The position numbers and the translations under genes are program-made. A stretch of DNA of 64,000 nt. It comes from Geobacillus subterraneus (GTDB taxonomy: Bacteria > Bacillota > Bacilli > Bacillales > Anoxybacillaceae). Positions 1 through 64,000 of the stretch are shown piece after piece. Under the pieces are notes generated by a model that did no database searches, was not told the origin of the DNA, and saw nothing but the letters and a program-made list of their open reading frames with translations. Where the stretch lies: assembly GCF_001618685.1 (NCBI RefSeq), contig NZ_CP014342.1, forward strand, positions 1,674,001-1,738,000, given 5' to 3'. Within the stretch, counting starts at the first letter, position 1. Each line of letters starts with the position of its first letter.

Positions 1-70
1 AAGCGAAGGAGTTAACATCATTGTCCGCTTGGTCCCGCTTCTCGTTCGAATGAACTCAACAGTGGGCTGA

Positions 71-850
71 CTATTTGCCTTGAAACACCGGCTTTCGTTT
101 CTCCTGAAACGCCGCCACCCCTTCGCGATGGTCGTCCGTTTCGACCATCAATCCTTGGATGAGCCGCTCTTCTTCGAGAATCTCTTCGAGTGTCGCGGTC
201 AAGGCGTGCTCGATCAGCCGCTTTTGCTTGCCAATCGCTTTCGTCGGCCCGTTGGCCAGTTTGGCAGCGAGCGCTTTTGCTGCTTCGTGCAGCCCCTCGG
301 CCGGAACAACCTCACTTAAGACGCCAAGTTCATACAAACGGCGGGCCGGAATCGGCTCGGCCGTGAAGAAAAATTGCTTGGCTAAATGTGGGCCGACAAG
401 CCGCGGCAGCCAATAGGAGCCGCCCCCGTCGGAGACAAGGCCAACGTTCGCAAAGCTCAAAATGAACTGGCTGTCTTCTGCAGCCAAGATGAGATCACAA
501 GCGAGCGCCAAATTGAATCCCGCCCCAGCAGCAACCCCGTGCACGGCGGCGATAATCGGCTTTTCACACGCTTTTATCGTCACAATCAACCGGTTGAGGC
601 GGCCGATATGCTCGTACGCCTTTGGGGCATTCGATTGCCCCATCGTTTTGACGTCGCCGCCGGCGCTGAATGCCCGGCCGGCGCCGGATAGAACGATCGC
701 CCGAACGGCATCGTTCGCGGCGGCGCGTTCGATTTCACGAGTCAACCCGGCGATCATCTCCGGGCTGAAGGCATTGAGCCGCTCCGGACGATTTAAGGTC
801 AACCATAGGATCGCTCCCGATTGTTCCACAAGCAAATGCGCGGTTTCCAT
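71..850 (-). CDS. Enoyl-CoA hydratase/isomerase (crotonase) family protein
   Basis: A 259-residue, full-length crotonase-fold protein. The oxyanion-hole region is seen around residues 100-125 (KPIIAAVHGVAAGAGF) and the CoA-binding segment SAGGD near 63. The two glutamates that add water in classical enoyl-CoA hydratases appear to be Phe and Gln here, by motif alignment by eye. An Asp in SDGGG (near 142) sits where PaaG-type isomerases keep their acid. It may therefore be an isomerase or another crotonase rather than a standard hydratase. ATG follows GGGAGAGG at good spacing. It is the last visible gene of the minus-strand cluster 2608-71, with two SDRs upstream. The family call is sure; the exact reaction is not. 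Confidence 0.9.
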   Translation of the reverse strand: METAHLLVEQSGAILWLTLNRPERLNAFSPEMIAGLTREIERAAANDAVRAIVLSGAGRAFSAGGDVKTMGQSNAPKAYEHIGRLNRLIVTIKACEKPIIAAVHGVAAGAGFNLALACDLILAAEDSQFILSFANVGLVSDGGGSYWLPRLVGPHLAKQFFFTAEPIPARRLYELGVLSEVVPAEGLHEAAKALAAKLANGPTKAIGKQKRLIEHALTATLEEILEEERLIQGLMVETDDHREGVAAFQEKRKPVFQGK

Positions 851-1015
851 CTTCCTCTCCCTTTCCTTTTTTCTTCTTGTCGCCTTTTGATAAGTTTGGG
901 AAAAGCGAATTCGGCTCTCGTCAGCCCCCTCGTGCTCAACGGAGCCGGTTGCATGGAGCTTTCATCCAATTTTTGACGCCGCCCTTCTTTTCGCAAATTC
1001 ATCGAAGCATGACCG

Positions 1016-1786
1016 CTACTTAATGAGCCAACCGCCATCGACCAGCACATCAGAGCCCGTCATGTACGACGCTTCCGAAGAGGCAAGAAACGCAATGACG
1101 TTGGCGATCTCTTCCGGCGCCCCCACCCGGCCTAAGGCGGTATTGCGCTCAATGGCTTTGACAAACCGCTCGTTTTGCAGGCCGCGCTCGGTGAGCGGCG
1201 TCTCGACAAAGCCAGGCGAGACGGAGTTGACGCGAATGCCGTATGGGGCCAGCTCCAAGGCGAGCGATTTCGTCAAGTTGATCACACCGGCTTTGGCAGC
1301 GCTGTAGTGCGGAATGTGCGCTCCTGCCTGATGTCCGGACAGTGACGCGACATTGACGATCGCCCGGTTGGAGCGCTCCCGCTTCGCCCCTTCGATCATC
1401 AGCGGAGCGAGCGTTTGCGAGACGAGAAAGACGCTTTTGATATTGACCCGCTGCACATCATCCCACTCTTGTTCCGTGAGCTCAAGCCATTTCGTATGGG
1501 TCGAAATGCCGGCATTGTTGACGAGCACATGCAAGTCGCCGTACTGATTTTGGACGTATGCGGCCAAGGCGCGCACTTGTTCACGGTCCGTGACATCGGC
1601 CGCAAACCGATCGGCCGTCCCTGGCGCCCCAAGACGCGTGATGTCTTGCACGGTTTCTTCCAGTTTGGCAGCGGTGCGGCCGACAAGCACGACGGTCGCT
1701 CCTTCCTGAGCGAGGCGGATGGCCGTCGCCCGGCCAATGCCGCTTCCCCCTCCGGTAACCACAGCGACGGTATTTACAAAACGCAT
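1016..1786 (-). CDS. SDR family oxidoreductase (FabG-like)
   Basis: A 256-residue classical short-chain dehydrogenase, probably an NAD(P)-dependent 3-hydroxyacyl or alcohol dehydrogenase. The cofactor motif TGGGSGIG is at residues 11-18, NNAG near 90, and the active-site Tyr-xxx-Lys pair in HYSAAKAG near 160. The C-terminal VDGGW is typical. ATG follows GGGAGAGGAAACGA. It lies between a second SDR (upstream, about 70 bp) and the crotonase (165 bp downstream), all on the minus strand. The context suggests oxidation of a hydroxyacyl-CoA or an alcohol in the same catabolic route, which is inference. Confidence 0.88.
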   Translation of the reverse strand: MRFVNTVAVVTGGGSGIGRATAIRLAQEGATVVLVGRTAAKLEETVQDITRLGAPGTADRFAADVTDREQVRALAAYVQNQYGDLHVLVNNAGISTHTKWLELTEQEWDDVQRVNIKSVFLVSQTLAPLMIEGAKRERSNRAIVNVASLSGHQAGAHIPHYSAAKAGVINLTKSLALELAPYGIRVNSVSPGFVETPLTERGLQNERFVKAIERNTALGRVGAPEEIANVIAFLASSEASYMTGSDVLVDGGWLIK

Positions 1787-1855
1787 TCGTTTCCTCTCCC
1801 TTCTCGTTTGTGCACCTTTGTTTTCATCCGTTGTCCCGTATCAGTCGTCTGACGT

Positions 1856-2608
1856 CTAAAACGTCAGTCCGCCGCCGTCGACCGACAATGTCGCCCCGGT
1901 AATAAAGGAGGCCTCATCGGACGCCAAAAACAATACCGCATTCGCCACTTCTTCCGGCGTTCCGATGCGGCCGAGAGCGTTCGCTTTCGAGATGATCGGC
2001 CATTTGCGCGCGTCTTGTTTCCAGGGCGTAATGATGTTCGTGTCGATGACACCTGGGGCGACGGCGTTGACGCGAATATTGAATTTGCCGTATTCGAGCG
2101 CTGCATTTTTCGTTAACAAAATGACTCCGGCTTTTGAGGCGTTGTAGGCCGACTCGTATTTTTTTCCTTTCATTCCAAGCAGGCTCGATGTATTGACGAT
2201 GGCTCCGCCGCCCGATGCTTTCATCGCCGGCACGGCGTATTTGATGCCGAGAAACACTCCTTTCAAATTGACGTCGATGACCCGGTCCCACTCCTCTTCC
2301 GACAAGTCGGTGCTTCGCACTTCCGAATGGCCGATGCCGGCATTATTGAAAAGAATATGTAGAGCGCCGAACGAATCGATGGCGGTTTGAACGAGATCGT
2401 TCACTTCCTTCGAGTGGGACACATCCGTCTTGACGAAGATTGCTTCGCCCCCGCGTTCCCGAATGAGGCGAACCGTCTCCTCCCCGCCTGTTTCATCAAT
2501 GTCGCTCACGGCGACTCTCGCTCCCTCATCCGCAAACCGAATCGCCGTCGCCCGGCCAATGCCGCTAGCACCGCCGGTGACAATCGCGGCCTTTCCGTTC
2601 AGTCTCAC
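1856..2608 (-). CDS. SDR family oxidoreductase, first gene of the cluster
   Basis: A 250-residue classical short-chain dehydrogenase: TGGASGIG for cofactor binding at the N-terminus, NNAGIG in the middle, Ser in NTSSLLG and the Tyr/Lys pair in AYNASKAG, and the C-terminal VDGGG. A longer reading to 2656 exists, but it would start next to the operator. The GTG at 2608, just after GGCGGGAGG, gives the usual SDR N-terminus (VRLNGKAAIVTGG). It is the first gene after the promoter and operator at 2660-2718, so it opens the unit with the next SDR and the crotonase. Confidence 0.88.
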   Translation of the reverse strand: MRLNGKAAIVTGGASGIGRATAIRFADEGARVAVSDIDETGGEETVRLIRERGGEAIFVKTDVSHSKEVNDLVQTAIDSFGALHILFNNAGIGHSEVRSTDLSEEEWDRVIDVNLKGVFLGIKYAVPAMKASGGGAIVNTSSLLGMKGKKYESAYNASKAGVILLTKNAALEYGKFNIRVNAVAPGVIDTNIITPWKQDARKWPIISKANALGRIGTPEEVANAVLFLASDEASFITGATLSVDGGGLTF

Positions 2609-2659
2609 GATCCTCCCGCCTTTCCCCTCTTTTTTGAATCCGCTTCCAAAAAACACGGT

Positions 2660-2677
2660 ATACTAACCGGTTGGTAT
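2660..2677. promoter_or_regulatory. TetR-type operator, copy 1 (18-bp palindrome)
   Basis: ATACTAACCGGTTGGTAT is an 18-bp inverted repeat centred on CCGG with one mismatch. It differs by one base from the perfect palindrome at 22381-22398. It starts 12 bases downstream of a -10 box, so a bound repressor would cover the transcription start. The TetR protein encoded at 17606-18190 is the obvious candidate ligand-sensing repressor (inference). Confidence 0.75.
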
Positions 2678-2689
2678 GTTTTTTCTTTT

Positions 2690-2718
2690 ATTATACACTC
2701 TATTTAAAATATTTCAAA
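2690..2718 (-). promoter_or_regulatory. SigA-type promoter of the SDR-SDR-crotonase cluster
   Basis: On the minus strand, TTTGAA (2713-2718) lies 17 bases from a perfect TATAAT (2690-2695). The palindromic operator follows directly. Confidence 0.7.
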
Positions 2719-2880
2719 TGTTTTTATCAATCCGTCGAGGAGTCTCTGCTTTCGGGTGGGGCAGAAGGGGAAACGGAGGTGTTATTCCGCTCGCTTCGCG
2801 GAAGGGGCGCTTGAATCGTAAGCAGGGAAGGCAGTGAGAGCCATCAGCAAGAAGAGAAGCCCGCATTGTTGGCTTCCCGT

Positions 2881-3189
2881 TCATTGGTCCATAAGATCAG
2901 CAGCGCCGCCATCGCCGCGTCCTTCGTCTTCTCCCCCGCCCTCTTGAGACTCGAAAAACGACCGGCAAACCGCATCGAGCGATTGCAGCCGCTCAATCAA
3001 TCCTTGCAAATCGCACGTATGGAACGTGTCGCTCAGTTCTCGTCTCTCTTCCGTCACCAAGTATAAATGAATTTCCATGCATCCGTCCCAGCGGACGTTG
3101 GCATCAAGCCAGCCATCTTCGCTTTCTAGTTCGAGCGCAGCCGTCTCTCCGTCTCCGTTCTCATGCTTCGCCTTGATGACCCATACCAT
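2881..3189 (-). CDS. Hypothetical acidic protein
   Basis: A 102-residue protein, not recognised. The N-terminal 60 residues look like a compact beta-rich domain (WVIKAKH..., MEIHLYLVTEERREL), followed by a helix and an acidic, glycine-rich tail (GGGEDEGRGDGG). ATG follows an AAAGGCGGGG stretch. It lies 45 bp downstream of another small unknown gene on the same strand, so the two are probably cotranscribed. No transmembrane segment or signal peptide is seen. Confidence 0.55.
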   Translation of the reverse strand: MVWVIKAKHENGDGETAALELESEDGWLDANVRWDGCMEIHLYLVTEERRELSDTFHTCDLQGLIERLQSLDAVCRSFFESQEGGGEDEGRGDGGAADLMDQ

Positions 3190-3233
3190 TCCTACCCCGC
3201 CTTTCTTCCCCCTGCCTTGATGATCATTGACGC

Positions 3234-3512
3234 TTATCCTCGTTCCTGTTCCGCTCCTATTCCTAAAATCGGGGAGCCGGTTGACGTATGTTCGTTCACC
3301 CAGCGGAGCGCCGCATCCACTACAGCTTCAGCGTTAGGAAGCGCAGCGCGGTGCTCAATGACCCAGTTGAGTCCATCTTGCGGATCTAGGTTGCGCGCTA
3401 CACATTCCGCTAAAAACGCTTGAACACAAGCCGTGTCGCTACGCTCCCACGCTCCGCATTGGCGGCGCCAAATCGCCTCCACCATCGCGCAGTTGCCCCC
3501 TAAATCGGCCAT
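3234..3512 (-). CDS. Hypothetical protein
   Basis: A 92-residue protein of unknown function. It is rich in Trp, Cys and Ala, mostly helical in appearance, with no membrane segment. AAAGGAGG lies seven bases before the ATG at 3512; a GTG one codon earlier sits too close to it. The strong ribosome site supports a real gene. It is the first of a two-gene unit with the 102-residue protein downstream. Confidence 0.55.
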   Translation of the reverse strand: MADLGGNCAMVEAIWRRQCGAWERSDTACVQAFLAECVARNLDPQDGLNWVIEHRAALPNAEAVVDAALRWVNEHTSTGSPILGIGAEQERG

Positions 3513-3553
3513 CACGTTGCCTCCTTTCCATTACAATAATATAGATGTGAAAG

Positions 3554-3573
3554 CCCACTTTTTTAGAGGTGGG
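3554..3573. repeat. Small CCCAC/GTGGG hairpin, possible IS200/IS605-type relic
   Basis: A short hairpin (CCCAC, ten-base loop, GTGGG) in the 190-bp gap between the unknown genes and the 68-residue ORF. Subterminal hairpins of this kind border IS200/IS605-type elements, but no tnpA or tnpB lies nearby. Treat it as a possible relic only. Confidence 0.25.
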
Positions 3574-3707
3574 ATGAAACAGGCCTCATCGTTTATAGTA
3601 TCCCTCAGGCGACTGTTGCCGCTCTAAAAAGAACTGGGTGGAAAGGATAACATTTCCATTCGTATCCCGTCGGGAAACAGCGATACTAAAAATGGAGGTG
3701 CATTGGC

Positions 3708-3914
3708 ATGATGGATCGCTGGGATGAATCAGGCGCTGTGTTTGGCGTTCCGCGCTATACTCCGGGAACCGGCCTTCCTGATGAAATGAGCCCGATTCGC
3801 GATATCGCCCGCGGCTTTGAAAACGGCCGGCCGCCGGTCATTGAAATCACGCCCGCTGACGGCCGTCAACAGGCGGACGATATCGATTTTCCGCCCGTTG
3901 ACCGGGCGTTTTGA
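3708..3914 (+). CDS. Small hypothetical protein
   Basis: A 68-residue Pro- and Asp-rich soluble protein (DRWDESGAVFGVPRYTPGTG at the start, FPPVDRAF at the end). It is not recognised. TGGAGGTG lies about nine bases before the ATG. A strong hairpin follows its stop at 3931-3967, so it is probably a monocistronic gene. Confidence 0.5.
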   Translation: MMDRWDESGAVFGVPRYTPGTGLPDEMSPIRDIARGFENGRPPVIEITPADGRQQADDIDFPPVDRAF

Positions 3915-3930
3915 AGCGTTAGGTAGCAAA

Positions 3931-3967
3931 AAAGAGGATGTCACGCCGTTTGGCGGACATCCTCTTT
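3931..3967 (+). terminator. Strong hairpin, probable terminator after the 68-residue ORF
   Basis: A 12-bp perfect stem (AAAGAGGATGTC with GACATCCTCTTT) is topped by a CGCC/GGCG inner stem and a GTTT loop. The T-run on the plus strand is inside the stem; the minus strand has six Ts after the stem. An ATG at 3938 lies in this stem and is unlikely to be a real start of the next gene. Confidence 0.6.
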
Positions 3968-4075
3968 GCGTTGATGGCGCTATGCGGTGATGGCGCTATG
4001 CGGGTTGGCATGACAGTCCATTTGCTGCAATATGATAGTAACAAGCGATTGCAGCAGGCGGAGGAGGGAAAGCTA

Positions 4076-5332
4076 TTGGGCGTTCGCATTCCGGAGGTAA
4101 CGATCAAGTGTCCCGATCCAACGATTGAACGTGTGCTTTCTGCCATCCACCAACTATGGGGGCAATTAACGAAAACAAGTCCGCCTTATTCCAAAGGAGA
4201 GCTGTTTTCTCTTCCTTTTCCTTATGTCGTTCCTGGCGGAGTATACCAGCAGCTGTTTTACTGGGACAGTTACTTCATTATTTTAGGGCTGAACGTTTCG
4301 AAACTATACGAACTCGCTAGAGGCGTTGTGAACAATTTCTTTTATGAATTGAAAACATTTGGCATGATCCCTAACAGTTCTGAACTCGCCCACTTAAGCC
4401 GCTCGCAGCCCCCGTTGTTGACGTCGATGATCGAAGAGGTATGGCGCGGAGACAAAGAGTGGCTCCGTTTGGCTTATAAATGGGCGAAAATCGAATACAA
4501 GGAAGTCTGGATGGACAAAAACACTCATTATCATCCCGATATTGGCCTCAATAAGTACTACGATCGTTTGGAGTCGATGCTGCGGGTAAAGGGAGAAGCG
4601 TATCTCCATTTTGATGAGGTGTACATCCCACCTGCGTTTTGGCATGAGAGAGTAGAAGCGGAATCAGGATGGGACTACACCGGCCGCTTTCATCGGCAAT
4701 GCGGCTATTTCATCCCGGTTGATCTCAATGCCTTGCTTTATAAGTACGAAACCGACTTAGCAGCGTTTGCCCGCCTGCTATCCCTAGAGAACGAAGCGAA
4801 CCAATGGGAACAAGCCGCCCGACGGCGAAAAGATTTGATGAATCGGTATTTATGGAACGAGCCGCTCGGTATGTATTTTGATTATCATTTCCCCAGTGGG
4901 CGGCAGCACCGCTATTATTCGTTGGCTGCCTTTTATCCGCTATGGGCCCGGGCTGCCTCCAAACGGCAGGCGGCCGAAATAGTCCGGCACTTGCCTTTGT
5001 TCCTTCAGCCTGGGGGACTGGCCGCCTCCAATATCCAAACCGGATTTCAATGGGATTTTCCTAACGGCTGGGCTCCGCTCCACTGGATCGTCATTAAAGG
5101 TCTACAAAATTATGGATATCACCGCGAGGCGCAGGAGATCGCCCGCCGCTGGATCCGGCTTTGTACGCACGTGTATGTAGAAACCGGCAAATTATACGAA
5201 AAATACAATGTTGTCGATATGAGCATCCGCACGGTTGGCCGCTACCCTTCCCAAGAAGGATTCGGCTGGACGAATGCGGTTTACGCCAAAATAGCGGTCG
5301 ATCTCCTCGGATGCACAGTCTGCTTGCGCTAA
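4076..5332 (+). CDS. GH37 trehalase-like glycoside hydrolase
   Basis: A 418-residue protein, probably cytoplasmic since no signal peptide is seen. It resembles GH37 alpha,alpha-trehalase: PGGVYQQLFYWDSY matches signature 1 loosely, QWDFPNGWAP matches signature 2, ESGWD holds the likely catalytic acid Asp, EKYN holds the likely base Glu, and SQEGFGWTNAV is conserved near the end. Signature 1 has lost its usual Arg (PGGR) and Glu, and the NRSYYLSRSQPP region reads SSELAHLSRSQPP, so substrate preference may differ. GAGGAGGG sits eight bases before TTG 4076, which fixes the start better than the ATG at 3938 inside a terminator. It is shorter than E. coli TreF. Confidence 0.8.
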   Translation: MGVRIPEVTIKCPDPTIERVLSAIHQLWGQLTKTSPPYSKGELFSLPFPYVVPGGVYQQLFYWDSYFIILGLNVSKLYELARGVVNNFFYELKTFGMIPNSSELAHLSRSQPPLLTSMIEEVWRGDKEWLRLAYKWAKIEYKEVWMDKNTHYHPDIGLNKYYDRLESMLRVKGEAYLHFDEVYIPPAFWHERVEAESGWDYTGRFHRQCGYFIPVDLNALLYKYETDLAAFARLLSLENEANQWEQAARRRKDLMNRYLWNEPLGMYFDYHFPSGRQHRYYSLAAFYPLWARAASKRQAAEIVRHLPLFLQPGGLAASNIQTGFQWDFPNGWAPLHWIVIKGLQNYGYHREAQEIARRWIRLCTHVYVETGKLYEKYNVVDMSIRTVGRYPSQEGFGWTNAVYAKIAVDLLGCTVCLR

Positions 5333-5365
5333 GCGCGCAACCTAGAGGCGGCGGAAGCAGCCGGC

Positions 5366-6151
5366 TTAGCGGCGTACGGACACCCACGGCCGCCCGCCTT
5401 CCCAATGAACGCGAATATGGAGGCGAAACGCTTCGGAAAGCTGCTCATCGGTCAGCACTTCCTCTTTTCGCCCAGCGGCGGCAATGCGGCCGTCTTGCAA
5501 GAGCAGCACATGGGTGATCGATTCCACAATCTCTTCAATATAATGAGTGACGTATAACACATGGCACGGCCGAGCAGCGATCTGTTCGATCAAGGAAAGC
5601 ATCTCTTCACGCGCCAATAAGTCTAGGCCGACAGTCGGCTCGTCCAAGATCAGCAGCTTCGGATTCGTCATCAGCGCCCGGGCGATCAACGTTTTTCGCT
5701 TTTCCCCTTGTGACAGCGTCGCATACCGTTTTCCTTTGATGGCTTCGAGGCGGAACGATTCGATGAACGATTCCGCCCTAGCCCAGTCATCGTCGGTAAC
5801 AGCATCATACAGGCCAATCGTCGCAAACTTGCCGCTGAGGATGACATCTTCAACCGTCTCGGTTTGCAGCGTGTCGTGAAATTGATCAAGGAGCGAGCTG
5901 CTCACAAACCCAATATGACGTCGCAACTCCGGCAGACTCGCCTGTCCAAACCGATAGCCTAATACTTCCACTTCCCCGCGCGTCGGGTATTGATAGCCTG
6001 TGACGATATTAAGGAGCGATGTTTTCCCGGAGCCATTGAGGCCAAGAATCGCCCATTGCTCGCCTTCTTTTACTTCCCAGTTGACCCCGTGCAAAATCGT
6101 GCGCGTCCCCCGCATCCATGACACGTTGCGCATGCGGATGATGACGGTCAT
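5366..6151 (-). CDS. ABC transporter ATP-binding protein (YlmA-like)
   Basis: A 261-residue ABC ATPase: Walker [10 protein letters not shown] near 38, signature LSQGEKRK near 150, Walker B LLILDEPT near 170, and a His switch in YVTHYIEE. No permease gene is adjacent. It resembles stand-alone ATPases of the YlmA/ModF type. Its start codon overlaps the stop of the nitric oxide synthase gene (ATGA at 6148-6151), so the two are translationally coupled. The partner protein is unknown. Confidence 0.88.
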
Positions 6152-7287
6152 TGTACCTCTCCCCTTTGTTGTTCGTATGGACGATCCTGATAGAAAAAAT
6201 TGGGCAACATGGTCGTATTGTCATAATTCCGATGAAAAATGTGCGTTGTCGCCGGAGACAAAGGCGGAATCAGCCATGTCCAGTCGCCGGTGACATGGCG
6301 GCCAGCTGCGTTCTCTTGCTGTTCAAACAACTGAAATTGGCGCGCGGCGGTATGATGATCAACGATGCTGACGCCCGCCTTTTTGTAGGAATATAAAACA
6401 GCGATATTCAATTCGACCAACGCCTTATCTTTCCATAATGATGCGTTGGAGCTGGTGTCAAGCCCCATGCAAGAGGCCACTTTCGGAAGCATGTTGTAGC
6501 GATTGTCATCGGCAAAATTGCGGGCGCCAATCTCCGTGCCCATGTACCACCCATTAAACGGTGCGGCCATATAGCTAATGCCACCGATCTCTAGACACAT
6601 ATCTGAAATAATCGGGACGGCGTACCATTTTACCTGCAGATCACGAAACCACGGAAACTGCGGATGTTCAATTGGCACCTCCAGCACCAATTCTTTCGGA
6701 ACCGGTGTCCAAACGGGCTTCTGGCCGCCTACCTGGATCACCAAAGGCAACACGTCAAAGGGCGTCTTTTCCCCCTTCCATCCAAGCTGTTCACAGGCAC
6801 GAGTGAAAGTGAGAGAGGATGGGTCACCGATCGTCCCTTCTTCGGTTTCATAACCGGCATAACGAATCAGTTGATGATTCCAAATGCGCACTTCCCCATT
6901 TGGACGGAAGAGCGTGATCGCAGGCCGGATTTTCCCCCCATTGGTCGCAAACTCAATATGATGGAATAGATAAGAAAACACCTCGTCGACGGTCGCCGCC
7001 TCTCTCGCATCAATGACATGGAGCGATTGCCAAAACAGGCGACCGATGCAACGGTTGCTATGCCGCCAAGCCATCTTAGCCCCATAGCTTAACTCTTCGT
7101 ACGTATGGCTATATGTGCCGGTTTGTTCCACTTCCCAACGGATTTCGTTCAACCGCCGCTTCATTTCTTTCTCACTTTTTCCAAGCTCTCGATAGCTTAC
7201 TGTGATAAACTGTTCTGCCTTTTTCATCAACTTCACATCATGCTGTCTAACCCTTGTTTGATTCATATCATTCTCGATGTTTACCAT
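6148..7287 (-). CDS. nos: Nitric oxide synthase oxygenase
   Basis: A 379-residue bacterial NOS oxygenase domain, which oxidises L-arginine to NO and citrulline using a borrowed reductase. The proximal heme thiolate Cys lies in [14 protein letters not shown]. The substrate and pterin region is recognisable in [15 protein letters not shown] and the C-terminal [17 protein letters not shown]. There is no reductase domain, as usual in Bacillus and Geobacillus. ATG 7287 has TGGAGG 13 bases upstream; an earlier ATG at 7347 would overlap the preceding gene more. It lies between a small membrane protein gene (20-bp overlap) and an ABC ATPase (4-bp overlap). Confidence 0.93.
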
Positions 7288-7444
7288 ATATGCTCTTTTT
7301 CCTCCACTTTCGATCGATTGGACTTTTGGTGGCCATTCCAACCCCAATCAAGAAACAAATTCCCCCGACCCACCAAATTTGCTCGATAAACATCGAAATC
7401 GCCAAAAAAATGAGCGCAAAACCAAGCAGTCGACGGATCGTCAT
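7268..7444 (-). CDS. Small two-helix membrane protein upstream of nos
   Basis: A 58-residue protein with two hydrophobic segments ([14 protein letters not shown] and [15 protein letters not shown]) and a basic tail. GGGGAG lies before the ATG. Its end overlaps the start of nos by 20 bp, so it heads a three-gene unit with nos and the ABC ATPase. Function unknown. Confidence 0.6.
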
Positions 7445-7712
7445 GATTCTCTCCCCTTTTCCCTGCAAGGAGCGCCCTCCCATCGTGCAAACGGAATAGT
7501 GGACAGTGCTTTAGGGCGCCTTTCCCACGGGGCAATTGAAAATGGAGCAACGCTCCCGTCCCTATTGTAGCAGATGCTTCCGAAAGAAAATAGAGAAAGT
7601 CTTTGAGCGAAACAACCCGCTTTAGACGGCTTTCTCCTTCGGCGCGCATCCATGGGCTCAAGTTCACGCAGCCGAGTGATCTTCTCTCCGGCATCTGTCG
7701 GATGTTGTTTCA

Positions 7713-8032
7713 CTAGTTCGGCTGTTCTTGAACAGACACTAGCTTCCGAACACCTTCCATTCCTCGTTTCTGCGCGACAAATCGCGATCCTAACTGGTGG
7801 TTGTTTTTAAGGTCTTGGCGATCTCATTTCCAGCGTGAAACCGGCAACGAGCCAGCTCCGCCCCGCGTTCTTCGTTCACTGCGCCGACCGGTAAATCCTC
7901 TGTATGGACATAAGTGTCAATCCAAGCGTAAAGCGATGGAAGAACAATTAGATCGAAAGCCGAGATGGATGCGGCCCAGTTGGTCTTGAGATGTTTCAAA
8001 TCTTTCGCATAAATGCGCCATGCCTGTTTCAC
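7713..8032 (-). pseudogene. Remnant of a YhgE/Pip-family membrane protein
   Basis: The N-terminus (MKQAWRIYAKDLKHLKTNWA, then LPSLYAWID) matches the start of YhgE/Pip ABC-2-like membrane proteins, which are normally several hundred residues long. The copy appears shortened internally (the segment before VGAVNEERGA), then runs into a stop after KTLK. A shift of one base restores a further reading, NNHQLGSRFVAQKRGMEGV, to a stop at 7713. The rest of the gene is absent. This is decayed coding sequence, not a short functional gene. Confidence 0.65.
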
Positions 8033-8121
8033 TTTGATCCACTTCTTCTTTCGAGTCGATCATGCTATTGTTAGTATGAGCGGATCACGGAAAACGAAAC
8101 CAACGTGGCCAGTCCAGCTGT

Positions 8122-8556
8122 TCATTTGCGGAAAAAAAGCCAAAGCGCCAAAAACAGAAAACCTATGGCGGCGAAGCGCGTCAGATCGAACGGGATGCGC
8201 TGCCCGCCGAACAAACCAAAATGGTCAACAATCGAACTCATCACGAGCTGCCCGGCAACCACGGCCATCAACGAATTGGCAACGCCGACTTTCGGAACGA
8301 TGAGCACCATAACAAACACGTAAAAGGCGCCGAGAATGCCGCCGATCAGTTGCCATTTCGGCACGGAAAACATGGCGATGAGCTCGCCTTTTCCGAAAAA
8401 CAATTGCACCAAAAACAACACGATCGTCCCGATCAAAAACGAAACGAACGATCCTTCCAACACCCCGACCCGTCTCCCAAGGCCGCCATTCACCCCCGCC
8501 TGTATGGAGACGGCCATCCCGGCCGCTAAAGCCATCGTCATCCATAACCACTTCAT
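8122..8556 (-). CDS. DMT-type transporter, DUF606/YdcZ family
   Basis: A 144-residue integral membrane protein with about five transmembrane helices. It looks like the YdcZ/DUF606 half-size drug/metabolite transporter family: MAVSIQAGVNGGLGR near the start is typical, as is the VGVANSLMAVVAGQLV segment. Such proteins usually act as dimers or pairs; no partner is beside it. ATG follows a GGGGAGAGAC-type site. Substrate unknown. Confidence 0.8.
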   Translation of the reverse strand: MKWLWMTMALAAGMAVSIQAGVNGGLGRRVGVLEGSFVSFLIGTIVLFLVQLFFGKGELIAMFSVPKWQLIGGILGAFYVFVMVLIVPKVGVANSLMAVVAGQLVMSSIVDHFGLFGGQRIPFDLTRFAAIGFLFLALWLFFRK

Positions 8557-9002
8557 CTGTCTCTCCCCTTCCCTTTTCGCTGTCCCGCTTTATCGAACAT
8601 TGATCCGAGGCTTAGAAGACCGGCGATTGAACGAAACATCCCGCTCTCCAGCATGGTTTCCCACATGAGGGAAAATGGTGGCATCAACTTCTCATTTCGC
8701 TGGCCTCATGTCGGCTAGAAATGATCCCTCTTTTCACTAACCTTCTAAACTTGGGGACACGGCTGTTGACCCGTTTAAGCCACCTCTTGTTGACTGAGCC
8801 AACCTGTCTGACGTTCACGCAACGGAAACAAGCACTTGTCCCCATATCGGTAAAGAGATTTGACACAGCGGTGAAAAATCCTTCTTTTCACCAAAGGAAA
8901 AGAGGAGGGGGCAAACAAAAAACGGACGAATCTTTCCTGTTAAGATCCGTCCGCATGTCCGTCAATTCAGCTCCAGCAACAAGGAGAGACCGTTCCGTTG
9001 AC
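8557..9002. other. Gene-poor gap with short hairpins
   Basis: No convincing gene is seen. It holds an 8-bp perfect hairpin (GGTGAAAA/TTTTCACC, 8870-8892) and the terminator at 8923-8953. A 60-codon minus-strand reading frame (8684-8866) lacks a ribosome site. Parts resemble insertion sequence debris, but no end or transposase can be defined. Confidence 0.4.
8914..8953 (-). terminator. Rho-independent terminator after the chrA unit
   Basis: A 12-bp stem with one mismatch (CGGACGAATCTT with AAGATCCGTCCG) is followed on the minus strand by TTTTTTGTTTG. It ends transcription coming from chrA and the short frame behind it. Confidence 0.75.
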
Positions 9003-9221
9003 TTAGCGATTCGCTGGCTTGCTTGCTGTTCCAGCAACGAACAGCCGCAGCGACCAAAAAGCGGCGAGCACGATGGCCAACGCGATCATCATGCGGCCGA
9101 GCGCGTTTTGTTGGCTGAGCAAGTAGCTGTTGCACACGCGCGCCGGCACAGCTAAATACAGCCAACCCATGACAACGAGCATCGAGATGACATTCGCATG
9201 AACAACGCCGAGGAAATACAC
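9003..9221 (-). CDS. Small membrane protein or transporter fragment downstream of chrA
   Basis: A 72-residue reading frame with two hydrophobic helices (ISMLVVMGWLYLAV and MMIALAIVLAAFWSLRLFVAG). It begins 25 bp after the chrA stop and ends just before a terminator, so it would be cotranscribed. The GTG start lacks a clear ribosome site, and open sequence continues a few codons upstream. It could be the C-terminal relic of a larger transporter. Function unknown. Confidence 0.35.
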   Translation of the reverse strand: MYFLGVVHANVISMLVVMGWLYLAVPARVCNSYLLSQQNALGRMMIALAIVLAAFWSLRLFVAGTASKPANR

Positions 9222-9246
9222 CCAAACGTCCGCCAGGCATCAAACA

Positions 9247-10449
9247 TTAACCGAACAACGCGCGAAGCCACCCGCCGACGAAGGAAACAAGAACAACCGC
9301 CCACGCCGGCCACTTCCAAACGGCAAGCAAAAGAAAGGCGACGAGGACAAACGCGAAATCGGCCAGCTCGTTCACCGCTTTTGTCCAAATCGGATCATAC
9401 AGCGCCGCGAGCAAAATCCCGACGACAGCGGCGTTAATGCCGGCAAGCGCCGCTTGGAAGCGCGGCTGACGGCGAAGCCAGTGCCAAAACGGAAAAGCGC
9501 CGAGCACAAGCAAAAAGGACGGAAGAAAAATCGCTGCCGTAGCCACGAGCGTGCCTTTCCAACCGAACGCAGCCATTCCGATGTACGCAGCAAACGTAAA
9601 CAGCGGCCCCGGAACGGCTTGCGCGGCGCTGTAACCGGCTAAAAATTGATCGGCGGTGACCCACCCTTGCGGCACCACTTCCGCTTCCAAAAGCGGCAGC
9701 ACGACATGCCCACCGCCAAACACGAGTGCCCCGGCGCGGTAAAAGCTGTCAAACAGCGCCCAAAGCGGCGAATGAACCCAAGCGCGGGCAAGCGGCAGCG
9801 CGACAAGCAGCACGGCAAACAAGGAAAGCAACAGAAAACCGGTGGAACGACGAATAAAAGGAGGGATGCCCACCAAAGACGGTTCGAGTGTTTTTCGCCG
9901 TCCGATCGCGCCGATGGCCCCTGCGATGGCAATCACCGTCACTTGGCTCCATGCCCCCGGCATGAGAAGCACGGCGATCGCCGCTGCGACCGCAAGCGTT
10001 GCCTCAAGGCGGCCGGCAGCGAATTTGCGCGCCATCTCCCATACCGCCTGAGCGACGACCGCGACAGCCGCCAACAGCAAGCCGTGCATCCAGCCCGCCT
10101 CTCCCAAAGAAGCATGTTGCAGCCAGACGGCAACCAAACTAAGCGCAACCGCCGATGGCAATGTAAACCCAAGCCAAGCCGCCAGCGCCCCCCAGACGCC
10201 GGCGCGCATCAGCCCGATGCCGATGCCGACCTGGCTGCTGGCCGGGCCAGGGAGAAATTGGCAAAGAGCGACGAGGTCGGCGTACGTTTTGTCGTCGATC
10301 CATTTTTTTCGTTTCACGTACTCTTCATAAAAATAGCCAAGATGGGCCACCGGACCGCCAAACGACGTCAAGCCAAGGCGAAGTGCCGTGATCCCGACCT
10401 CAAAGACGGAGCCGCGTCGGTCTCCTGCCCGTCGATTCTTTGCAGTCAT
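9247..10449 (-). CDS. chrA: Chromate transporter, ChrA family
   Basis: A 400-residue, two-domain (long-chain) CHR-family membrane protein, expected to export chromate by proton exchange, though many homologues have unknown substrates. Both halves carry the family motif: LRLGLTSFGGPVAHLGYF plus QFLPGPASSQ in the first, and FGGGHVVLPLLE plus QAVPGPLFTFAAYIG in the second. It is divergently placed to queT, sharing about 70 bp of upstream sequence. The length fits the family. Confidence 0.9.
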   Translation of the reverse strand: MTAKNRRAGDRRGSVFEVGITALRLGLTSFGGPVAHLGYFYEEYVKRKKWIDDKTYADLVALCQFLPGPASSQVGIGIGLMRAGVWGALAAWLGFTLPSAVALSLVAVWLQHASLGEAGWMHGLLLAAVAVVAQAVWEMARKFAAGRLEATLAVAAAIAVLLMPGAWSQVTVIAIAGAIGAIGRRKTLEPSLVGIPPFIRRSTGFLLLSLFAVLLVALPLARAWVHSPLWALFDSFYRAGALVFGGGHVVLPLLEAEVVPQGWVTADQFLAGYSAAQAVPGPLFTFAAYIGMAAFGWKGTLVATAAIFLPSFLLVLGAFPFWHWLRRQPRFQAALAGINAAVVGILLAALYDPIWTKAVNELADFAFVLVAFLLLAVWKWPAWAVVLVSFVGGWLRALFG

Positions 10450-10518
10450 GGATTCTGCTCCTTTCGTTCACGAGATGGTCATGCTACAATCATATCATCA
10501 TTCACGAGAGGAGAGAAG

Positions 10519-11025
10519 ATGATGAACGTTCGAACGATGGCGACCAACGGTTTGATCGCCGCCGTGTACATCGCGGTGACGGCGCTCATTCAGCCGTTTG
10601 GCTTTACGAATATTCAGTTTCGCGTATCAGAACTATTGAACCACCTCGTCGTATTTCGCCAAACATACGCCATTGGCATCGTGCTTGGTGTCTTTTTCGC
10701 CAATTTATTTTTCTCGCCGATTGTTGCGTATGACCTCGTATTCGGCGTCGGCCAGTCGGTGCTGGCGTTTCTGATCACGATCGTTTCCATGCGCTATATC
10801 AAGAACGTTTGGGCGCGTATGGCGGTCAATACGTTGTCGTTTACCGTTACGATGGGTCTCATCGCCCTTGAACTAAAACTCGCGCTCGGCTTTCCGTTTT
10901 GGCTCACATGGCTGACGACGGCCATCGGCGAATTTGTCGTTATGGCACTCGGCGCGCCGATCATGTACGCTGTTGGCCGCCGCTTAGCGCCGGAGCTGTT
11001 CAATTCCGCCCATCAAGGCCGTTAG
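10519..11025 (+). CDS. queT: QueT-family transporter (queuosine precursor, ECF S component)
   Basis: A 168-residue membrane protein with five to six helices. It matches the QueT family, thought to bring in queuosine precursors as an ECF substrate-specificity component. Typical segments are GLIAAVYIAVTALIQPFGF, QFRVSELLNHLVVF and LGAPIMYAVGRR. The frame stays open far upstream, but only ATG 10519 follows a Shine-Dalgarno (GAGAGGAG). No recognisable preQ1 riboswitch is seen in the short leader. A hairpin follows the gene. Confidence 0.85.
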   Translation: MMNVRTMATNGLIAAVYIAVTALIQPFGFTNIQFRVSELLNHLVVFRQTYAIGIVLGVFFANLFFSPIVAYDLVFGVGQSVLAFLITIVSMRYIKNVWARMAVNTLSFTVTMGLIALELKLALGFPFWLTWLTTAIGEFVVMALGAPIMYAVGRRLAPELFNSAHQGR

Positions 11026-11026
11026 C

Positions 11027-11054
11027 AGCCCCCTTGCGCCTCAGGCAGGGGGCT
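11027..11054 (+). terminator. Hairpin after queT
   Basis: A GC-rich stem (AGCCCCCTTG with CAGGGGGCT) begins two bases after the queT stop codon. The T-run behind it is weak (CGCTTCATT), so termination may be partial. Confidence 0.5.
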
Positions 11055-11136
11055 CGCTTCATTCGAAAGGCGCATTCCTCGTAGGCCCGCAAGGAAAGCC
11101 TTGATCAACCGTACGGGCTTTCCATATCCATTTTGA

Positions 11137-11393
11137 TTACGGCATCGAACGAACAGCCCATTCAATGACCAGCGACATCACAGCAAGCAAGATGACTCCC
11201 GCCGTCGTGATCTTCAGCGCCCCTCGCCATCTTGGCGATAGGCCCCGCCCCGCCCGAAGAACAGCAAGGCCGATCGCGATTCCGCCCCCCACATGAAAAG
11301 GCCCGCCGGGGTGACAAGCTGACGCCAATCGCTGATCCAAGCGCAGATGATAAGCGTCTGGCAGACAAGCAGGATGCACACGATGATTCTCAT
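11137..11393 (-). pseudogene. Small membrane protein gene broken by a frameshift in a G6 run
   Basis: Starting from ATG 11393, the frame reads MRIIVCILLVCQTLIICAW and enters FMWG at a run of six G (minus strand; 11285-11290), then stops early. One extra G would join it to the other frame, GGGIAIGLAVLRAG through LAVMSLVIEWAVRSMP, giving an 85-residue, three-helix membrane protein that ends at 11137. The start overlaps the stop of the EmrE-like gene (ATGA), which supports the upstream part as genuine. It is either a real mutation or a homopolymer sequencing error. Confidence 0.6.
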
Positions 11394-12394
11394 CGTTCTC
11401 CCCCTATGCGCTTGAGACGCCGAGCTGTTGAAATCGGCAGCGACGGGTGTTTGACCGTCCTTGTCGATTCGAAACTATGCCAGCAAATCCCGATGATGAT
11501 GACGGCCAAACCAACGAACGCCCATCCGTTTGGAAGCGGAGCGGACAAGAACAGCGCTTCGCCGATGACGGCAAACATGACTTCCGCGGACTGCGTCGCT
11601 TCCACAGCGGCCAGTTTCCGTTCGTTCCCTTTTGCCCGATCGGTAGCAATAAAAAACAACGTCGTCGCAATGACCCCGGAACTCATGGCCACGATGAACG
11701 ACTGCATCGTTTGCCCCGCCGACGGCACCCCTGATGTCAGCCAGCCCATCAACGCGACAATCAGCCAAAACGGCAGACTGGCCATCGTCATCCCCCATAC
11801 GCGTTGAAACGCATCAAGGCGCCCGGCGCAATGTTCGATCATTTTCCGATTGCCAAGCGGATACGCAAACGCGGCAATCAGTACAGGAAAGACCCCCAAC
11901 ACGATTTCATTCCATGCGAGATGGCCTGCTTGCTGGAACTGGATCAGAACGACGCCGAACAAAATCAAAAGCGAAATGAAGAGCGCCCGTTTTTCAATCG
12001 GACGGCGCACGGACATCGTTCCGTTTTGCGTTTCAATGGTTTTCGTAAACAGCGGGCTAAGCAGAACACCAGCCACAATCGTGCACTGCCATGTCCCAGC
12101 CACAAGCCACCCCGGCCCGTAGGCAGCCGCGTAGGTGAGCGGCGCGTAAAACAAGCCGAATCCGACCGTCCCCCAGGTGATCCACACCCGCGGATGGCGC
12201 TTGATGTCATGCCAAACCGGGCCGATGTTGCGGCGGAACAGAACGATGGCAAACAGCAGCGGCACCATAAAGAAAAAGCGAAGCGATGAACTCCACAGCC
12301 AGCTGCCGCCAGCTAATTCCATGGACCGATTCAAGATGAACGTGACGGCAAAAAAGAACGAAGCGACAAGCCCGATGGCCATTTCCCTCATCAT
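11390..12394 (-). CDS. Multidrug resistance efflux transporter family protein (EmrE-like DMT)
   Basis: A 334-residue membrane protein with about ten helices, matching the DMT-superfamily group annotated as multidrug resistance efflux transporters. Recognisable segments are FFFAVTFILNRSMELAGGSW, the GTWQCTIVAGVLLSPL region and FIATDRAKGNERKLAAVEAT. ATG 12394 has GGGG six bases upstream; in-frame ATGs at 12400 and 12391 are alternatives. It is translationally coupled to the broken small membrane gene downstream. Substrate unknown. Confidence 0.8.
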   Translation of the reverse strand: MMREMAIGLVASFFFAVTFILNRSMELAGGSWLWSSSLRFFFMVPLLFAIVLFRRNIGPVWHDIKRHPRVWITWGTVGFGLFYAPLTYAAAYGPGWLVAGTWQCTIVAGVLLSPLFTKTIETQNGTMSVRRPIEKRALFISLLILFGVVLIQFQQAGHLAWNEIVLGVFPVLIAAFAYPLGNRKMIEHCAGRLDAFQRVWGMTMASLPFWLIVALMGWLTSGVPSAGQTMQSFIVAMSSGVIATTLFFIATDRAKGNERKLAAVEATQSAEVMFAVIGEALFLSAPLPNGWAFVGLAVIIIGICWHSFESTRTVKHPSLPISTARRLKRIGGER

Positions 12395-12400
12395 TCCCAT

Positions 12401-12845
12401 CCCCTTCGCAATGTCACAGAACAGTTTTATTGTATCTTATTATTCGAAATTTTCCTATTTGTTTTATTGATTATTTAGAACATAGTTTTATTTAATAAGA
12501 TAACGGTTATTTTGTCCATTTTTCTCAGCAGCAAGCCATAAAAAAGGCGCCCACGCAAGAAAGTGGACGCGCGTTGATGATAGTTTGTTGGCCAGCATCA
12601 GCGGGACGCCGTCATTTTGGTTCCAAACCGACGGGAAGTAGTTGAGCGCCGACATACGGCGCAACTCCGATCGTAAATCCCGGCCGTTTGAAGCGCAGGA
12701 CAAACCGGTTCTTTATAGCCGCCGCTCGGGTTTTTTTGCGGTTTGACCAGCACATACCGTGTCATTTTCAAAACAAGGAGCGCGAGCTGCTAGTCGCGCT
12801 TCGTCCGTGCGGCGTCCTGATGGAAATGCCAGTAAATAGATCGAC
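12401..12845. other. Intergenic gap between the EmrE-like gene and livK
   Basis: No supported gene. A minus-strand frame (12488-12703) has no ribosome site and its product is not recognised. The gap contains a terminator-like hairpin at 12541-12570 and a 7-bp AGCGCGA/TCGCGCT inverted repeat near 12780-12800. AT-rich sequence at 12410-12530 may hold the promoter of the EmrE-like gene. Confidence 0.4.
12541..12570 (-). terminator. Probable terminator downstream of the acyl-CoA/ABC operon
   Basis: On the minus strand, GCGTCCAC and GTGGGCGC form an 8-bp stem with one mismatch, followed by CTTTTTTATGG. It lies about 275 bp past the livK stop and is the first good terminator for that operon. Confidence 0.5.
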
Positions 12846-14045
12846 TTATTTCTTTAGCTCGATCGGCACAACTTTGCCATTTTCCACTGCTGCAACAATA
12901 ATTTTTGATTCAAAGCCGCCGTCATCGCCAACCTTCGGAACGACATACACTTGCTTGTCTTTCGGGATGTTTTTCAACCCTTCATTCATATGTTCGCGAA
13001 TAGCGGCGGGATCATCGACCGTGCCAGCCGCCTTCATCGCTTCGACAAAGGCGTAAAGAGCCAAGTAGTTATAGGCAGACTCCGAGCTTGCTTCGGCATT
13101 GTACTTCGCCCGGTAGTTTTCCACAAACTGCGGGGCTCCCGGCTCTTTCGACTCAACGAGCGGCATGACGCCGATCGCGCCCTCAAGCATCTCGTAAGAG
13201 CCGACGACCCGCTTCATTTCATCCAACTTCGCCTGGTCCATGACAATAAAGCCGCCTTTAAAGCCAAGTTCGCGCGCCTGTTTCACCACTTTCGCCGTCG
13301 GCTCCGACGGTCCGCCGATAAACAAGACATCCGGCTTTTCTTTTAACGCGTTCGTGATGATCGTGAAGAAATCGGTGTCTTTCGTAAAGTCAATTGATGT
13401 GTTATAGACCACTTCTCCGCCTTGCTTTTCCCAATATGGCAACAGTTTTTCCGTCCAGTCTTTCCCGTATTGCGTCGCTGTCGGCAAGACAGCCAGCTTT
13501 TTACCAAACCGCTTCATCACATAATCGGTAAATGTCGGAATGTAGCCATCATAACGCGGCGGGATGCGGATCGTCAGCTTGTTGCCGGTCTGTGTGATTT
13601 TCGGCTCACTCGTATAGGCCGCGATAAGGAAATTGTCCGTTTGGTTGAACACTTGCAACGCCATGACCCCACCGCTGTGCGGAGTGAAAATGATCGGCGT
13701 ATGATGTTCTTGGACAAGCCGTTTCGCATTGGCGGCTGTTTCATTTGGCAAATATTTATCATCTAACGACACCACATTGATTTGATAGGTCTTTCCGTTG
13801 ACTTCAAACCCGCCGTTTTTATTGATTTCGTCCGCCGCCATCTTCACGCCGTTTAACGTCCGTTCCCCGTAGTAGGCGGCCGGACCGCTAAGCGGTCCGC
13901 TGTAACCGATATTGACGACGTTGTCGCCTCCACCTCCATTACCGCTTTTGGCATTATTGTTTGTTGTCGGGCTGTTGCATGCCGCAAGCATCAACGCCAT
14001 GACGGCCGTCATCATGGCCGCGATCGGCCATTTTCTTTTTTTCAT
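12846..14045 (-). CDS. ABC transporter substrate-binding lipoprotein (LivK-type)
   Basis: A 399-residue periplasmic-binding-type lipoprotein. The signal peptide MKKRKWPIAAMMTAVMALML ends in lipobox LAAC, followed by a Thr/Asn/Gly-rich linker. The mature part is a type I (Leu/Ile/Val) binding protein: NIGYSGPLSGPAAYYGE, GVKMAADEINKNGGF and a C-terminal VVPKVGDDGGF. ATG 14045 follows GGGGGGAG. It is the last gene of the operon and lies 131 bp behind livF. Such proteins also bind aromatic, short-chain and dicarboxylic acids. Given the beta-oxidation neighbours, a carboxylic acid is more likely than an amino acid (inference). Confidence 0.88.
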   Translation of the reverse strand: MKKRKWPIAAMMTAVMALMLAACNSPTTNNNAKSGNGGGGDNVVNIGYSGPLSGPAAYYGERTLNGVKMAADEINKNGGFEVNGKTYQINVVSLDDKYLPNETAANAKRLVQEHHTPIIFTPHSGGVMALQVFNQTDNFLIAAYTSEPKITQTGNKLTIRIPPRYDGYIPTFTDYVMKRFGKKLAVLPTATQYGKDWTEKLLPYWEKQGGEVVYNTSIDFTKDTDFFTIITNALKEKPDVLFIGGPSEPTAKVVKQARELGFKGGFIVMDQAKLDEMKRVVGSYEMLEGAIGVMPLVESKEPGAPQFVENYRAKYNAEASSESAYNYLALYAFVEAMKAAGTVDDPAAIREHMNEGLKNIPKDKQVYVVPKVGDDGGFESKIIVAAVENGKVVPIELKK

Positions 14046-14106
14046 TCCGCTCCCCCCTATTTTTATTCTAAAATATATTTGGATGAATAAGTGCCGCGAC
14101 CGTGGT

Positions 14107-14117
14107 TCACCTCCTTT
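14107..14117 (-). promoter_or_regulatory. Strong Shine-Dalgarno without a matching gene before livK
   Basis: AAAGGAGGTGA lies in the 131-bp leader between livF and livK. No long gene starts from it. The overlapping GTG at 14110 opens only 15 codons, ending near 14064. It may set up a leader peptide or a ribosome standby site for the abundant binding protein; it may also be chance. Confidence 0.3.
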
Positions 14118-14176
14118 CAATGCAGGCGCATCGCTTGCTTTCGCCCGCGAAATACGCCATTCGCGGCAATCGCTTG

Positions 14177-14884
14177 TCATGTTCCAATGTACGCCTTGCG
14201 GACATCGTCGTTGGCGAGCAGCTCCTCCGCTGTTCCTGAAGCAACGATCGTTCCATTTTCAAACACATAGCCGTGATGAGCGATGGACAACGCCGCATGG
14301 GCGTTTTGTTCGGCGAGCAAAATCGTCGTCCCCTCTTGATTGATTTGTTTAATCGTGGCAAACATTTGCTCGACAATGAGCGGAGCGAGTCCAACCGACG
14401 GTTCATCAAGCAAGAGCACCGCGGGACGCGACATTAGCGCGCGGCCGATGGCAAGCATTTGCTGCTGGCCGCCGCTTAGCGATCCGGCTGGCTCGTTTCG
14501 TTTTTCATGCAAAATCGGGAACAGCTCGTATACATGTTCCAGCGAGCGGCGGATGCCTTCCTTATCTTTTCGGTGAACATACGCGCCCATAAGCAAGTTT
14601 TCGTATACGCTCATGCGGACAAACAGCTTGCGCCCTTCGGCGCATTGCACGATGCCGCGCTGAACGATCCGGTCAGGCGGCAGCGAGTCAATGCGTTCGC
14701 CATCAAGGCGGATTTCCCCTTGCACCGGTTTATGCAGCCCGCTGATCGTGCGAAACAGCGTGCTTTTCCCAGCCCCGTTGGCGCCAAGCAACACCGCGAT
14801 TTCCCCCGGCTTAACGAAAAACGTCACATCGCGAATCGCCGTGAAGCTGCCGTAGCGGACAGATACGTTCGTCAACTCAAGCAA
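14177..14884 (-). CDS. ABC transporter ATP-binding protein (LivF-type)
   Basis: A 235-residue ATPase of the branched-chain importer class. Walker A GANGAGKST near 34, LSGGQQQML signature, Walker B VLLLDEPSVGLAP (the SVGLAP ending is typical of LivF) and ILLAEQNAHAAL switch region. It overlaps livG by 8 bp. It pairs with LivG to drive the LivH/LivM permease. Confidence 0.92.
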   Translation of the reverse strand: MLELTNVSVRYGSFTAIRDVTFFVKPGEIAVLLGANGAGKSTLFRTISGLHKPVQGEIRLDGERIDSLPPDRIVQRGIVQCAEGRKLFVRMSVYENLLMGAYVHRKDKEGIRRSLEHVYELFPILHEKRNEPAGSLSGGQQQMLAIGRALMSRPAVLLLDEPSVGLAPLIVEQMFATIKQINQEGTTILLAEQNAHAALSIAHHGYVFENGTIVASGTAEELLANDDVRKAYIGT

Positions 14885-15641
14885 CGGTGCTCCCCCCTAG
14901 ATACGCTTGAATGACCGCCTCGTTGTTTTGCACTTCTTCCGGCGTCCCTTCGGCAATTTTTTCGCCGTAATTGAGCACCATAATGCGGTCAGCGATTTTC
15001 ATAATCATCGACATTTTATGTTCAATGAGACAAACTGTCAGGCCGCCCTTGACCATTTTGACAATCAGCTCTTCCAACCCTTCCGTTTCGTCCGGGTTGA
15101 CGCCGGCAGCCGGCTCGTCAAGCAGGACGAGTTCCGGATCGGTCGCCAAGGCGAGCGCAAACGCCACCCGCTTCTTCTGCTCCTGCGACAGGTTAGCAAC
15201 GAGCCGATCCGCCACATCGGTGAGCCCAACAAAGTCGAGCACTTCCATCGCCTTTTCTTTGCATGCCTGTTCCTCGCGGCGGTGCCGTTTTGTGCGCAAA
15301 ATGGCGTCAAACACATTCGATGTGGTGCGCAGCCGATGGCCGATGATGACGTTGTCCATCACCGTCGACTGTTCAAACAAATGGGTCGTTTGAAACGTGC
15401 GGGCGATGCCGAGCTTCGCCCGTTCATTCGCCGGCAGGCGGGTAATGTCGCAGCCTTTAAACGTAATCGTGCCGGATGTCGGCCGGTGCAAGCCGCTAAT
15501 TAAATTGAAAAACGTCGATTTCCCGGCGCCGTTCGGGCCGATGATGGCGTTTACTTTCCCCTGTTCGACGGAAAACGTGACGTCATTGACCGCCAGCAAC
15601 CCGCCAAACCGTTTCGTCAACCGTTCGACGTGCAAAAACAT
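14877..15641 (-). CDS. ABC transporter ATP-binding protein (LivG-type)
   Basis: A 254-residue ATPase. Walker A GPNGAGKST near 36, IARTFQTTHLF (LivG-type Q-loop), LSQEQKKRV signature and Walker B VLLDEPAAGVNP, followed by LIEHKMSMIM. The C-terminal AYLGG ending is usual for LivG. It starts 2 bp after the livM stop and overlaps livF, so the four transport genes are tightly coupled. Confidence 0.92.
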   Translation of the reverse strand: MFLHVERLTKRFGGLLAVNDVTFSVEQGKVNAIIGPNGAGKSTFFNLISGLHRPTSGTITFKGCDITRLPANERAKLGIARTFQTTHLFEQSTVMDNVIIGHRLRTTSNVFDAILRTKRHRREEQACKEKAMEVLDFVGLTDVADRLVANLSQEQKKRVAFALALATDPELVLLDEPAAGVNPDETEGLEELIVKMVKGGLTVCLIEHKMSMIMKIADRIMVLNYGEKIAEGTPEEVQNNEAVIQAYLGGSTVA

Positions 15642-15643
15642 GG

Positions 15644-16684
15644 TTATCCCTCCTCTACGTGCCGTTCGCTCCGTCCTTGGCGCGAGGCCGCCAGTTCAGC
15701 AGCGGTCCGGTTCGCCCTCTGTTCAAGGCGGCGCACCTCTGCACGTTTCGCCTGATAACGGATGAAGCCGCCGGCAATGCCGTGCGGATAAAAGATGATC
15801 AAAAGCGTCAACACCGGGCCAAAAATGAGCATTCGGTAGTCTTGCAAAAATTGCAGCTGCTGGGATAAAAACGTAATGAGCAGCGTGCCGACGACCGGTC
15901 CGGCAAGCGTGCCGATGCCGCCGACAAGCAAGTACGTTAAAAAGTCAAACATGACGGTGACGTATGCGATATCCGGGCCGAGAAAGCGAATGAATGACGC
16001 ATACAGCGCTCCGGCGAGCGACGTAAAAAAGACGGACAGCACAAACGAGGCGAGCTTGTTTTTCATCGTCGAGATGCCAAGCGTCAACGCGAGCTCTTCA
16101 CTGTTGCGAATGGCGATATACGTCCTTCCCGTCAGCGAATCAACGAGCCGGTACATCACAAACATGACCGCAAGCAAGAAAAACAAAACCAAATAATATT
16201 GGGCGACCGGCGTCTGAAACGACAGCGGTCCGATGTCGCCTGGCGCCGGAATGCCGATAAAGCCGCGCACTCCGCCGGTCAAGCTGTCCCATTTATCAAT
16301 CACTAAATAAATGATATACCCGACACATAGCGTATAAATGGCGAAAAAATGCTCTTTCGTCCGCAAGGCGACAAGGCCGATCACCAGGCCTAGCAGCGAT
16401 GTGAATGCGCACGAGAGTACGAACGCCCACCAAAACGGAAGCCCAACTTTCACGGTCAAAATGCCGAGCGTATAGGCGCCAACGGCAAAAAATCCAGCGT
16501 GGGCAAGGGACAAATAACCGGTATAGCCAGCAAATAAGTTCAACCCGTAAACGGCGATCATCCAAATAAAGGAGATCGTCATCATGTGCAAGTAATAGCC
16601 GTTGGTCACAAGCAGTGGGAAGGCGAGTGCCAACGCCGCGAGAACAGCAAGCCATAGGCGTCGTTTTTCGAAAACGGCCATCAA
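15644..16684 (-). CDS. Branched-chain-type ABC transporter permease (LivM-type)
   Basis: A 346-residue integral membrane permease with about ten helices. It matches LivM: YGLNLFAGYTGYLSLAHAGFF near residue 45, GGVRGFIGIPAPGDIGPLSF, and the EAA-like segment near GGIGTLAGPVVGTLL. A charged C-terminal tail (about 30 residues, Arg- and Glu-rich) is longer than usual. It overlaps livH by 4 bp. Confidence 0.9.
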   Translation of the reverse strand: MMAVFEKRRLWLAVLAALALAFPLLVTNGYYLHMMTISFIWMIAVYGLNLFAGYTGYLSLAHAGFFAVGAYTLGILTVKVGLPFWWAFVLSCAFTSLLGLVIGLVALRTKEHFFAIYTLCVGYIIYLVIDKWDSLTGGVRGFIGIPAPGDIGPLSFQTPVAQYYLVLFFLLAVMFVMYRLVDSLTGRTYIAIRNSEELALTLGISTMKNKLASFVLSVFFTSLAGALYASFIRFLGPDIAYVTVMFDFLTYLLVGGIGTLAGPVVGTLLITFLSQQLQFLQDYRMLIFGPVLTLLIIFYPHGIAGGFIRYQAKRAEVRRLEQRANRTAAELAASRQGRSERHVEEG

Positions 16685-17544
16685 TGTCCCTCCTTGGCAA
16701 ACAGTCCGTTCGGTTTGACCGTTAAAATGATGACAAGAATGACAAAAGCAATAATGTCTTTATAGTCATTTGACACGTATGTCGCCCCTAAGCTTTCACT
16801 AAATCCTAAAATATAGCCGCCGACAATCGCGCCAGGAATGCTCCCCATGCCGCCGAGAATAATGATGACGAACGCTTTCAAGATGACGAGATGACCCATG
16901 CCGGGAAACACGAGGTTGATCGGCGAAGCGAGCGAGGCGGCGAGCGCTGCCAAACCGCCGGAAAGAAGAAACGTCATCATGGCGACTTTGTTCGTGTTAA
17001 TGCCGACTAAATTCGCTCCTTCGCGGCTTTGTGCCATTGCGATGATCGAAGCACCGATGAACGTCTTTTTCAAGAAGAGGTAAAGCAAGATCATGATGAC
17101 AACAGTGGATGCGATGATGAGGATGCGTTGAACCGTGAGCGTCAAGCCGAAAACGGTGATGACATTGCCGTATGGCGTCGGCATCGTTTGATAGTCCGCC
17201 CCCCAGACGTATTGGGCGAACGCTTCCAAAAACAGCAAAATGCCGATCGCCGCAATTTTATCATGAAGCGGCGGCGCGTCGCGAAGCGGATAAAACACCA
17301 ACCGCTCCATCAAGACGCCAAGCAGCCCGACCGCCACCATCGACACGACAATGGCAAGCCCATACGGCAGCCCAGCTTGACTCATGGCGGTGAGCGTGAC
17401 ATAACCGCCCATCATATACAGCGCGCCGTGGGCAAAGTTTGGGATATGCAAAATGCCGTAGACGAGCGTTAAGCCTAAGGCGACAAGGCTGTAAACGCTT
17501 CCAACCGTCAGGCCGTTTAACAGCTGCTGGATAAACAATTCCAT
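16681..17544 (-). CDS. Branched-chain-type ABC transporter permease (LivH-type)
   Basis: A 287-residue membrane permease with about eight helices. It matches LivH: QLLNGLTVGSVYSLVALGLT at the start, GILHIPNFAHGALYMMGGYV next, and FVIIILGGMGSIPGAIVGG toward the end. ATG 17544 follows GGGGGATCGGG; the frame is open to 17568. It follows the tetR gene by 62 bp and begins the transport half of the operon. Confidence 0.9.
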   Translation of the reverse strand: MELFIQQLLNGLTVGSVYSLVALGLTLVYGILHIPNFAHGALYMMGGYVTLTAMSQAGLPYGLAIVVSMVAVGLLGVLMERLVFYPLRDAPPLHDKIAAIGILLFLEAFAQYVWGADYQTMPTPYGNVITVFGLTLTVQRILIIASTVVIMILLYLFLKKTFIGASIIAMAQSREGANLVGINTNKVAMMTFLLSGGLAALAASLASPINLVFPGMGHLVILKAFVIIILGGMGSIPGAIVGGYILGFSESLGATYVSNDYKDIIAFVILVIILTVKPNGLFAKEGH

Positions 17545-17605
17545 CCCGATCCCCCTTATCTCGTGCATTGGAAGCGGACGAGCCGCCCTAACGGTTCGAT
17601 GGAGT

Positions 17606-18190
17606 CTACTCTTTTGGCCGTTCCTCCGCCCGAATGCCGTTTAAAATTAAGTCGACGTAAATGTCGGTTAATTCCTCTTCCGAAACGCCTTTGCCCGGTT
17701 GAAACCAGTAATAGCTCCAATTCGTGATGCCAAGCAGGCCGAACGTGATCATTTCCGCATGAAGCGACGGCTTAAATTCGCCGCAGGCGACCCCTTCTTG
17801 AATGAGCTGTTCATACTGCTTGCGGAACGCCCGCCGCTTCCCGAGGATTTCCTCCAAATGGTCATCGGCCAAGTGCCGCATCTCGCGGAAGAAAATGCGG
17901 GCGCTTTTCTTCCGCGTGCGAATGTTGCGAATCACCATATAAACGATCGCATGCAACTTTTCTGTGCAGCTCTTCTCCGGCTCCTGCAACAGGCGTGTCT
18001 GCTGGTCAAGCAAATCCTCGATATAGGAGATGCATATATCGCGCAGCAGTTCTTCTTTGCTTTTGTAATAGTAATAGAACGCTCCTTTTGTTGCGCCGAC
18101 CGCTTCAACGATTTCCTGTACGGACGTTTCTTTAAACCCTTTGCGTTCAAACAGCTCAATGCCGGCTTCCATCAGTTTTTCTTTCATCAT
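17606..18190 (-). CDS. TetR/AcrR family transcriptional regulator
   Basis: A 194-residue TetR-type repressor. The N-terminal helix-turn-helix is clear (GIELFERKGFKETSVQEIVE, then GATKGAFYYYYKSKEELL). The C-terminal ligand domain is helical and not assignable. GGAG lies seven bases before ATG 18190; a TTG at 18211 that overlaps the thiolase stop lacks a ribosome site. It sits inside the operon between thiolase and livH, so it likely controls its own operon, and by the shared palindromes (2660-2677, 22381-22398) probably also the SDR cluster. The ligand may be an acyl-CoA of the pathway (inference). By eye it does not resemble B. subtilis FadR beyond the HTH. Confidence 0.9.
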   Translation of the reverse strand: MMKEKLMEAGIELFERKGFKETSVQEIVEAVGATKGAFYYYYKSKEELLRDICISYIEDLLDQQTRLLQEPEKSCTEKLHAIVYMVIRNIRTRKKSARIFFREMRHLADDHLEEILGKRRAFRKQYEQLIQEGVACGEFKPSLHAEMITFGLLGITNWSYYWFQPGKGVSEEELTDIYVDLILNGIRAEERPKE

Positions 18191-18207
18191 CGATTGTCTC
18201 CATGCGC

Positions 18208-19377
18208 TCAAACTCGTTCAATGATCGTCGCGATTCCTTGGCCGCCGCCGATGCACGCCGTAATGAGGGCGTATGTCCCGCCGCGGCGCTTTAGTTCATA
18301 CACGGCTTTCGTAATCAAAATCGCGCCCGTCGCGCCGAGCGGATGGCCGTGGGCGATGGCGCCGCCATTGACGTTCACTTTTTCCGGGTTCATCTCAAGT
18401 TCGCGGTCACAGGCGATCACTTGTGCGGCAAACGCTTCATTGATTTCGATGATGTCCATCTCATCAAGCGTCAGTCCAGCTTTTTCAAGCACCTTTCTCG
18501 TCGCCGGCACCGGACCGATGCCCATAATGTTCGGATCGACCCCGGCGACCGCATGGGCGCGGATGACGGCAAGCGGCGTCAAGCCGAGCTGCTCCGCTTT
18601 TTCCCGCGACATGACAACGAGTGCTGCAGCGGCGTCATTGAGCCCTGAACTATTCCCCGCTGTCACCGTGCCGCCTTCTAAAAACGCCGGCGGCAGTTTC
18701 GCGAGCGCTTCCATCGTCGTGTTCGGGCGCGGGTGTTCATCTGTGTCAAAGACAAACGGCTCCCCTTTTTTCACCGGGACGGTAATCGGCACGATTTGTT
18801 CGGCAAACCGCCCTTCTTGCATAGCGCGCGCCATGCGCTGCTGGCTGCGCAAAGCGAAGGCGTCTTGTTCTTCGCGGCTGATGCCGTATTTTTTCACTAA
18901 ATTTTCTGCCGTGATGCCCATCGGCGGATCGCCAATCTCTTTTGGCGACAACTGCGATTTGCGGAAGCTTGGCGGCGTCGAGCTGTACGGTTTTTCCGGG
19001 CGGTCCATCAAATACGGCGCACGGCTCATGCTTTCCACTCCGCCGGCGATATAGACGTCCCCATCGCCGGCCCAAATGGCTTGCGCCGCTAAATTGACGG
19101 CGTTAATGCCTGAACCGCATTGACGGTCGACGGTCAGCCCGGTCAACTCAAGCGACAGCCCCGTCTTAAGCGCCGTCAGCCGGGCAATGTTGCCGCCGCC
19201 GCTTAAGACATTGCCCATGATGACATCATCAACAAGCTCCGGACCGATGTTGGCCCTCCGCATCGCTTCTTTGATTACTTCCGCTCCGTAAACGTGCGCC
19301 GGCAACGTCGCCAAGGCGCCCCCTTGGCGGGCGATGGCCGTTCTTACGGCGGATACAATGACGGCATCCCGTTTCAT
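18208..19377 (-). CDS. Thiolase family protein (acetyl-CoA C-acyltransferase)
   Basis: A 389-residue thiolase, cleaving 3-ketoacyl-CoA with CoA to give acetyl-CoA, or the reverse. The nucleophilic Cys is in [11 protein letters not shown] near residue 86, with [22 protein letters not shown] (catalytic His) and the second Cys in CIGGGQGIA. All key residues are present. AGGAGG precedes ATG 19377; the GTG at 19383 is too close to it. The stop overlaps the upstream edge of the regulator gene. Confidence 0.93.
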
Positions 19378-19479
19378 TGTCACTCCTCCTTATCTTTTTT
19401 CAACCGGACGCAACTTGCGCGCCTTTTGAAGCGGGGGAGGACGATCATCCCCCGCTTGCTCCTTGGGCGGAAGAGCCCT

Positions 19480-19884
19480 TTACTCATACAGCGAAAAGAC
19501 CGCTTCGCCTTTGATGACTTCCTTGCCGTGCTGGTTGACGGCGGCGACCATAAACCGGATCGCTTTGTCATCCTTTTCTTTGACCGTTGCTTTTAACGTG
19601 ACGACATCGTTTAAAAACACCATTGATTGAAAACGGACGAAATAATCTTGGACAAACCCTTCCTCGTAATACGGGGTGAACAGCTTCGCCAAGTTGCCCA
19701 TCGTCCACATGCCGTGGGCGATAATCCCCGGCAGGCCGGCTTTTTTCGCTTCGTCGTCGATCGTATGAATCGGGTTGTAGTCGCCCGACGCTCCGGCATA
19801 TTTGATTAAGTCAAGCCGGGATACAGGCGGAAGCGTCACCTCGGGAAGCGACTGCCCGACTTGCCATTCGCGAATCGTCGTCAT
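19480..19884 (-). CDS. MaoC/hotdog-fold hydratase (C-terminal type)
   Basis: A 134-residue MaoC-like hotdog protein. The hydratase motif is seen as YAGASGDYNPIHTIDDEAKKAG (Asp and His catalytic positions), followed by GIIAHGMWTMGNLA. It probably hydrates an enoyl-CoA. It overlaps by 4 bp the preceding gene, whose product has the complementary MaoC N-terminal-type fold. The two likely form one heteromeric hydratase. Confidence 0.88.
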   Translation of the reverse strand: MTTIREWQVGQSLPEVTLPPVSRLDLIKYAGASGDYNPIHTIDDEAKKAGLPGIIAHGMWTMGNLAKLFTPYYEEGFVQDYFVRFQSMVFLNDVVTLKATVKEKDDKAIRFMVAAVNQHGKEVIKGEAVFSLYE

Positions 19885-20330
19885 ACGCTCATCGCCTTTC
19901 TAACCGCCTCATTGATAATGATCGTCGAGGTGGAGGTAAATAAGAGATTCCCGTCAGCGTCTTCGCCGTTGTTGGCGATCACTAAAAAGCCGAGCTGGCC
20001 CATGCTGCTTTGTTTTTCGTAATAGTCTTTGACCTCTGCATAGCAGTACAGCTCTTCGCCGACAAACAGCGGGCGCTTATAATGGAAGCGCTGCTCGCCG
20101 TGGATCAGTCCTTTTGCCGGCAATTTCAACCCTTCGATCACACCGTAGTCAAACACGCGCGGGAACGTCGGCGGCGCGATGTTACGCCCGTAGCGCGATC
20201 GTTTCCCTGTCTCTTCGTCCCAATAAATCGGGTTCAAGTCGCCGATCGCTTCGGCGAATTTTCTCACCGCTCCGCGCTCGACAACGTTTTTCACTTTCGC
20301 CGATCGTTTTCCGATATCATTTTGATACAT
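19881..20330 (-). CDS. MaoC-like dehydratase, N-terminal-domain type
   Basis: A 149-residue hotdog protein of the FAS1-like/MaoC N-terminal dehydratase type. It has AVRKFAEAIGDLNPIYWDEE near residue 22 and NIAPPTFPRVFDYG near 50, but lacks the strict Asp/His pair of the partner. In related systems such subunits bind the acyl tail while the partner does catalysis. It overlaps the partner gene by 4 bp. Confidence 0.85.
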   Translation of the reverse strand: MYQNDIGKRSAKVKNVVERGAVRKFAEAIGDLNPIYWDEETGKRSRYGRNIAPPTFPRVFDYGVIEGLKLPAKGLIHGEQRFHYKRPLFVGEELYCYAEVKDYYEKQSSMGQLGFLVIANNGEDADGNLLFTSTSTIIINEAVRKAMSV

Positions 20331-20348
20331 GACCCGTTCCCTCCGCCT

Positions 20349-21113
20349 TCAGCATTTCGGGCCGCCGGCGACATATAGCACTTGGCCGTTGACGAACGAT
20401 GATTGTTCGTCGGCGAAAAATGCGACCGCGTTGGCGATATCTTCCGGGCGGCCGCTTCGTCCGACCGGGATGGTGGCGACGCTTGCCTGAATGAGCTGCT
20501 CAAACGAAATGCCAAGCCGCTCGGCGGTCGCTTTCGTCATATCGGTTTCAATGAATCCCGGCGCGACGGCGTTCGTTGTAATGCCGAACTTGCCGAGCTC
20601 AATCGCCAACGTTTTCGTAAACCCTTGAATGCCGGCTTTCGCCGCCGAATAGTTCGCCTGGCCGCGGTTGCCGAGCGCCGAGGTCGATGAAACGTTGATG
20701 ATGCGGCCGTATCCTTTTTCGACCATATATTTTTGCGCGGCGCGGGCGCAATAAAATGCCCCTTTCAAATGAACGTCCATGACCGTTTGCCAGTCGTCGT
20801 CCGTCATTTTAAACAGCAAGTTGTCGCGGATGACGCCGGCATTGTTGACGAGAATATCGAGCGAGCCGAACCGTTCGACCACTTCTTGAATCGCCGTTTC
20901 CACTTGTTCGCGGTCAGTGACGCTCACCACTTTGGCGTAAACGTCATACCCGTTTTCCCGCAGCTCGGCTGCTGTTGCTTCAAGCGCCTCCGCGTTTAAG
21001 TCGATGAACGCCACTTTGGCCCCTTCTTCCGCAAAGCGGGTAACAATGGCCTTGCCGATGCCGCGGCTCCCCCCCGTCACAAACGCCACTCTTCCTGCAA
21101 ACCGTTGGCTCAT
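20349..21113 (-). CDS. SDR family oxidoreductase (FabG/PhaB-like)
   Basis: A 254-residue classical SDR, probably a 3-hydroxyacyl-CoA dehydrogenase here. TGGSRGIG for cofactor, NNAGVIRDNLLFKMTDDDW (a FabG/PhaB-type segment), Ser in NVSSTSALGNRGQ and YSAAKAG for catalysis, and the C-terminal VAGGP. It lies 36 bp after the acyl-CoA dehydrogenase and 18 bp before the hydratase pair. With dehydrogenase, hydratase and thiolase this fills the third step of a beta-oxidation cycle. Confidence 0.9.
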   Translation of the reverse strand: MSQRFAGRVAFVTGGSRGIGKAIVTRFAEEGAKVAFIDLNAEALEATAAELRENGYDVYAKVVSVTDREQVETAIQEVVERFGSLDILVNNAGVIRDNLLFKMTDDDWQTVMDVHLKGAFYCARAAQKYMVEKGYGRIINVSSTSALGNRGQANYSAAKAGIQGFTKTLAIELGKFGITTNAVAPGFIETDMTKATAERLGISFEQLIQASVATIPVGRSGRPEDIANAVAFFADEQSSFVNGQVLYVAGGPKC

Positions 21114-21149
21114 GTTTTTTCTCCTCCCTTTTCGGTAACGCTTTCATTT

Positions 21150-22331
21150 TTAGAGAAACTGCCCAAGCTTGACGTGTCCTTTAATTAAGTTGCGGGCGAT
21201 AATCAGCCGTTGAATTTCATCGGTGCCATCGTAAATGCGCCATAACCTCGCCTCACGATACCAGCGCTCGATCGGCATCTCTTTCGTATAGCCCATGCCG
21301 CCATGAATTTGCATGACGCGGTCAACGACGCGGTTGCCCATATTCGCGCCAAACAGTTTCGCCATCGAGGCCAAATGGCGGTTGTCTTCCCCTTGGTCGA
21401 GCGTGAATGCCGCATTGAGCACAAGCCATTTTGCCGCTTCAATTTCCACTGCCGAATCAGCGATCATCCATTGAATCGCCTGTCGTTCCGCGATCGGCTT
21501 GCCGAACGTGACGCGCTCTTTCGCGTAATCGATCGCCATTTGCAACAGCCGCTCCGCCGCTCCAACCGCACGGGCGCCGACGACCCAGCGGGCGTAGCCG
21601 ATCCACTCAAGGCCGAGCTTGTAGCCGTGGTGCAGCTCGCCTAAAATGTTTTCTTCCGGCACGCGCACGTTTTCAAAAATCAAGCTGGCCGGTGTTGACG
21701 GTCCCATCGTATGTATCGGCTCAGAGCGCCAGCCCATGTCGCGGTCGACGATAAAGCACGTTACCCCTTCGCGCCCGTTTGTCGCCTGATGCCGCCGTTT
21801 GTCGGTAATGGCGATGACCATAACGAAATCAGCGTCATTGCCCCCGGTGATAAACGTTTTTTCCCCATTTAGCACCCATTCGTCCCCGTCTTTGACCGCC
21901 GTCATTTTAATGTTGCGCGTATCCGACCCTGCGCCCGGCTCGGTCATGGCAAAGCACGATTTTTTCTCGCCGTTGATCGTCGGGATTAAATATTTTTTCT
22001 TTTGTTCTTCATTGGCGTAATACAAAATGTTGTCCGCCGACCCGCCAAACTGGAACGGAACGAGCGTTTTTGCCACCTCCATGAGCACAATCGCCTGCAT
22101 GACATGGCCGAGATTCGCGCCCCCGTATTCCTCCGGCGTGTTGATCCCCCAAAAACCTGCTTCCTTCGCCTTTAATTGCAGCTCTTTTAATTTCTCCGGC
22201 GCAAGCCCCGGCTTCCCTTCCCGCTCATTGCGCAAGACGTCATTTTCTAGCGGCATCAATTCTTTTTCGACAAACTTGCGAATCGCCTTTTGAACCATGC
22301 GCTGCTCATCGGTTAAGCGCAAATACATCAT
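21150..22331 (-). CDS. Acyl-CoA dehydrogenase
   Basis: A 393-residue flavoprotein dehydrogenase, first enzyme of the operon. It carries CFAMTEPGAGSD (FAD and substrate signature 1), VFITGG-type TFITGGNDADF, QIHGGMGYTKEMPIERWYRE (signature 2) and the C-terminal YDGTDEIQRLIIARNL. The frame is open to 22436, but that would cover the promoter and operator. GGGGGG precedes the twin ATGs at 22331/22328, and MYLRLTDEQRMVQ is a typical N-terminus. The substrate chain cannot be told from sequence. Confidence 0.92.
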   Translation of the reverse strand: MMYLRLTDEQRMVQKAIRKFVEKELMPLENDVLRNEREGKPGLAPEKLKELQLKAKEAGFWGINTPEEYGGANLGHVMQAIVLMEVAKTLVPFQFGGSADNILYYANEEQKKKYLIPTINGEKKSCFAMTEPGAGSDTRNIKMTAVKDGDEWVLNGEKTFITGGNDADFVMVIAITDKRRHQATNGREGVTCFIVDRDMGWRSEPIHTMGPSTPASLIFENVRVPEENILGELHHGYKLGLEWIGYARWVVGARAVGAAERLLQMAIDYAKERVTFGKPIAERQAIQWMIADSAVEIEAAKWLVLNAAFTLDQGEDNRHLASMAKLFGANMGNRVVDRVMQIHGGMGYTKEMPIERWYREARLWRIYDGTDEIQRLIIARNLIKGHVKLGQFL

Positions 22332-22380
22332 TGTCCCCCCTGTTTTCGTTGCACTTTGAAACGAAATCCCACTCCCACAA

Positions 22381-22398
22381 ATACCAACCGGTTGGTAT
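22381..22398. promoter_or_regulatory. TetR-type operator, copy 2 (perfect 18-bp palindrome)
   Basis: ATACCAACCGGTTGGTAT is a perfect 18-bp palindrome nine bases downstream of the -10 box, covering the likely transcription start of the eleven-gene operon. It matches the site at 2660-2677 at 17 of 18 bases. The operon encodes a TetR protein, the likely binder. Confidence 0.8.
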
Positions 22399-22407
22399 GT
22401 TACCTCT

Positions 22408-22436
22408 ATTATATTCGAATGTTCTGAAAAGTACAA
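22408..22436 (-). promoter_or_regulatory. SigA-type promoter of the acyl-CoA/ABC operon
   Basis: TTGTAC (22431-22436), a 17-base spacer and a perfect TATAAT (22408-22413) on the minus strand. The operator lies directly downstream. Confidence 0.8.
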
Positions 22437-22498
22437 TACTTTTTTATACTTTTGTCCAACAGGAAAACGTCAAGTGCGTTCCCCTGTTGGCGTAAGTA

Positions 22499-22903
22499 TT
22501 ACGAATCAAGGGGACTCAGCTTTTTAGTCGTTTGGACGATATGGCCAAACGCCGCGTTCAATTCTTGCAAACTGGCGGAGTGTTCTTCAGTAAATGCGGC
22601 AATATGCTGGATAGCACCATCAAACTCTTTAACCGCCTTTTGAATGCTTTCAAGCTGTTTTTTGATCTGAACTGCCGCGTTTTTGCTGTCAGCTGCCATT
22701 TTACGGATTTCACTGGCCACAACCTCGAAGCCGCTGCCGTGCTCTCCAGCTCGCGCCGCTTCAATGGCGGCATTCAACCCCAGCCAATGCGACTGATCGG
22801 CCACCTCCTGCACAAAGCGGACAACAGCATCGATTTGTGCTACATCCTCCATTACTTTCTGCGACTTCAGACATAGGAATATAGCTCCGTTATTTCCGCT
22901 CAA
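22499..22903 (-). CDS. Short methyl-accepting chemotaxis-like protein without sensor domain
   Basis: A 134-residue soluble protein consisting of part of an MCP signalling coiled coil. The hairpin tip is clear (LGLNAAIEAARAGEHGSGFE, then VVASEIRKMAADSKNAA). No transmembrane or ligand domain is present, and most methylation helices are missing. TTG 22903 follows GGAGG; ATG 22852 lacks a site. It resembles the C-terminal half of small cytoplasmic receptors such as YfmS (about 286 residues). It may be a relic fused to a new start next to the broken permease upstream. Confidence 0.6.
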   Translation of the reverse strand: MSGNNGAIFLCLKSQKVMEDVAQIDAVVRFVQEVADQSHWLGLNAAIEAARAGEHGSGFEVVASEIRKMAADSKNAAVQIKKQLESIQKAVKEFDGAIQHIAAFTEEHSASLQELNAAFGHIVQTTKKLSPLDS

Positions 22904-22917
22904 GTTGCCTCCGTATA

Positions 22918-23573
22918 CTAGCCACCGTTATACACTTGCTGTTTGGAATGTTTCAGCATTTCTTCGAACCGATAGAACAATGAAGTTTGTGGTTTGCGTC
23001 TTTGTACCGGTAAGGAGACAGGTCGCCTCAGCTGATTCGAGGAAAAGAACAGACTGATGCTCCACGCAATCAACAGCGCGGCCGCAAAACCAAGCCCCAT
23101 TCGCCATCCCGCGATCATAGCATCGTTTCCAAACGCCATATACGTCGATAAGATGACGATTGGATTAATCAGGGGACCGGTTAAGAGAAATCCCACTGCC
23201 GCCCCTAACGGCACGCCTTTGCCAACCAGCTTTCGCACGATCGGAACAATCCCACACTCACACGCCGGAAAAAGAGCCCCAACCACACATCCCATCGCAA
23301 CAGCCTTAAAAGAATGGGCGGGAATCCAGCGCCGAATATGCTCCTCCGTTACAAAAATTTGAATCGCCCCTGCTACAATAACACCAATGAGGATAAACGG
23401 AAGTGCTTCGATCACCATACTTAAAAAATAGTCACAAACTGTCGAAACGAGTCCGGAATCTCTGCCGTCCATAACGCCCCAAACCACTGGCTAAATACGA
23501 TCAAATACGCTGCGACCCCTATAACCACAATCCCCGTCATATCAACTAACATCGACGAAAACAGGCGCCTCAT
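22918..23573 (-). pseudogene. Permease (DUF318/UPF0718 family), frameshifted and truncated
   Basis: From ATG 23573 the frame reads MRRLFSSMLVDMTGIVVIG and on to DSFRQFVTIF, where a stop appears right after a run of six T (minus strand; 23423-23428). One extra T would continue as LSMVIEALPFILIGVIVAG, which is the normal family sequence and is open to 22918. The conserved PACECGIVPIVRKLVGKGVP segment is intact. Family members are about 290-300 residues; here the second half ends abruptly after RFEEMLKHSKQQ. So the gene is broken at one point and cut at the other end. Confidence 0.7.
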
Positions 23574-24002
23574 TCCTCTTCCCCTCCCCCCGACATCCAC
23601 GGTTAAGACATTTTTTCATCCCAGGCTAAGTCTAGGAACATAAACGAGCCGATATACATCGATTTATTGTATTAAAGCGTAACCGTTCTTATTTACAAAC
23701 GATATGTCTGACCGCCCGATTACATGTCCACTTTTATACGACAAGTTTTTCTTTCAACTCTTCTTGAAATAGGCTGCTGGGCGGCTTTATCCTCGACTAC
23801 ATACGTGTCGTCCTTTCGCTCGGCGATCCGGTAAGCAGGCAATTACCAAACGATCTTAATGAATAGCAAACCAACTTCCCCAAAGGCAGAGACAATGTAC
23901 GAACTATCACCAGTGCATGCCGTTCGTTGTGGACAAAATAATGTTTACATAAATCGCCGTTTATTTCCGCTAGCAGTTCTGTGATTAAAGCGCGCAGACA
24001 GC
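23574..24002. other. Intergenic gap upstream of the broken permease
   Basis: No complete gene. A GGGGGGAGGGGAAGAGGA ribosome site precedes the permease start. A minus-strand stretch around 23740-23830 stays open for about 40 codons in one frame without start or ribosome site and may be coding debris. No terminator, tRNA or repeat was recognised. Confidence 0.35.
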
Positions 24003-24031
24003 GAAAAACCCCGCTTCCGCATGAAGCGAGG
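24003..24031 (-). terminator. Rho-independent terminator of the nitroreductase gene
   Basis: On the minus strand CCTCGCTTC and GAAGCGGGG pair (one mismatch) around a five-base loop, followed by TTTTTCGC. It starts at the stop codon. Confidence 0.8.
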
Positions 24032-24781
24032 CTATTGTAAATTAAACCCTTTCCTCTCCACAAATTCTTTCATATACATCCGGACCGGACGGCTGAGCAT
24101 GTTGGCCATCTGCCCCGTCCATGTATCGCGGCGACGGCCGTTTGTCCGCTGCTCGTAGTAAGCTGACACCGTTTCATTATACCGCTGCAACTGCTCGATG
24201 AACCGGCCGCGGTCTTGATCGTATTCATCCTCATGATACACGTGATCTAACGGCAACCGCGGCTTTGGATCCGGCGTTTGCGCAGGATAGCCGACGGCAA
24301 GCCCAAACAGCGGAATGACCCGTTTCGGCACCTTCAACAGTGCACATACGTCCGGCAAGTGGTTGCGCAGCCCGCCGATATAGCAAATGCCAAGCCCCAT
24401 CGACTCGGCGGCAATGGCGGCGTTTTGCGCGGCAAGCGCCGTGTCGATGAGCGCCACCATAAACTTTTCCGTGCTCTCAAGCGACGGAATCACGTCTTTT
24501 CTTTCAAGCTCCCCGATGAGTTCATGGCGGTGAAAATCGGCGCAAAAGACAAAGAAATGGCCGTTATGCTCGACATAGGCTTGATTCCCGGCCAGTTCGG
24601 CAAGCTTTCGCTTTTTCTCCGGATCTTTCACCCCAATGATCGAATACGCTTGGACGTAGCTTGAGGTCGACGCCGCCTGGGCGCATTCAACGATCGTGCG
24701 AATTTGTTCATCCGTGAGCGGCCGATCTTCGAAGCGGCGGATCGAACGGTGCTGCAAAATCATTTCGATAACGGGATTCAT
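24032..24781 (-). CDS. nfrA: NADPH-dependent nitroreductase / FMN oxidoreductase (NfrA-type)
   Basis: A 249-residue flavin enzyme of the oxygen-insensitive nitroreductase family, the same length as B. subtilis NfrA. It has HRSIRRFEDRPLTDEQ (FMN phosphate binding) near the start, AAQNAAIAAESMGLGICYIG in the middle, and LFGLAVGYPAQTPDPKPRLP. It reduces nitro compounds, quinones or flavin with NADPH. GGAGGG precedes ATG 24781. It follows the pirin gene but is separated from it by a terminator. Confidence 0.88.
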   Translation of the reverse strand: MNPVIEMILQHRSIRRFEDRPLTDEQIRTIVECAQAASTSSYVQAYSIIGVKDPEKKRKLAELAGNQAYVEHNGHFFVFCADFHRHELIGELERKDVIPSLESTEKFMVALIDTALAAQNAAIAAESMGLGICYIGGLRNHLPDVCALLKVPKRVIPLFGLAVGYPAQTPDPKPRLPLDHVYHEDEYDQDRGRFIEQLQRYNETVSAYYEQRTNGRRRDTWTGQMANMLSRPVRMYMKEFVERKGFNLQ

Positions 24782-24834
24782 CTTGTACACACCCTCCTGT
24801 ACAATGAATAGCTTGCCATCGATGATTATCATAA

Positions 24835-24870
24835 CAAAAAAGAAAGAGCCGAAAAAATGATCGGCTCTTT
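24835..24870 (-). terminator. Terminator after the pirin gene
   Basis: A 10-bp perfect stem AAAGAGCCGA/TCGGCTCTTT with an eight-base loop, then CTTTTTTG on the minus strand. Confidence 0.85.
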
Positions 24871-24877
24871 CCTGCCA

Positions 24878-25711
24878 TTACTGTCCAAAACGCCCTTCTT
24901 GGTAGTCACGAATCGCTTCGCGGATTTGTTCCGGCGTGTTCATGACAAACGGCCCATAGGCGACGACCGGTTCGTTTACCGGCTCACCGGCGTAAAGAAG
25001 GAGGCGCAGTTTTTCGCGGGCGGTCACGTTCAGCTCCGTTTCTTCGCCGCGGTCGTGGCGGCTTAGCCACAACACTTGCCCGGCTTTTCCTTCCGTGTGG
25101 TCAGCGCCAAACGTGCCGCTTCCTTCTAAAATATACAGAAAACCGTTGTAATGGCCCGGCAAGTCTTGCGCGACAGTAACTCCCGGTTCAACCGTCATTT
25201 CGACCATCGTCACCGGAACGATATTTTTCGTCGGCGCCTGCACCCCTTTTGATGAGCCGGAAAAGACGCGAATCGTCACCCCTTCTTCTTGCCGTACAGG
25301 CATATGTTCGGCGCGCAAGTTTTGGTAGCGCGGCTCGATCATTTTATGCGTGCTCGGCAAATTGACCCATAGCTGAAGGCTGTGCACGGTCGAACCGGGC
25401 GCCGGATCTTCCTTATGGACGACGCCGCGTCCGGCGGTCATCCATTGTACATCCCCAGGCCCGAGCGTGCCGTGGCCGGCTTTGCTGTCGAAGTGTTCGA
25501 GTTCGCCGCTGATTACGTACGTGACCGTCTCAATGCCGCGGTGCGGGTGAACATCAAAGGCGCCCCGCTGAAAAATGTCCTCCATCAATAGCAAAAACGG
25601 GTCATACTCTTGCCAATTCCCGGGCTCGAGCACCGGACCGCTTTGGTGAATCGGGCTGTGGGCGGTGATTTGCACCGTCTTGATATGGCGAATGTGGCGT
25701 TGAACAGCCAT
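24878..25711 (-). CDS. Pirin family protein
   Basis: A 277-residue double-cupin pirin. The metal site HPHRGIETVTYVISGELEHF is intact (His, His, His, Glu pattern), with DVQWMTAGRGVVHKE. Bacterial pirins can act as quercetinase-like dioxygenases or as redox-related regulators; the sequence does not decide. GGAGGAGAGGTT precedes ATG 25711. Confidence 0.88.
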   Translation of the reverse strand: MAVQRHIRHIKTVQITAHSPIHQSGPVLEPGNWQEYDPFLLLMEDIFQRGAFDVHPHRGIETVTYVISGELEHFDSKAGHGTLGPGDVQWMTAGRGVVHKEDPAPGSTVHSLQLWVNLPSTHKMIEPRYQNLRAEHMPVRQEEGVTIRVFSGSSKGVQAPTKNIVPVTMVEMTVEPGVTVAQDLPGHYNGFLYILEGSGTFGADHTEGKAGQVLWLSRHDRGEETELNVTAREKLRLLLYAGEPVNEPVVAYGPFVMNTPEQIREAIRDYQEGRFGQ

Positions 25712-25860
25712 AACCTCTCCTCCTCTTTTTTTCCATACCGGACACAACCGGGAGAGGGGACAGCCGCCCGCCGCCAACTGTCCCCTTCTCCTCCATCGTA
25801 TCCGATTCCGCCAAAAATAGGCAAATCATCTGCTCAGCAGCCGGCCGCCGCCCAAGCTGA

Positions 25861-25894
25861 CAAAAACAAAAAACCTGCCGGCAATCGGCAGGTT
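25861..25894 (-). terminator. Terminator of the tRNA cluster
   Basis: A 9-bp perfect stem AACCTGCCG/CGGCAGGTT, then TTTTTTGTTTTTG on the minus strand, 17 bp after the tRNA-Ser gene. Confidence 0.85.
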
Positions 25895-25911
25895 GACGTT
25901 CGTATGTAAGA

Positions 25912-26004
25912 TGGCGGAGGAAGAGGGATTCGAACCCCCGCGGGCTGTGACACCCCTAGCGGTTTTCGAAACCGCCCCCTTCAGCCAGACTTGGGTATTC
26001 CTCC
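25912..26004 (-). tRNA. tRNA-Ser (anticodon CGA)
   Basis: 93 nt with encoded CCA. Acceptor GGAGGAA pairs with TTCCTCC. The anticodon arm is GCGGT-TTCGAAA-ACCGC, so the anticodon is CGA, reading UCG. It has the long variable arm of serine tRNA and GGTTCGAATCC in the T arm. It is the last of three tRNA genes in one transcript. Confidence 0.93.
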
Positions 26005-26013
26005 GTATGAAAA

Positions 26014-26086
26014 TGGAGCCTATCGGATTCGAACCGATGACCTCCTGCGTGCGGGGCAGGCGCTCTCCCAGCTGAGCTAAGGCCCC
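26014..26086 (-). tRNA. tRNA-Ala (anticodon CGC), unusual C33
   Basis: 73 nt, CCA not encoded. Acceptor GGGGCCT/AGGCTCC includes the G3-U70 pair that marks alanine tRNAs. The anticodon arm is CCTGC-CCCGCAC-GCAGG, giving anticodon CGC, reading GCG. Position 33 is C instead of the nearly universal U, and position 32 is also C. The arm matches the common tRNA-Ala(UGC) arm except that TTT is CCC. Confidence 0.9.
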
Positions 26087-26093
26087 ATAGTGA

Positions 26094-26167
26094 TCGGGAA
26101 GACAGGATTTGAACCTGCGACCTCACGGACCCGAACCGTGTGCTCTACCAAGCTGAGCTACTTCCCG
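26094..26167 (-). tRNA. tRNA-Pro (anticodon CGG)
   Basis: 74 nt, CCA not encoded. Acceptor CGGGAAG/CTTCCCG; anticodon arm CACGG-TTCGGGT-CCGTG, so the anticodon is CGG, reading CCG. T arm GGTTCAAATCC is regular. It is the first gene of the cluster. Confidence 0.93.
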
Positions 26168-26195
26168 TTATTTATTTCCCCTTGCGACAATTTAT

Positions 26196-26224
26196 ATTTT
26201 ATATGAACCTCTTAAGAAAGTCAA
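26196..26224 (-). promoter_or_regulatory. Promoter of the tRNA cluster
   Basis: TTGACT (26219-26224), 17 bases, TAAAAT (26196-26201) on the minus strand, about 30 bp before tRNA-Pro. An overlapping TATAAA gives a 15-base spacer as an alternative. Confidence 0.65.
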
Positions 26225-26361
26225 TAGCTTTTTATGATTTTTTTTGCGCACAAGACGGAAATCCATTGCTTTTTCCGCTGCCTGTTGCATAGCCACCGCC
26301 CCTTTTTTCCTATACTAAAGACACGGCAGTCGTGCGGCAACATCGAAAAGGGGGCGGTTTC

Positions 26362-27126
26362 GTGAAACTCATTCCACCAGCGCGACGCAAACGGGCTCAT
26401 TTGTCGCAGTTTACCACAACCCATATCCATTTGCGCCACCCGCTGGTCGTCGCCTTTTTCTCGTTTTCGTTTCCCGGGTTCGGCAATTTAATGCAGCACC
26501 GTTACGCCACGGCTTTTATTTTAATCGTTTGGGAGCTGTTTATCAATACAAAAGCGCACGTAAACACAGGTATATTATACTCGCTCCTTGGTGACTTTGA
26601 AAAGGCAAAAGCGGTGCTCGATGAACGATGGCTCATGTTTTATGTTGCGATCTACGTATACGGCATTTGGGACAGCTATCGCGGCTCGGTCGATATGAAT
26701 AAGCTGTATTTGCTCGCTGACCGGGAAGATGCGCCGATCCCTCCTATTCGCATAGGGGTTTGGGACATCAATTACTTAGACAAACGCGAACCATGGCTGG
26801 CGCTCGCCTGGTCGGTGCTCGCTCCAGGGCTTGGTCATTTATACGTCCATAAAGTGATCACCGGTTTGTTCGTTTTCGCCTTTACGATCATCGTTTCCTA
26901 TTTGGCCCACTTGCCGGAGGCGATTATTGATACGCTGACCGGCCGGTTTGATGAGGCGGTGCGCACCTTAAATATGCAGTGGGCGTTGTATTTGCCGTCC
27001 ATTTATTCATTCATCTTTTACGATGCATACGTTTCAGCCGTCGAGTACAACAAACTGTTTGAAAAAGAGTTATCCAACTATTTGCGCCGCCGCTGCCAGC
27101 CGAAACAATTCCCGTGGCCGGTTTGA
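26362..27126 (+). CDS. Multi-pass membrane protein with two internally similar modules
   Basis: A 254-residue membrane protein, not recognised by name. Two similar blocks are seen: HPLVVAFFSFSFPGFGNLMQ near residue 26 and WLALAWSVLAPGLGHLYVHK near 145. Each is followed by a hydrophobic helix and a YRGSVDMNKLY / YVSAVEYNKLF ending. This suggests duplication of a TM2-like PGxGxxY unit. GGGGGCGG precedes GTG 26362. It is followed after 15 bp by another membrane protein gene on the same strand. Confidence 0.65.
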   Translation: MKLIPPARRKRAHLSQFTTTHIHLRHPLVVAFFSFSFPGFGNLMQHRYATAFILIVWELFINTKAHVNTGILYSLLGDFEKAKAVLDERWLMFYVAIYVYGIWDSYRGSVDMNKLYLLADREDAPIPPIRIGVWDINYLDKREPWLALAWSVLAPGLGHLYVHKVITGLFVFAFTIIVSYLAHLPEAIIDTLTGRFDEAVRTLNMQWALYLPSIYSFIFYDAYVSAVEYNKLFEKELSNYLRRRCQPKQFPWPV

Positions 27127-27141
27127 TTAGGAGGCTGTTTC

Positions 27142-27612
27142 ATGATTGTCGTCGCCACTTTTGAAAATCATTTGTTCGTGGAGCTGGCGATTTCCGCCCT
27201 CCGCCAAAAAGGGATCGCCCCGCACCATCTGTTCGCTGTTCCCCTTGATCGCCGTACAGAACCACCGCAGCTGCTCGATTCGATCCACCGTGCTGACGGC
27301 TTCAGCTTCCTTGATTTAGCCGCGATTTTTGGAACATGTTTCATGCTGCTCGGTTCGATTTACGGCTATGTGTTAACATGGGGGCCGATCATTTGGGGCA
27401 TTATCGGGGCGGTGGGCGGCATCGGGTTCGGCCTGTTGTTGAAATGGTGGCTCAACCGAAACACAGCGCGCCGCCAAACGAACATGCGCGCGGAAATCGT
27501 GCTCCTCATCCGCTGTGATGAAACGCAATGGCCAATGATCGAACGGCTGTTATGGGATCATCATGCGCTCGGCCTCGCCGGCATCCGGGATGAGAAGGCA
27601 GGCGGCCGCTGA
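27142..27612 (+). CDS. Hypothetical membrane protein
   Basis: A 156-residue protein: a soluble N-terminal part (VVATFENHLFVELAISALRQ), two hydrophobic helices near 58-100 (GTCFMLLGSIYGYVL and WGIIGAVGGIGFGLLL), then a soluble C-terminal part (AEIVLLIRCDETQWPMIERL). The flanks look like two halves of a ferredoxin-like domain split by the membrane hairpin. AGGAGG precedes the ATG. Probably cotranscribed with the gene before it. Confidence 0.6.
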   Translation: MIVVATFENHLFVELAISALRQKGIAPHHLFAVPLDRRTEPPQLLDSIHRADGFSFLDLAAIFGTCFMLLGSIYGYVLTWGPIIWGIIGAVGGIGFGLLLKWWLNRNTARRQTNMRAEIVLLIRCDETQWPMIERLLWDHHALGLAGIRDEKAGGR

Positions 27613-27735
27613 CAGCGGCGCAAAACAAAAATGTCAGCTTCCCATCGGCGGTCGGCATCAGGGCGGCGGTTCCTAAACAATCGCCCGCATACGGAAGCGA
27701 AGTCGCTGAAGATCCGGACGCATGAACGCTCGCTG

Positions 27736-27767
27736 AAACACCCGCGGGGATTCCCCCGCGGGTGTTT
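27736..27767. terminator. Bidirectional terminator between convergent genes
   Basis: A 13-bp perfect stem AAACACCCGCGGG/CCCGCGGGTGTTT with a six-base loop. It serves the plus-strand membrane gene pair and the minus-strand ABC unit ending at 27776. Confidence 0.85.
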
Positions 27768-27775
27768 GTTGCTTC

Positions 27776-28756
27776 TCAATACACATCCCGACGCGTAAAA
27801 ACAACAAAAGCGACGATGAGGGCGATAAGCCCCCAAACGGCCAGCACCGCCATCGAAAAGCCGAGCGTCATCCCTTCCACCGGCGGCGCCGTTCCTTTAA
27901 TATAGTCGGTAAGGCGCAAATTAACCATAAACAAATATTTCGCCGAATGCCATGACGACACCATATTGGATAAAATGGCGCCGGAAATGAGCGCCGCCAG
28001 CATAATGCCCATCACCGCGGCTGTGCTGCGCAAGAGTACGGAAAGCATAAACGTCAACGTGCCGACAACAACGCTGACAAACGCTGCTAGACCGAGCTCA
28101 ATAAGCACGTACTTCCATTGCGGAATCATATGAACGTTCGTTGTATCGAGATCCTCCCCTTGAGGGACAAATCCGGTCAATAGCGGCAGATGAAAGCCGC
28201 CGTACCCGAACACAAGGCCGGAAATGACATACGACAACACCGCGGCCGTCAACATAATAAACGATACAGACAACAATAGAGCGATATATTTGCTGAGCAG
28301 CACTTTCCACCGTTTCACCGGACGGACGAGAAGCAGCTTGATCGTTCCGGCGCTCGCCTCCGACGAGACGAGATCAGCCGCCACCACCATCACGAGCAGC
28401 GGCAAAAACAAATCGATGGCGTTTTCGATAAAAATGCGCATAAACGTCGGGGCACCGGGAGCAGACGGGTTAATGTCATGCTCTAGGTAATATTGTTGCT
28501 GCTTTAGGCGGATTTGCAAATATTTGCGCCACTCCTCGGACATGCTCGGCGACTGGAGGCGGTTTTGCAAGTCGACGATTTGCTGCTGCAGCTGCGTCCG
28601 CCAGTCGGTCGTGCCAAGCCGCTTTTTCAGCTCCTCCGCCTCCCGGTATTGGGCGTATGTAAATAAGGCGACGAGCACCGCCACGATGGCGGCGATCACC
28701 CATAGCCGCTTTTTTCGGACAATTTTCAGCATTTCATTGTACACGAGCTTACTCAA
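27776..28756 (-). CDS. ABC-2 type permease
   Basis: A 326-residue permease with a first helix near residue 20, a long extracellular loop with a coiled segment (residues 40-100) and five further helices. It has the ABC-2 pattern (DLVSSEASAGTIKLLLVRPV, then KWKVLLSKYIALL-like sequence). The start overlaps the end of the ATPase gene by 8 bp. With that ATPase it resembles bacitracin-type or YhcHI-like exporters. Substrate unknown. Confidence 0.88.
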   Translation of the reverse strand: MSKLVYNEMLKIVRKKRLWVIAAIVAVLVALFTYAQYREAEELKKRLGTTDWRTQLQQQIVDLQNRLQSPSMSEEWRKYLQIRLKQQQYYLEHDINPSAPGAPTFMRIFIENAIDLFLPLLVMVVAADLVSSEASAGTIKLLLVRPVKRWKVLLSKYIALLLSVSFIMLTAAVLSYVISGLVFGYGGFHLPLLTGFVPQGEDLDTTNVHMIPQWKYVLIELGLAAFVSVVVGTLTFMLSVLLRSTAAVMGIMLAALISGAILSNMVSSWHSAKYLFMVNLRLTDYIKGTAPPVEGMTLGFSMAVLAVWGLIALIVAFVVFTRRDVY

Positions 28757-29663
28757 TCGTTTCGCCCCCTGTCAGCTCGATAAACAAATCTTCGAGCGTC
28801 GGCAGCCGCGGTTCAATCTCAGCGACCGCCACCCCGGCGTGGACGAGCTTAGCGTTCCAGTCAGCGAGCTTGGCTGGCTCATACGGCGTAACAATCTCCT
28901 CCTCGTCCGCCCGCAGCACTTCCGTTTCTTCAGCGAGCAGTGCCCGCGCCTTGTCAGCCGGAGTGGCTTTCCAAACAACGCGCGCCTGTTCGTTTAACAG
29001 CCGCTCGACCGTATCGACGGCCAGCAGCCGCCCTTTTGCCATAATGGCAACGCGGTCGCACATGAGCTGAATTTCGCTTAACAAGTGCGATGACACGAGA
29101 ACGCTCAGCCCTTCCGTTTTTGCCAAAAAGCGAATAAAGGCGCGCATTTCGCGGATGCCGGCCGGATCAAGGCCGTTGGTCGGCTCATCCAAAATCAGCA
29201 CCCTCGGTTTCCCGAGCAGCGCCTGGGCGATGCCGAGCCGCTGCCGCATGCCGAGCGAATACGTGTTCACCCGGTCGTGAATGCGCTGCTCAAGCCCGAC
29301 GAGCCTCGCCACTTCCATGATCCGCTCCGCGCCGACTTCGGGCATCATGCGGGCGAAATGTTCGAGGTTTTCCCACCCCGTTAAGTACGGGTACATTTCC
29401 GGATTTTCGACGATGCAGCCGATTTGGCGGATCGCCTCGGTAAACTGGCGGTGAAGGTCATATCCGCCGATCACCACCGTCCCGGATGTCGGCCGAATGA
29501 GCCCGACAAGCATGCGGATCGTTGTCGTTTTGCCCGCCCCGTTCGGCCCTAAAAAGCCGAACACTTCCCCTTCGTGCAATTCAAACGAAATGCCTTGAAT
29601 AATTTCTTTGCCGCGAATCGTTTTCCGCAGTTCGTTGACTGCTAACGTCACCTGTTTCGTCAT
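28749..29663 (-). CDS. ABC transporter ATP-binding protein (BcrA/YhcH-like)
   Basis: A 304-residue ATPase: Walker A GPNGAGKTT near 38, YSLGMRQRLGIAQALL signature, Walker B VLILDEPTNGLDPAGI, and switch SSHLLSEIQ. The C-terminal 80 residues form the extra domain typical of drug-export ATPases of the CcmA/BcrA group. It overlaps the permease downstream and the GDSL hydrolase gene upstream (ATGA), so three genes are coupled. Confidence 0.9.
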   Translation of the reverse strand: MTKQVTLAVNELRKTIRGKEIIQGISFELHEGEVFGFLGPNGAGKTTTIRMLVGLIRPTSGTVVIGGYDLHRQFTEAIRQIGCIVENPEMYPYLTGWENLEHFARMMPEVGAERIMEVARLVGLEQRIHDRVNTYSLGMRQRLGIAQALLGKPRVLILDEPTNGLDPAGIREMRAFIRFLAKTEGLSVLVSSHLLSEIQLMCDRVAIMAKGRLLAVDTVERLLNEQARVVWKATPADKARALLAEETEVLRADEEEIVTPYEPAKLADWNAKLVHAGVAVAEIEPRLPTLEDLFIELTGGETIE

Positions 29664-30463
29664 CGACCATTCTCCTCCGTCAGCGTAATGAGTGAAGCGA
29701 CGCGCTCTCCGATCCGCTTGTACCCCTCTTTGTTTGGATGGAAATGGTCGCTGTACAAATAGTCGTTGACATGCAAAGCAAATAAATCAAACGTCGGCAC
29801 CGCGACGATGTTCGGATAACGGGCTGCCACTTCTGCCGAGGCAAAGTTCCAGTCTCGGACGACGGCTGACGTTCGTTTGGCATCATCTAAATCGCTGAAC
29901 GGATTGTACAAGCCGATCGCAAAAATGACCGCTCCGCTGTTCAGGCGCCGGAGCATGGCAAAAATGCGGTCAAGGTTCGCGACATACTGCCGTTTCGCCG
30001 CATTCAGCTCTTTCATATTCAACTCAAGCGCTTCTCCGCCCCGAAACAGATCATTGCCGCCGATCGTCATCACAATCAGATCGGCCATGGCGATTTGCCG
30101 CTGAATCTCAGGCTGGCCGAGCTGGCGAAGCAAGCCATCGGAGCGCAGGCCGCGAATCGCCAAGTTCGTGACGCGAATCGATGCATCCGACTGTTTTCGA
30201 AGATCATCGACCATATAGCCGACATACCCTTTGCCGCTTTCATCGCCCGTTCCCCGCGTCAACGAGTCGCCTAAAGCGACAATGTCAATCTCCTCATCGC
30301 GCTCCTTTATTTCGTTGGCTGGCGGCTGCTTTTGCTCGACCGGCGGCTTCGCGGCCGTAAAAAACTGGTCTTGCACCGCCAGGGCGAGACCGCCGAGCCA
30401 AAGCACCGCAGATAGCGCGGCAACAGCGATCACAAGCGCCACAATGCCAGGTCTAGGTCGCAT
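29660..30463 (-). CDS. GDSL/SGNH-type lipase or esterase, membrane anchored
   Basis: A 267-residue SGNH hydrolase. An N-terminal hydrophobic helix (IVALVIAVAALSAVLWLGGL) anchors or exports it. Block I is ALGDSLTRGTGDESGKGYV with the catalytic Ser, block III GGNDLFRGG, block V SDHFHPNKEGY with Asp and His. All catalytic residues are present. It likely acts on lipid or acylated substrates at the outer face. Coupling with the ABC exporter suggests a shared role in envelope or lipid handling (inference). Confidence 0.88.
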   Translation of the reverse strand: MRPRPGIVALVIAVAALSAVLWLGGLALAVQDQFFTAAKPPVEQKQPPANEIKERDEEIDIVALGDSLTRGTGDESGKGYVGYMVDDLRKQSDASIRVTNLAIRGLRSDGLLRQLGQPEIQRQIAMADLIVMTIGGNDLFRGGEALELNMKELNAAKRQYVANLDRIFAMLRRLNSGAVIFAIGLYNPFSDLDDAKRTSAVVRDWNFASAEVAARYPNIVAVPTFDLFALHVNDYLYSDHFHPNKEGYKRIGERVASLITLTEENGR

Positions 30464-30540
30464 GCAACCATCCTTTCATTGTTTTTCGTTATCTTTTATC
30501 ATACACAAATAAGGCGGACAATACCTAATCTCCTGTTTAC

Positions 30541-30567
30541 AAAAAAAGCTTGGCCACTCGGCCAAGC
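30541..30567 (-). terminator. Terminator of the MBL hydrolase gene
   Basis: An 8-bp perfect stem GCTTGGCC/GGCCAAGC with a four-base loop, then seven T on the minus strand. Confidence 0.85.
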
Positions 30568-30580
30568 AGAACGGAATCAG

Positions 30581-31540
30581 CTATTGCTGCTTCTTTTTCC
30601 AATAATCGATGATCCCCATCGCACACACTTGCAAGTCGAGCTCAATCGCGGCATAGGCTGGCGAAGAGGACGGGACGCCGTGTTCGTTCAGAAACGCGAT
30701 GATGTCATGACGCAACCGTTGCGCGGCCGCTTTCGCCTGTTCGGCCACCGGCGCCTCAGGATGGCGGGCGATCGCTTCGTTTCCGGCCGCAACAAACTTC
30801 GGCAGCCAAAAACGGAGCTGCCGGAACGCCTCCCCTGGTTGATCGAGCGCGCCAAAATGACCGAAATAGATGCGCGTCGGGTTCAGCTTCTCGAGCCGCT
30901 CGGCCGATCGTTCCATCGCTTCAGGGTCAAACTGGTTGGGCGAAGTCGACGGCAGGCAAAACGCAAGCCCCGCCTCTTGCAGCTGCGGATAAAAAACACC
31001 GATCGTATCGCCGGTAAACACACCGCCGCTGTATGAATCATAAATCGAAAAATGGTGGTTCGCATGTCCCGGCGTATCGTAAAACGTGAGCGTCCGCTCC
31101 GCACTCAGCACAAGCGTTTCCCCATCCTCTTTGACGATCAGTCTCTCTTCCGGAACCGGAACAATCGGATCAAAGAGGGCGTCAAATTGCGCCCCGTATA
31201 CCGCCTTCGCTCCAGCGATCAAACGCGACGGATCGGCCAAATGCCGCTTCCCTTTCGGATGAACGACAACCGTGGCGTTCGGGCAATGCTCAAGCAACAG
31301 CCCCACACCGCCCGCATGATCCAAATGAATATGGGTAACGATGATATAGCGAATATCGGTCGGATCGATCTGAAGCGCTTTCAACCCAGCAAGCAAATGC
31401 GGCACCGATGGGCTCGGCCCCGTTTCAATCACCGCCACGTTTTCTTCATGAAGCACGTATGTACCGGTGCGCTGCGGCATGCGCAAGTCGTATAAGTCGA
31501 TGAGCGACATACGGTAACCAAGATCAACCGGCTTTGTCAT
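30581..31540 (-). CDS. MBL-fold metallo-hydrolase
   Basis: A 319-residue metallo-beta-lactamase-fold protein. The metal-binding motif is THIHLDHAGG near residue 65, with further ligands in YDTPGHANHHFSIYD and GGVFTGDTIG, and a late His in IYFGHFG. It looks hydrolytic (thioester or lactone), but the substrate is not defined. GGAGGAGAACA precedes ATG 31540. Single gene with its own terminator. Confidence 0.85.
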   Translation of the reverse strand: MTKPVDLGYRMSLIDLYDLRMPQRTGTYVLHEENVAVIETGPSPSVPHLLAGLKALQIDPTDIRYIIVTHIHLDHAGGVGLLLEHCPNATVVVHPKGKRHLADPSRLIAGAKAVYGAQFDALFDPIVPVPEERLIVKEDGETLVLSAERTLTFYDTPGHANHHFSIYDSYSGGVFTGDTIGVFYPQLQEAGLAFCLPSTSPNQFDPEAMERSAERLEKLNPTRIYFGHFGALDQPGEAFRQLRFWLPKFVAAGNEAIARHPEAPVAEQAKAAAQRLRHDIIAFLNEHGVPSSSPAYAAIELDLQVCAMGIIDYWKKKQQ

Positions 31541-31920
31541 TGTTCTCCTCCCTCTCATATTTTGTGTGCAGAATATTCTAACATAAAGATAGAATTCGCG
31601 CTACCAATGACCCTCACACAAATCAACCAACAATTTCACTTTTCACAAATCAAAAGAGCCCCACGCCACCTTTTGACTTGGAGCTCCTTTTACTTATACT
31701 TATGCCAAATTACTATGCCGTTGAAATGCTTTTTGGTGCTCAACTTGTTGATTGTTCGCGTATTGCAAACAGATAGCGTCCAAAATCAAGTGCGTACATT
31801 GGTCAAATAAGGAGCCTAGCGGTTGCTTGCTTTGTGTCTCATAACCATTCATCCCGTACAATAACCGATACGTAACGATCATATGACTCGAACAGTTATG
31901 AGCTAAACTTCCGTGATTGC
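31541..31920. other. Gap between the MBL and TSUP genes
   Basis: No supported gene. A 60-codon minus-strand frame (31700-31882) has no Shine-Dalgarno and more AT in third positions than the neighbours. A weak hairpin at 31648-31684 (GAGCCCCA with TGGAGCTC, one mismatch, then TTTTGA on the minus strand) could end transcription from the TSUP gene. Confidence 0.35.
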
Positions 31921-32808
31921 TTATGACGCCATCTCACCGCTGGCTACTTTTCCTTTCCTCCTGTTTCTTATCGCCAGCCATACCGCGGCGGCCCATCCCA
32001 TAACGATCAGCCCATAAACGGCCGAATACACCGACGCTGATACCTCCCAAGCGTGGAGGAGTGTGCGGACGTTCGTCAAAATGATTAATCCCCCAACGAG
32101 CACTCCGAGCAAATGGGACGGCAACTTGCGCACGAGCCAGGCAGCAATTGGTGCCGCAACGATGCCGCCGGCCATAAGCGTCAGCACCCAGTACCAGTCG
32201 ACTTGCTCCCAGCCAAGGGAAATCGCAAATCCTAATGTCGCCGACAACGCGATGGCAAATTCGGACGTATCGACTGTGCCGATGACTTTGCGCGTTTCCA
32301 TGCTTTTATTCGCCAACAACACCGGCGTCGCGATCGGACCCCAGCCTCCGCCGCCGGTCGCATCAAGGAACCCAGCCGCCAACCCGAGCGGGATGAGCTG
32401 CCTGTTTGACCATTGTTTTTCCGGTTTGGACAGCGAACGGCCGTTTAAAAACAAAAACCGGTAAATAATATAGAAGCCAAGCGTTAACAAAAACAACGAG
32501 ATGTACGGTTTAATCAAATCCCCTGGCAACTTGCTTAAAAAGCACGCCCCAACAAACGCACCGACCGACCCAGGAATAATGAGCTTAACCACCATTGCGC
32601 GGTCAACGTTGCCAAATTTCCAATGGGATGCACCCGATGCCGCGGTCGTCACGACTTCCGCGAGATGAACGGACGCCGACGCGACAGCCGGGGCGATGCC
32701 GAACGTCAATAAGAGCGTCGTTGACGTGACGCCGTACGCCATTCCGAGTGATCCGTCAATGAGCTGGGCGATAAAGCCAACGAACACAAACACAATCCAC
32801 TTTTTCAC
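31921..32808 (-). CDS. TSUP family (TauE/SafE) sulfite/sulfonate exporter-like protein
   Basis: A 295-residue membrane protein with about eight helices. It matches the TauE/SafE family: GFIAQLIDGSLGMAYGVTST at the start, VHLAEVVTTAASGASHWKFG, and GLAAGFLDATGGGGWGPIAT in the second half, each half carrying the family repeat. It probably exports sulfite, sulfonate or thiosulfate. GGAGGGAGAAAGG precedes the ATG. Its promoter overlaps a 23-bp palindrome, so it is likely repressed by an unlinked regulator. Confidence 0.87.
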   Translation of the reverse strand: MKKWIVFVFVGFIAQLIDGSLGMAYGVTSTTLLLTFGIAPAVASASVHLAEVVTTAASGASHWKFGNVDRAMVVKLIIPGSVGAFVGACFLSKLPGDLIKPYISLFLLTLGFYIIYRFLFLNGRSLSKPEKQWSNRQLIPLGLAAGFLDATGGGGWGPIATPVLLANKSMETRKVIGTVDTSEFAIALSATLGFAISLGWEQVDWYWVLTLMAGGIVAAPIAAWLVRKLPSHLLGVLVGGLIILTNVRTLLHAWEVSASVYSAVYGLIVMGWAAAVWLAIRNRRKGKVASGEMAS

Positions 32809-32855
32809 CTTTCTCCCTCCGTTTGCAACGTTTGAATGGATAGATGATGTATTTA

Positions 32856-32884
32856 ATTTAATTCCAACTATTCATAGTTGTCAA
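32856..32884 (-). promoter_or_regulatory. Promoter of the TSUP gene
   Basis: A consensus TTGACA (32879-32884), 17 bases, TTAAAT (32856-32861) on the minus strand. The -35 box lies inside the palindrome at 32870-32892. Confidence 0.6.
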
Positions 32885-32892
32885 CTATGAAT
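32870..32892. promoter_or_regulatory. 23-bp perfect palindromic operator
   Basis: Two perfect 11-base arms (ATTCATAGTTG and CAACTATGAAT) surround one central T. The core TAGTTGTCAACTA resembles MarR-family sites. It covers the -35 box of the TSUP gene, so the bound protein would act as a repressor (inference). Confidence 0.7.
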
Positions 32893-33078
32893 TTTGAAAA
32901 AATAAAAAATTCGGCCATTCACTTGCCGTTCTTGTCTGTGGTGCGCGAAAAATGCGCAAGTTTTGCCGTGGCGCGATCACTGACCGATGGTTTTTATGAA
33001 ACAAACTTCGTTCGCCGCCTCGATCGGAAAACGGCCGCTTGCAAACCGATGATTGTCATATAAAGAAGTTTGATAGAA

Positions 33079-33109
33079 AAAGGGCGCCCTGAACTGCAGA
33101 GCGCCCTTT
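33079..33109 (-). terminator. Terminator downstream of glnA
   Basis: A 9-bp perfect stem AAAGGGCGC/GCGCCCTTT with a 13-base loop, then CTTTTTC-like sequence on the minus strand. Confidence 0.7.
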
Positions 33110-33127
33110 GTTTGCCCTAGTGAACTA

Positions 33128-33156
33128 CTCCCACTTAGCTTTGCTTGAAGTGGGAG
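33128..33156. repeat. CTCCCACTT/AAGTGGGAG hairpin, IS200/IS605-like end relic
   Basis: A 9-bp perfect stem with an 11-base loop between glnA and its terminator. It has no T-run of its own. The flank TGAACTACTCCCACTTAG and the opposite flank ACTTCTTTCGG resemble subterminal hairpins of tnpB-type IS200/IS605 elements in thermophilic bacilli (from memory, not searched). No transposon gene is adjacent. Confidence 0.4.
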
Positions 33157-33174
33157 ACTTCTTTCGGAATTATG

Positions 33175-34533
33175 TTAAAACTTCCCTTGATATTGTTCGA
33201 TTTCCCACGTATGAACCGCCGTGCGGTAACTGTTCCATTCTTCTTTTTTCATCGCCACGTATTCATTGAATACATGCTCGCCGAGCGTCGCACGGCCGAT
33301 TTCACCGCCTTCGAATGCCGCGATGGCAGCGCCTAAGTTTTCCGGCAAGTTGTCGATGCCAAGTTCGGCGCGGCGTTCTTCTGGCATATGGAAAATGTCT
33401 TCATCAATCGCCGCTGGAGGCGTTAAGCCTTTTTCCACACCGTCAAGGCCTGCTGCTGCGATGATGGCGTATGCCAAGTACGGGTTGGCCGACGGATCCG
33501 GGCAGCGCAGCTCGACGCGCGTTGCCATGCCGCGCTTCGCCGGGATGCGGATGAGCGCCGAACGGTTGGAAGCCGACCATGCGATGTAGCAAGGTGCTTC
33601 ATATCCTGGCACAAGCCGTTTATACGAATTGACGAGCGGGTTTGTCACCGCAGCAAAGTTTTTCACGTTTTTCAACAAACCGGCGATAAACTGGTACGCT
33701 GTTTCCGACAGCTGGTTAGCGTCGTTTGGATCAAAAAACGCATTTTCCCCGTCTTTAAATAGAGAAATGTTCACATGCATCCCCGAACCGTTGATGCCAA
33801 ACACCGGTTTCGGCATAAACGTCGCGTGAAGGCCGAATTTGCCGGCGATCGTTTTGACAACCCATTTGTATGTCGTCGCGTTGTCCGCCGCGCCGAGCGC
33901 ATCCGCATATTTGAAGTTGATTTCATGCTGTCCTTCCGCTACTTCATGGTGCGATGCTTCAATCGTAAAGCCCATCGCTTTGAGGGCGCGGTAAATTTCG
34001 AGACGAACGCGTTCACCCAAGTCTTTCGGGGACGGTTCAAAATACCCGCCGTTATCATGGAGTTCAAGCGTCGGGTTGCCATTTTCATCCGCTTTGAACA
34101 GGAAAAATTCGAGCTCCGGGCCGACCGAAATCGTATATCCTTTTTCTGCTGCTCGCTCAACCGTTTTTTTCAGCACGTTGCGCGGATCGCCTTCAAACGG
34201 CGTGCCGTCCGGGTTAGCGACCGAGCAGAGGAAGCGCGCTTCCGCATAGCCCTCTTCGACCGTCCACGGCAACACCGCAAACGTATTTACATCTGGAACA
34301 AGGTACAAGTCGGAACGATTGATCGGCGAAAACCCTTTGATCGACGAACCGTCAAACATGATTTTTCCTTCGACGACGTCATCAAGCTGTTCCGCCGTCA
34401 CCGTTACATGTTTTAAAATTCCTTCAATGTCGACAAACTGCAAATGGAGAAGCTCAACGTTTTTTTGTTTGATCGTTTCTTTAATTTGTTCCAACAACCC
34501 CGCTTGTGTAGAGGAAACGAACGTTTTTGACAT
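33175..34533 (-). CDS. glnA: Glutamine synthetase, type I
   Basis: A 452-residue GSI-alpha type enzyme making glutamine from glutamate, ammonia and ATP. Motifs: MFDGSSIKGF, the metal/ATP segment VGPELEFFLFK, EASHHEVAEGQHEINFK, KPVFGINGSGMHVNISLFK, the flap region NPLVNSYKRLVPGYEAPCY and RIPAKRG. There is no adenylylation-type Tyr region, as in Bacillota. It has no glnR beside it, unlike the usual glnRA operon. A GlnR/TnrA-like box covers its ribosome site. It may be a second, differently controlled copy (inference). Confidence 0.95.
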   Translation of the reverse strand: MSKTFVSSTQAGLLEQIKETIKQKNVELLHLQFVDIEGILKHVTVTAEQLDDVVEGKIMFDGSSIKGFSPINRSDLYLVPDVNTFAVLPWTVEEGYAEARFLCSVANPDGTPFEGDPRNVLKKTVERAAEKGYTISVGPELEFFLFKADENGNPTLELHDNGGYFEPSPKDLGERVRLEIYRALKAMGFTIEASHHEVAEGQHEINFKYADALGAADNATTYKWVVKTIAGKFGLHATFMPKPVFGINGSGMHVNISLFKDGENAFFDPNDANQLSETAYQFIAGLLKNVKNFAAVTNPLVNSYKRLVPGYEAPCYIAWSASNRSALIRIPAKRGMATRVELRCPDPSANPYLAYAIIAAAGLDGVEKGLTPPAAIDEDIFHMPEERRAELGIDNLPENLGAAIAAFEGGEIGRATLGEHVFNEYVAMKKEEWNSYRTAVHTWEIEQYQGKF

Positions 34534-34549
34534 GTCACATTACCTCACA
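34533..34549. promoter_or_regulatory. GlnR/TnrA-like box at the glnA start
   Basis: TGTGAGGTAATGTGACA fits the consensus TGTNA-N7-TNACA exactly. Read on the minus strand, it ends on the first base of the glnA ATG and contains its ribosome site (GAGG). A protein bound here would block transcription elongation rather than RNA polymerase binding. Confidence 0.5.
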
Positions 34550-34579
34550 TTCGTGCGTTTATTTTTCTAACATGATTTT

Positions 34580-34608
34580 ATTATAGAAAAAGAGCGGCCG
34601 TTTGGCAA
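34580..34608 (-). promoter_or_regulatory. glnA promoter
   Basis: TTGCCA (34603-34608), 17 bases, perfect TATAAT (34580-34585), about 45 bp before the start codon. Confidence 0.75.
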
Positions 34609-34690
34609 CCCTTTTTCATCAATTTTTCTGTATTTTTATAACGTTTTTTGCAATCGCTTTCAAATAAAGAGAGGGAAATGGATATTTATG

Positions 34691-34736
34691 CAAAAAAATA
34701 AACAGCTTGGGGAACGATCGTTTCCGTCAAGCTGTT
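34691..34736 (-). terminator. Terminator of the gamma-glutamylcyclotransferase-like gene
   Basis: A 9-bp stem AACAGCTTG/CAAGCTGTT with an inner palindromic stem, then TTATTTTTTTG on the minus strand. Confidence 0.8.
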
Positions 34737-34757
34737 CTTCGTCACTCGCTATCGATG

Positions 34758-35147
34758 TTACATTTTCTCCTCACGCCGCCGCCATGATCCGGACGGGATG
34801 GGCGGCAAGCCGGCCGCTTTTTCCGGAGGATAAACGTACACATACCCTTCAACCGGCTGACAGGCATCCCGAACCCATACCCGCTCGTATTCATTGTCGT
34901 CCCGCCCTTCCGCATAGTCTTCGAGCTCATCCATCGCTTTGAGCCCCTCTTCCGTCACCGTCAGCCATTCCCCTTCCACTTCCCCGTCTTCTCCGAGCAC
35001 AAGGGCGGGGTACGAGCCGACGTTGTATAAACGGCCGTTTACTTTCCCTGGGCATACGGCGAGAACGTACGGAGCGGCGACATGATGGTTGTCCTCACCG
35101 GTCAGCAACGTTCCATACACAAACACCCGATATCGTCGTTTTGCCAT
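34758..35147 (-). CDS. Gamma-glutamylcyclotransferase / AIG2-like protein
   Basis: A 129-residue GGCT-fold protein. The YGTL motif is present (VFVYGTLLTGEDNHH), as is the catalytic-type Glu in MDELEDYAEG. Length and motifs match the small AIG2-like group, which opens gamma-glutamyl amines or peptides to 5-oxoproline. GGGGAGCGAGGAG precedes ATG 35147. Single gene. Confidence 0.85.
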   Translation of the reverse strand: MAKRRYRVFVYGTLLTGEDNHHVAAPYVLAVCPGKVNGRLYNVGSYPALVLGEDGEVEGEWLTVTEEGLKAMDELEDYAEGRDDNEYERVWVRDACQPVEGYVYVYPPEKAAGLPPIPSGSWRRREEKM

Positions 35148-35290
35148 CTCCTCGCTCCCCTTTTTGTTTACATAATGCAAATTATGAAAACTCAAAGGAT
35201 GAAACAAAAACAATGGAAGCCCTGCCTCTCATCCATCCTTGCCGCTCCGAAGCGGCGCCAGTGTGAATTTGTCTAGCGATTGGCGGCAGC

Positions 35291-35333
35291 AAAAAAGCCG
35301 TGCCCGGTTGCACTCGCGAAGCAACGGCACGGC
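35291..35333 (-). terminator. Terminator of the thioredoxin-like gene
   Basis: A long stem GCCGTGCCCGGTTGC/GCAACGGCACGGC (two bulged bases), then TTTTTTGC on the minus strand. Confidence 0.85.
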
Positions 35334-35406
35334 AGTGACGATTTCTTGACGAACGAATGACGCTTTTTCCATCATACCTGTTTGATCACGAAATGTCAAT
35401 CGTTTT

Positions 35407-35970
35407 TTACGACGTTGGCTTCCATTTAATGCTGCAGCCGATGCTCGGCTTTTGGTTTTCCGGCACCGGACGACCCGCTAGCAAGGCGTCAAGCGCCGCG
35501 CGAATCGATTCTCCGGTGACCGGAATGCCGTTGTTTGGGCGCGAATCGTCAAGCTGGCCGCGATAGACGCATTTCAGTTCGCGGTCAAAAATGTAAAAAT
35601 CCGGGGTGCAGGCGGCGTCGTATGCTTTCGCCACTTCCTGCGTCTCATCGTATAAGTACGGGAACGGATAGCCGAGCTCTTCGGCCACCTTTTTCATGTT
35701 TTCCGGCGAGTCCTCCGGATATTGTTCAGCGTCGTTGGCGTTGATCGCGACAAACGACACCCCATTTGGCATGTAGTCGTTCGCTAAGCGGACGAGTTCG
35801 TTCTGTACATGTTTCACAAACGGACAATGGTTGCAAATAAACATAATGACGGTCGCGACATCCGATTTTACATCGTCAAGGCGGACGAGTCGGCCATCAA
35901 CGGCGTTCGTGAGAGCAAACGGCGGCGCCTGTTTGCCAAGCGGAAACATGTTCGATTCAACGGCTGGCAT
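35407..35970 (-). CDS. Thioredoxin-like / peroxiredoxin-fold protein
   Basis: A 187-residue redoxin-fold protein. The N-terminal part APPFALTNAVDGRLVRLDDV is followed by the redox site MFICNHCPFVKHV (CxxC with Asn-His). The second half AACTPDFYIFDRELKCVYRG is typical of the AhpC/TSA-like group with a third Cys. No signal peptide, so cytoplasmic. ATG 35970 follows AAAGGGTG. Divergent from the coiled-coil gene at 36103. Confidence 0.85.
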   Translation of the reverse strand: MPAVESNMFPLGKQAPPFALTNAVDGRLVRLDDVKSDVATVIMFICNHCPFVKHVQNELVRLANDYMPNGVSFVAINANDAEQYPEDSPENMKKVAEELGYPFPYLYDETQEVAKAYDAACTPDFYIFDRELKCVYRGQLDDSRPNNGIPVTGESIRAALDALLAGRPVPENQKPSIGCSIKWKPTS

Positions 35971-36102
35971 CGTGAACACCCTTTCTCTCCTTTTTTCTTC
36001 CTCATTATACCAAAGGGCAGACCTCCCTACAAATATGCCGCCCAAACCGAACAAACAGGCATCGCATATGATGCCACATAGGCGAATGGAAAGGAGGTTT
36101 TT

Positions 36103-37089
36103 ATGCCATTGATTTACATGAACAAGCAAATGAATCCCCGTGTATACAGCGCGGCTCCTCCTCCATCCTCACACGTCATGTTCTACCACCGCCGAACGGC
36201 CGCAGACGAACTGCTCGACGAGCAAAAACAGTTATTTGAACAGCTGGCAGAAACGCTCGCCCGGCTCGAGCGGGCGGTCGAAGAGGGGAAAATGAAACAG
36301 GCGCAACAGTGCGAGCAGACAGCTGGCGCCTTCGCCCACCTTGAACAATCGCTTGTCGCCGGACAGGAGGAACAGACAAAGCTTGGCGGGCAGCTCGTTC
36401 AGGCGCTCGCTGATCTCAGGCAGACGATGACAGCGGGGCAAGCGGAGCAAACAAAGCTCTATCGGGAGCTCGCCGAAGCGCTCGCTCGCCTTGAGCGATC
36501 CGCTGAAGCCGGACAACAACAGCAGGCACAGCGAAGCGAACAGTGGACGGCAGCGCTCGCACGCATCGAACAAACCCTCGCTGCCAGACAGAAAGAGCAA
36601 GCCGAATTCACCAACATACTCGTTCGCCTTGAGCAATCGCTCCTCATCCAGCAGCAAACAGAAAGCGAGCGGCAGCGTACATGGGAAGAACAATTTGCAA
36701 AAGAAAAAACAGCGCGCCAAGCCGTCATTGAAGCGTTGACCGTGCAAAGCGAAGCGGTGCGCCGACTCGAACAGCGGACGGCCGAGCGGGAACAGCTGGC
36801 CGAAGGGATGGCCGCCCGCCTTGAAGGGCAAGAAAAACTGTACCAAAAGCTGATCGACCAGCTCGAGCTGCAGCATGTCTTTCATCAGACGGTGATCGAA
36901 CGGCTCGAAGCGCAGGAAGCGGCGCAATACAAAATCACCCGTCAGCTTGACAGCTTAAAAGAGGCGCTATACGAACGGTGTTCATTTATCGTTGACAGCG
37001 TGAAACAGCTGTTTCATTCCTTCTTCCCCGGGCGCAGCCAAAAAGCCCGTCGTCAAACGGCCGAACAGAAAGAGTCGATCCACCTTTAG
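36103..37089 (+). CDS. Coiled-coil protein with 25-residue repeats
   Basis: A 328-residue protein that is almost all helix and very rich in Gln, Glu, Ala and Leu. Residues about 47-170 contain five tandem units of 25 residues (the last is 24), each starting LAETLARLER-like and ending in a Gln/Glu-rich linker. The rest is a longer coiled coil. The C-terminus is short and basic (FFPGRSQKARRQ) after a hydrophobic patch. No signal or transmembrane helix is seen. AAAGGAGG precedes the ATG. Function unknown; a scaffold or spore-related structural role is possible, but only a guess. Confidence 0.75.
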   Translation: MPLIYMNKQMNPRVYSAAPPPSSHVMFYHRRTAADELLDEQKQLFEQLAETLARLERAVEEGKMKQAQQCEQTAGAFAHLEQSLVAGQEEQTKLGGQLVQALADLRQTMTAGQAEQTKLYRELAEALARLERSAEAGQQQQAQRSEQWTAALARIEQTLAARQKEQAEFTNILVRLEQSLLIQQQTESERQRTWEEQFAKEKTARQAVIEALTVQSEAVRRLEQRTAEREQLAEGMAARLEGQEKLYQKLIDQLELQHVFHQTVIERLEAQEAAQYKITRQLDSLKEALYERCSFIVDSVKQLFHSFFPGRSQKARRQTAEQKESIHL

Positions 37090-37143
37090 GCTTAGCGGCC
37101 GACCGCAAGCGGGCAGGCCGCCTATTGGACTCCTTCCTTGCCC

Positions 37144-37177
37144 AGTCCGCCGCCAAAAACGGCGGACTATTTTTTGG
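37144..37177 (+). terminator. Terminator of the coiled-coil gene
   Basis: A 9-bp perfect stem AGTCCGCCG/CGGCGGACT with a seven-base loop, then ATTTTTTGG. Confidence 0.9.
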
Positions 37178-37273
37178 TCTCGCTGCGAGACTAGGCAAAT
37201 CAATGGACAAAACAGAGCCAAACCGCGCATAATAAGAACTATCTATTTGCACCTTGAACAAAGAGGAGGAACG

Positions 37274-38281
37274 ATGATGGCGCTCGAGCTCAGCGTCCTT
37301 GACCAATCGCCGATCGCCGAAGGCATGACGGCGGAAACGGCGCTTGAAAACACCGTCCGGCTCGCCCAATTTGTCGAAGAGCTCGGCTATCAGCGGTTTT
37401 GGGTGTCCGAGCATCATGACACGAACAGCCTCGCCGGCTCATCCCCGGAAGTGCTGCTCGGCCATATCGGGGCGAAAACGTCGCGCATCCGCATCGGCTC
37501 CGGCGGCGTGATGTTGCCGCATTACAGCCCTTATAAGGTAGCGGAAAATTTCCACGTCCTTGCCGGACTCCACCCCGGCCGTGTTGACTTAGGCATCGGG
37601 CGGGCGCCCGGCGGCATGCCGCGGGCGACGATCGCCCTGCAAGGCGACAGACGCCGACCGGTCGACCGCTATCCGGAGCAAATCGATGACTTGCTCGGCT
37701 ACTTGTATGACACCCTTCCGCCGGTGCATCCGCTTTATGGGGTGAAAGCGACGCCGATCGTCCAATCGCCGCCTGATGTATGGCTGCTCGGCTCGAGCTC
37801 GGAAACGGCCAAGCTGGCAGCGGATAAAGGGTTGCCGTACGTGTTCGCTCAATTTATTAACGGCGAAGGCGGCGAACAATATGCAACACTGTATCGTGAC
37901 CGATTTACCCCATCTCCGTATTTGGCCGAGCCGCGCGCGATGGTCGCCGTGTTTGCGATTTGCGCCGAGACTGATGAAAAAGCAGAATGGATTGCCGGCA
38001 GCCTCGACTTGACGCTGCTGATGATCGAGCAAGGGATGGCGGTGAACGGCACGCCAAGCCCGGAAAAAGCCGCGGCGTATCCGTACAGCCCGTACGAGCG
38101 CAAACGGGTCGCGGACAACCGGAGACGAATGATCGTCGGCAGCCCGGCGCGCGTCAAAGACGAATTATACCGGTTAAGCGAAGCGTATGAAACAGAAGAG
38201 ATCATGCTCGTTACGATTACATACGATTTCCATGACAAGCTCACCTCTTTTCGGCTGATTGTCGAGGCGGTATGGGGGTGA
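37274..38281 (+). CDS. LLM class flavin-dependent oxidoreductase
   Basis: A 335-residue luciferase-like monooxygenase of the alkanal-type subgroup. Typical segments: DQSPIAEGMTAETAL, FWVSEHHDTNSLAGSSPEVL, IGSGGVMLPHYSPYKVAENF and GRVDLGIGRAPGG. It uses reduced flavin from a partner reductase. GAGGAGGAACG precedes ATG 37274. The MOSC gene follows directly. Confidence 0.88.
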   Translation: MMALELSVLDQSPIAEGMTAETALENTVRLAQFVEELGYQRFWVSEHHDTNSLAGSSPEVLLGHIGAKTSRIRIGSGGVMLPHYSPYKVAENFHVLAGLHPGRVDLGIGRAPGGMPRATIALQGDRRRPVDRYPEQIDDLLGYLYDTLPPVHPLYGVKATPIVQSPPDVWLLGSSSETAKLAADKGLPYVFAQFINGEGGEQYATLYRDRFTPSPYLAEPRAMVAVFAICAETDEKAEWIAGSLDLTLLMIEQGMAVNGTPSPEKAAAYPYSPYERKRVADNRRRMIVGSPARVKDELYRLSEAYETEEIMLVTITYDFHDKLTSFRLIVEAVWG

Positions 38282-38286
38282 AACGA

Positions 38287-38934
38287 ATGCGAATCCTTTC
38301 GATTAACATCGGAAAGCCAAAAACAGTGGAGGTCCATGGCGAGCTGCTAGTGACCGGCATTTACAAAACGCCAGTCGCCGGACCGGTCGCTGTCGGCAAA
38401 CAAAACGTAGCCGGGGACGGGCAAGCGGATCTTGTCCATCACGGCGGGGAAGACAAAGCCATTTGCGCCTATCCATCAGAACATTTCGCCTATTGGGAAC
38501 AGAAATATGCCCGTCCGTTTCCCCCAAGCTCGTTTGGAGAAAACTGGACGCTCTCTGGACTGACCGAAGAAAATGCATGTCTTGGCGACATTTATGCCGC
38601 CGGCACGGCGCTCGTGCAAGTGTCGCAACCGCGCCAGCCATGTTCGAAACTCGCCCTTCGCCACCGGCTCCCGGATTTGCCGAAAGCCGTCTGTCAAACG
38701 GGAAAAAGCGGATTTTATTTTCGGGTGCTGAAAGAAGGCATCGTCGAGCCGGAAGCCCCGCTGGTCCTCATTGAGCGTGGCGCCGGGGAGCTATCGATCG
38801 CCTATATAAACCACATTTACTATCATGAGCGGGACAACATCGCAGCCCTAGAACAAATCGCCCATCACCCGGCCCTATCAACGAGCTGGCGCGAAGCGTT
38901 TCTTCACCGCCTCACCAACGAGAGAAAACGGTAA
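38287..38934 (+). CDS. MOSC domain protein (YiiM-like)
   Basis: A 215-residue MOSC protein. It has the YiiM-type segment DLVHHGGEDKAICAYPSEHF and the conserved Cys in QPRQPCSKLALRHRLP. YiiM-like proteins use molybdenum cofactor to reduce N-hydroxylated compounds. GGGGGTGA lies before ATG 38287; an ATG at 38272 inside the LLM gene is an alternative. It follows the LLM gene by 5 bp, so the two are cotranscribed. Confidence 0.85.
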   Translation: MRILSINIGKPKTVEVHGELLVTGIYKTPVAGPVAVGKQNVAGDGQADLVHHGGEDKAICAYPSEHFAYWEQKYARPFPPSSFGENWTLSGLTEENACLGDIYAAGTALVQVSQPRQPCSKLALRHRLPDLPKAVCQTGKSGFYFRVLKEGIVEPEAPLVLIERGAGELSIAYINHIYYHERDNIAALEQIAHHPALSTSWREAFLHRLTNERKR

Positions 38935-38997
38935 ACCGTTAAGATAACATCGTTCGCCTATTTAGCGTAACTTGCGAAAGATCGCCAATCACAAAAC

Positions 38998-39067
38998 AGG
39001 CGCCCCTGTTTGAACGGCACTCCTGCATGCTTTGCAGCACTCCGTTCGCCTGTCGGGGCGCCTTTTT
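38998..39067. terminator. Large terminator hairpin between convergent genes
   Basis: A 9-bp outer stem AGGCGCCCC/GGGGCGCCT encloses inner stems, with TTTTT after it on the plus strand and GTTTTGTG on the minus strand. It ends the MOSC transcript and probably also the exporter pair. Confidence 0.85.
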
Positions 39068-39076
39068 CTCTTCTCG

Positions 39077-40876
39077 CTACGCTTGCTGCACACCGCGCTC
39101 CCCATAGCGGCGATACAAATGGAAATAAAAGCCTCTCGCCGCCAACAACTCTTCGTGCGTTCCTTGTTCAATCACCTTGCCTTCGTTCAACACGAGAATG
39201 CGGTCAGCATGTTGAATCGTATTCAGCCGATGGGCGATGACAAAACATGTCCGGCCGTCCATCAGCCGCGCGAGCGCTTCTTGAATGCGCACTTCCGTCA
39301 CCGTATCGATATTGCTCGTCGCTTCATCCAAAATCAATACGGACGGGTCAGCGACCATCGCCCGGGCGATGGCCAACAGCTGCCGCTGTCCTTGGCTGAT
39401 CCCCCCACCGCCCGACGTCAAGACGGTGTCATAGCCGTTTGGCAGCTTCATAATAAAAGAATGGGCGTTCGCCTTCCGCGCCGCTTCCTCCACTTCTTCA
39501 TCCGTCGCCTCAAGCCGCCCGTAGCGAATGTTGTCGCGAATCGTTCCTGAAAACAAAAACGCATCTTGGAGCACAAACGCCATATGCCGGCGCAAGCTTG
39601 CCCGCCTGATCGTCCGGCTGTCGCGGCCATCGATGAAAATCGCCCCCGCGTCCGGATCATAAAAGCGGGTTAACAGCTGAAGCACCGTCGTTTTGCCCGC
39701 TCCAGTCGGACCGACGAGCGCGACGGTTTCCCCAGGAGAAACGGAAAAGGTGACGCCGCAAAGCGCGGGGCGCTGCTTGTCGTATGAAAACACCACATCG
39801 CGAAACTCGATATGCCCATCGAGCCGATCAAGCACTTCCGCTTCCTGCTCATCTTCCGCTTCGCGTGGGGTATCCAACATTTCCAACACCCGCTCCGCGC
39901 CGGCTAATGCGGACAGCAACGTGTTCCATTGGTTGGCCAAATCGTTGAGCGGGCGGGTAAACTGGCGGGCGTATTCGGCAAATACAACGATCGTGCCGAC
40001 TGACACGGCGCCTTTCGCCGCAAGCCATCCACCGATGCCGGCAATAAGCGCGAAACTCAAGTTGTTTAAAAAGTTCATCAGTTTCGGAATGAAGCCGGAA
40101 TACGTTTGCGCCCAAAACCCGGCCTGTTTCAGCTCGGCGTTTTTGCGCGCCAACTCCGCTTCCATCCGCTTCTCTTGAGAAAACAGCTTCACGACTTTTT
40201 GGCCGGAGATGACCTCTTCAATAAAGCCGTTCATCTCGCCAAGCGCGCGCTGTTGTTCGCGAAAGCGCGCCTGCGTCCGGCGCGTAATCCAGCGCATCCC
40301 GGCGTACATGAGCGGCACAACGACGAGCGTTACGCCCGTCAACACGATGCTAAGTGAAACCATCACTGCCATCGCGCCGATCAGCGTCAACGTACTGGCG
40401 ATCACTTGGGTGACGGTGCTGTTAAACGTTTGGCTCATGTTATCGATGTCGTTTGTCATCCGGCTCATCAATTCGCCTTGCTGGCGGCGGTCAAAAAAAG
40501 AAATCGGCAGCTCATGAAAATGGCGAAACAGCCGCTTTCTGATCGCATGCACCGTCCGTTGGGCAACATCGACCATCCAATAGTTTTGCAAAAACGTCGC
40601 CGCGCCAAGGGCGGCATAAATGGCAAGAAGCAAAAGCAGCATCAGCACGAAGCCGTCCGTCTTCCGCCCGACAATATACCCGTCAATCATCCGGCCGATC
40701 ATGTACGGACCGGCAAGCGCCAGCGCCGAGCTGGCGACGACCATCGCCACCGCTGCGAACAGCTTCCGCTTTTGCGGGGCAATAAATGCCCAAAGCCGCC
40801 GCAATGTGCCTGCGCTGTTTTTTGCCCGCTGACCTGTCCCAAGGCGCGCTCCGTGGTGGCTATGGCGTAGTAACAT
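39077..40876 (-). CDS. ABC exporter half-transporter (YfiC-like)
   Basis: A 599-residue half-size exporter: six helices in the first 330 residues, then an ATPase domain with Walker A GPTGAGKTT, a slightly altered signature GGISQGQRQ and a full Walker B/Glu (VLILDEATSNID). The partner gene upstream overlaps it by 17 bp. Together they form a heterodimeric multidrug-type exporter like B. subtilis YfiBC. ATG 40876 follows GGAAAGGGA-like sequence. Confidence 0.9.
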   Translation of the reverse strand: MLLRHSHHGARLGTGQRAKNSAGTLRRLWAFIAPQKRKLFAAVAMVVASSALALAGPYMIGRMIDGYIVGRKTDGFVLMLLLLLAIYAALGAATFLQNYWMVDVAQRTVHAIRKRLFRHFHELPISFFDRRQQGELMSRMTNDIDNMSQTFNSTVTQVIASTLTLIGAMAVMVSLSIVLTGVTLVVVPLMYAGMRWITRRTQARFREQQRALGEMNGFIEEVISGQKVVKLFSQEKRMEAELARKNAELKQAGFWAQTYSGFIPKLMNFLNNLSFALIAGIGGWLAAKGAVSVGTIVVFAEYARQFTRPLNDLANQWNTLLSALAGAERVLEMLDTPREAEDEQEAEVLDRLDGHIEFRDVVFSYDKQRPALCGVTFSVSPGETVALVGPTGAGKTTVLQLLTRFYDPDAGAIFIDGRDSRTIRRASLRRHMAFVLQDAFLFSGTIRDNIRYGRLEATDEEVEEAARKANAHSFIMKLPNGYDTVLTSGGGGISQGQRQLLAIARAMVADPSVLILDEATSNIDTVTEVRIQEALARLMDGRTCFVIAHRLNTIQHADRILVLNEGKVIEQGTHEELLAARGFYFHLYRRYGERGVQQA

Positions 40877-42596
40877 TGCTTTGTCCCTTCTTTCCTTCCT
40901 GCGTAGCGACAATCCGCCGGTACAGTTCGCTTGTCGCCAGCAACTGCTCGTGGCTTCCTTGGGCGATTAAACGGCCGTCTTCCAAAAGCAAAATCGTGTC
41001 AGCCGCCATCGCCGTGCTCACCTTTTGCGTCACCATCACCGTCGTGCACGCATACCGACGCAATGCATCGAGCAGCTTCGCTTCCGTCGCCGCATCGAGC
41101 GCGCTCGTGCTGTCATCCAAAAGTAAAATGTGCGGATCGCCGACCAATGCGCGGGCGATCGACAGCCGCTGCTTTTGCCCGCCTGATAAATTGACGCCTT
41201 TTTGACCTACGAGGGCGTCATACCCATCGGGAAACTTGGCGATCGTTTCATGGATTTGTGCATCGCCCGCCGCCCGCATCATCTCTTCCGCCGTCGCCGC
41301 CGGATGGCCGAACCGGAGGTTATCGGCGATCGTCCCGGAGAATAACAGCACTTCCTGCGGAACGAAACGGACGGCCGCCCGCAGCTGCTCTAACGAGAAT
41401 TCGCGTACATCGATGCCGTCAATCAACACCCGCCCGGCGCTTGGCTCATACAAGCGGGGAATCAATTGAAGAAGCGTCGATTTCCCGGATCCGGTCGCCC
41501 CCAAAATCGCTGCCGTTTCTTGCGGACGGATGACAAATGATACGTCGGAAAGGGCGTCATGCCCGCTGTTTGGGTAGCGGAACGAAACGTGCTCAAACCG
41601 GATTTCGCCGCGCCGGACTGTCAGTCCGTTCATCCCGCCCGCTCCGCCTCGCTCTTTCGGCTCATCAAGCAGTTCGGCAAGGCGGGCAGCTGAAGCGCGC
41701 GCCCGCGACAACGCCATCGTAATAAAGGTGAACATGGATAAGGCGGCCGTCGCCCGCGTCGCATAGTTGACAACTGCAACGACTTGCCCGGCGCTCGCCG
41801 TCTTGGCCTCGACACCGAAGCGGCCAAAAAACAGCACCGCGACGATGGCCGCGTTCATGACAAACAATAATACCGGCGCGATCGTCTCGACGAGACGGAG
41901 CACGCTCATCGTCCGCCGCATCAGCGCATCGTTTGCCGCTGCAAACCGCTCTTGCTCATAGGCCCCCCGCATCCATGCCTTAATGAGGCGCATGCCGGCC
42001 AAATTTTCGCGCATCACGCCGTTGACGCGGTCTAACGCCCGCTGGACGGCGGAAAACGATGATACTGCCTTTTTCATCCCCCACAATAAAAAAGCGGCCG
42101 ACAGCGGAACAGCTACTGCCAAAATAAGCGCTAAACGGGAATGAACGACAAACGCCATGCCGACGCCAAAGACGACGAGCAGCGGTGCACGCAAGGCGAT
42201 GCGCAAACTCATAAACAGCATGTTTTGCACTTGCGTTACGTCGTTTGTCATCCGGGTAATGAGCGAAGCCGCCGACAGCTGTTCAATGCGCGCTAACGAA
42301 AACGACTGAATTTTGGCAAATAGCGCCGTGCGCAGCGCAAAGCCGTATTCCTGTCCAACGTAAGCGGCAGCAAACGAATTGGCGATGCCGGCGGCAAACG
42401 CTAACAGCGAGGCGCCAAGCATGACGGCGCCCCACGTCAAAATGGCGGTGACATCCCGTTTGATCACGCCATCATCAATGATTTTTCCCATCAACAGCGG
42501 CTGCCAAAGTTCAATCGCCAGCTCTGTCAACATCAACAGCCACGCTAAGGCCATCCATTTCCGGTACGGCCGCAAATAAACAAGCACTCGCCGCAC
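40860..42596 (-). CDS. ABC exporter half-transporter with degenerate ATPase site (YfiB-like)
   Basis: A 578-residue half-transporter: six helices, then an ATPase domain with Walker A GATGSGKST, intact signature NLSGGQKQR, but Walker B ending LLLDDS, so the catalytic Glu is Asp. That asymmetry is usual in heterodimeric exporters. GTG 42596 follows AGGGGGG. It is the first gene of the pair. Confidence 0.9.
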   Translation of the reverse strand: MRRVLVYLRPYRKWMALAWLLMLTELAIELWQPLLMGKIIDDGVIKRDVTAILTWGAVMLGASLLAFAAGIANSFAAAYVGQEYGFALRTALFAKIQSFSLARIEQLSAASLITRMTNDVTQVQNMLFMSLRIALRAPLLVVFGVGMAFVVHSRLALILAVAVPLSAAFLLWGMKKAVSSFSAVQRALDRVNGVMRENLAGMRLIKAWMRGAYEQERFAAANDALMRRTMSVLRLVETIAPVLLFVMNAAIVAVLFFGRFGVEAKTASAGQVVAVVNYATRATAALSMFTFITMALSRARASAARLAELLDEPKERGGAGGMNGLTVRRGEIRFEHVSFRYPNSGHDALSDVSFVIRPQETAAILGATGSGKSTLLQLIPRLYEPSAGRVLIDGIDVREFSLEQLRAAVRFVPQEVLLFSGTIADNLRFGHPAATAEEMMRAAGDAQIHETIAKFPDGYDALVGQKGVNLSGGQKQRLSIARALVGDPHILLLDDSTSALDAATEAKLLDALRRYACTTVMVTQKVSTAMAADTILLLEDGRLIAQGSHEQLLATSELYRRIVATQEGKKGQSNVTTP

Positions 42597-42725
42597 GCTG
42601 CGCCCCCCTCTCCTGTTCCGACCTTGGCGTCAGGCCGCACGCTGCCTCTCTTCCTAGTTTTATTCTAAACTCGAAACATTTTTTTGACAATGATGGCGCC
42701 TTTCCGAACCCGTTTGCCATGTGAA

Positions 42726-42767
42726 CAAAAAAACCCCGAACGGACGATCATGGCCGCTTGGGGTTTT
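42726..42767 (-). terminator. Terminator after the partner-switching genes
   Basis: An 8-bp stem AAAACCCC/GGGGTTTT with a long loop, then seven T on the minus strand; placed 100 bp after the STAS gene. Confidence 0.65.
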
Positions 42768-42867
42768 GCAGCGCCAACATTCTCGCTGCCAGTCAACAGT
42801 TGCCCACCGGCGGCTGCAAACCACCGCGGGCATCTTTTTGTCACAGCGCCGTTCCAACGAGGGCGGT

Positions 42868-43296
42868 TTACGGCCGGCATTTCCGCCATGCCGAATAGAG
42901 CTCCTCTTGGCCGACTGAATCCGGTAAGCGCAGCGGGGGGAGCGACAGCAGCTGCTGCTCATCGGCAACGATTGGCAATAGCCGGTCAAGCTTGGCAATG
43001 AGCAAAATCTTTTCTAACACAGCATTATCCCGGACGATCATGGCCATGGCCCGGCTGGCGCTGACCACTTGCTTGAAAAAGCGGACAAGAAGCGCCAACC
43101 CGGTGCTGTCCAAAAATTGGAGGCCGCTGACATCGATCAAAACAAGGCGGCGTTTGACGGCAACTGCCGCCATCGCCAGTTTTTGTTCCGCGGCAAGCTG
43201 TGTATCATAAGCGAGCCGCCCGGTCAGCTTAATGCACTCGTATGCAGACTCCGTAACCATTTCAAGTTCAAACGACAACCGATGCTGTTTCATCAT
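42868..43296 (-). CDS. STAS-domain anti-sigma factor antagonist
   Basis: A 142-residue STAS protein. The phosphorylation loop is FLDSTGLALLVRF near residue 62, with the regulatory Ser. The C-terminal 30 residues (LPPLRLPDSVGQEELYSAWR) extend beyond the usual STAS length. It should bind the RsbW-like kinase encoded just upstream when not phosphorylated. Third gene of the module. Confidence 0.85.
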   Translation of the reverse strand: MMKQHRLSFELEMVTESAYECIKLTGRLAYDTQLAAEQKLAMAAVAVKRRLVLIDVSGLQFLDSTGLALLVRFFKQVVSASRAMAMIVRDNAVLEKILLIAKLDRLLPIVADEQQLLSLPPLRLPDSVGQEELYSAWRKCRP

Positions 43297-43357
43297 ATCC
43301 CCCTATCGTTGACCAGCCATGCCCCACCCCCGCTGCCCGCGTTCACCGAGACGCCGG

Positions 43358-43792
43358 CTAAAACGGTCTATGTTGCGCTCTTTGCATTTTCATCACCAGC
43401 ACCCGCCGCCCGCCTGCCCGCTCCACTAAAGCCGTCGCGTCCATAATTTCATGAATAAGCAATAGTCCGCGCCCCGATTCAGCGAGAAGCACATCGGCGA
43501 GCGTTTTTCCGCCGAGTTGTTCCATCGTTTCCTGTGGGATGCCGCCGCCGTCATCCTCGACCGCCACCGTCACTTCATCGTCTGTCATAGAAAAAGACAA
43601 CGAAACGACCCCCTCTTCCAATCCCGCCTGCCGGACGGCTTTGACGGCATTAACTACCGCCTCATGCACCGCCAGCACAAACAATTCGGCATCGCGGACA
43701 GCAAATAACCAGGCGGCTTGCTCTGCGATCAGATCGCAAAATGCAATCGCCTCCTCGCTCGCCTCGCAGCGCACCATCCACTCGGCTATCAA
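43358..43792 (-). CDS. RsbW/SpoIIAB-like serine kinase anti-sigma factor
   Basis: A 144-residue GHKL ATPase. The N box is FVLAVHEAVVNAVKAV, G1 is EDDGGGIP, and a G2-like segment is ESGRGLLLIHEIMD. It should phosphorylate the STAS protein and bind a target, classically a sigma factor. No sigma factor gene is adjacent. It lies 12 bp after the phosphatase gene. Confidence 0.85.
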   Translation of the reverse strand: MIAEWMVRCEASEEAIAFCDLIAEQAAWLFAVRDAELFVLAVHEAVVNAVKAVRQAGLEEGVVSLSFSMTDDEVTVAVEDDGGGIPQETMEQLGGKTLADVLLAESGRGLLLIHEIMDATALVERAGGRRVLVMKMQRAQHRPF

Positions 43793-43804
43793 GTTGGCTC
43801 CCGC

Positions 43805-45250
43805 CTACCCATGGACTGTAATTGACAACAAACAAATGTCATCGGACGGACGAGCGAGCGAAGGACTTTGACTAATTAACTGTTCTAGGAAACGTTTATC
43901 CGGCAAATGGCGGTACGTTTGGGTGCATGTACGAATTTTCTCGATGCTTTGCAAAATGGACGGATCCATTTCCTCTAAAATGCCGTCTGTATACAACAGC
44001 AACCGGGCTCGCCGGCCGTAGTCGATCACCCCTTTTTCAAACGGCAAAGAAAACGGGCTGCCGATCGCCAGGCCGCCTTTATCGAGCTCGTGCACGCTTC
44101 CATCGTCAAAGACGAGCAGCCCGGCCGGATGGCCGGCGTTCGTGTATTCAATTTTTCGCTCTTTCGTATCAATGACTAAGTAAATCATCGAAAACAAATA
44201 ACGGATGTCATTTGCCTCATCCGGAAATAAGCTTTGCACATGCTTCTCCAGCTCACTCGCCACGGAAACGGGGTCAATGACGCGCACGATCAATCCGCGC
44301 AAAAGCGAGCGGAGCAGCATGCTCACTAACGCCGAGGAAATGCCGTGGCCCATCACATCGATGACGATCACTCCATAGCGGTATAAATCGATTTGGTAAC
44401 AAGCGTAAATATCGCCGGATAAATCATCGGACGGAATATAAACCGCTTCCATCGTCACCGCCTGATTTTGAATGAGCGGCGTCAACAAATTGTGCTGGAT
44501 TTTTTTCGCCAGCTCGACTTGGCGCCGACGCTCGGCCTCCTTTTGTTTCCGCTTGGTGATATCTTCCGCAAGGACAACATACCCGCTTGAGCTGGACACC
44601 GGAATGACCGTGTAGGCAATATGGACCGGCGTACCGTCTTCGCGTTGCACCATTCCTTCCCCGGATGGCCGCTTCTCGAGCGAAAACGGAAGCGATGTTT
44701 GACCGCCATGGCGGAAAAGCTCCCAGATCGGGCGGCCGACCGCTTCCTCTTTTCGGCGTCCAAACAGCGTTTCAGCGCTGTTGCCCCAATCTTGCACCGT
44801 CCCGTCCGCTCTCACCGGAACAACGGCAAACGGCGCAGAAGCATAAATGGCGCGCAGCACCTCCGCCGGCGTCAAAGAGGCGGCAGGCAGCGCACAATCC
44901 CGTTCCGCAAACCGCCAAACGAGCCATTCCCCTTCGCTGCCTGATAGCCGATAGACGTTCATCCAACTCGTATAGGCTTTCCCGCTTTTCGCTACATGGC
45001 GCGCTTCTCCTTGCCAACATCCGTCCTTTTTTACCGCCTCGGCGATGCCATCTAACAACGCGGCCGACCACTCGGCTGAAAACAGAACGCCGACCGGCTG
45101 CCCGACTAATTCATGTTTGGCAAATCCGAGCCATCTTGGCGTCAGCTCGCTGACCGCAACAATCAAAAGTTGATGGTCGGTCATCACCATGCCGCTGCCC
45201 AACTGTTCCGCGTCTAGCTGATCGATCGCCTGTACATTCGCTTTCACCAT
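43805..45250 (-). CDS. PAS-domain PP2C/SpoIIE-type phosphatase
   Basis: A 481-residue signalling phosphatase. Two PAS-like domains occupy residues about 15-125 and 135-235 (GRPIWELFRHGG, VLAEDITKRKQKE), followed by a short coiled linker and a PP2C domain with GDIYACYQID, VIVIDVMGHGISSAL and LLYTDGILEEMDP. The metal-binding Asp residues are present. It would dephosphorylate the STAS protein in response to a PAS signal (redox, ligand or light). No membrane segment is seen. Confidence 0.88.
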   Translation of the reverse strand: MVKANVQAIDQLDAEQLGSGMVMTDHQLLIVAVSELTPRWLGFAKHELVGQPVGVLFSAEWSAALLDGIAEAVKKDGCWQGEARHVAKSGKAYTSWMNVYRLSGSEGEWLVWRFAERDCALPAASLTPAEVLRAIYASAPFAVVPVRADGTVQDWGNSAETLFGRRKEEAVGRPIWELFRHGGQTSLPFSLEKRPSGEGMVQREDGTPVHIAYTVIPVSSSSGYVVLAEDITKRKQKEAERRRQVELAKKIQHNLLTPLIQNQAVTMEAVYIPSDDLSGDIYACYQIDLYRYGVIVIDVMGHGISSALVSMLLRSLLRGLIVRVIDPVSVASELEKHVQSLFPDEANDIRYLFSMIYLVIDTKERKIEYTNAGHPAGLLVFDDGSVHELDKGGLAIGSPFSLPFEKGVIDYGRRARLLLYTDGILEEMDPSILQSIEKIRTCTQTYRHLPDKRFLEQLISQSPSLARPSDDICLLSITVHG

Positions 45251-45388
45251 CGTTCAACCCTTTTTTGTTATAATCAACATCCATCGCTTTTAGCTGACAC
45301 CGGCTTCCCGAAACAAACACGCGCATCGGCGCCGGGTTGTTTCCACCCCGCCTTCGGGTTGCATGTTCAGCACCACATTTCGCCCCAT

Positions 45389-45405
45389 TGTTCCTCGTAG
45401 GAACA
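45389..45405. promoter_or_regulatory. 17-bp inverted repeat upstream of the phosphatase gene
   Basis: Two perfect 7-base arms TGTTCCT/AGGAACA around CGT. It lies about 140 bp before the phosphatase start, in a 228-bp gap to gerB. It could be an operator or a terminator part for the gerB end; no clear promoter is seen beside it. Confidence 0.35.
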
Positions 45406-45478
45406 GGTTATTGTTGTATTCGTGTTTTTTTGCGGTTTTTCCTGCTTGCTGCCGCATAAATCTTCTAGTCCGTTTTTC

Positions 45479-46582
45479 TTATTTTGCTGATTGTCCAAAC
45501 CGCCGGCGAATCGCCGCAATCACAAGCAAGAGCACCGGAATGATGATTTGCAGCGGGATGTGCAGATAGAGCGTGACAATCTTTAATCCTTCATGAATAT
45601 GTTCCGCATAGTTGCTGGCGATGGCGACCGACAAAAACAGCACGAGCAGCCCGAGCGGATAGACGAGCCGCTGATAGCTCGAAATGCCAAACAAGTTGGC
45701 CGCCCCGACGACCCCGGCATAAAAAAAGATGGAGACTTTAAAAAACCCGCCAATAATCAGGGCAATCATAAAAAAGACATCAAGCCGCTCTAAAAAGTGA
45801 GCGACTTGAATGCGGCGGATCGTATCCAAAAGCGGAAACGACGAACGCGACGCCGCATCAGGACCGAGGACGGCCATATTGATCGCCATAATGATCGCCA
45901 AATTGACTCCGCTCAGCACCATGCCAGCGACCCCGACTCTTCCTACTTTTACCGGATTGTTGATATATGGAAACAGCATCGTAAACACGATCATCTCTCC
46001 GAACGGAACATATAGCGTTTCGGTCAACACCGTTTTCCACACCCGCCTCCAGCCTTCCTCCAACACCGGCTGCAGCTGGGTCACGTCAACCAGCCCGGAA
46101 ACAAACACAAGGATAAATCCGGCGAGCGCCAAAAAGTACAACACCGTCAAAAACAGCTCACCGGTGCGCGCCAACACCTCGAACCCTTTATAGACGCCAT
46201 ACATAATGGTCAGCGCCATAATGGCATTTAACACGAACAACGGCGTTTCCGGGTAGGCAAACGTCAGCAGCAGTTCGCCAAAGTCGCGCAGCACACGGGC
46301 GGCAATGTAAAGAAAATATGTAATATAGACAACCGCCAACAGTTTGCCGAGCGGCGCCCCGACGATTTGCGGCAAATAAGCGGTCAACGGCTGGTCGGGA
46401 TAATACTCGAACAATTGGCGATAAACGAAAAACAACAGCAGCCCGAGCGCCAAGCCGAGCAAAATGGCGATCCATACATCTTGCTTGGCGCTCACGCCGA
46501 GCGGAATGACGATGGCGCTGCCGTGTTCGAACAGCACAATTAACACAAATAGCTGGCGTGCGTTAATTTTTATGCGCTCCAA
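45479..46582 (-). CDS. Spore germination receptor B subunit (operon 1)
   Basis: A 367-residue GerAB/GerKB-type membrane protein with ten helices, related to amino acid permeases. Segments such as KINARQLFVLIVLFEHGSAI and YITYFLYIAARVLRDFGELL are typical. It forms the ligand-binding subunit of a germinant receptor in the spore inner membrane. It is the last gene of operon 1 (A-C-B order) and follows gerC by 64 bp. Confidence 0.9.
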   Translation of the reverse strand: MERIKINARQLFVLIVLFEHGSAIVIPLGVSAKQDVWIAILLGLALGLLLFFVYRQLFEYYPDQPLTAYLPQIVGAPLGKLLAVVYITYFLYIAARVLRDFGELLLTFAYPETPLFVLNAIMALTIMYGVYKGFEVLARTGELFLTVLYFLALAGFILVFVSGLVDVTQLQPVLEEGWRRVWKTVLTETLYVPFGEMIVFTMLFPYINNPVKVGRVGVAGMVLSGVNLAIIMAINMAVLGPDAASRSSFPLLDTIRRIQVAHFLERLDVFFMIALIIGGFFKVSIFFYAGVVGAANLFGISSYQRLVYPLGLLVLFLSVAIASNYAEHIHEGLKIVTLYLHIPLQIIIPVLLLVIAAIRRRFGQSAK

Positions 46583-46646
46583 CTGAATCTCACCGCCTTT
46601 GCCTAGTCAACTCCCCTCCCCCATGCCGGCTTTGGCCGGCGACCAT

Positions 46647-47852
46647 TTATTCTTCTATATATGGCTTATTCCGCAGCCCGGTGCGGCGGATGTACAGATC
46701 AGCCGTTACAGTGACGTCAAGTTCGGGAAAATAGCGGTCGTGCCACTCTTTCTCGATCTTCTTCCATAAGCGCGGGGCAGCGCGGTGAACCGCGTCGCCA
46801 AACCCGAAAATATCCGTTTTTTCACGCTGGGCCGTTTCAATGGCTTTTGTAACCTCCTGTTTGACGTTCCGTTCCAGTTCTTGTTCTAAACGGAATACCA
46901 CGCCGGCGTCGGCTAGGTTAATGGGGACGCGCGCCTCGCTGATGTCGCCTTCCGCCTTGATATGAACGGAGATGGATGGCCGACCGTTGTTGACGCGCGC
47001 CTCTACATTCGTTTTCGCCCGCGCCGCCCGATAGCCGATCGCTTCCTGTTTTCCTTCCCACGGAATAGTGAGATTCGTTTGATGAATGCGGTCAAGCACC
47101 CACATCATGCCGCGCGCCGTCGGCCCGTCGGCCCAGCCAATCAGGCGGCCGTTTTTAAACAGCGCCAGCCCGTTCAACGTGACGCGGGCATCAGGCACGG
47201 ACGACTGCACGTTTTCTTGCCGCTTCCCTTTTTTTAAGCCCCCTTCAATCGATACCCCGGTTATGACCGGGTTTCGGCCGGGCGAAGCGATGCCGCGAAT
47301 CGCCCACCAAACGTCTACATTAATCGTTTGTCCCCAAGCCATTTCGGAAAATTCAAGCGTTCTAATAATTTGATTGGCGGAAATTTTATCGATTGGCGTC
47401 AGCACCGAAAGCGTGTCTTTCGCCGAATGGCCGCGGGCGATGACAAGGCGCGCCGTCGTCCGGAACTGCTGACTGCGCTCCATCGCATCGAACACCCCGT
47501 CCAGCCCTTCGCGCGCCAGCTCTTCGCCGACGACGACTAAGTTCGTATGGGCGTAATACAGAAGACGCGACACTTTTTCCGACGCTTTCCGGCTTGCCTC
47601 GACCAAACTGTCCCCGGTTGACGTATAAATCGACACCGGCACCCCGGCCGCCCCGCCGCCGCGCTGCGTCGCCCCGGCGACGTTGCCCGGGTTGACGACT
47701 TGAAAGGAAGCGAGATACTTGCCGTCTTCTGTTTTATCGAGGCCAACGGCAATGACAAACGCCAAATCGGTCAGCTCTTTTTTGCTCCAACAGCCCGAAA
47801 GCAAACAGACGCAGGCGGCAAACGGCAAAAACATGCCAAGCAGCCGTTTCAT
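46647..47852 (-). CDS. Spore germination receptor C lipoprotein (operon 1)
   Basis: A 401-residue GerAC-type lipoprotein. Signal peptide MKRLLGMFLPFAACVCLLSG ends in lipobox LLSGC. The mature part has ELTDLAFVIAVGLDKTEDG and the conserved late helix-rich domain (DIFGFGDAVHRAAPRLWKKI). Start overlaps the gerA stop by 4 bp. Confidence 0.9.
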   Translation of the reverse strand: MKRLLGMFLPFAACVCLLSGCWSKKELTDLAFVIAVGLDKTEDGKYLASFQVVNPGNVAGATQRGGGAAGVPVSIYTSTGDSLVEASRKASEKVSRLLYYAHTNLVVVGEELAREGLDGVFDAMERSQQFRTTARLVIARGHSAKDTLSVLTPIDKISANQIIRTLEFSEMAWGQTINVDVWWAIRGIASPGRNPVITGVSIEGGLKKGKRQENVQSSVPDARVTLNGLALFKNGRLIGWADGPTARGMMWVLDRIHQTNLTIPWEGKQEAIGYRAARAKTNVEARVNNGRPSISVHIKAEGDISEARVPINLADAGVVFRLEQELERNVKQEVTKAIETAQREKTDIFGFGDAVHRAAPRLWKKIEKEWHDRYFPELDVTVTADLYIRRTGLRNKPYIEE

Positions 47853-49475
47853 GACTCATCCCCCTTCTCTTGGCGCGACGGCGCCGGCGGCTGCGGCTTT
47901 TGGTCGCCCGATTGGCGAACGATATTTTTTTGGTTAATCAGGCGCGGCCGCTCGCGAAACATCCATGTCGGGACACGGAACAGCGTATCGCCTATATTTG
48001 ACGGCGTAAACGGAGCGAGCGGCGACATATACGGGACGCCGAACGAACGCAAGCTGCATAAATGAATCGTCATGACCAAAATGCCCATCATAATGCCGTA
48101 AAACCCGAACATCGCCGCCAAAAACATGAGACCAAACCGGATGAGCCGCGCCGAGATGGCAATGGCAAATGACGGCGTCGCAAAGCTGGCAATCGCTGTA
48201 ATCGAAACGACGATGACCATTGCCGACGAGACAAATCCTGCCTCCACCGCCGCCTGGCCGATGACCAAAGCCCCGACGATCGACACCGCCTGGCCGACGG
48301 CGCGCGGCAAGCGGACGCCGGCCTCGCGCAACACTTCAAACGTCACCTCCATCATGAGCGCTTCAACAAATGCCGGAAACGGCACCGCCTCGCGCTGGGC
48401 GGCGATGGCAATGACGAGCTGGGTCGGGATCATCTCTTGATGAAACGTCGTCGCCGCGATGTAAATGGCCGGGGCGACAAGGGAGATAAAGAAAATGAGC
48501 ACGCGTAAAAAACGAAGGGCTGTCGCGATGTCAAAACGGGCATAATAATCTTCAACCGCTTGGAAAAATTGAATGAACAATGCTGGTGCGACAAGGACAA
48601 ATGGCGTCCCTTCGACAAAAATAGCGACCCTTCCTTCAAGCAAATTGGCGGCGACAATATCGGGCCGCTCCGTATGGTACGTTGTCGGGAAGGTGGTAAA
48701 CGTCTGATCTTCAATCAATTGTTCGATATAGCCGGACTCGAGCACGCTGTCAATGTCGATGCGGCGGAGGCGCGTCTTCACTTCCTCGATGATTTCGTCA
48801 TTGGCGATTCCTTTCACATACATGATGGCGACATCGGTTTGCGTCACCGTGCCGATTTGCATCGTCTCCAGCCAAAGGTTCGAGTTTTTAATGCGGCGGC
48901 GGATCATCGCCGTATTCGTGCGCAGTGATTCCGTAAACCCTTCGCGCGGGCCGCGAATGGCGATTTGCGTCTGCGGTTCTTCAATCGAGCGGTATTGCCC
49001 GCCTTTTGTGCTCGCGCTAATGGCAAACGGCACCCCGTCAATGAGCATCACCGTCTCCCCGGAAAACAGATCAAAAAACAGCTGCTTCCATTCGGCGACA
49101 TGCTTGACGCCGCCAACCGCAGCGAGTTTTTTTTTCAATCCATTGAAACCGCTCTTTTTCCTCGAGCGCGAGCGGAAACGACGCCGTAAGGAGCGGCATA
49201 AGCAAAAACTCGTACACATTTTTTTCATCGACGAGCCCGTCGACAAAGACGATGGCCGCTTTCATTTGCGTTTCCTGGCCGAGGGAAAAACGGCGAATGA
49301 CGACATCGCTGCTTTCTCCGGTCGCCCGCCGAATGATGTCGATGTTCACCGCCAGTTCAGGTGACAGCGGCTCTTGCGGGACGTCCGCCGCTTCGCCGCT
49401 ATGGTCGGTCCCTTCTTGCTGCACACCGTCGTTCATCCGATCCTTTTGCCGGCGCATCCCCCACTGAAACAACAT
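47849..49475 (-). pseudogene. Spore germination receptor A subunit (operon 1), frameshifted at an A9 run
   Basis: The gene reads from ATG 49475 (after GGAGAGGGGC) through VNIDIIRRATGESSDVVIRR to FQWIEKK. Then a run of nine A (T at 49127-49135 on the plus strand) puts it out of frame. With eight A the reading continues LAAVGGVKHVAEWKQLF and on through the usual GerA domain (IRGPREGFTESLRTNTAMIR) and four to five helices to 47849, about 541 residues. All motifs are otherwise intact. It may be a real mutation, a site of transcriptional slippage, or a sequencing error. GerC and GerB behind it are intact. Confidence 0.75.
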
Positions 49476-49604
49476 GCCCCTCTCCTCCTTGCTCCGTGTC
49501 ACTTTTATCTTCCATTATAGGCAATCAGCCAAAAGTGTATACGGGGGTGCATCATTCCTCCCTAGCCGGAGAACACTAAACGAAAAAGCGGCAGGTGGCT
49601 TGCA

Positions 49605-49832
49605 TTGAAAGTCGTATTCCTCTCCCTCGCCTTTATGCTGCTGTTGGGCGGAACGGCGGTAGGGATGGACTTGTTGCTAGGATTAACGTTGCTTCAATCG
49701 TTTCATAACGTGCTCAATCCGTTTCGCGTGATGGAAACACCTGAGCTGTTTCTGTTATTCCTTTTTATCGCTTTTTGGCTGCTTGACTTGCTCACCGTAT
49801 GGCTTTGGCGTCGGAAAAAGACGGCGTCTTAA
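49605..49832 (+). CDS. Small two-helix membrane protein
   Basis: A 75-residue protein with two hydrophobic helices (VVFLSLAFMLLLGGTAVGM and LFLLFLFIAFWLLDLLTVW) and a basic end (WRRKKTAS). CAGGTGG precedes TTG 49605. The last base of its TAA stop is the first base of the group II intron; without the intron the frame would have ended TAG at the same place. Divergent from gerA. Function unknown. Confidence 0.55.
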   Translation: MKVVFLSLAFMLLLGGTAVGMDLLLGLTLLQSFHNVLNPFRVMETPELFLLFLFIAFWLLDLLTVWLWRRKKTAS

Positions 49833-51721
49833 TCGAGTAGGAGAGGGTGACTAACCCTCGTCCTCTCACACCACCGTACGTACCGTTCGGTATACGGCGG
49901 TTCCATTAAGTCTGACGCAGAGATTCATATCGTTGATAAAGACTCTTCAGCCCTTGGCTCTCCCAATAGGAGTTGCCAAGGGCTTTATGCAAGATGGGAC
50001 TAGCGGCCACTCTCCAATATTTCTTCCGAGTGTTTCCCCATTCATATGCTTTCCGCTTGGGCACTCCTAAACTTTGCAGTTTTCGGACTCTGGTTCTCGG
50101 AAGTTTCCACTCTTTCCATTGGCACATGCGCAGCCTTCGTCGAATCCATCCATCTAGTTCTTTGAACACACTTGGAGTCTCTGCTAACGAGAAGTATCCA
50201 CACCATCCCAGAATGTACTGGTTGAGCTGTTCGATTCGCTCGGGCATGGGAATCGGTTTCGATCGACTCGTCATGGTGCGTATCCTTTGCTTCATGCGCC
50301 GAATACTTTCCTTTGCGATCCGGATTTTTGGCTCCTTATTTGGGGTGAAGCTAAAACCGAGGAATTTTCTCCTCCACGGTCGATCCACTGCCGATTTGGT
50401 TTCATTGACTTTCAGCCGGAGTTTCTTTTCAATGAATGCCGTGATCGATTTCATCACCCGTTCCCCGGCCTTCTTCGTCCTTACGTAGATATTGCAGTCA
50501 TCCGCATACCGTACAAATTTGTGCCCTCGTTTTTCCAATTCTTTGTCCAGCTCATCCAAGAGAATGTTGGACAAAAGTGGACTGAGCGGCCCTCCTTGTG
50601 GAGTCCCCTCTTGTGTTTCCATGACCACCCCGTTGATCATGACCCCTGCCTGTAGATACTTCCGTATCAACTTTAGGAGGATTTTGTCTGGAATTCGTTT
50701 CGCTAATATCCCCATCAGTTTGTCATGGTTGACTCGATCAAAGAACTTTTCCAAGTCGATATCTACCACCCATGTATATCCTTCCTGAATATACTGCTTC
50801 GCCTTTTTCACCGCGTCGTGTCCTCTTCGACCGGGACGAAACCCGTAGCTGTGTTCCGAAAAGGATGGGTCAAAGATCGGCGTGAGCACTTGGGCGATGG
50901 CCTGTTGGATGAACCGGTCTGTCACGGTCGGGATTCCTAGTAACCTGACTCCTCCGTTCGGTTTCGGGATTTCGACCCGTCGGACCGGGCAAGGTTCGTA
51001 GGTCCCTTCTTCCAAAGCGCGCCGTATCACGTCCCAATGTTCCACGAGGTGTCTTCGCAGGTCTTTGACGGACATTCCATCGGTTCCATGGGACCCTTTA
51101 TTCTTTTCCACTTGTTTGAGTGCTCGCAGGAGATTCTCCCGTGACAGTACCTGTTTCATCCACATTCCGATTCTTCCTCTCTACGTGAACGATCCGTTCT
51201 ATTTGTGCCATCTTCTTCTCCACCCTCTTGAGGTCCCCCATGGACTTCACCATTTCCTCCCTCAAGCAGGCCCTTTCGGGTTGTCTGCTTCATCAAAGAA
51301 GATGAACGCCTAGTGGCCGTTCTCCTTCATGGTTCGGTCCTTCCCCTTCTACCTTAAGCTAGACGGGTACTATGACCTCTGCTGACTTCTGTCCGTTCAG
51401 CGTTGGATCGCTCCAACGGTTGCCAAGCGCACTTGGCTTCCCGGACAGACCTCCCCGGGTAAGAGTGCAGTCTTTCCTTCCATCTATCTGCTTCATTTAC
51501 TCGGTATCACCTTCGGCAGAAAGGGCTTCGTTTTGTCGTGCAAACTCACCCAATGATACCCAGCCTCTTATGAAGTTCGTGTTCCTCAGACCGGAAGTTT
51601 GCCGCCCGCTTCCTTCAGATTCTGCGTCGCCGCAGACACCCTTGCGTTAAGCTAACTGCTACTTCTGCCTTCGCAGTTCGGGACTTTCACCCTATAGACT
51701 GCACCCATGCCGGGCGCACAC
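49832..51721 (-). mobile_element. Group IIC intron, complete copy 1
   Basis: A 1890-nt intron on the minus strand. Its 5' end GTGTGCGCCCGGCATGGGTG (51721) is typical, domain V lies at about 49867-49905 (ACCGCCGTATACCGAACG then GTACGTACGGTGGT), domain VI at about 49835-49866, and the 3' end is CGAT (AY rule). It encodes a reverse transcriptase. It sits directly behind a terminator hairpin, as class IIC introns do. Compared with copy 2 by eye, one base differs (C51352 versus T63970) in the shared part. Confidence 0.9.
49906..51165 (-). CDS. ltrA: Group II intron reverse transcriptase/maturase (class IIC)
   Basis: A 419-residue intron-encoded protein: RT fingers and palm with QGGPLSPLLSNILLDELD and the catalytic YADD in FVRYADDCNIYV, then the maturase thumb (LGFSFTPNKEPKIRIA, QLNQYILGWCGYFSLAETPS). 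No HNH endonuclease domain follows, as in IIC types. It is clearly related to the Geobacillus GsI-IIC enzyme but not identical (from memory). It splices and mobilises the intron by retrohoming. Confidence 0.95.
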   Translation of the reverse strand: MWMKQVLSRENLLRALKQVEKNKGSHGTDGMSVKDLRRHLVEHWDVIRRALEEGTYEPCPVRRVEIPKPNGGVRLLGIPTVTDRFIQQAIAQVLTPIFDPSFSEHSYGFRPGRRGHDAVKKAKQYIQEGYTWVVDIDLEKFFDRVNHDKLMGILAKRIPDKILLKLIRKYLQAGVMINGVVMETQEGTPQGGPLSPLLSNILLDELDKELEKRGHKFVRYADDCNIYVRTKKAGERVMKSITAFIEKKLRLKVNETKSAVDRPWRRKFLGFSFTPNKEPKIRIAKESIRRMKQRIRTMTSRSKPIPMPERIEQLNQYILGWCGYFSLAETPSVFKELDGWIRRRLRMCQWKEWKLPRTRVRKLQSLGVPKRKAYEWGNTRKKYWRVAASPILHKALGNSYWESQGLKSLYQRYESLRQT

Positions 51722-51725
51722 GGAC

Positions 51726-51760
51726 AAAACGGGCAGAGGATCGGCCCCTGCCCGTTTTTT
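51726..51760. terminator. Terminator of the YtrA-type ABC operon, intron target
   Basis: An 11-bp perfect stem AAAACGGGCAG/CTGCCCGTTTT with an 11-base loop. On the minus strand it is followed by TTTTGTCC and then directly by the intron 5' end. Confidence 0.85.
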
Positions 51761-51766
51761 ATTCGT

Positions 51767-53473
51767 TCATTTTTTGATCAAGTCATCTCCCACATGCCGC
51801 CGTTCGAGCCATTGGCGCACATGTGTATAGTTTTCCGCGAGCCCCAAGCCGAACGAATCGCCGTCGCTTTGCAGCAGTTCGACGTCTCCGTACCATATGC
51901 TCACGGTGCCCATCATGTTTTCGACCGGTTCGTTCCACAAGTCTTGTTTCAGGGCGCCGATAAACGATTCAATTTCCTTCGGCTCAGCTAAAACAAGCAC
52001 CGGCTGCCCTGTATTCATGTTTCGTATCGTCACTTGGCGGATCGGCGAATAGCCGCCCGGGCGAAGCAGTAAATGGTACTGCTGTTTATACTCTTTCGAC
52101 TCCATAATGCGGCGAAAATGCGTCATATACGGTTCGACCGGCACTTCATAGCGGCGGAGGAGGCGCGTGCCGTCTTTGAGCACATAGCCGATCACCACCG
52201 ACTGAACGTTGCCAAGACGGGGCGGCGACGGTTGATCGTGCGCGAGCTGCTGATGAAACGCCCGCACCGCCTCGATATTTTCTTTCGTGCGGAGAAATTG
52301 GTCATATTCTACAAACGAGCGGCCGATCTGCTCCGGGTGTTCAAAGTTCATCGTCGACTGACCAAAGTACACTTGCTTAATGTCTGCCACTGCCGGCACG
52401 CGCTGCTCATAGCCGGTAAGATCGATGCGGATGAGAAAGGCAAGAACGGCCATCACCGCCGCAAACGCGACGTACCCTTTCCAGCGGTGAAATACACGCC
52501 ACGTTTTCGCGATGACCATCTGGGCAATCGCGTACCCAAGCAAAGAAAACGTTATATAGCCGAAGACGATCCAGCCCCATTGCCGCTCCACTTCTCCAAA
52601 ATAAAAGCCGCCGACAAGCCACGAGCAAAACGCGACCCCATACACAAACAGCGGACGGAGCGCCGGAAACGCCAGCGCCTGCCCGGCCGCTTCTGACGGC
52701 CGCCGCTCATACAGCCAAACCGCGAGGCCAAACAAAAGAAGCGCCAACAGCAGCAACAATCCCGTCTCCCCCGCGTTCATCGCCTGATCCATCAACATCG
52801 CGTAGCGAAGCGGAATCACCAGCCGATCCAACTCTGTTGACAAATAATACACATCCGGAAACCCAGACAATAATAATGATAAATTCGTGTAAATCAAAAT
52901 CAGCATGCCGGCCGGGAAAAAGAGAAAAATATTCGTCAGCACGACATGAAGCGCCGATTGGCCGACGAGAATGCCTACAGCGATGCCAAGGGCGAAGATG
53001 ACCGTTTCCATGACAACCGTTTCACCGAACCAGCGCCATACGTCCGCCGGCTCGATCGGCCATGGCAGGTCAAGTCCATACAGGCAGCCGATGGCAACAA
53101 GAGCTACTGTAAAAAGCGGCACAACTAACATGAGCCAGCCGAATACGATTTGGCTTGTGAGCAATTCGGTGCGGCGGATGGGTAAACTATGAATAAAGTC
53201 GGCCGACCGTTTGTCATGCATATAGCGAAGCGCCCCAGCCGATGCCAGCACGGGGACAAGCCAGGCGATCAATGTTTCCAACCCATTGGATATATAGTAT
53301 ACATTTTCCCACTGCGGCACATTGCCCACTTTCGGGTCATATTCGGAATACGCGAGCGCGATCGGCAGCACGATCGCCGCCAGCCATAGCAGCGAATGAA
53401 TGATGGCAACCCAGCCGATTTGACGAAGATTTTGCGTCCACATGGCACGATTAGCCGACCACCGTTTCACGGA
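51767..53473 (-). CDS. ABC transporter permease (YtrC/D-like)
   Basis: A 568-residue membrane protein: six helices in the first 260 residues with HDKRSADFIHSLPIRRTELL (a typical motif of this permease group), two or three further helices, and a soluble C-terminal domain of about 200 residues (MESKEYKQQYHLLLRPGGYS...). GGGGGG lies eight bases before ATG 53473. It overlaps the ATPase gene. Probably an exporter with the ATPase upstream. Confidence 0.85.
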   Translation of the reverse strand, partial: SVKRWSANRAMWTQNLRQIGWVAIIHSLLWLAAIVLPIALAYSEYDPKVGNVPQWENVYYISNGLETLIAWLVPVLASAGALRYMHDKRSADFIHSLPIRRTELLTSQIVFGWLMLVVPLFTVALVAIGCLYGLDLPWPIEPADVWRWFGETVVMETVIFALGIAVGILVGQSALHVVLTNIFLFFPAGMLILIYTNLSLLLSGFPDVYYLSTELDRLVIPLRYAMLMDQAMNAGETGLLLLLALLLFGLAVWLYERRPSEAAGQALAFPALRPLFVYGVAFCSWLVGGFYFGEVERQWGWIVFGYITFSLLGYAIAQMVIAKTWRVFHRWKGYVAFAAVMAVLAFLIRIDLTGYEQRVPAVADIKQVYFGQSTMNFEHPEQIGRSFVEYDQFLRTKENIEAVRAFHQQLAHDQPSPPRLGNVQSVVIGYVLKDGTRLLRRYEVPVEPYMTHFRRIMESKEYKQQYHLLLRPGGYSPIRQVTIRNMNTGQPVLVLAEPKEIESFIGALKQDLWNEPVENMMGTVSIWYGDVELLQSDGDSFGLGLAENYTHVRQWLERRHVGDDLIKK

Positions 53474-54350
53474 CATGAGCATCGCCCCCCATTTCATACA
53501 TAAAAATTTCTTCGAGCGACAGCGGCAGCACATCAAGGATTAGCGGATGAAACGTGCGGACCGTCTCCTCTATGCGCCGCTTTTCCCCGCGGACAATCAG
53601 GATGGCGATGCTGCCGCGCTCCTCGCGGTGGACGATATCGAGGCGTTCGGCCAATTCGCCCGGAAATCCATCACGAAACGCCAGCTGCAGTTTATGCATG
53701 CCGGCTCGCAATTCATCCAAATCGCGCTCGAGCTGCACCACACCGCGCGCCATCAATCCGACCGTGCCGCATAAATCTTCGAGTTCTCGCAAATTGTGCG
53801 ATGAGATAACGACGGTCATCTCCCGTTCGACCACCTCATCAATCAACAATTGTTTGACGTGGCGGCGAACGAACGCATCGAGCCCATCGAGCGGCTCATC
53901 CATAATGAGCACATCCGGCTGAACGGAAAAAGCGAGCCAAAAGGCAGCTTGGCGCTGCATGCCTTTGGAAAACTGCTGAATCTTTTTGTTTGGATCAAGC
54001 GCAAAGACGGACTGCAATTCCAGAAACCGTCCGCGGCTGAACGAAGGGTACAGTTGCTCGTAAAAATCCGCCATTTGCCGAATTGTCGCGTGCGGAAAAA
54101 AGTAGACAAAGTCTGGCAAAAATAAAATTCGCTGCTTCACTTGAACGTTTTCCCACAACTCCTCGCCATCAATTGTAATCGTCCCGCGGTCTTGGCGGAG
54201 AATGCCGGCCATCATCTTGAGCAGCGTCGTTTTTCCGGCGCCGTTCGGGCCGAGCAACCCATAAATCACTCCTTTTGGCACCATCATGTTCGCGCCCTTG
54301 ACGGCCGCAAACCGATCAAACGTTTTCGTCACGTCCACAAGTTGAATCAC
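53451..54350 (-). CDS. ABC transporter ATP-binding protein (YtrB-like)
   Basis: A 299-residue ATPase: Walker A GPNGAGKTT near 38, signature FSKGMQRQA, Walker B VLIMDEPLDGLDAF and switch SSHNLREL. The C-terminal 85 residues form the extra domain of this ATPase group. GGGGGAGG precedes GTG 54350, which overlaps the GntR stop by 4 bp. Confidence 0.9.
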   Translation of the reverse strand: MIQLVDVTKTFDRFAAVKGANMMVPKGVIYGLLGPNGAGKTTLLKMMAGILRQDRGTITIDGEELWENVQVKQRILFLPDFVYFFPHATIRQMADFYEQLYPSFSRGRFLELQSVFALDPNKKIQQFSKGMQRQAAFWLAFSVQPDVLIMDEPLDGLDAFVRRHVKQLLIDEVVEREMTVVISSHNLRELEDLCGTVGLMARGVVQLERDLDELRAGMHKLQLAFRDGFPGELAERLDIVHREERGSIAILIVRGEKRRIEETVRTFHPLILDVLPLSLEEIFMYEMGGDAHVRETVVG

Positions 54351-54724
54351 GATCCTCCCCCTCTTTCTTCCCCTTCTCGAATCCATTGCCATAACTGCTC
54401 ATTCGTCACCCCTAAAAACCGCGCCTCTTTGACAAGGCGGACAAACTGCTCACGGACCGCGGCGACCGCCTCGATGTTTGGTTCTTTTGAACGCGGGGCG
54501 ACGAAACTGCCTTTCCCTGGAATCGAATAAATCCAGCCTTCGCGCTCCAGTTCGCGGTACGCTTTTTGAATCGTATTTGGGTTGATCATCAGCTGTTTCG
54601 CCATCGTCCTGACCGATGGCAGCTGATCGTGCGGCTGCCATAGTTCGCGAACGATCATTTCTTTCATTTTGTCAATCAGCTGCTCGTAAATCGGCTGGCG
54701 GCTTCGCAAATCGAGCTCAAACAT
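54347..54724 (-). CDS. GntR family regulator (YtrA subfamily)
   Basis: A 125-residue short GntR regulator. The winged helix is clear (DQLPSVRTMAKQLMINPNTI, QKAYRELEREGWIYSIPGKG) and only a short dimerisation tail follows, as in YtrA. It likely represses this operon by binding the 19-bp inverted repeat at 54753-54771, and in relatives responds to cell envelope antibiotics. AGGAGGAGGGGAG precedes ATG 54724. Confidence 0.9.
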   Translation of the reverse strand: MFELDLRSRQPIYEQLIDKMKEMIVRELWQPHDQLPSVRTMAKQLMINPNTIQKAYRELEREGWIYSIPGKGSFVAPRSKEPNIEAVAAVREQFVRLVKEARFLGVTNEQLWQWIREGEERGGGS

Positions 54725-54752
54725 CTCCCCTCCTCCTCTCATTGTCACAACC

Positions 54753-54771
54753 GTACTATAACCAATAGTAC
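54753..54771. promoter_or_regulatory. Operator of the ytrA-type operon
   Basis: GTACTAT-AACCA-ATAGTAC: two perfect 7-base arms. It overlaps the -10 box of the operon promoter. Confidence 0.65.
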
Positions 54772-54793
54772 ACATAAAACAGAAGAAACACAA
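54765..54793 (-). promoter_or_regulatory. Promoter of the ytrA-type operon
   Basis: TTGTGT (54788-54793), 17 bases, TACTAT (54765-54770) on the minus strand. Confidence 0.55.
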
Positions 54794-54849
54794 GCACTTT
54801 TTTTAAATGAAAGTTAAGGAATGCAGCCGATCCAAGAAGGTTGGCGACC

Positions 54850-55062
54850 GAGTGAAAAATGTGCCTCGACAACGTTGTTTTCCTTTGAAACGTCTTATAG
54901 AAGACCGTGTTTTTATCACGTTGGATGGTCGATCGAATGGGAATGATGGTTTTTCACTCCTCTTGAGAAGGGCGTGATTTCATAGAAATGCGGTATTCCC
55001 CTGAGTGAGAAAGGCATAAAAGCAGCCGTTCTCCGCATTTCGAGGAGGGGCGGTTTTTTAAG
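54850..55062 (+). ncRNA. Possible structured RNA with its own terminator
   Basis: No gene fits this gap. Perfect 10-base arms GAGTGAAAAA (54850-54859) and TTTTTCACTC (54949-54958) could close a 109-nt structure holding the small hairpins GTCTT/AAGAC and CGTG/CACG. A hairpin CCGTTCTCC/GGAGGGGCGG near 55028-55056 followed by TTTTTT ends the stretch on the plus strand, where no protein gene precedes it. Speculative. Confidence 0.3.
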
Positions 55063-55111
55063 AAATCGTTGTTTTCCGCCTCCAGCTTCCTCATTAGTCG
55101 TCCCGCCACGA

Positions 55112-55837
55112 TCATGATTCTTCCTTCAATCCTTGCTGCTTCGGCATCTTCCCCTCAGACGGTCGATACGTCTGTACAAACAATCCCTTCCCTTCCAACC
55201 ACTCGGCAATCAATACCTCTTGCCATGAAGAGACTCCTTGTTTGCGCAGTTCCGCGGTGAGCCACTGCTCATTTTTCCCAAGCTCCATAAGTTCATCTCG
55301 CAACAGCTGGCCGTCGCGAACGAGCGTCACCGGCACATAGACGGGATGAGGCGGCAAGTGGAAATCTTCGCGCGTCGTTTTTTGATGATCCGCTTGTTTC
55401 AGCACGCTAATTTCTCCATCCGCTTCCAAAAAGCAAAACGCCACTTCACGGATCGAAAACGTCTCATGTTTGCGAAGCAAGCTTTGCAGTTGGTTGAGGG
55501 TGAGGCGGCTTTTTTTCAATGCCTCGTAATCAATGGCGCCGTTTCGAATAAGCACTGTCGGTTTTCCTTCGCTCCACAGGCGGAAGGAAAGCCACTTTTG
55601 GCTCGCATACTCGACCAAAAGCAACATCCCTCCCCAAAGGGTGATCGAATAGATGATGTACCAAAGGTGAATATGGTCGTCATACAGCGCATTGCCAAGC
55701 AGCTCGCCAAGCACGATGGCAGCGATAAACGTAAACGGGCTCATTTGGCTGATCAACTTTTTGCCGGCGATTTTGACGACGGCGAACAACAGAATAAAGC
55801 CGATGACAAGTTCAAGCGTCAACTGGAGCCATTTCAT
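55112..55837 (-). CDS. DUF421 (YetF-like) membrane protein
   Basis: A 241-residue protein: three helices in the first 80 residues (LELVIGFILLFAVVKIAGKK), then the cytosolic DUF421 double domain (LIRNGAIDYEALKKSRLTLNQLQ...). Such proteins occur in spores of bacilli (YetF, YrbG, 2Duf types) and affect germinant receptor stability or permeability. It lies next to a germination operon, which fits but proves nothing. ATG is preceded by GGAGGGCGTGCT. Confidence 0.85.
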   Translation of the reverse strand: MKWLQLTLELVIGFILLFAVVKIAGKKLISQMSPFTFIAAIVLGELLGNALYDDHIHLWYIIYSITLWGGMLLLVEYASQKWLSFRLWSEGKPTVLIRNGAIDYEALKKSRLTLNQLQSLLRKHETFSIREVAFCFLEADGEISVLKQADHQKTTREDFHLPPHPVYVPVTLVRDGQLLRDELMELGKNEQWLTAELRKQGVSSWQEVLIAEWLEGKGLFVQTYRPSEGKMPKQQGLKEES

Positions 55838-55995
55838 AGCACGCCCTCCTTACCATGCTGTGAATTTTCGCTCTTCCTTTGTATTGTGCCTCTGACTCCT
55901 CAGAAGTTTCGCTATTGGGTTGACGTTTGAAAGAATAAATCCCCCTGCACTGGAAACAATACTTAAAGATAGTCATAGGAAGAAAGGGATTCATA

Positions 55996-57087
55996 ATGAA
56001 TGGACAGACGCTCAGCGTTCTGCAGGTTTTATGTATGGTTATGCTGTCAGTTGGGCTGATGAATCATGTGATCGTTATCCCCTTTATGCTCGAGGCCGCT
56101 CACCGCGATGCATGGATCGCCGCCTTGGGAGCATTGGGGGGCTTGCTCATCTGGCTGCCGCTTCTTTATTTCATCCTCAAACAATTGAATGGCGAGCGGT
56201 TGTTCGACTGGCTAAAAAACCGTTTTTCAAGCCCAGTAGCCTATATGGTGGCCGGTGTCAGCACCATATTCTTGCTTCTTCATAGCTTTGTTACATTAAA
56301 TGATACCATCACGTTTACCACAACTTCTTATTTGACGGCGACGCCGCGGTGGGCGCTGATTGTTCTCATCGTGATCGCCTGTTTTTATAACGCGTATCGA
56401 GGCATCGACTCGATTGCTAATACAGCGATGATTATTTGGCCGTTTGTCATTGTCTTCGGCTTTTTTGTCATGCTGTCAACCACTCCCCATAAAGACTATT
56501 CGCTGCTCAAGCCGATGCTTGAGCACGGCATGGCGCCTGTGCTTCGTGGCATGATGTATGCTGGGGCGGGGTATGCGGAAGTGGTCGTTCTTTTATTCCT
56601 CTCTCACCGCCTGCCGCGCCCGTTTTCATGGAAAGCGCTTGCCGCCATTGCCTTCTTGACGGCCGGTCTGAGCATCGGTCCGACGATCGGGGCCATTGTC
56701 GAATTCGGACCCGAACAAGCGACACGTCTTCGCTATCCGGCGTTTGAACAATGGCGGATGGTCAGTTTAGGGACGTACATCGAACATGTTGACTTTCTGT
56801 CGGTCTATCAGTGGCTGTCCGGTGCTTTCATCCGCCTTTCTTTGGCAACGGCGCTGATTGTGGAACTATTCCCGATCCGCCATTCGCAAACGCGCCGTTG
56901 GGTGCTTATCGTTCTTTACTTAGCGATCACATTGGCGGCCTTGGCACCGGGTAGCGATGAACAATTTTTGCGTTTTGTCAAACATTGGGTATTGCCATCA
57001 TCACTGCTGTTTAGTCTTGCACTGTCTGTTGTGTTAGTCAGCTTAGCTCTATTGACATACCGTAAAGAGAAAAGAGGGATGGCATGA
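55996..57087 (+). CDS. Spore germination receptor B subunit (operon 2)
   Basis: A 363-residue GerAB-type protein with ten helices: LSVLQVLCMVMLSVGLMNHV, GALGGLLIWLPLLYFILKQL and the mid-protein segment GMMYAGAGYAEVVVLLFLSH. Here the B gene comes first (B-A-C order). The ribosome site before ATG 55996 is weak (GAAAGGGAT). It overlaps gerA by 4 bp. Confidence 0.9.
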   Translation: MNGQTLSVLQVLCMVMLSVGLMNHVIVIPFMLEAAHRDAWIAALGALGGLLIWLPLLYFILKQLNGERLFDWLKNRFSSPVAYMVAGVSTIFLLLHSFVTLNDTITFTTTSYLTATPRWALIVLIVIACFYNAYRGIDSIANTAMIIWPFVIVFGFFVMLSTTPHKDYSLLKPMLEHGMAPVLRGMMYAGAGYAEVVVLLFLSHRLPRPFSWKALAAIAFLTAGLSIGPTIGAIVEFGPEQATRLRYPAFEQWRMVSLGTYIEHVDFLSVYQWLSGAFIRLSLATALIVELFPIRHSQTRRWVLIVLYLAITLAALAPGSDEQFLRFVKHWVLPSSLLFSLALSVVLVSLALLTYRKEKRGMA

Positions 57088-58622
57088 TGAAACAGCTCAT
57101 GCGCGCCGCCCAAGGTAAGCGGCTGAAAGACGATTACACCGGATTGGAGACTGTGATCATCTCCGAAGAAGCATTGCGCATGATGTATGCCAAATGCTCT
57201 GACGTCATCATGACGGAAACAACGATTTCATCGCCTTTGTCTGACGGTTCGTCGGCTGTAGTGCATTTGCTGTTTATTTATTGTGAAGAATTGTGCGATA
57301 CACAAATGTTGCAAAAGACCATCTATCCGATGTTTCGTGCGCTGTGTGAACGGCATCCGTGCTTCTCGCCTGCTGACATCGAAACACGCAAGCCGCCCGC
57401 ACTCGAATACATGGGACACGAAGTGCGGATCGATGATCTCAACTTGAGACTGTTTAGCGGCGATTTGCTCATTTACTTTCGCGAAGCGGACGTCTTATAC
57501 GCAATGCCACTCGCCAGCCCGCCCAACCGCGACCCGGAGGAGCCGAACACAGAAGTGTCGATCCGCGGGCCAAAAGACGGATTCATTGAGGAAATCAGCA
57601 AAAACGTAGCTCTCATCCGCAAGCGGCTGCGCTCGCATCGACTCGTCTATGAGCCGTTCATCATCGGTACGCGCAGCCAGACAAAAGTCGGGCTACTCTA
57701 TGTTGATGATATTGCGAACACAGCCATCATCGATGAGGTGAGAAGCCGTCTGCTCAGTTTATACATCGACTCGGTGACCAGCACCAACCAAATTGAGGAA
57801 TGGCTATCCGACAGTCCGTTTTCTTTGTTTCCGATGTTTGGTTATACCGGACGGCCTGATTTTGCTGTCAATTCGCTTCTTAACGGCCGTTTTATCATCT
57901 TAGTGGACGGGGCACCGACCGCCTTGATCGGTCCGGCCAATTTAACCTTTTTGCTGAACACATCGGAAGATAACAACACGTTTTTCCTGTTTGTTGTGTT
58001 TCAGCGTCTGCTTCGGCTGGTTGGTACGTCGGTTGCCATTTTTTTGCCGGGCGCCTGGGTCGCGCTCACCTCGTTCCATCCAGATCAGTTGCCGTTCACC
58101 TTGCTGGCCACGCTGATTTTATCGCGCCAGGGGGTGCCGCTTCCGGTACCGCTGGAAATGTTTGTGATGATGATTTTGTTTGAAGTGTTTAAAGAAGCTG
58201 GAATGCGGCTGCCGATCGCCATCGGGCAGACGCTGTCGGTTGTTGGCGGCTTGATTATCGGACAAGCGGCGATCAACGCTGGACTTGCCGCCCCAGCCAC
58301 ACTCGTTATTGCTGCCATTTCTGTCATCTCAACATTTACGCTTGTCAATCAAAACATCGCCGGCAGCGTCACTTTGCTGCGCTTTATCGTTCTCACTTTC
58401 GCTTCCGTTCTTGGTTTGTTTGGGTTTATCTTGTCGTTGTTTCTCATTTTGACTTATGCGGTCAACTTGCGCACTTTCGGCATTCCCTATTTGACGCCGC
58501 TGGCGCCGCCTTCAAAAGATATCGGGAAAGTGTTTATCCCGAGCACGTGGAAACAGTTCCGCACGCGCGACCGCATTGTTCGTCCGAATGATCTCGTTGC
58601 AAAAGAGAGGGAACGAAAATGA
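57084..58622 (+). CDS. Spore germination receptor A subunit (operon 2)
   Basis: A 512-residue intact GerA protein: soluble N-terminal domain, the family segment SIRGPKDGFIEEISKNVALI, RKRLRSHRLVYEPFIIGTRS, then five helices from about residue 300 (SRQGVPLPVPLEMFVMMILF, IAIGQTLSVVGGLIIGQAAI). Similar over its length to the broken gene of operon 1 but clearly diverged, so it is not a recent copy. Confidence 0.93.
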   Translation: MMKQLMRAAQGKRLKDDYTGLETVIISEEALRMMYAKCSDVIMTETTISSPLSDGSSAVVHLLFIYCEELCDTQMLQKTIYPMFRALCERHPCFSPADIETRKPPALEYMGHEVRIDDLNLRLFSGDLLIYFREADVLYAMPLASPPNRDPEEPNTEVSIRGPKDGFIEEISKNVALIRKRLRSHRLVYEPFIIGTRSQTKVGLLYVDDIANTAIIDEVRSRLLSLYIDSVTSTNQIEEWLSDSPFSLFPMFGYTGRPDFAVNSLLNGRFIILVDGAPTALIGPANLTFLLNTSEDNNTFFLFVVFQRLLRLVGTSVAIFLPGAWVALTSFHPDQLPFTLLATLILSRQGVPLPVPLEMFVMMILFEVFKEAGMRLPIAIGQTLSVVGGLIIGQAAINAGLAAPATLVIAAISVISTFTLVNQNIAGSVTLLRFIVLTFASVLGLFGFILSLFLILTYAVNLRTFGIPYLTPLAPPSKDIGKVFIPSTWKQFRTRDRIVRPNDLVAKERERK

Positions 58623-59767
58623 GGAAGCAGGTCATTCCCATCATCGCCTCTATCATGCTGCTTGGCGGTTGCTGGGACACGCGCAACATCGATCACATTG
58701 TCTACATTCATTCAATCGGGGTCGACTACAAAGATGGCCAAGTAATTGCCTACGTGCAGTTGGTCGGTTTCACCGCCCTTGCCAAAGTCGAAGCGGGGGG
58801 CGATAAAGAAAAAGCGGCGGTTTCCATCGGCAAAGCGCTGGGCGAAACATTTAACATCGCTACCGACAAGATCTATCCTTCCATTCAACAAAGAGTGTCG
58901 TGGGGCCATGTCAAAAGCATTGTCTTTACGAAACGCGCCTTGCAAAAAGATATTGTGGCCGATGTGATCGATGTGCTGAACCGTTACAATGAAATTCGCC
59001 ATACAGCGTGGGTGTACGCTACTGATGAGCCGCTTTCCGACTTATTTGAAACAACGCCGCTGCTAAATGCTTCCTCATATTATTCACTGTTGTCTAATCC
59101 GGAAGAAATTTTCCAACAAAGTTCGTTTATCCGCCCGATCCGTCTCAGCCGATTGATTGCTGCGATGGATGAAAAAGCTGATACAGCTAGACTCCCTTAT
59201 TTAACAATCGAAGACAATCGTTGGGCGGAAAATAAGAAGCCAAAACAAATGTTGGCTATATCCGGCGTTTGTTTTCTTCATGATTACCGTTTGCAAGGGT
59301 GTGAGCGCCGTTCCGATTTGCAAGGGCTCCGCTGGATTGAGCGGGACATTCGGCGCACCCCGATTTATGTCAAGCAAAAAGGGAAAACTGTTGCCTCTCT
59401 AATCGTCCATGATCCAAAAACGAAGTGGTCGGTTGGCGTGAAGGACGGAGAGCCTGCTTTTACTATAAACGTTGAGGCGCAAGGAAGTCTCCTCGAACTG
59501 CGTGAACCGCTCTCACGAAAACAACTGACCAAACTGGCGGAACAAACGGTGAAACAAGAAATCCACCGCTTATATGAACTGGGGAAAGAGCGACAGATCG
59601 ATATATTGAATCTAGCGGAACAACTGTATCGCGAGCGTCCGAATCTCTGGAAAAAACATCAGACCGACGGCCTCATCCCGCTCAATAACCACACGCTGTC
59701 CGTAAACGTCAAGCTCGTCATCAGCGCATCCGGAAAAGAAAAACTGAATTTTCGCGCCGGCGATTGA
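58619..59767 (+). CDS. Spore germination receptor C lipoprotein (operon 2)
   Basis: A 382-residue GerAC-type lipoprotein: signal MRKQVIPIIASIMLLGG with lipobox LLGGC, then WDTRNIDHIVYIHSIGVDYK. The conserved C-terminal region (DILNLAEQLYRERPNLWKKH) is present. It overlaps gerA by 4 bp and closes the operon. Confidence 0.92.
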   Translation: MRKQVIPIIASIMLLGGCWDTRNIDHIVYIHSIGVDYKDGQVIAYVQLVGFTALAKVEAGGDKEKAAVSIGKALGETFNIATDKIYPSIQQRVSWGHVKSIVFTKRALQKDIVADVIDVLNRYNEIRHTAWVYATDEPLSDLFETTPLLNASSYYSLLSNPEEIFQQSSFIRPIRLSRLIAAMDEKADTARLPYLTIEDNRWAENKKPKQMLAISGVCFLHDYRLQGCERRSDLQGLRWIERDIRRTPIYVKQKGKTVASLIVHDPKTKWSVGVKDGEPAFTINVEAQGSLLELREPLSRKQLTKLAEQTVKQEIHRLYELGKERQIDILNLAEQLYRERPNLWKKHQTDGLIPLNNHTLSVNVKLVISASGKEKLNFRAGD

Positions 59768-59888
59768 AAAGACAAAAACGGAGCGCCCTCTTGCCTGCGC
59801 TCACGCCGGGAAATGGGGCTTTCTCCGCTGGCGAAGATCAAGTATAATTAGCCATATTAAGATCGATTTTGCGGAACGGGGGAGAACG

Positions 59889-61082
59889 ATGGACGCTCAT
59901 ACGGAACGAACGAGCGCCGCCAACATGACTGTCTATCCGATTTTGTTCGCCATCAGCCTCGGACATTTCTTGAATGATGCCATGCAGGCGGTCATCCCGG
60001 CGCTCTTTCCGATTTTGCGCTCGACGATGGAGCTATCGTACACCGAAATCGGCTGGATTGCGTTTGCGCTAAACATGACGTCGTCGGTCATGCAGCCGGT
60101 CGTCGGTTTATGGACGGACCGGCTGCCGTCGCCGCGTTTTTTGCCGCTCGGCATGGCGGCGAGCTTGCTCGGCATGGCCGGGCTCGCCTTGGCGCCGAAT
60201 TTTTGGTTTGTCTTGTTGTCTGTGCTGTTGGTCGGAATCGGTTCAGCCGTCTTCCATCCGGAAGGATCGCGCGTCGTTTATTTGGCGGCCGGTGCGCGGC
60301 GGGCGTTCGCCCAATCGATTTATCAAGTCGGCGGCAATACCGGCAACGCCTTGGCCCCGCTGTTTACCGCCCTGATTTTTGTGCCGTTCGGCCAAAAAGG
60401 AGCCGCTTGGTTTATGCTTGCCGCGGCTGTCGGCATCACCTTGCTTTGGCGCGTTTCGCACTGGTATGGTCATGAACTTGGCCGCCGTCCGGCGCCAAGC
60501 CAAACGAAAAAGGCGCAGCGCACCGATCCCGGACACCCGGTGGCGTTTGCGCTTGCCTTGCTCGTCTTTTTAGTGTTTGCCCGTTCATGGTATTCGGCCG
60601 GCATCTCGAACTATTACCAGTTTTACTTAATGGAAACGGCCCACATCTCGGTGCGCGAGGCGCAAGTGTACTTGTTCGCCTTTATGATCGCCGGTGCGAT
60701 CGGAACGCTCGTCGGCGGGCCGCTCGCCGACCGGTTCGGCAAGCGCAACTTGATTCTCTGGTCGACGCTTGGAACCGCACCGTTTGCGCTCGCCTTGCCG
60801 CACGCGCCGCTTTCGCTTGCGCTGCCGCTGTTGCTGATCGCCGGCTTTGTATTGTCGTTAAGCTTCGCAACGTTTGTCGTCTACGCCCAAGAACTGCTGC
60901 CAAACCATGTCGGCATGGCGTCCGGCCTGATCGTCGGCTTGGCATTTGGCATGGGGGCGCTTGGCGCCGTCGTGCTCGGCAACATCGCCGACTTGTCGTC
61001 GCTCAACACGTTGATGATGCTTTGCAGCGCGCTGCCGCTGTTTGGCGCCTTGGCGGTTTGGCTGCCGAAAGACAAATCATAA
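59889..61082 (+). CDS. MFS transporter, fosmidomycin-resistance (Fsr) type
   Basis: A 397-residue twelve-helix MFS protein. Fsr-type motifs: GHFLNDAMQAVIPALFPILR, VGIGSAVFHPEGSRVVYLAA, and QVGGNTGNALAPLF. The motif-A-like GGPLADRFGKRN links the halves. Probably a drug or metabolite exporter. ATG 59889 follows GGGGGAGAACG. Single gene, 75 bp before the kinase. Confidence 0.88.
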   Translation: MDAHTERTSAANMTVYPILFAISLGHFLNDAMQAVIPALFPILRSTMELSYTEIGWIAFALNMTSSVMQPVVGLWTDRLPSPRFLPLGMAASLLGMAGLALAPNFWFVLLSVLLVGIGSAVFHPEGSRVVYLAAGARRAFAQSIYQVGGNTGNALAPLFTALIFVPFGQKGAAWFMLAAAVGITLLWRVSHWYGHELGRRPAPSQTKKAQRTDPGHPVAFALALLVFLVFARSWYSAGISNYYQFYLMETAHISVREAQVYLFAFMIAGAIGTLVGGPLADRFGKRNLILWSTLGTAPFALALPHAPLSLALPLLLIAGFVLSLSFATFVVYAQELLPNHVGMASGLIVGLAFGMGALGAVVLGNIADLSSLNTLMMLCSALPLFGALAVWLPKDKS

Positions 61083-61156
61083 AACTATTTTTCTTTCAAC
61101 CTCTTTCCGATTATAATGGAAGACGATGATGTCCATCCGGTTAGGAGATTTTTTGT

Positions 61157-62449
61157 ATGGCAGGCTTATATATTAATCAGCACGTCCTCAATAACTTATT
61201 TTATATTTTAGTCACCGTGTTTGCCTTTTCATTCATTTATGACCACAGCCCGGCGATTCAGCGCAAACCGCTGTACAACCGGGCGCTCCTTAGCACCTGT
61301 TTGGCGCTGGCGTCTGTGCTGTGCATGAAATTTCCGATTTATATTGATCCGACGTGCATCCACGATTTCCGGCAAATTCCGTTTTTGCTTGGAACGCTCT
61401 ATGGCGGCGGTGGCGTCGGAGCTGTGCTGTTTGTCGTGTCAATGCTGGCGCGCACGATTTTGTATGGGTTTCAGCCGTTGACATTGATCGTTTACGCCAT
61501 TATGCTCGTTGCCGCGGCGGCCGCCTCGCCGCTGTTTCGCCGGCTGCCCCGGTCCGGCAAGCTGTTCACCGCCATTTGGCTGACGTTTTTACTGGCGGTG
61601 CTCACCACGTTTGTCGCTATCATCATCGCCGATTTTCCGGTGACGAAGCCGTATATCGTGTATTTCATTTTGATGCCGCCGTTTGTGATGATGTTTGCGG
61701 TCTATTTGATGGAAACGCTCCATGAGGCCCAGCTCGCCCGGGCGGAACTAATGAAGATGGAAAAAATGGAGATCGTCAGCCAGCTGGCCGCCAGCATTTC
61801 GCATGAAATTCGCAACCCGCTCACTGTCGTAAAAGGGTTCATCCAGCTGCTGCAAACCGGGCCGCTGCCGCGCGAGACGGAGGAGCGGTACATCCGCATC
61901 GCCTTAGAGGAAGTCAAGCGGGCGGAAGCGATCATCCACGACTATTTGACGTTTGCCAAACCAGCGCCGAAAGAAACGGAGCCGATCGATGTAGCCGTCG
62001 AGCTTCAGAAAGTATTGCAAATGATTGCGCCGATGGCGCATATGCATTCGGTCGATCTCGCTTCCTCTCTTGAACACGCCGTCGTCACTGGCAATGTGCA
62101 ATATTTCCAACAATGTTTCTTGAATTTATTCAAAAACAGCATTGAAGCGATGCCAAACGGCGGCACGCTTCGGGTGACGGCCGAGAACCGGGAAACATCG
62201 GTCGTCATCACCATTTCCGACAACGGCATCGGCATGACGAAAGAACAAGTGCGCCGCTTCGGTGAACCGTATTTCAGCACGAAAGAGAAAGGAACCGGAC
62301 TTGGCGCCATGGTGGCAGTGAAAATCATCGAGCAAATGGGGGGAACGTGGAAGATCGAAAGCGCCGTCCAAAAAGGAACGACGGTGACGATTACCTTGCC
62401 GGCGCGCCGGGTGCGGCCGCCATCGGCGCAACAGAGCACCGCCGGCTGA
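61157..62449 (+). CDS. Sensor histidine kinase, KinB-like, orphan
   Basis: A 430-residue membrane kinase. Six hydrophobic helices fill residues 10-185, with no large outside domain (5TM/LYT-like). HisKA has the phospho-His in ASISHEIRNPLTVVKGFIQL. The ATPase has NLFKNSIEAM (N box), ISDNGIGMTKEQ, and GEPYFSTKEKGTGLG. Topology, length and catalytic domain closely resemble B. subtilis KinB (428 residues), which feeds the Spo0A phosphorelay. No response regulator is beside it, which also fits. The intron copy 2 starts one base after its stop. Confidence 0.9.
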   Translation: MAGLYINQHVLNNLFYILVTVFAFSFIYDHSPAIQRKPLYNRALLSTCLALASVLCMKFPIYIDPTCIHDFRQIPFLLGTLYGGGGVGAVLFVVSMLARTILYGFQPLTLIVYAIMLVAAAAASPLFRRLPRSGKLFTAIWLTFLLAVLTTFVAIIIADFPVTKPYIVYFILMPPFVMMFAVYLMETLHEAQLARAELMKMEKMEIVSQLAASISHEIRNPLTVVKGFIQLLQTGPLPRETEERYIRIALEEVKRAEAIIHDYLTFAKPAPKETEPIDVAVELQKVLQMIAPMAHMHSVDLASSLEHAVVTGNVQYFQQCFLNLFKNSIEAMPNGGTLRVTAENRETSVVITISDNGIGMTKEQVRRFGEPYFSTKEKGTGLGAMVAVKIIEQMGGTWKIESAVQKGTTVTITLPARRVRPPSAQQSTAG

Positions 62450-64000
62450 ATCGAGTAGGAGAGGGTGACTAACCCTCGTCCTCTCACACCACCGTACGTA
62501 CCGTTCGGTATACGGCGGTTCCATTAAGTCTGACGCAGAGATTCATATCGTTGATAAAGACTCTTCAGCCCTTGGCTCTCCCAATAGGAGTTGCCAAGGG
62601 CTTTATGCAAGATGGGACTAGCGGCCACTCTCCAATATTTCTTCCGAGTGTTTCCCCATTCATATGCTTTCCGCTTGGGCACTCCTAAACTTTGCAGTTT
62701 TCGGACTCTGGTTCTCGGAAGTTTCCACTCTTTCCATTGGCACATGCGCAGCCTTCGTCGAATCCATCCATCTAGTTCTTTGAACACACTTGGAGTCTCT
62801 GCTAACGAGAAGTATCCACACCATCCCAGAATGTACTGGTTGAGCTGTTCGATTCGCTCGGGCATGGGAATCGGTTTCGATCGACTCGTCATGGTGCGTA
62901 TCCTTTGCTTCATGCGCCGAATACTTTCCTTTGCGATCCGGATTTTTGGCTCCTTATTTGGGGTGAAGCTAAAACCGAGGAATTTTCTCCTCCACGGTCG
63001 ATCCACTGCCGATTTGGTTTCATTGACTTTCAGCCGGAGTTTCTTTTCAATGAATGCCGTGATCGATTTCATCACCCGTTCCCCGGCCTTCTTCGTCCTT
63101 ACGTAGATATTGCAGTCATCCGCATACCGTACAAATTTGTGCCCTCGTTTTTCCAATTCTTTGTCCAGCTCATCCAAGAGAATGTTGGACAAAAGTGGAC
63201 TGAGCGGCCCTCCTTGTGGAGTCCCCTCTTGTGTTTCCATGACCACCCCGTTGATCATGACCCCTGCCTGTAGATACTTCCGTATCAACTTTAGGAGGAT
63301 TTTGTCTGGAATTCGTTTCGCTAATATCCCCATCAGTTTGTCATGGTTGACTCGATCAAAGAACTTTTCCAAGTCGATATCTACCACCCATGTATATCCT
63401 TCCTGAATATACTGCTTCGCCTTTTTCACCGCGTCGTGTCCTCTTCGACCGGGACGAAACCCGTAGCTGTGTTCCGAAAAGGATGGGTCAAAGATCGGCG
63501 TGAGCACTTGGGCGATGGCCTGTTGGATGAACCGGTCTGTCACGGTCGGGATTCCTAGTAACCTGACTCCTCCGTTCGGTTTCGGGATTTCGACCCGTCG
63601 GACCGGGCAAGGTTCGTAGGTCCCTTCTTCCAAAGCGCGCCGTATCACGTCCCAATGTTCCACGAGGTGTCTTCGCAGGTCTTTGACGGACATTCCATCG
63701 GTTCCATGGGACCCTTTATTCTTTTCCACTTGTTTGAGTGCTCGCAGGAGATTCTCCCGTGACAGTACCTGTTTCATCCACATTCCGATTCTTCCTCTCT
63801 ACGTGAACGATCCGTTCTATTTGTGCCATCTTCTTCTCCACCCTCTTGAGGTCCCCCATGGACTTCACCATTTCCTCCCTCAAGCAGGCCCTTTCGGGTT
63901 GTCTGCTTCATCAAAGAAGATGAACGCCTAGTGGCCGTTCTCCTTCATGGTTCGGTCCTTCCCCTTCTATCTTAAGCTAGACGGGTACTATGACCTCTGC
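62450..64000 (-). mobile_element. Group IIC intron, copy 2 (5' part beyond window)
   Basis: The 3'-terminal 1551 nt of a second intron copy, same orientation as copy 1, offset 12,618 bp. The border is exact: identity with copy 1 begins at the intron 3' end, while flanks differ (TAAGACG versus TCAGCCG on the minus strand). The stretch compared shows one substitution (T63970). Domains V and VI are intact. The 5' end and target terminator lie outside the window. Confidence 0.9.
62524..63783 (-). CDS. ltrA: Group II intron reverse transcriptase/maturase, copy 2
   Basis: A 419-residue protein identical to that of copy 1, with YADD catalytic motif and maturase thumb, no endonuclease domain. Identity of the protein shows very recent movement or gene conversion. 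Confidence 0.95.
   Translation of the reverse strand: MWMKQVLSRENLLRALKQVEKNKGSHGTDGMSVKDLRRHLVEHWDVIRRALEEGTYEPCPVRRVEIPKPNGGVRLLGIPTVTDRFIQQAIAQVLTPIFDPSFSEHSYGFRPGRRGHDAVKKAKQYIQEGYTWVVDIDLEKFFDRVNHDKLMGILAKRIPDKILLKLIRKYLQAGVMINGVVMETQEGTPQGGPLSPLLSNILLDELDKELEKRGHKFVRYADDCNIYVRTKKAGERVMKSITAFIEKKLRLKVNETKSAVDRPWRRKFLGFSFTPNKEPKIRIAKESIRRMKQRIRTMTSRSKPIPMPERIEQLNQYILGWCGYFSLAETPSVFKELDGWIRRRLRMCQWKEWKLPRTRVRKLQSLGVPKRKAYEWGNTRKKYWRVAASPILHKALGNSYWESQGLKSLYQRYESLRQT

Follow-up and report, generated by a model that had tools for sequence, protein, structure and literature searches.

The nearest characterised system to the one analysed here is that of PfmR (TTHB023) of Thermus thermophilus, a TetR-family protein that represses genes for fatty acids and phenylacetate, with several scattered CoA-linked targets, its own operon among them, and with TACCGACCGNTNGGTN as its first published consensus (PMC7022988, available sections). 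FadR (YsiA) of Bacillus, of TetR fold as well, regulates fatty acid degradation, and its structures 3whb and 3whc contain stearoyl-CoA according to their titles. QsdR of Rhodococcus is a TetR repressor of the lactonase operon qsd, which is induced by gamma-caprolactone, and the ligand reported in the accessible sections of PMC6476934 is the lactone itself. A kinase and an acyl-CoA dehydrogenase, together with an acyl-CoA synthetase, make up one operon in lva of Pseudomonas putida, with ACAD10/11 as the mammalian likeness, and these two mammalian proteins reportedly act on 4-hydroxyacyl-CoAs (PMC12440821 and PMC11342911, both as excerpts).

The window (the whole analysed stretch of 64,000 nucleotides from Geobacillus subterraneus) holds two palindromes, which are read here, with a probability of roughly three in four, as operators of a PfmR-like TetR repressor, so that the window would contain two operons of a dispersed acyl-CoA regulon with two paralogous repressors, A and B, sharing the operators. 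The original prediction had placed one palindrome before an SDR-SDR-crotonase cluster and the other before an eleven-gene beta-oxidation and import operon with a TetR gene. Both palindromes (identical at 17 of 18 bases) and the genes behind them were found as follows:

71..850, minus strand: crotonase / enoyl-CoA hydratase family protein
1016..1786, minus strand: SDR dehydrogenase 2
1856..2608, minus strand: SDR dehydrogenase 1, with GTG 2608 as the probable start
2660..2677, no strand: putative operator palindrome of the SDR-SDR-crotonase cluster, ATACTAACCGGTTGGTAT, present likewise at the corresponding promoter of other genomes
2690-2695, minus strand: -10 box TATAAT, 12 bases before the 2660 palindrome
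2713-2718, minus strand: -35 box TTTGAA (weak), 17-base spacer to TATAAT, read by eye
12846..14180, minus strand: substrate-binding protein (Peripla_BP_6)
14177..14884, minus strand: LivF-type ATPase
14877..15641, minus strand: LivG-type ATPase
15644..16684, minus strand: LivM-type permease
16681..17568, minus strand: LivH-type permease
17606..18190, minus strand: TetR-family protein A (TetR_N + TetR_C_24), candidate repressor
18208..19383, minus strand: thiolase
19480..19884, minus strand: MaoC-like dehydratase subunit
19881..20330, minus strand: MaoC/FAS1-like dehydratase subunit
20349..21113, minus strand: FabG-like SDR reductase
21150..22331, minus strand: acyl-CoA dehydrogenase (AcdA), scan begun at 22436
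22381..22398, no strand: putative operator palindrome of the eleven-gene operon, ATACCAACCGGTTGGTAT, present likewise at the corresponding promoter of other genomes
22408-22413, minus strand: -10 box TATAAT, 9 bases before the 22381 palindrome
22431-22436, minus strand: -35 box TTGTAC, 17-base spacer to TATAAT, read by eye

Both clusters downstream of the palindromes lie on the minus strand and the promoters were read on that strand. The palindrome at 22381 is perfect and that at 2660 is one base short of perfect symmetry; GTG 2608, 51 bases from the latter, is the probable start of the first operon, and the intergenic gaps of the eleven-gene operon range from -8 to 96 bases. A perfect TATAAT with a 17-base spacer about ten bases upstream of each palindrome had been predicted, and the distances proved to be 12 and 9 bases, respectively. 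TATAAT was present in 12/12 of the first-cluster (SDR1) promoters among those listed, and in the second-cluster promoters (18 among those listed) the exception was TAAAAT at one locus (L195). Since the palindromes start 9-12 bases after the -10 box, a bound repressor dimer would lie across the transcription start and prevent initiation. The two palindromes were the only matches with up to three mismatches in the 64 kb window, and 100 shufflings of the window gave a mean of 0.05 such matches (maximum 2). The Liv-type importer shares its operon with the TetR gene of the window.

The operator of Bacillus FadR is probably different from the window palindrome, and the assignment of TetR A as Bacillus FadR (NF053878) was rejected, the score being 53 bits vs a cut-off of 200. 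A consensus other than the window palindrome is also given for FadR of Thermus in the available sections of PMC5597230. TetR A combines TetR_N with a related C-terminal domain and fold, as PfmR-like repressors do, and the structure of PfmR (3vpr) had the top TM-score among its best 50 fold matches (TM 0.90, 1.8 A), with a sequence identity of 24%; QsdR (4ZA6) was absent among these best 50. The operators were compared likewise (PMC7022988, same sections): the fixed positions of the first PfmR consensus are matched at 12/13 by the site at 22381 and at 11/13 by that at 2660, a PfmR site bound at 0.4 nM agrees with the site at 22381 at 14/16, and the later consensus, favoured by its authors, is matched at 13/16 by both window sites, its symmetry axis being displaced by two bases from theirs. 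As with PfmR, the sites stand at several scattered CoA-linked promoters, one of them before the operon of the TetR gene itself. Unlike the PfmR system, the present one has ACAD11-type and lactonase genes among its targets, and it has two paralogous TetR proteins. In the open-licence papers among the top search results, no report of this operator from Bacillales was found; the sections available from PMC3511530 held nothing on these genes, and PMC2676291 was rejected as a TetR source, the 'tetr' words in its available text being tetradecane and similar.

The absence of any other copy, originally noted for the window, holds for the window only; in the rest of the genome further motif copies precede one more acyl-CoA operon and a pair of acyl-CoA synthetase genes:

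site C1:2316908: acyl-CoA dehydrogenase-SDR-ligase-TetR B-kinase operon
site C1:1842925: acyl-CoA synthetase with lactonase
site C1:1246995: further acyl-CoA synthetase (weaker site, probable member of the regulon)

The site before the synthetase-lactonase genes (up to three mismatches, up to 400 bases upstream) recurs in 17/21 synthetase-bearing family genomes (the fetched loci giving about 0.005); among the same 21 genomes, three had no site at up to five mismatches and one had a site only at four. The weak site at C1:1246995 was found only at three mismatches, where the control gives 2. In the search of the own genome for weaker sites, a degenerate 16-mer with up to three mismatches occurred at 46 places vs 121 for the reversed control, and weak matches, this site included, do not stand out from the chance level. 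Several candidates were rejected: C1:2025600 lies inside the coding region of an acyl-CoA synthetase, and eight such places in relatives were taken as coding coincidence (three fetched, 3/3 inside the same gene); C1:113865 is one-sided and within a long ORF; and the ten-base cores at C1:836283 and C1:2462264 had no extended match, the core alone occurring 4 times vs 5 for the control.

Conservation of the sites, their target genes and the co-occurrence of TetR genes were determined by comparison of genomes, and the regulon defined from the palindrome pair, with its pair of candidate repressors, extends over the sampled order, where the motif was present in 128 of 397 genomes and the reversed-pattern control in 8 (counted by eye). 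In the family (41 genomes) the corresponding numbers were 28 and 0. TetR A or B was found in 28/28 family genomes with the motif and in 0/13 without it (those 13 were scored as lacking A/B with best E values of 2e-34 or weaker). In the order, with at most 8 candidates scored per genome, a close relative of TetR A (E<=1e-38) was found in 127/128 motif genomes vs 53/269 others (Fisher p 3e-59, the genomes being treated as independent of relatedness); one motif genome (G090) had no TetR match, and 53/180 TetR-bearing genomes had no motif at up to one mismatch. For the tally of distinct sites, one locus that duplicates another (L197) and sites whose surroundings were identical (two of them in the family) were removed; of the 76 sites in family genomes other than the own one, 68 were tallied, leaving out two duplicates, five in-gene places and one site of G039, and outside the family the sites were fetched from 28/117 motif genomes. 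Homologues of the same genes lay downstream of 101/111 distinct sites in other genomes (64/68 in the family and 37/43 outside it), so that the refuting outcome named in advance, a motif common away from acyl-CoA genes, did not occur. At 6/43 sites outside the family no regulon homologue was found downstream, and 4 of these 6 sites directly follow a TetR gene.

That the palindromes are chance or repeat-derived resemblances with no regulatory meaning has a negligible probability: the motif is short, which is the sole point for this explanation, but it is rare, stands at matching promoters elsewhere and co-occurs with a TetR gene. The protein of 17606-18190 is upheld as a candidate regulator, as had been predicted, but not as the sole one, since its paralogue TetR B (C1:2312566-2313138, in the third operon) has a nearly identical recognition helix. 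An unlikely alternative, implied by the original prediction, is that TetR A alone controls both window operons, B acting on targets of its own through another operator. The TetR A gene does lie in the second operon, the 40 A rows of the tree group in a separate, supported clade, and the identity of A and B in the ligand-binding part is 40%, compared with 47-60% between six members of the A clade from other families; in the DNA-binding part, however, it is 70%, within the range of 62-80% between the same six members. The recognition helix is nearly identical across the sequences of A (40) and B (59) (two long-branch rows and sequences with stops were left out of this comparison, and sequences with stops likewise out of the tree), and the same palindrome is found at the operon of B. 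Six relatives (G010, G012, G015, G016, G017 and G031) keep the site of the eleven-gene operon and TetR A was not found in them, so that B probably covers this site there; four of these assemblies (G012, G015, G016 and G017) consist of 40 to 350 contigs and the gene could be missed, whereas G010 consists of 3 contigs and G031 of a single one. Outside the family, 26/28 fetched loci with a TetR match were closer to B than to A. By these sequence comparisons A and B probably recognise the same operator, and the apparent losses of one repressor would be natural cases of duplicated repressors dividing a shared operator set. The site in G031 stands before the SDR gene of the eleven-gene operon. A third paralogue, C (L030), was discarded as a candidate regulator, since the recognition helix is different in it (3 sequences) and a different palindrome lies between C and its operon.

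For the pathway, the genes of the targets suggest lactone and 4-hydroxy acid catabolism, since they include an ACAD11-like kinase and dehydrogenase as well as a lactonase with a synthetase; the ACAD11-type genes and the lactonase lie outside the window. Somewhat short of even odds is the other explanation, by which the regulon is for ordinary fatty acids (straight-chain, branched or isoprenoid) and the ACAD11-like and lactonase genes act on other substrates. Acyl-CoA dehydrogenase, thiolase and ligases are generic, with substrates unreadable from sequence, and the NCBIfam matches are to broad families, most of them below the curated cut-offs. The dehydrogenase AcdB matches ACAD11 with 501 bits, and up to 148 bits were reached by other solved proteins among the matches listed, apart from 4hr3 (putative dehydrogenase), which is as good a match as ACAD11. 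The kinase matches the kinase part of ACAD11 with 156 bits, but its best solved match is the phosphotransferase 9o56 with 488 bits. The kinase and acyl-CoA dehydrogenase homologous to ACAD11 share one operon (that of site C1:2316908), as in lva, from which the present case differs in the host, in that the likeness runs via ACAD11, and in an SDR step that is not matched. A phosphotriesterase-like lactonase of Geobacillus is best known from engineering work, and the same enzyme is presumably that of 3f4c. The lactonase within the regulon (PF02126) matches 3f4c, named phosphotriesterase or organophosphorus hydrolase in the PDB, over all 326 residues, and its presence there and the reported action of ACAD10/11 on 4-hydroxyacyl-CoAs argue against ordinary fatty acids.

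In the lactone and 4-hydroxy acid route, the lactone would be opened, the acid activated, and the 4-hydroxyl phosphorylated and removed by the ACAD11-type kinase and dehydrogenase before beta-oxidation, by which bacterial ACAD11-type enzymes and a lactonase familiar from engineering would be joined in one proposed route. The palindrome, with the half-site ATACYAACC, would be the operator of the PfmR-like repressor, the paralogues A and B would bind and repress the same operator set, and release would most likely be caused by an acyl-CoA or a related pathway intermediate, unlike the lactone of QsdR. One or two related repressors would probably let the scattered genes for the breakdown of certain fatty acids, possibly lactones and 4-hydroxy acids, be switched on together. 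Of the one ligand-controlled regulon originally predicted, the single regulon is borne out by the genome comparison and the ligand is drawn from the TetR family and from fold relatives of TetR A, the PDB titles of which name acyl-CoA ligands. More speculatively, and with doubt prevailing, A and B may combine the same DNA specificity and shared operators with diverged ligand pockets, the pathway opening only when both are released (or either, if they compete), and the Geobacillus lactonase may natively be the entry enzyme.

The scan covered 18 of 34 loci (L090-L107), those where the match spans most of the protein. In Metabacillus / Peribacillus (L103, L104 and L107), the best matches of the window's SDR 1, SDR 2, crotonase, thiolase and LivH are clustered with those of AcdB, ligase and kinase, and this cluster has one site in the 20-kb locus.

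The palindromes at 2660-2677 and 22381-22398 were found to be real and one base apart, and no further copy was found in the window, as had been noted: these two were the only matches within 3 mismatches, against a mean of 0.05 in shuffled sequence. Both palindromes face minus-strand genes, and both promoters carry the predicted TATAAT as the -10 with a spacer of 17 bases. The distance from TATAAT to the palindrome is 12 bases at the 2660 site and 9 bases at the 22381 site, and the -35 of the first promoter (2660 site) is weak. The operon behind the 22381 site contains eleven genes, again as described in the original prediction, and these are closely spaced.

The motif search was extended to the organism's own genome (3.47 Mb, one contig, C1) at up to 3 mismatches, with the reversed pattern as the control. 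Seven places were obtained versus two for the control; the sites outside the window and the associated features were as follows.

C1:2316908, site ATACTAACCGGTTAGTAT, immediately before genes for acyl-CoA dehydrogenase (AcdB), SDR (SDR B), ligase, second TetR (TetR B) and kinase
C1:2312566-2313138, TetR B
C1:1842925, site before an acyl-CoA synthetase and lactonase pair
L009:6161-8823 (fetched locus), overlapping genes for phosphotriesterase-like lactonase and acyl-CoA synthetase
C1:1246995, weaker site lying where a further acyl-CoA synthetase begins
L030:9181-9261 (C1:1754180-1754260), a different palindrome, ACCGACTAGTYGGT, twice between the gene of a third paralogue (TetR C) and a leucine-degradation-like operon

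The lactonase start behind C1:1842925 overlaps the synthetase stop by one base. C1:1246995 is backed by a 1-mismatch site before a synthetase homologue in another genome (G036). Of the remaining two places, one lies within a coding region and the other is a one-sided match.

At no more than 1 mismatch, the motif was present in 28 of 41 family genomes and the reversed pattern in none of the 41; TetR A (17606-18190) or TetR B was present in the same 28 genomes and neither in the other 13. Across the order, the motif was found in 128 of 397 genomes (reversed pattern, 8), and TetR in 127 of these 128 versus 53 of the 269 motif-free genomes (Fisher p 3e-59, with relatedness ignored). One genome (G182) has seven sites at this threshold, two of which (L277:9881 and 9915) are separated by 34 bases and precede a LivH-type gene. 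In other genomes of the family, 64 of 68 distinct fetched sites are followed within 380 bases by a regulon-gene homologue, defined as the best tblastn match to this genome's genes and, since the SDR and crotonase families are large, a homologue rather than a proven orthologue; three of the others lie within one synthetase gene and one is unassigned. Outside the family, 37 of 43 sites have such a homologue no more than 435 bases downstream, and four of the remaining six stand directly after a TetR gene. Operator copies directly behind a TetR gene were observed in relatives at L245:8906, L252:6001, L272:6001 and L274:6001, and perhaps belong to a second promoter within the cluster. Judged from the sequence comparison, the shared operator is real and marks a conserved regulon.

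A scan of 18 named loci (L090-L107) at up to 2 mismatches showed a site in 15 of them, the exceptions being L099, L105 and L106. In Metabacillus and Peribacillus (L103, L104, L107), one motif per 20-kb locus stands at the head of a cluster that contains best matches of AcdB, SDR B, the window thiolase, SDR 1, ligase, TetR and kinase, and likewise of SDR 2, crotonase, quinone oxidoreductase and LivH; the form in Priestia (L102) is shorter. Genomes of the Metabacillus/Peribacillus kind have a second site before AcdA and MaoC genes (L255, L257, L258, L261). In the window's genome, the genes of those clusters are split among three operons, each with its own site copy.

TetR A and TetR B are 48% identical overall; identity reaches 70% for the DNA-binding part and 40% for the ligand part. 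The stretch T-K-G-[AT]-F-Y-Y-Y hardly varies among 40 A and 59 B sequences. TetR A forms a supported clade including members from other families, in a tree rooted by midpoint only. TetR B can probably act at the eleven-gene operon site, because six relatives (G010, G012, G015, G016, G017 and G031) keep this site and TetR A was not found in them, four being fragmented assemblies, G010 three contigs and G031 one. TetR A and TetR B may therefore compete for or share sites in this genome. In three TetR C sequences the stretch is altered, and the different palindrome ACCGACTAGTYGGT adjoins the TetR C gene. It occurs once elsewhere at 1 mismatch (C1:1590463), its pattern at up to 2 mismatches is rarer than the control (10 vs 28), and it possibly marks a sister regulon.

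The regulator class resembles PfmR, a Thermus TetR repressor, which was the best match by TM-score to the structure predicted for TetR A (mean pLDDT 91) among the matches listed (0.90, 1.8 A); the list also contains AibR and Bacillus FadR, with isovaleryl-CoA and stearoyl-CoA respectively. PfmR has two published consensuses, the later favoured by its authors (PMC7022988). The 22381 site fits 12 and the 2660 site 11 of the 13 fixed positions of the first consensus; the axis of the later one is two bases off, and the window sites fit 13 of 16.

AcdB scores 501 bits against ACAD11 and 504 against an unnamed putative dehydrogenase, all other proteins listed scoring 148 bits or less. For the kinase, the scores are 156 bits against the kinase part of ACAD11 and 488 against an unnamed phosphotransferase. 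The lactonase was aligned over all 326 residues with a solved phosphotriesterase-like enzyme. At up to 3 mismatches, its partner synthetase has a site in 17 of the 21 family genomes, the window's genome included (about 0.005 expected), and the two genes lie side by side in 18 of the 21 with that synthetase, the L290 match being partial. The ACAD11-type matches, the lactonase and the synthetase site therefore make lactone and 4-hydroxy acid catabolism our best guess for the role, in which generic beta-oxidation enzymes would complete the breakdown. Less usual are the proposed pairing of repressors and the proposed entry through lactones. The odds of the overall regulon explanation and of the reading with shared repressors and lactone entry are slightly reduced by the limited fit to the PfmR operator and by the kinase matching another protein better than ACAD11.

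Other features of the window were also recorded. Two identical 1521-base copies of a reverse transcriptase/maturase element of group II intron type lie at 49831-51351 and 62449-63969, and a 16-base pattern within it occurs at three more genome places. A protein with a nitric oxide synthase oxygenase domain is encoded at 6148-7347, and the match of an ArsP-type permease ORF (22918-23487, 189 aa) takes in only about half of the family model's 294 positions.
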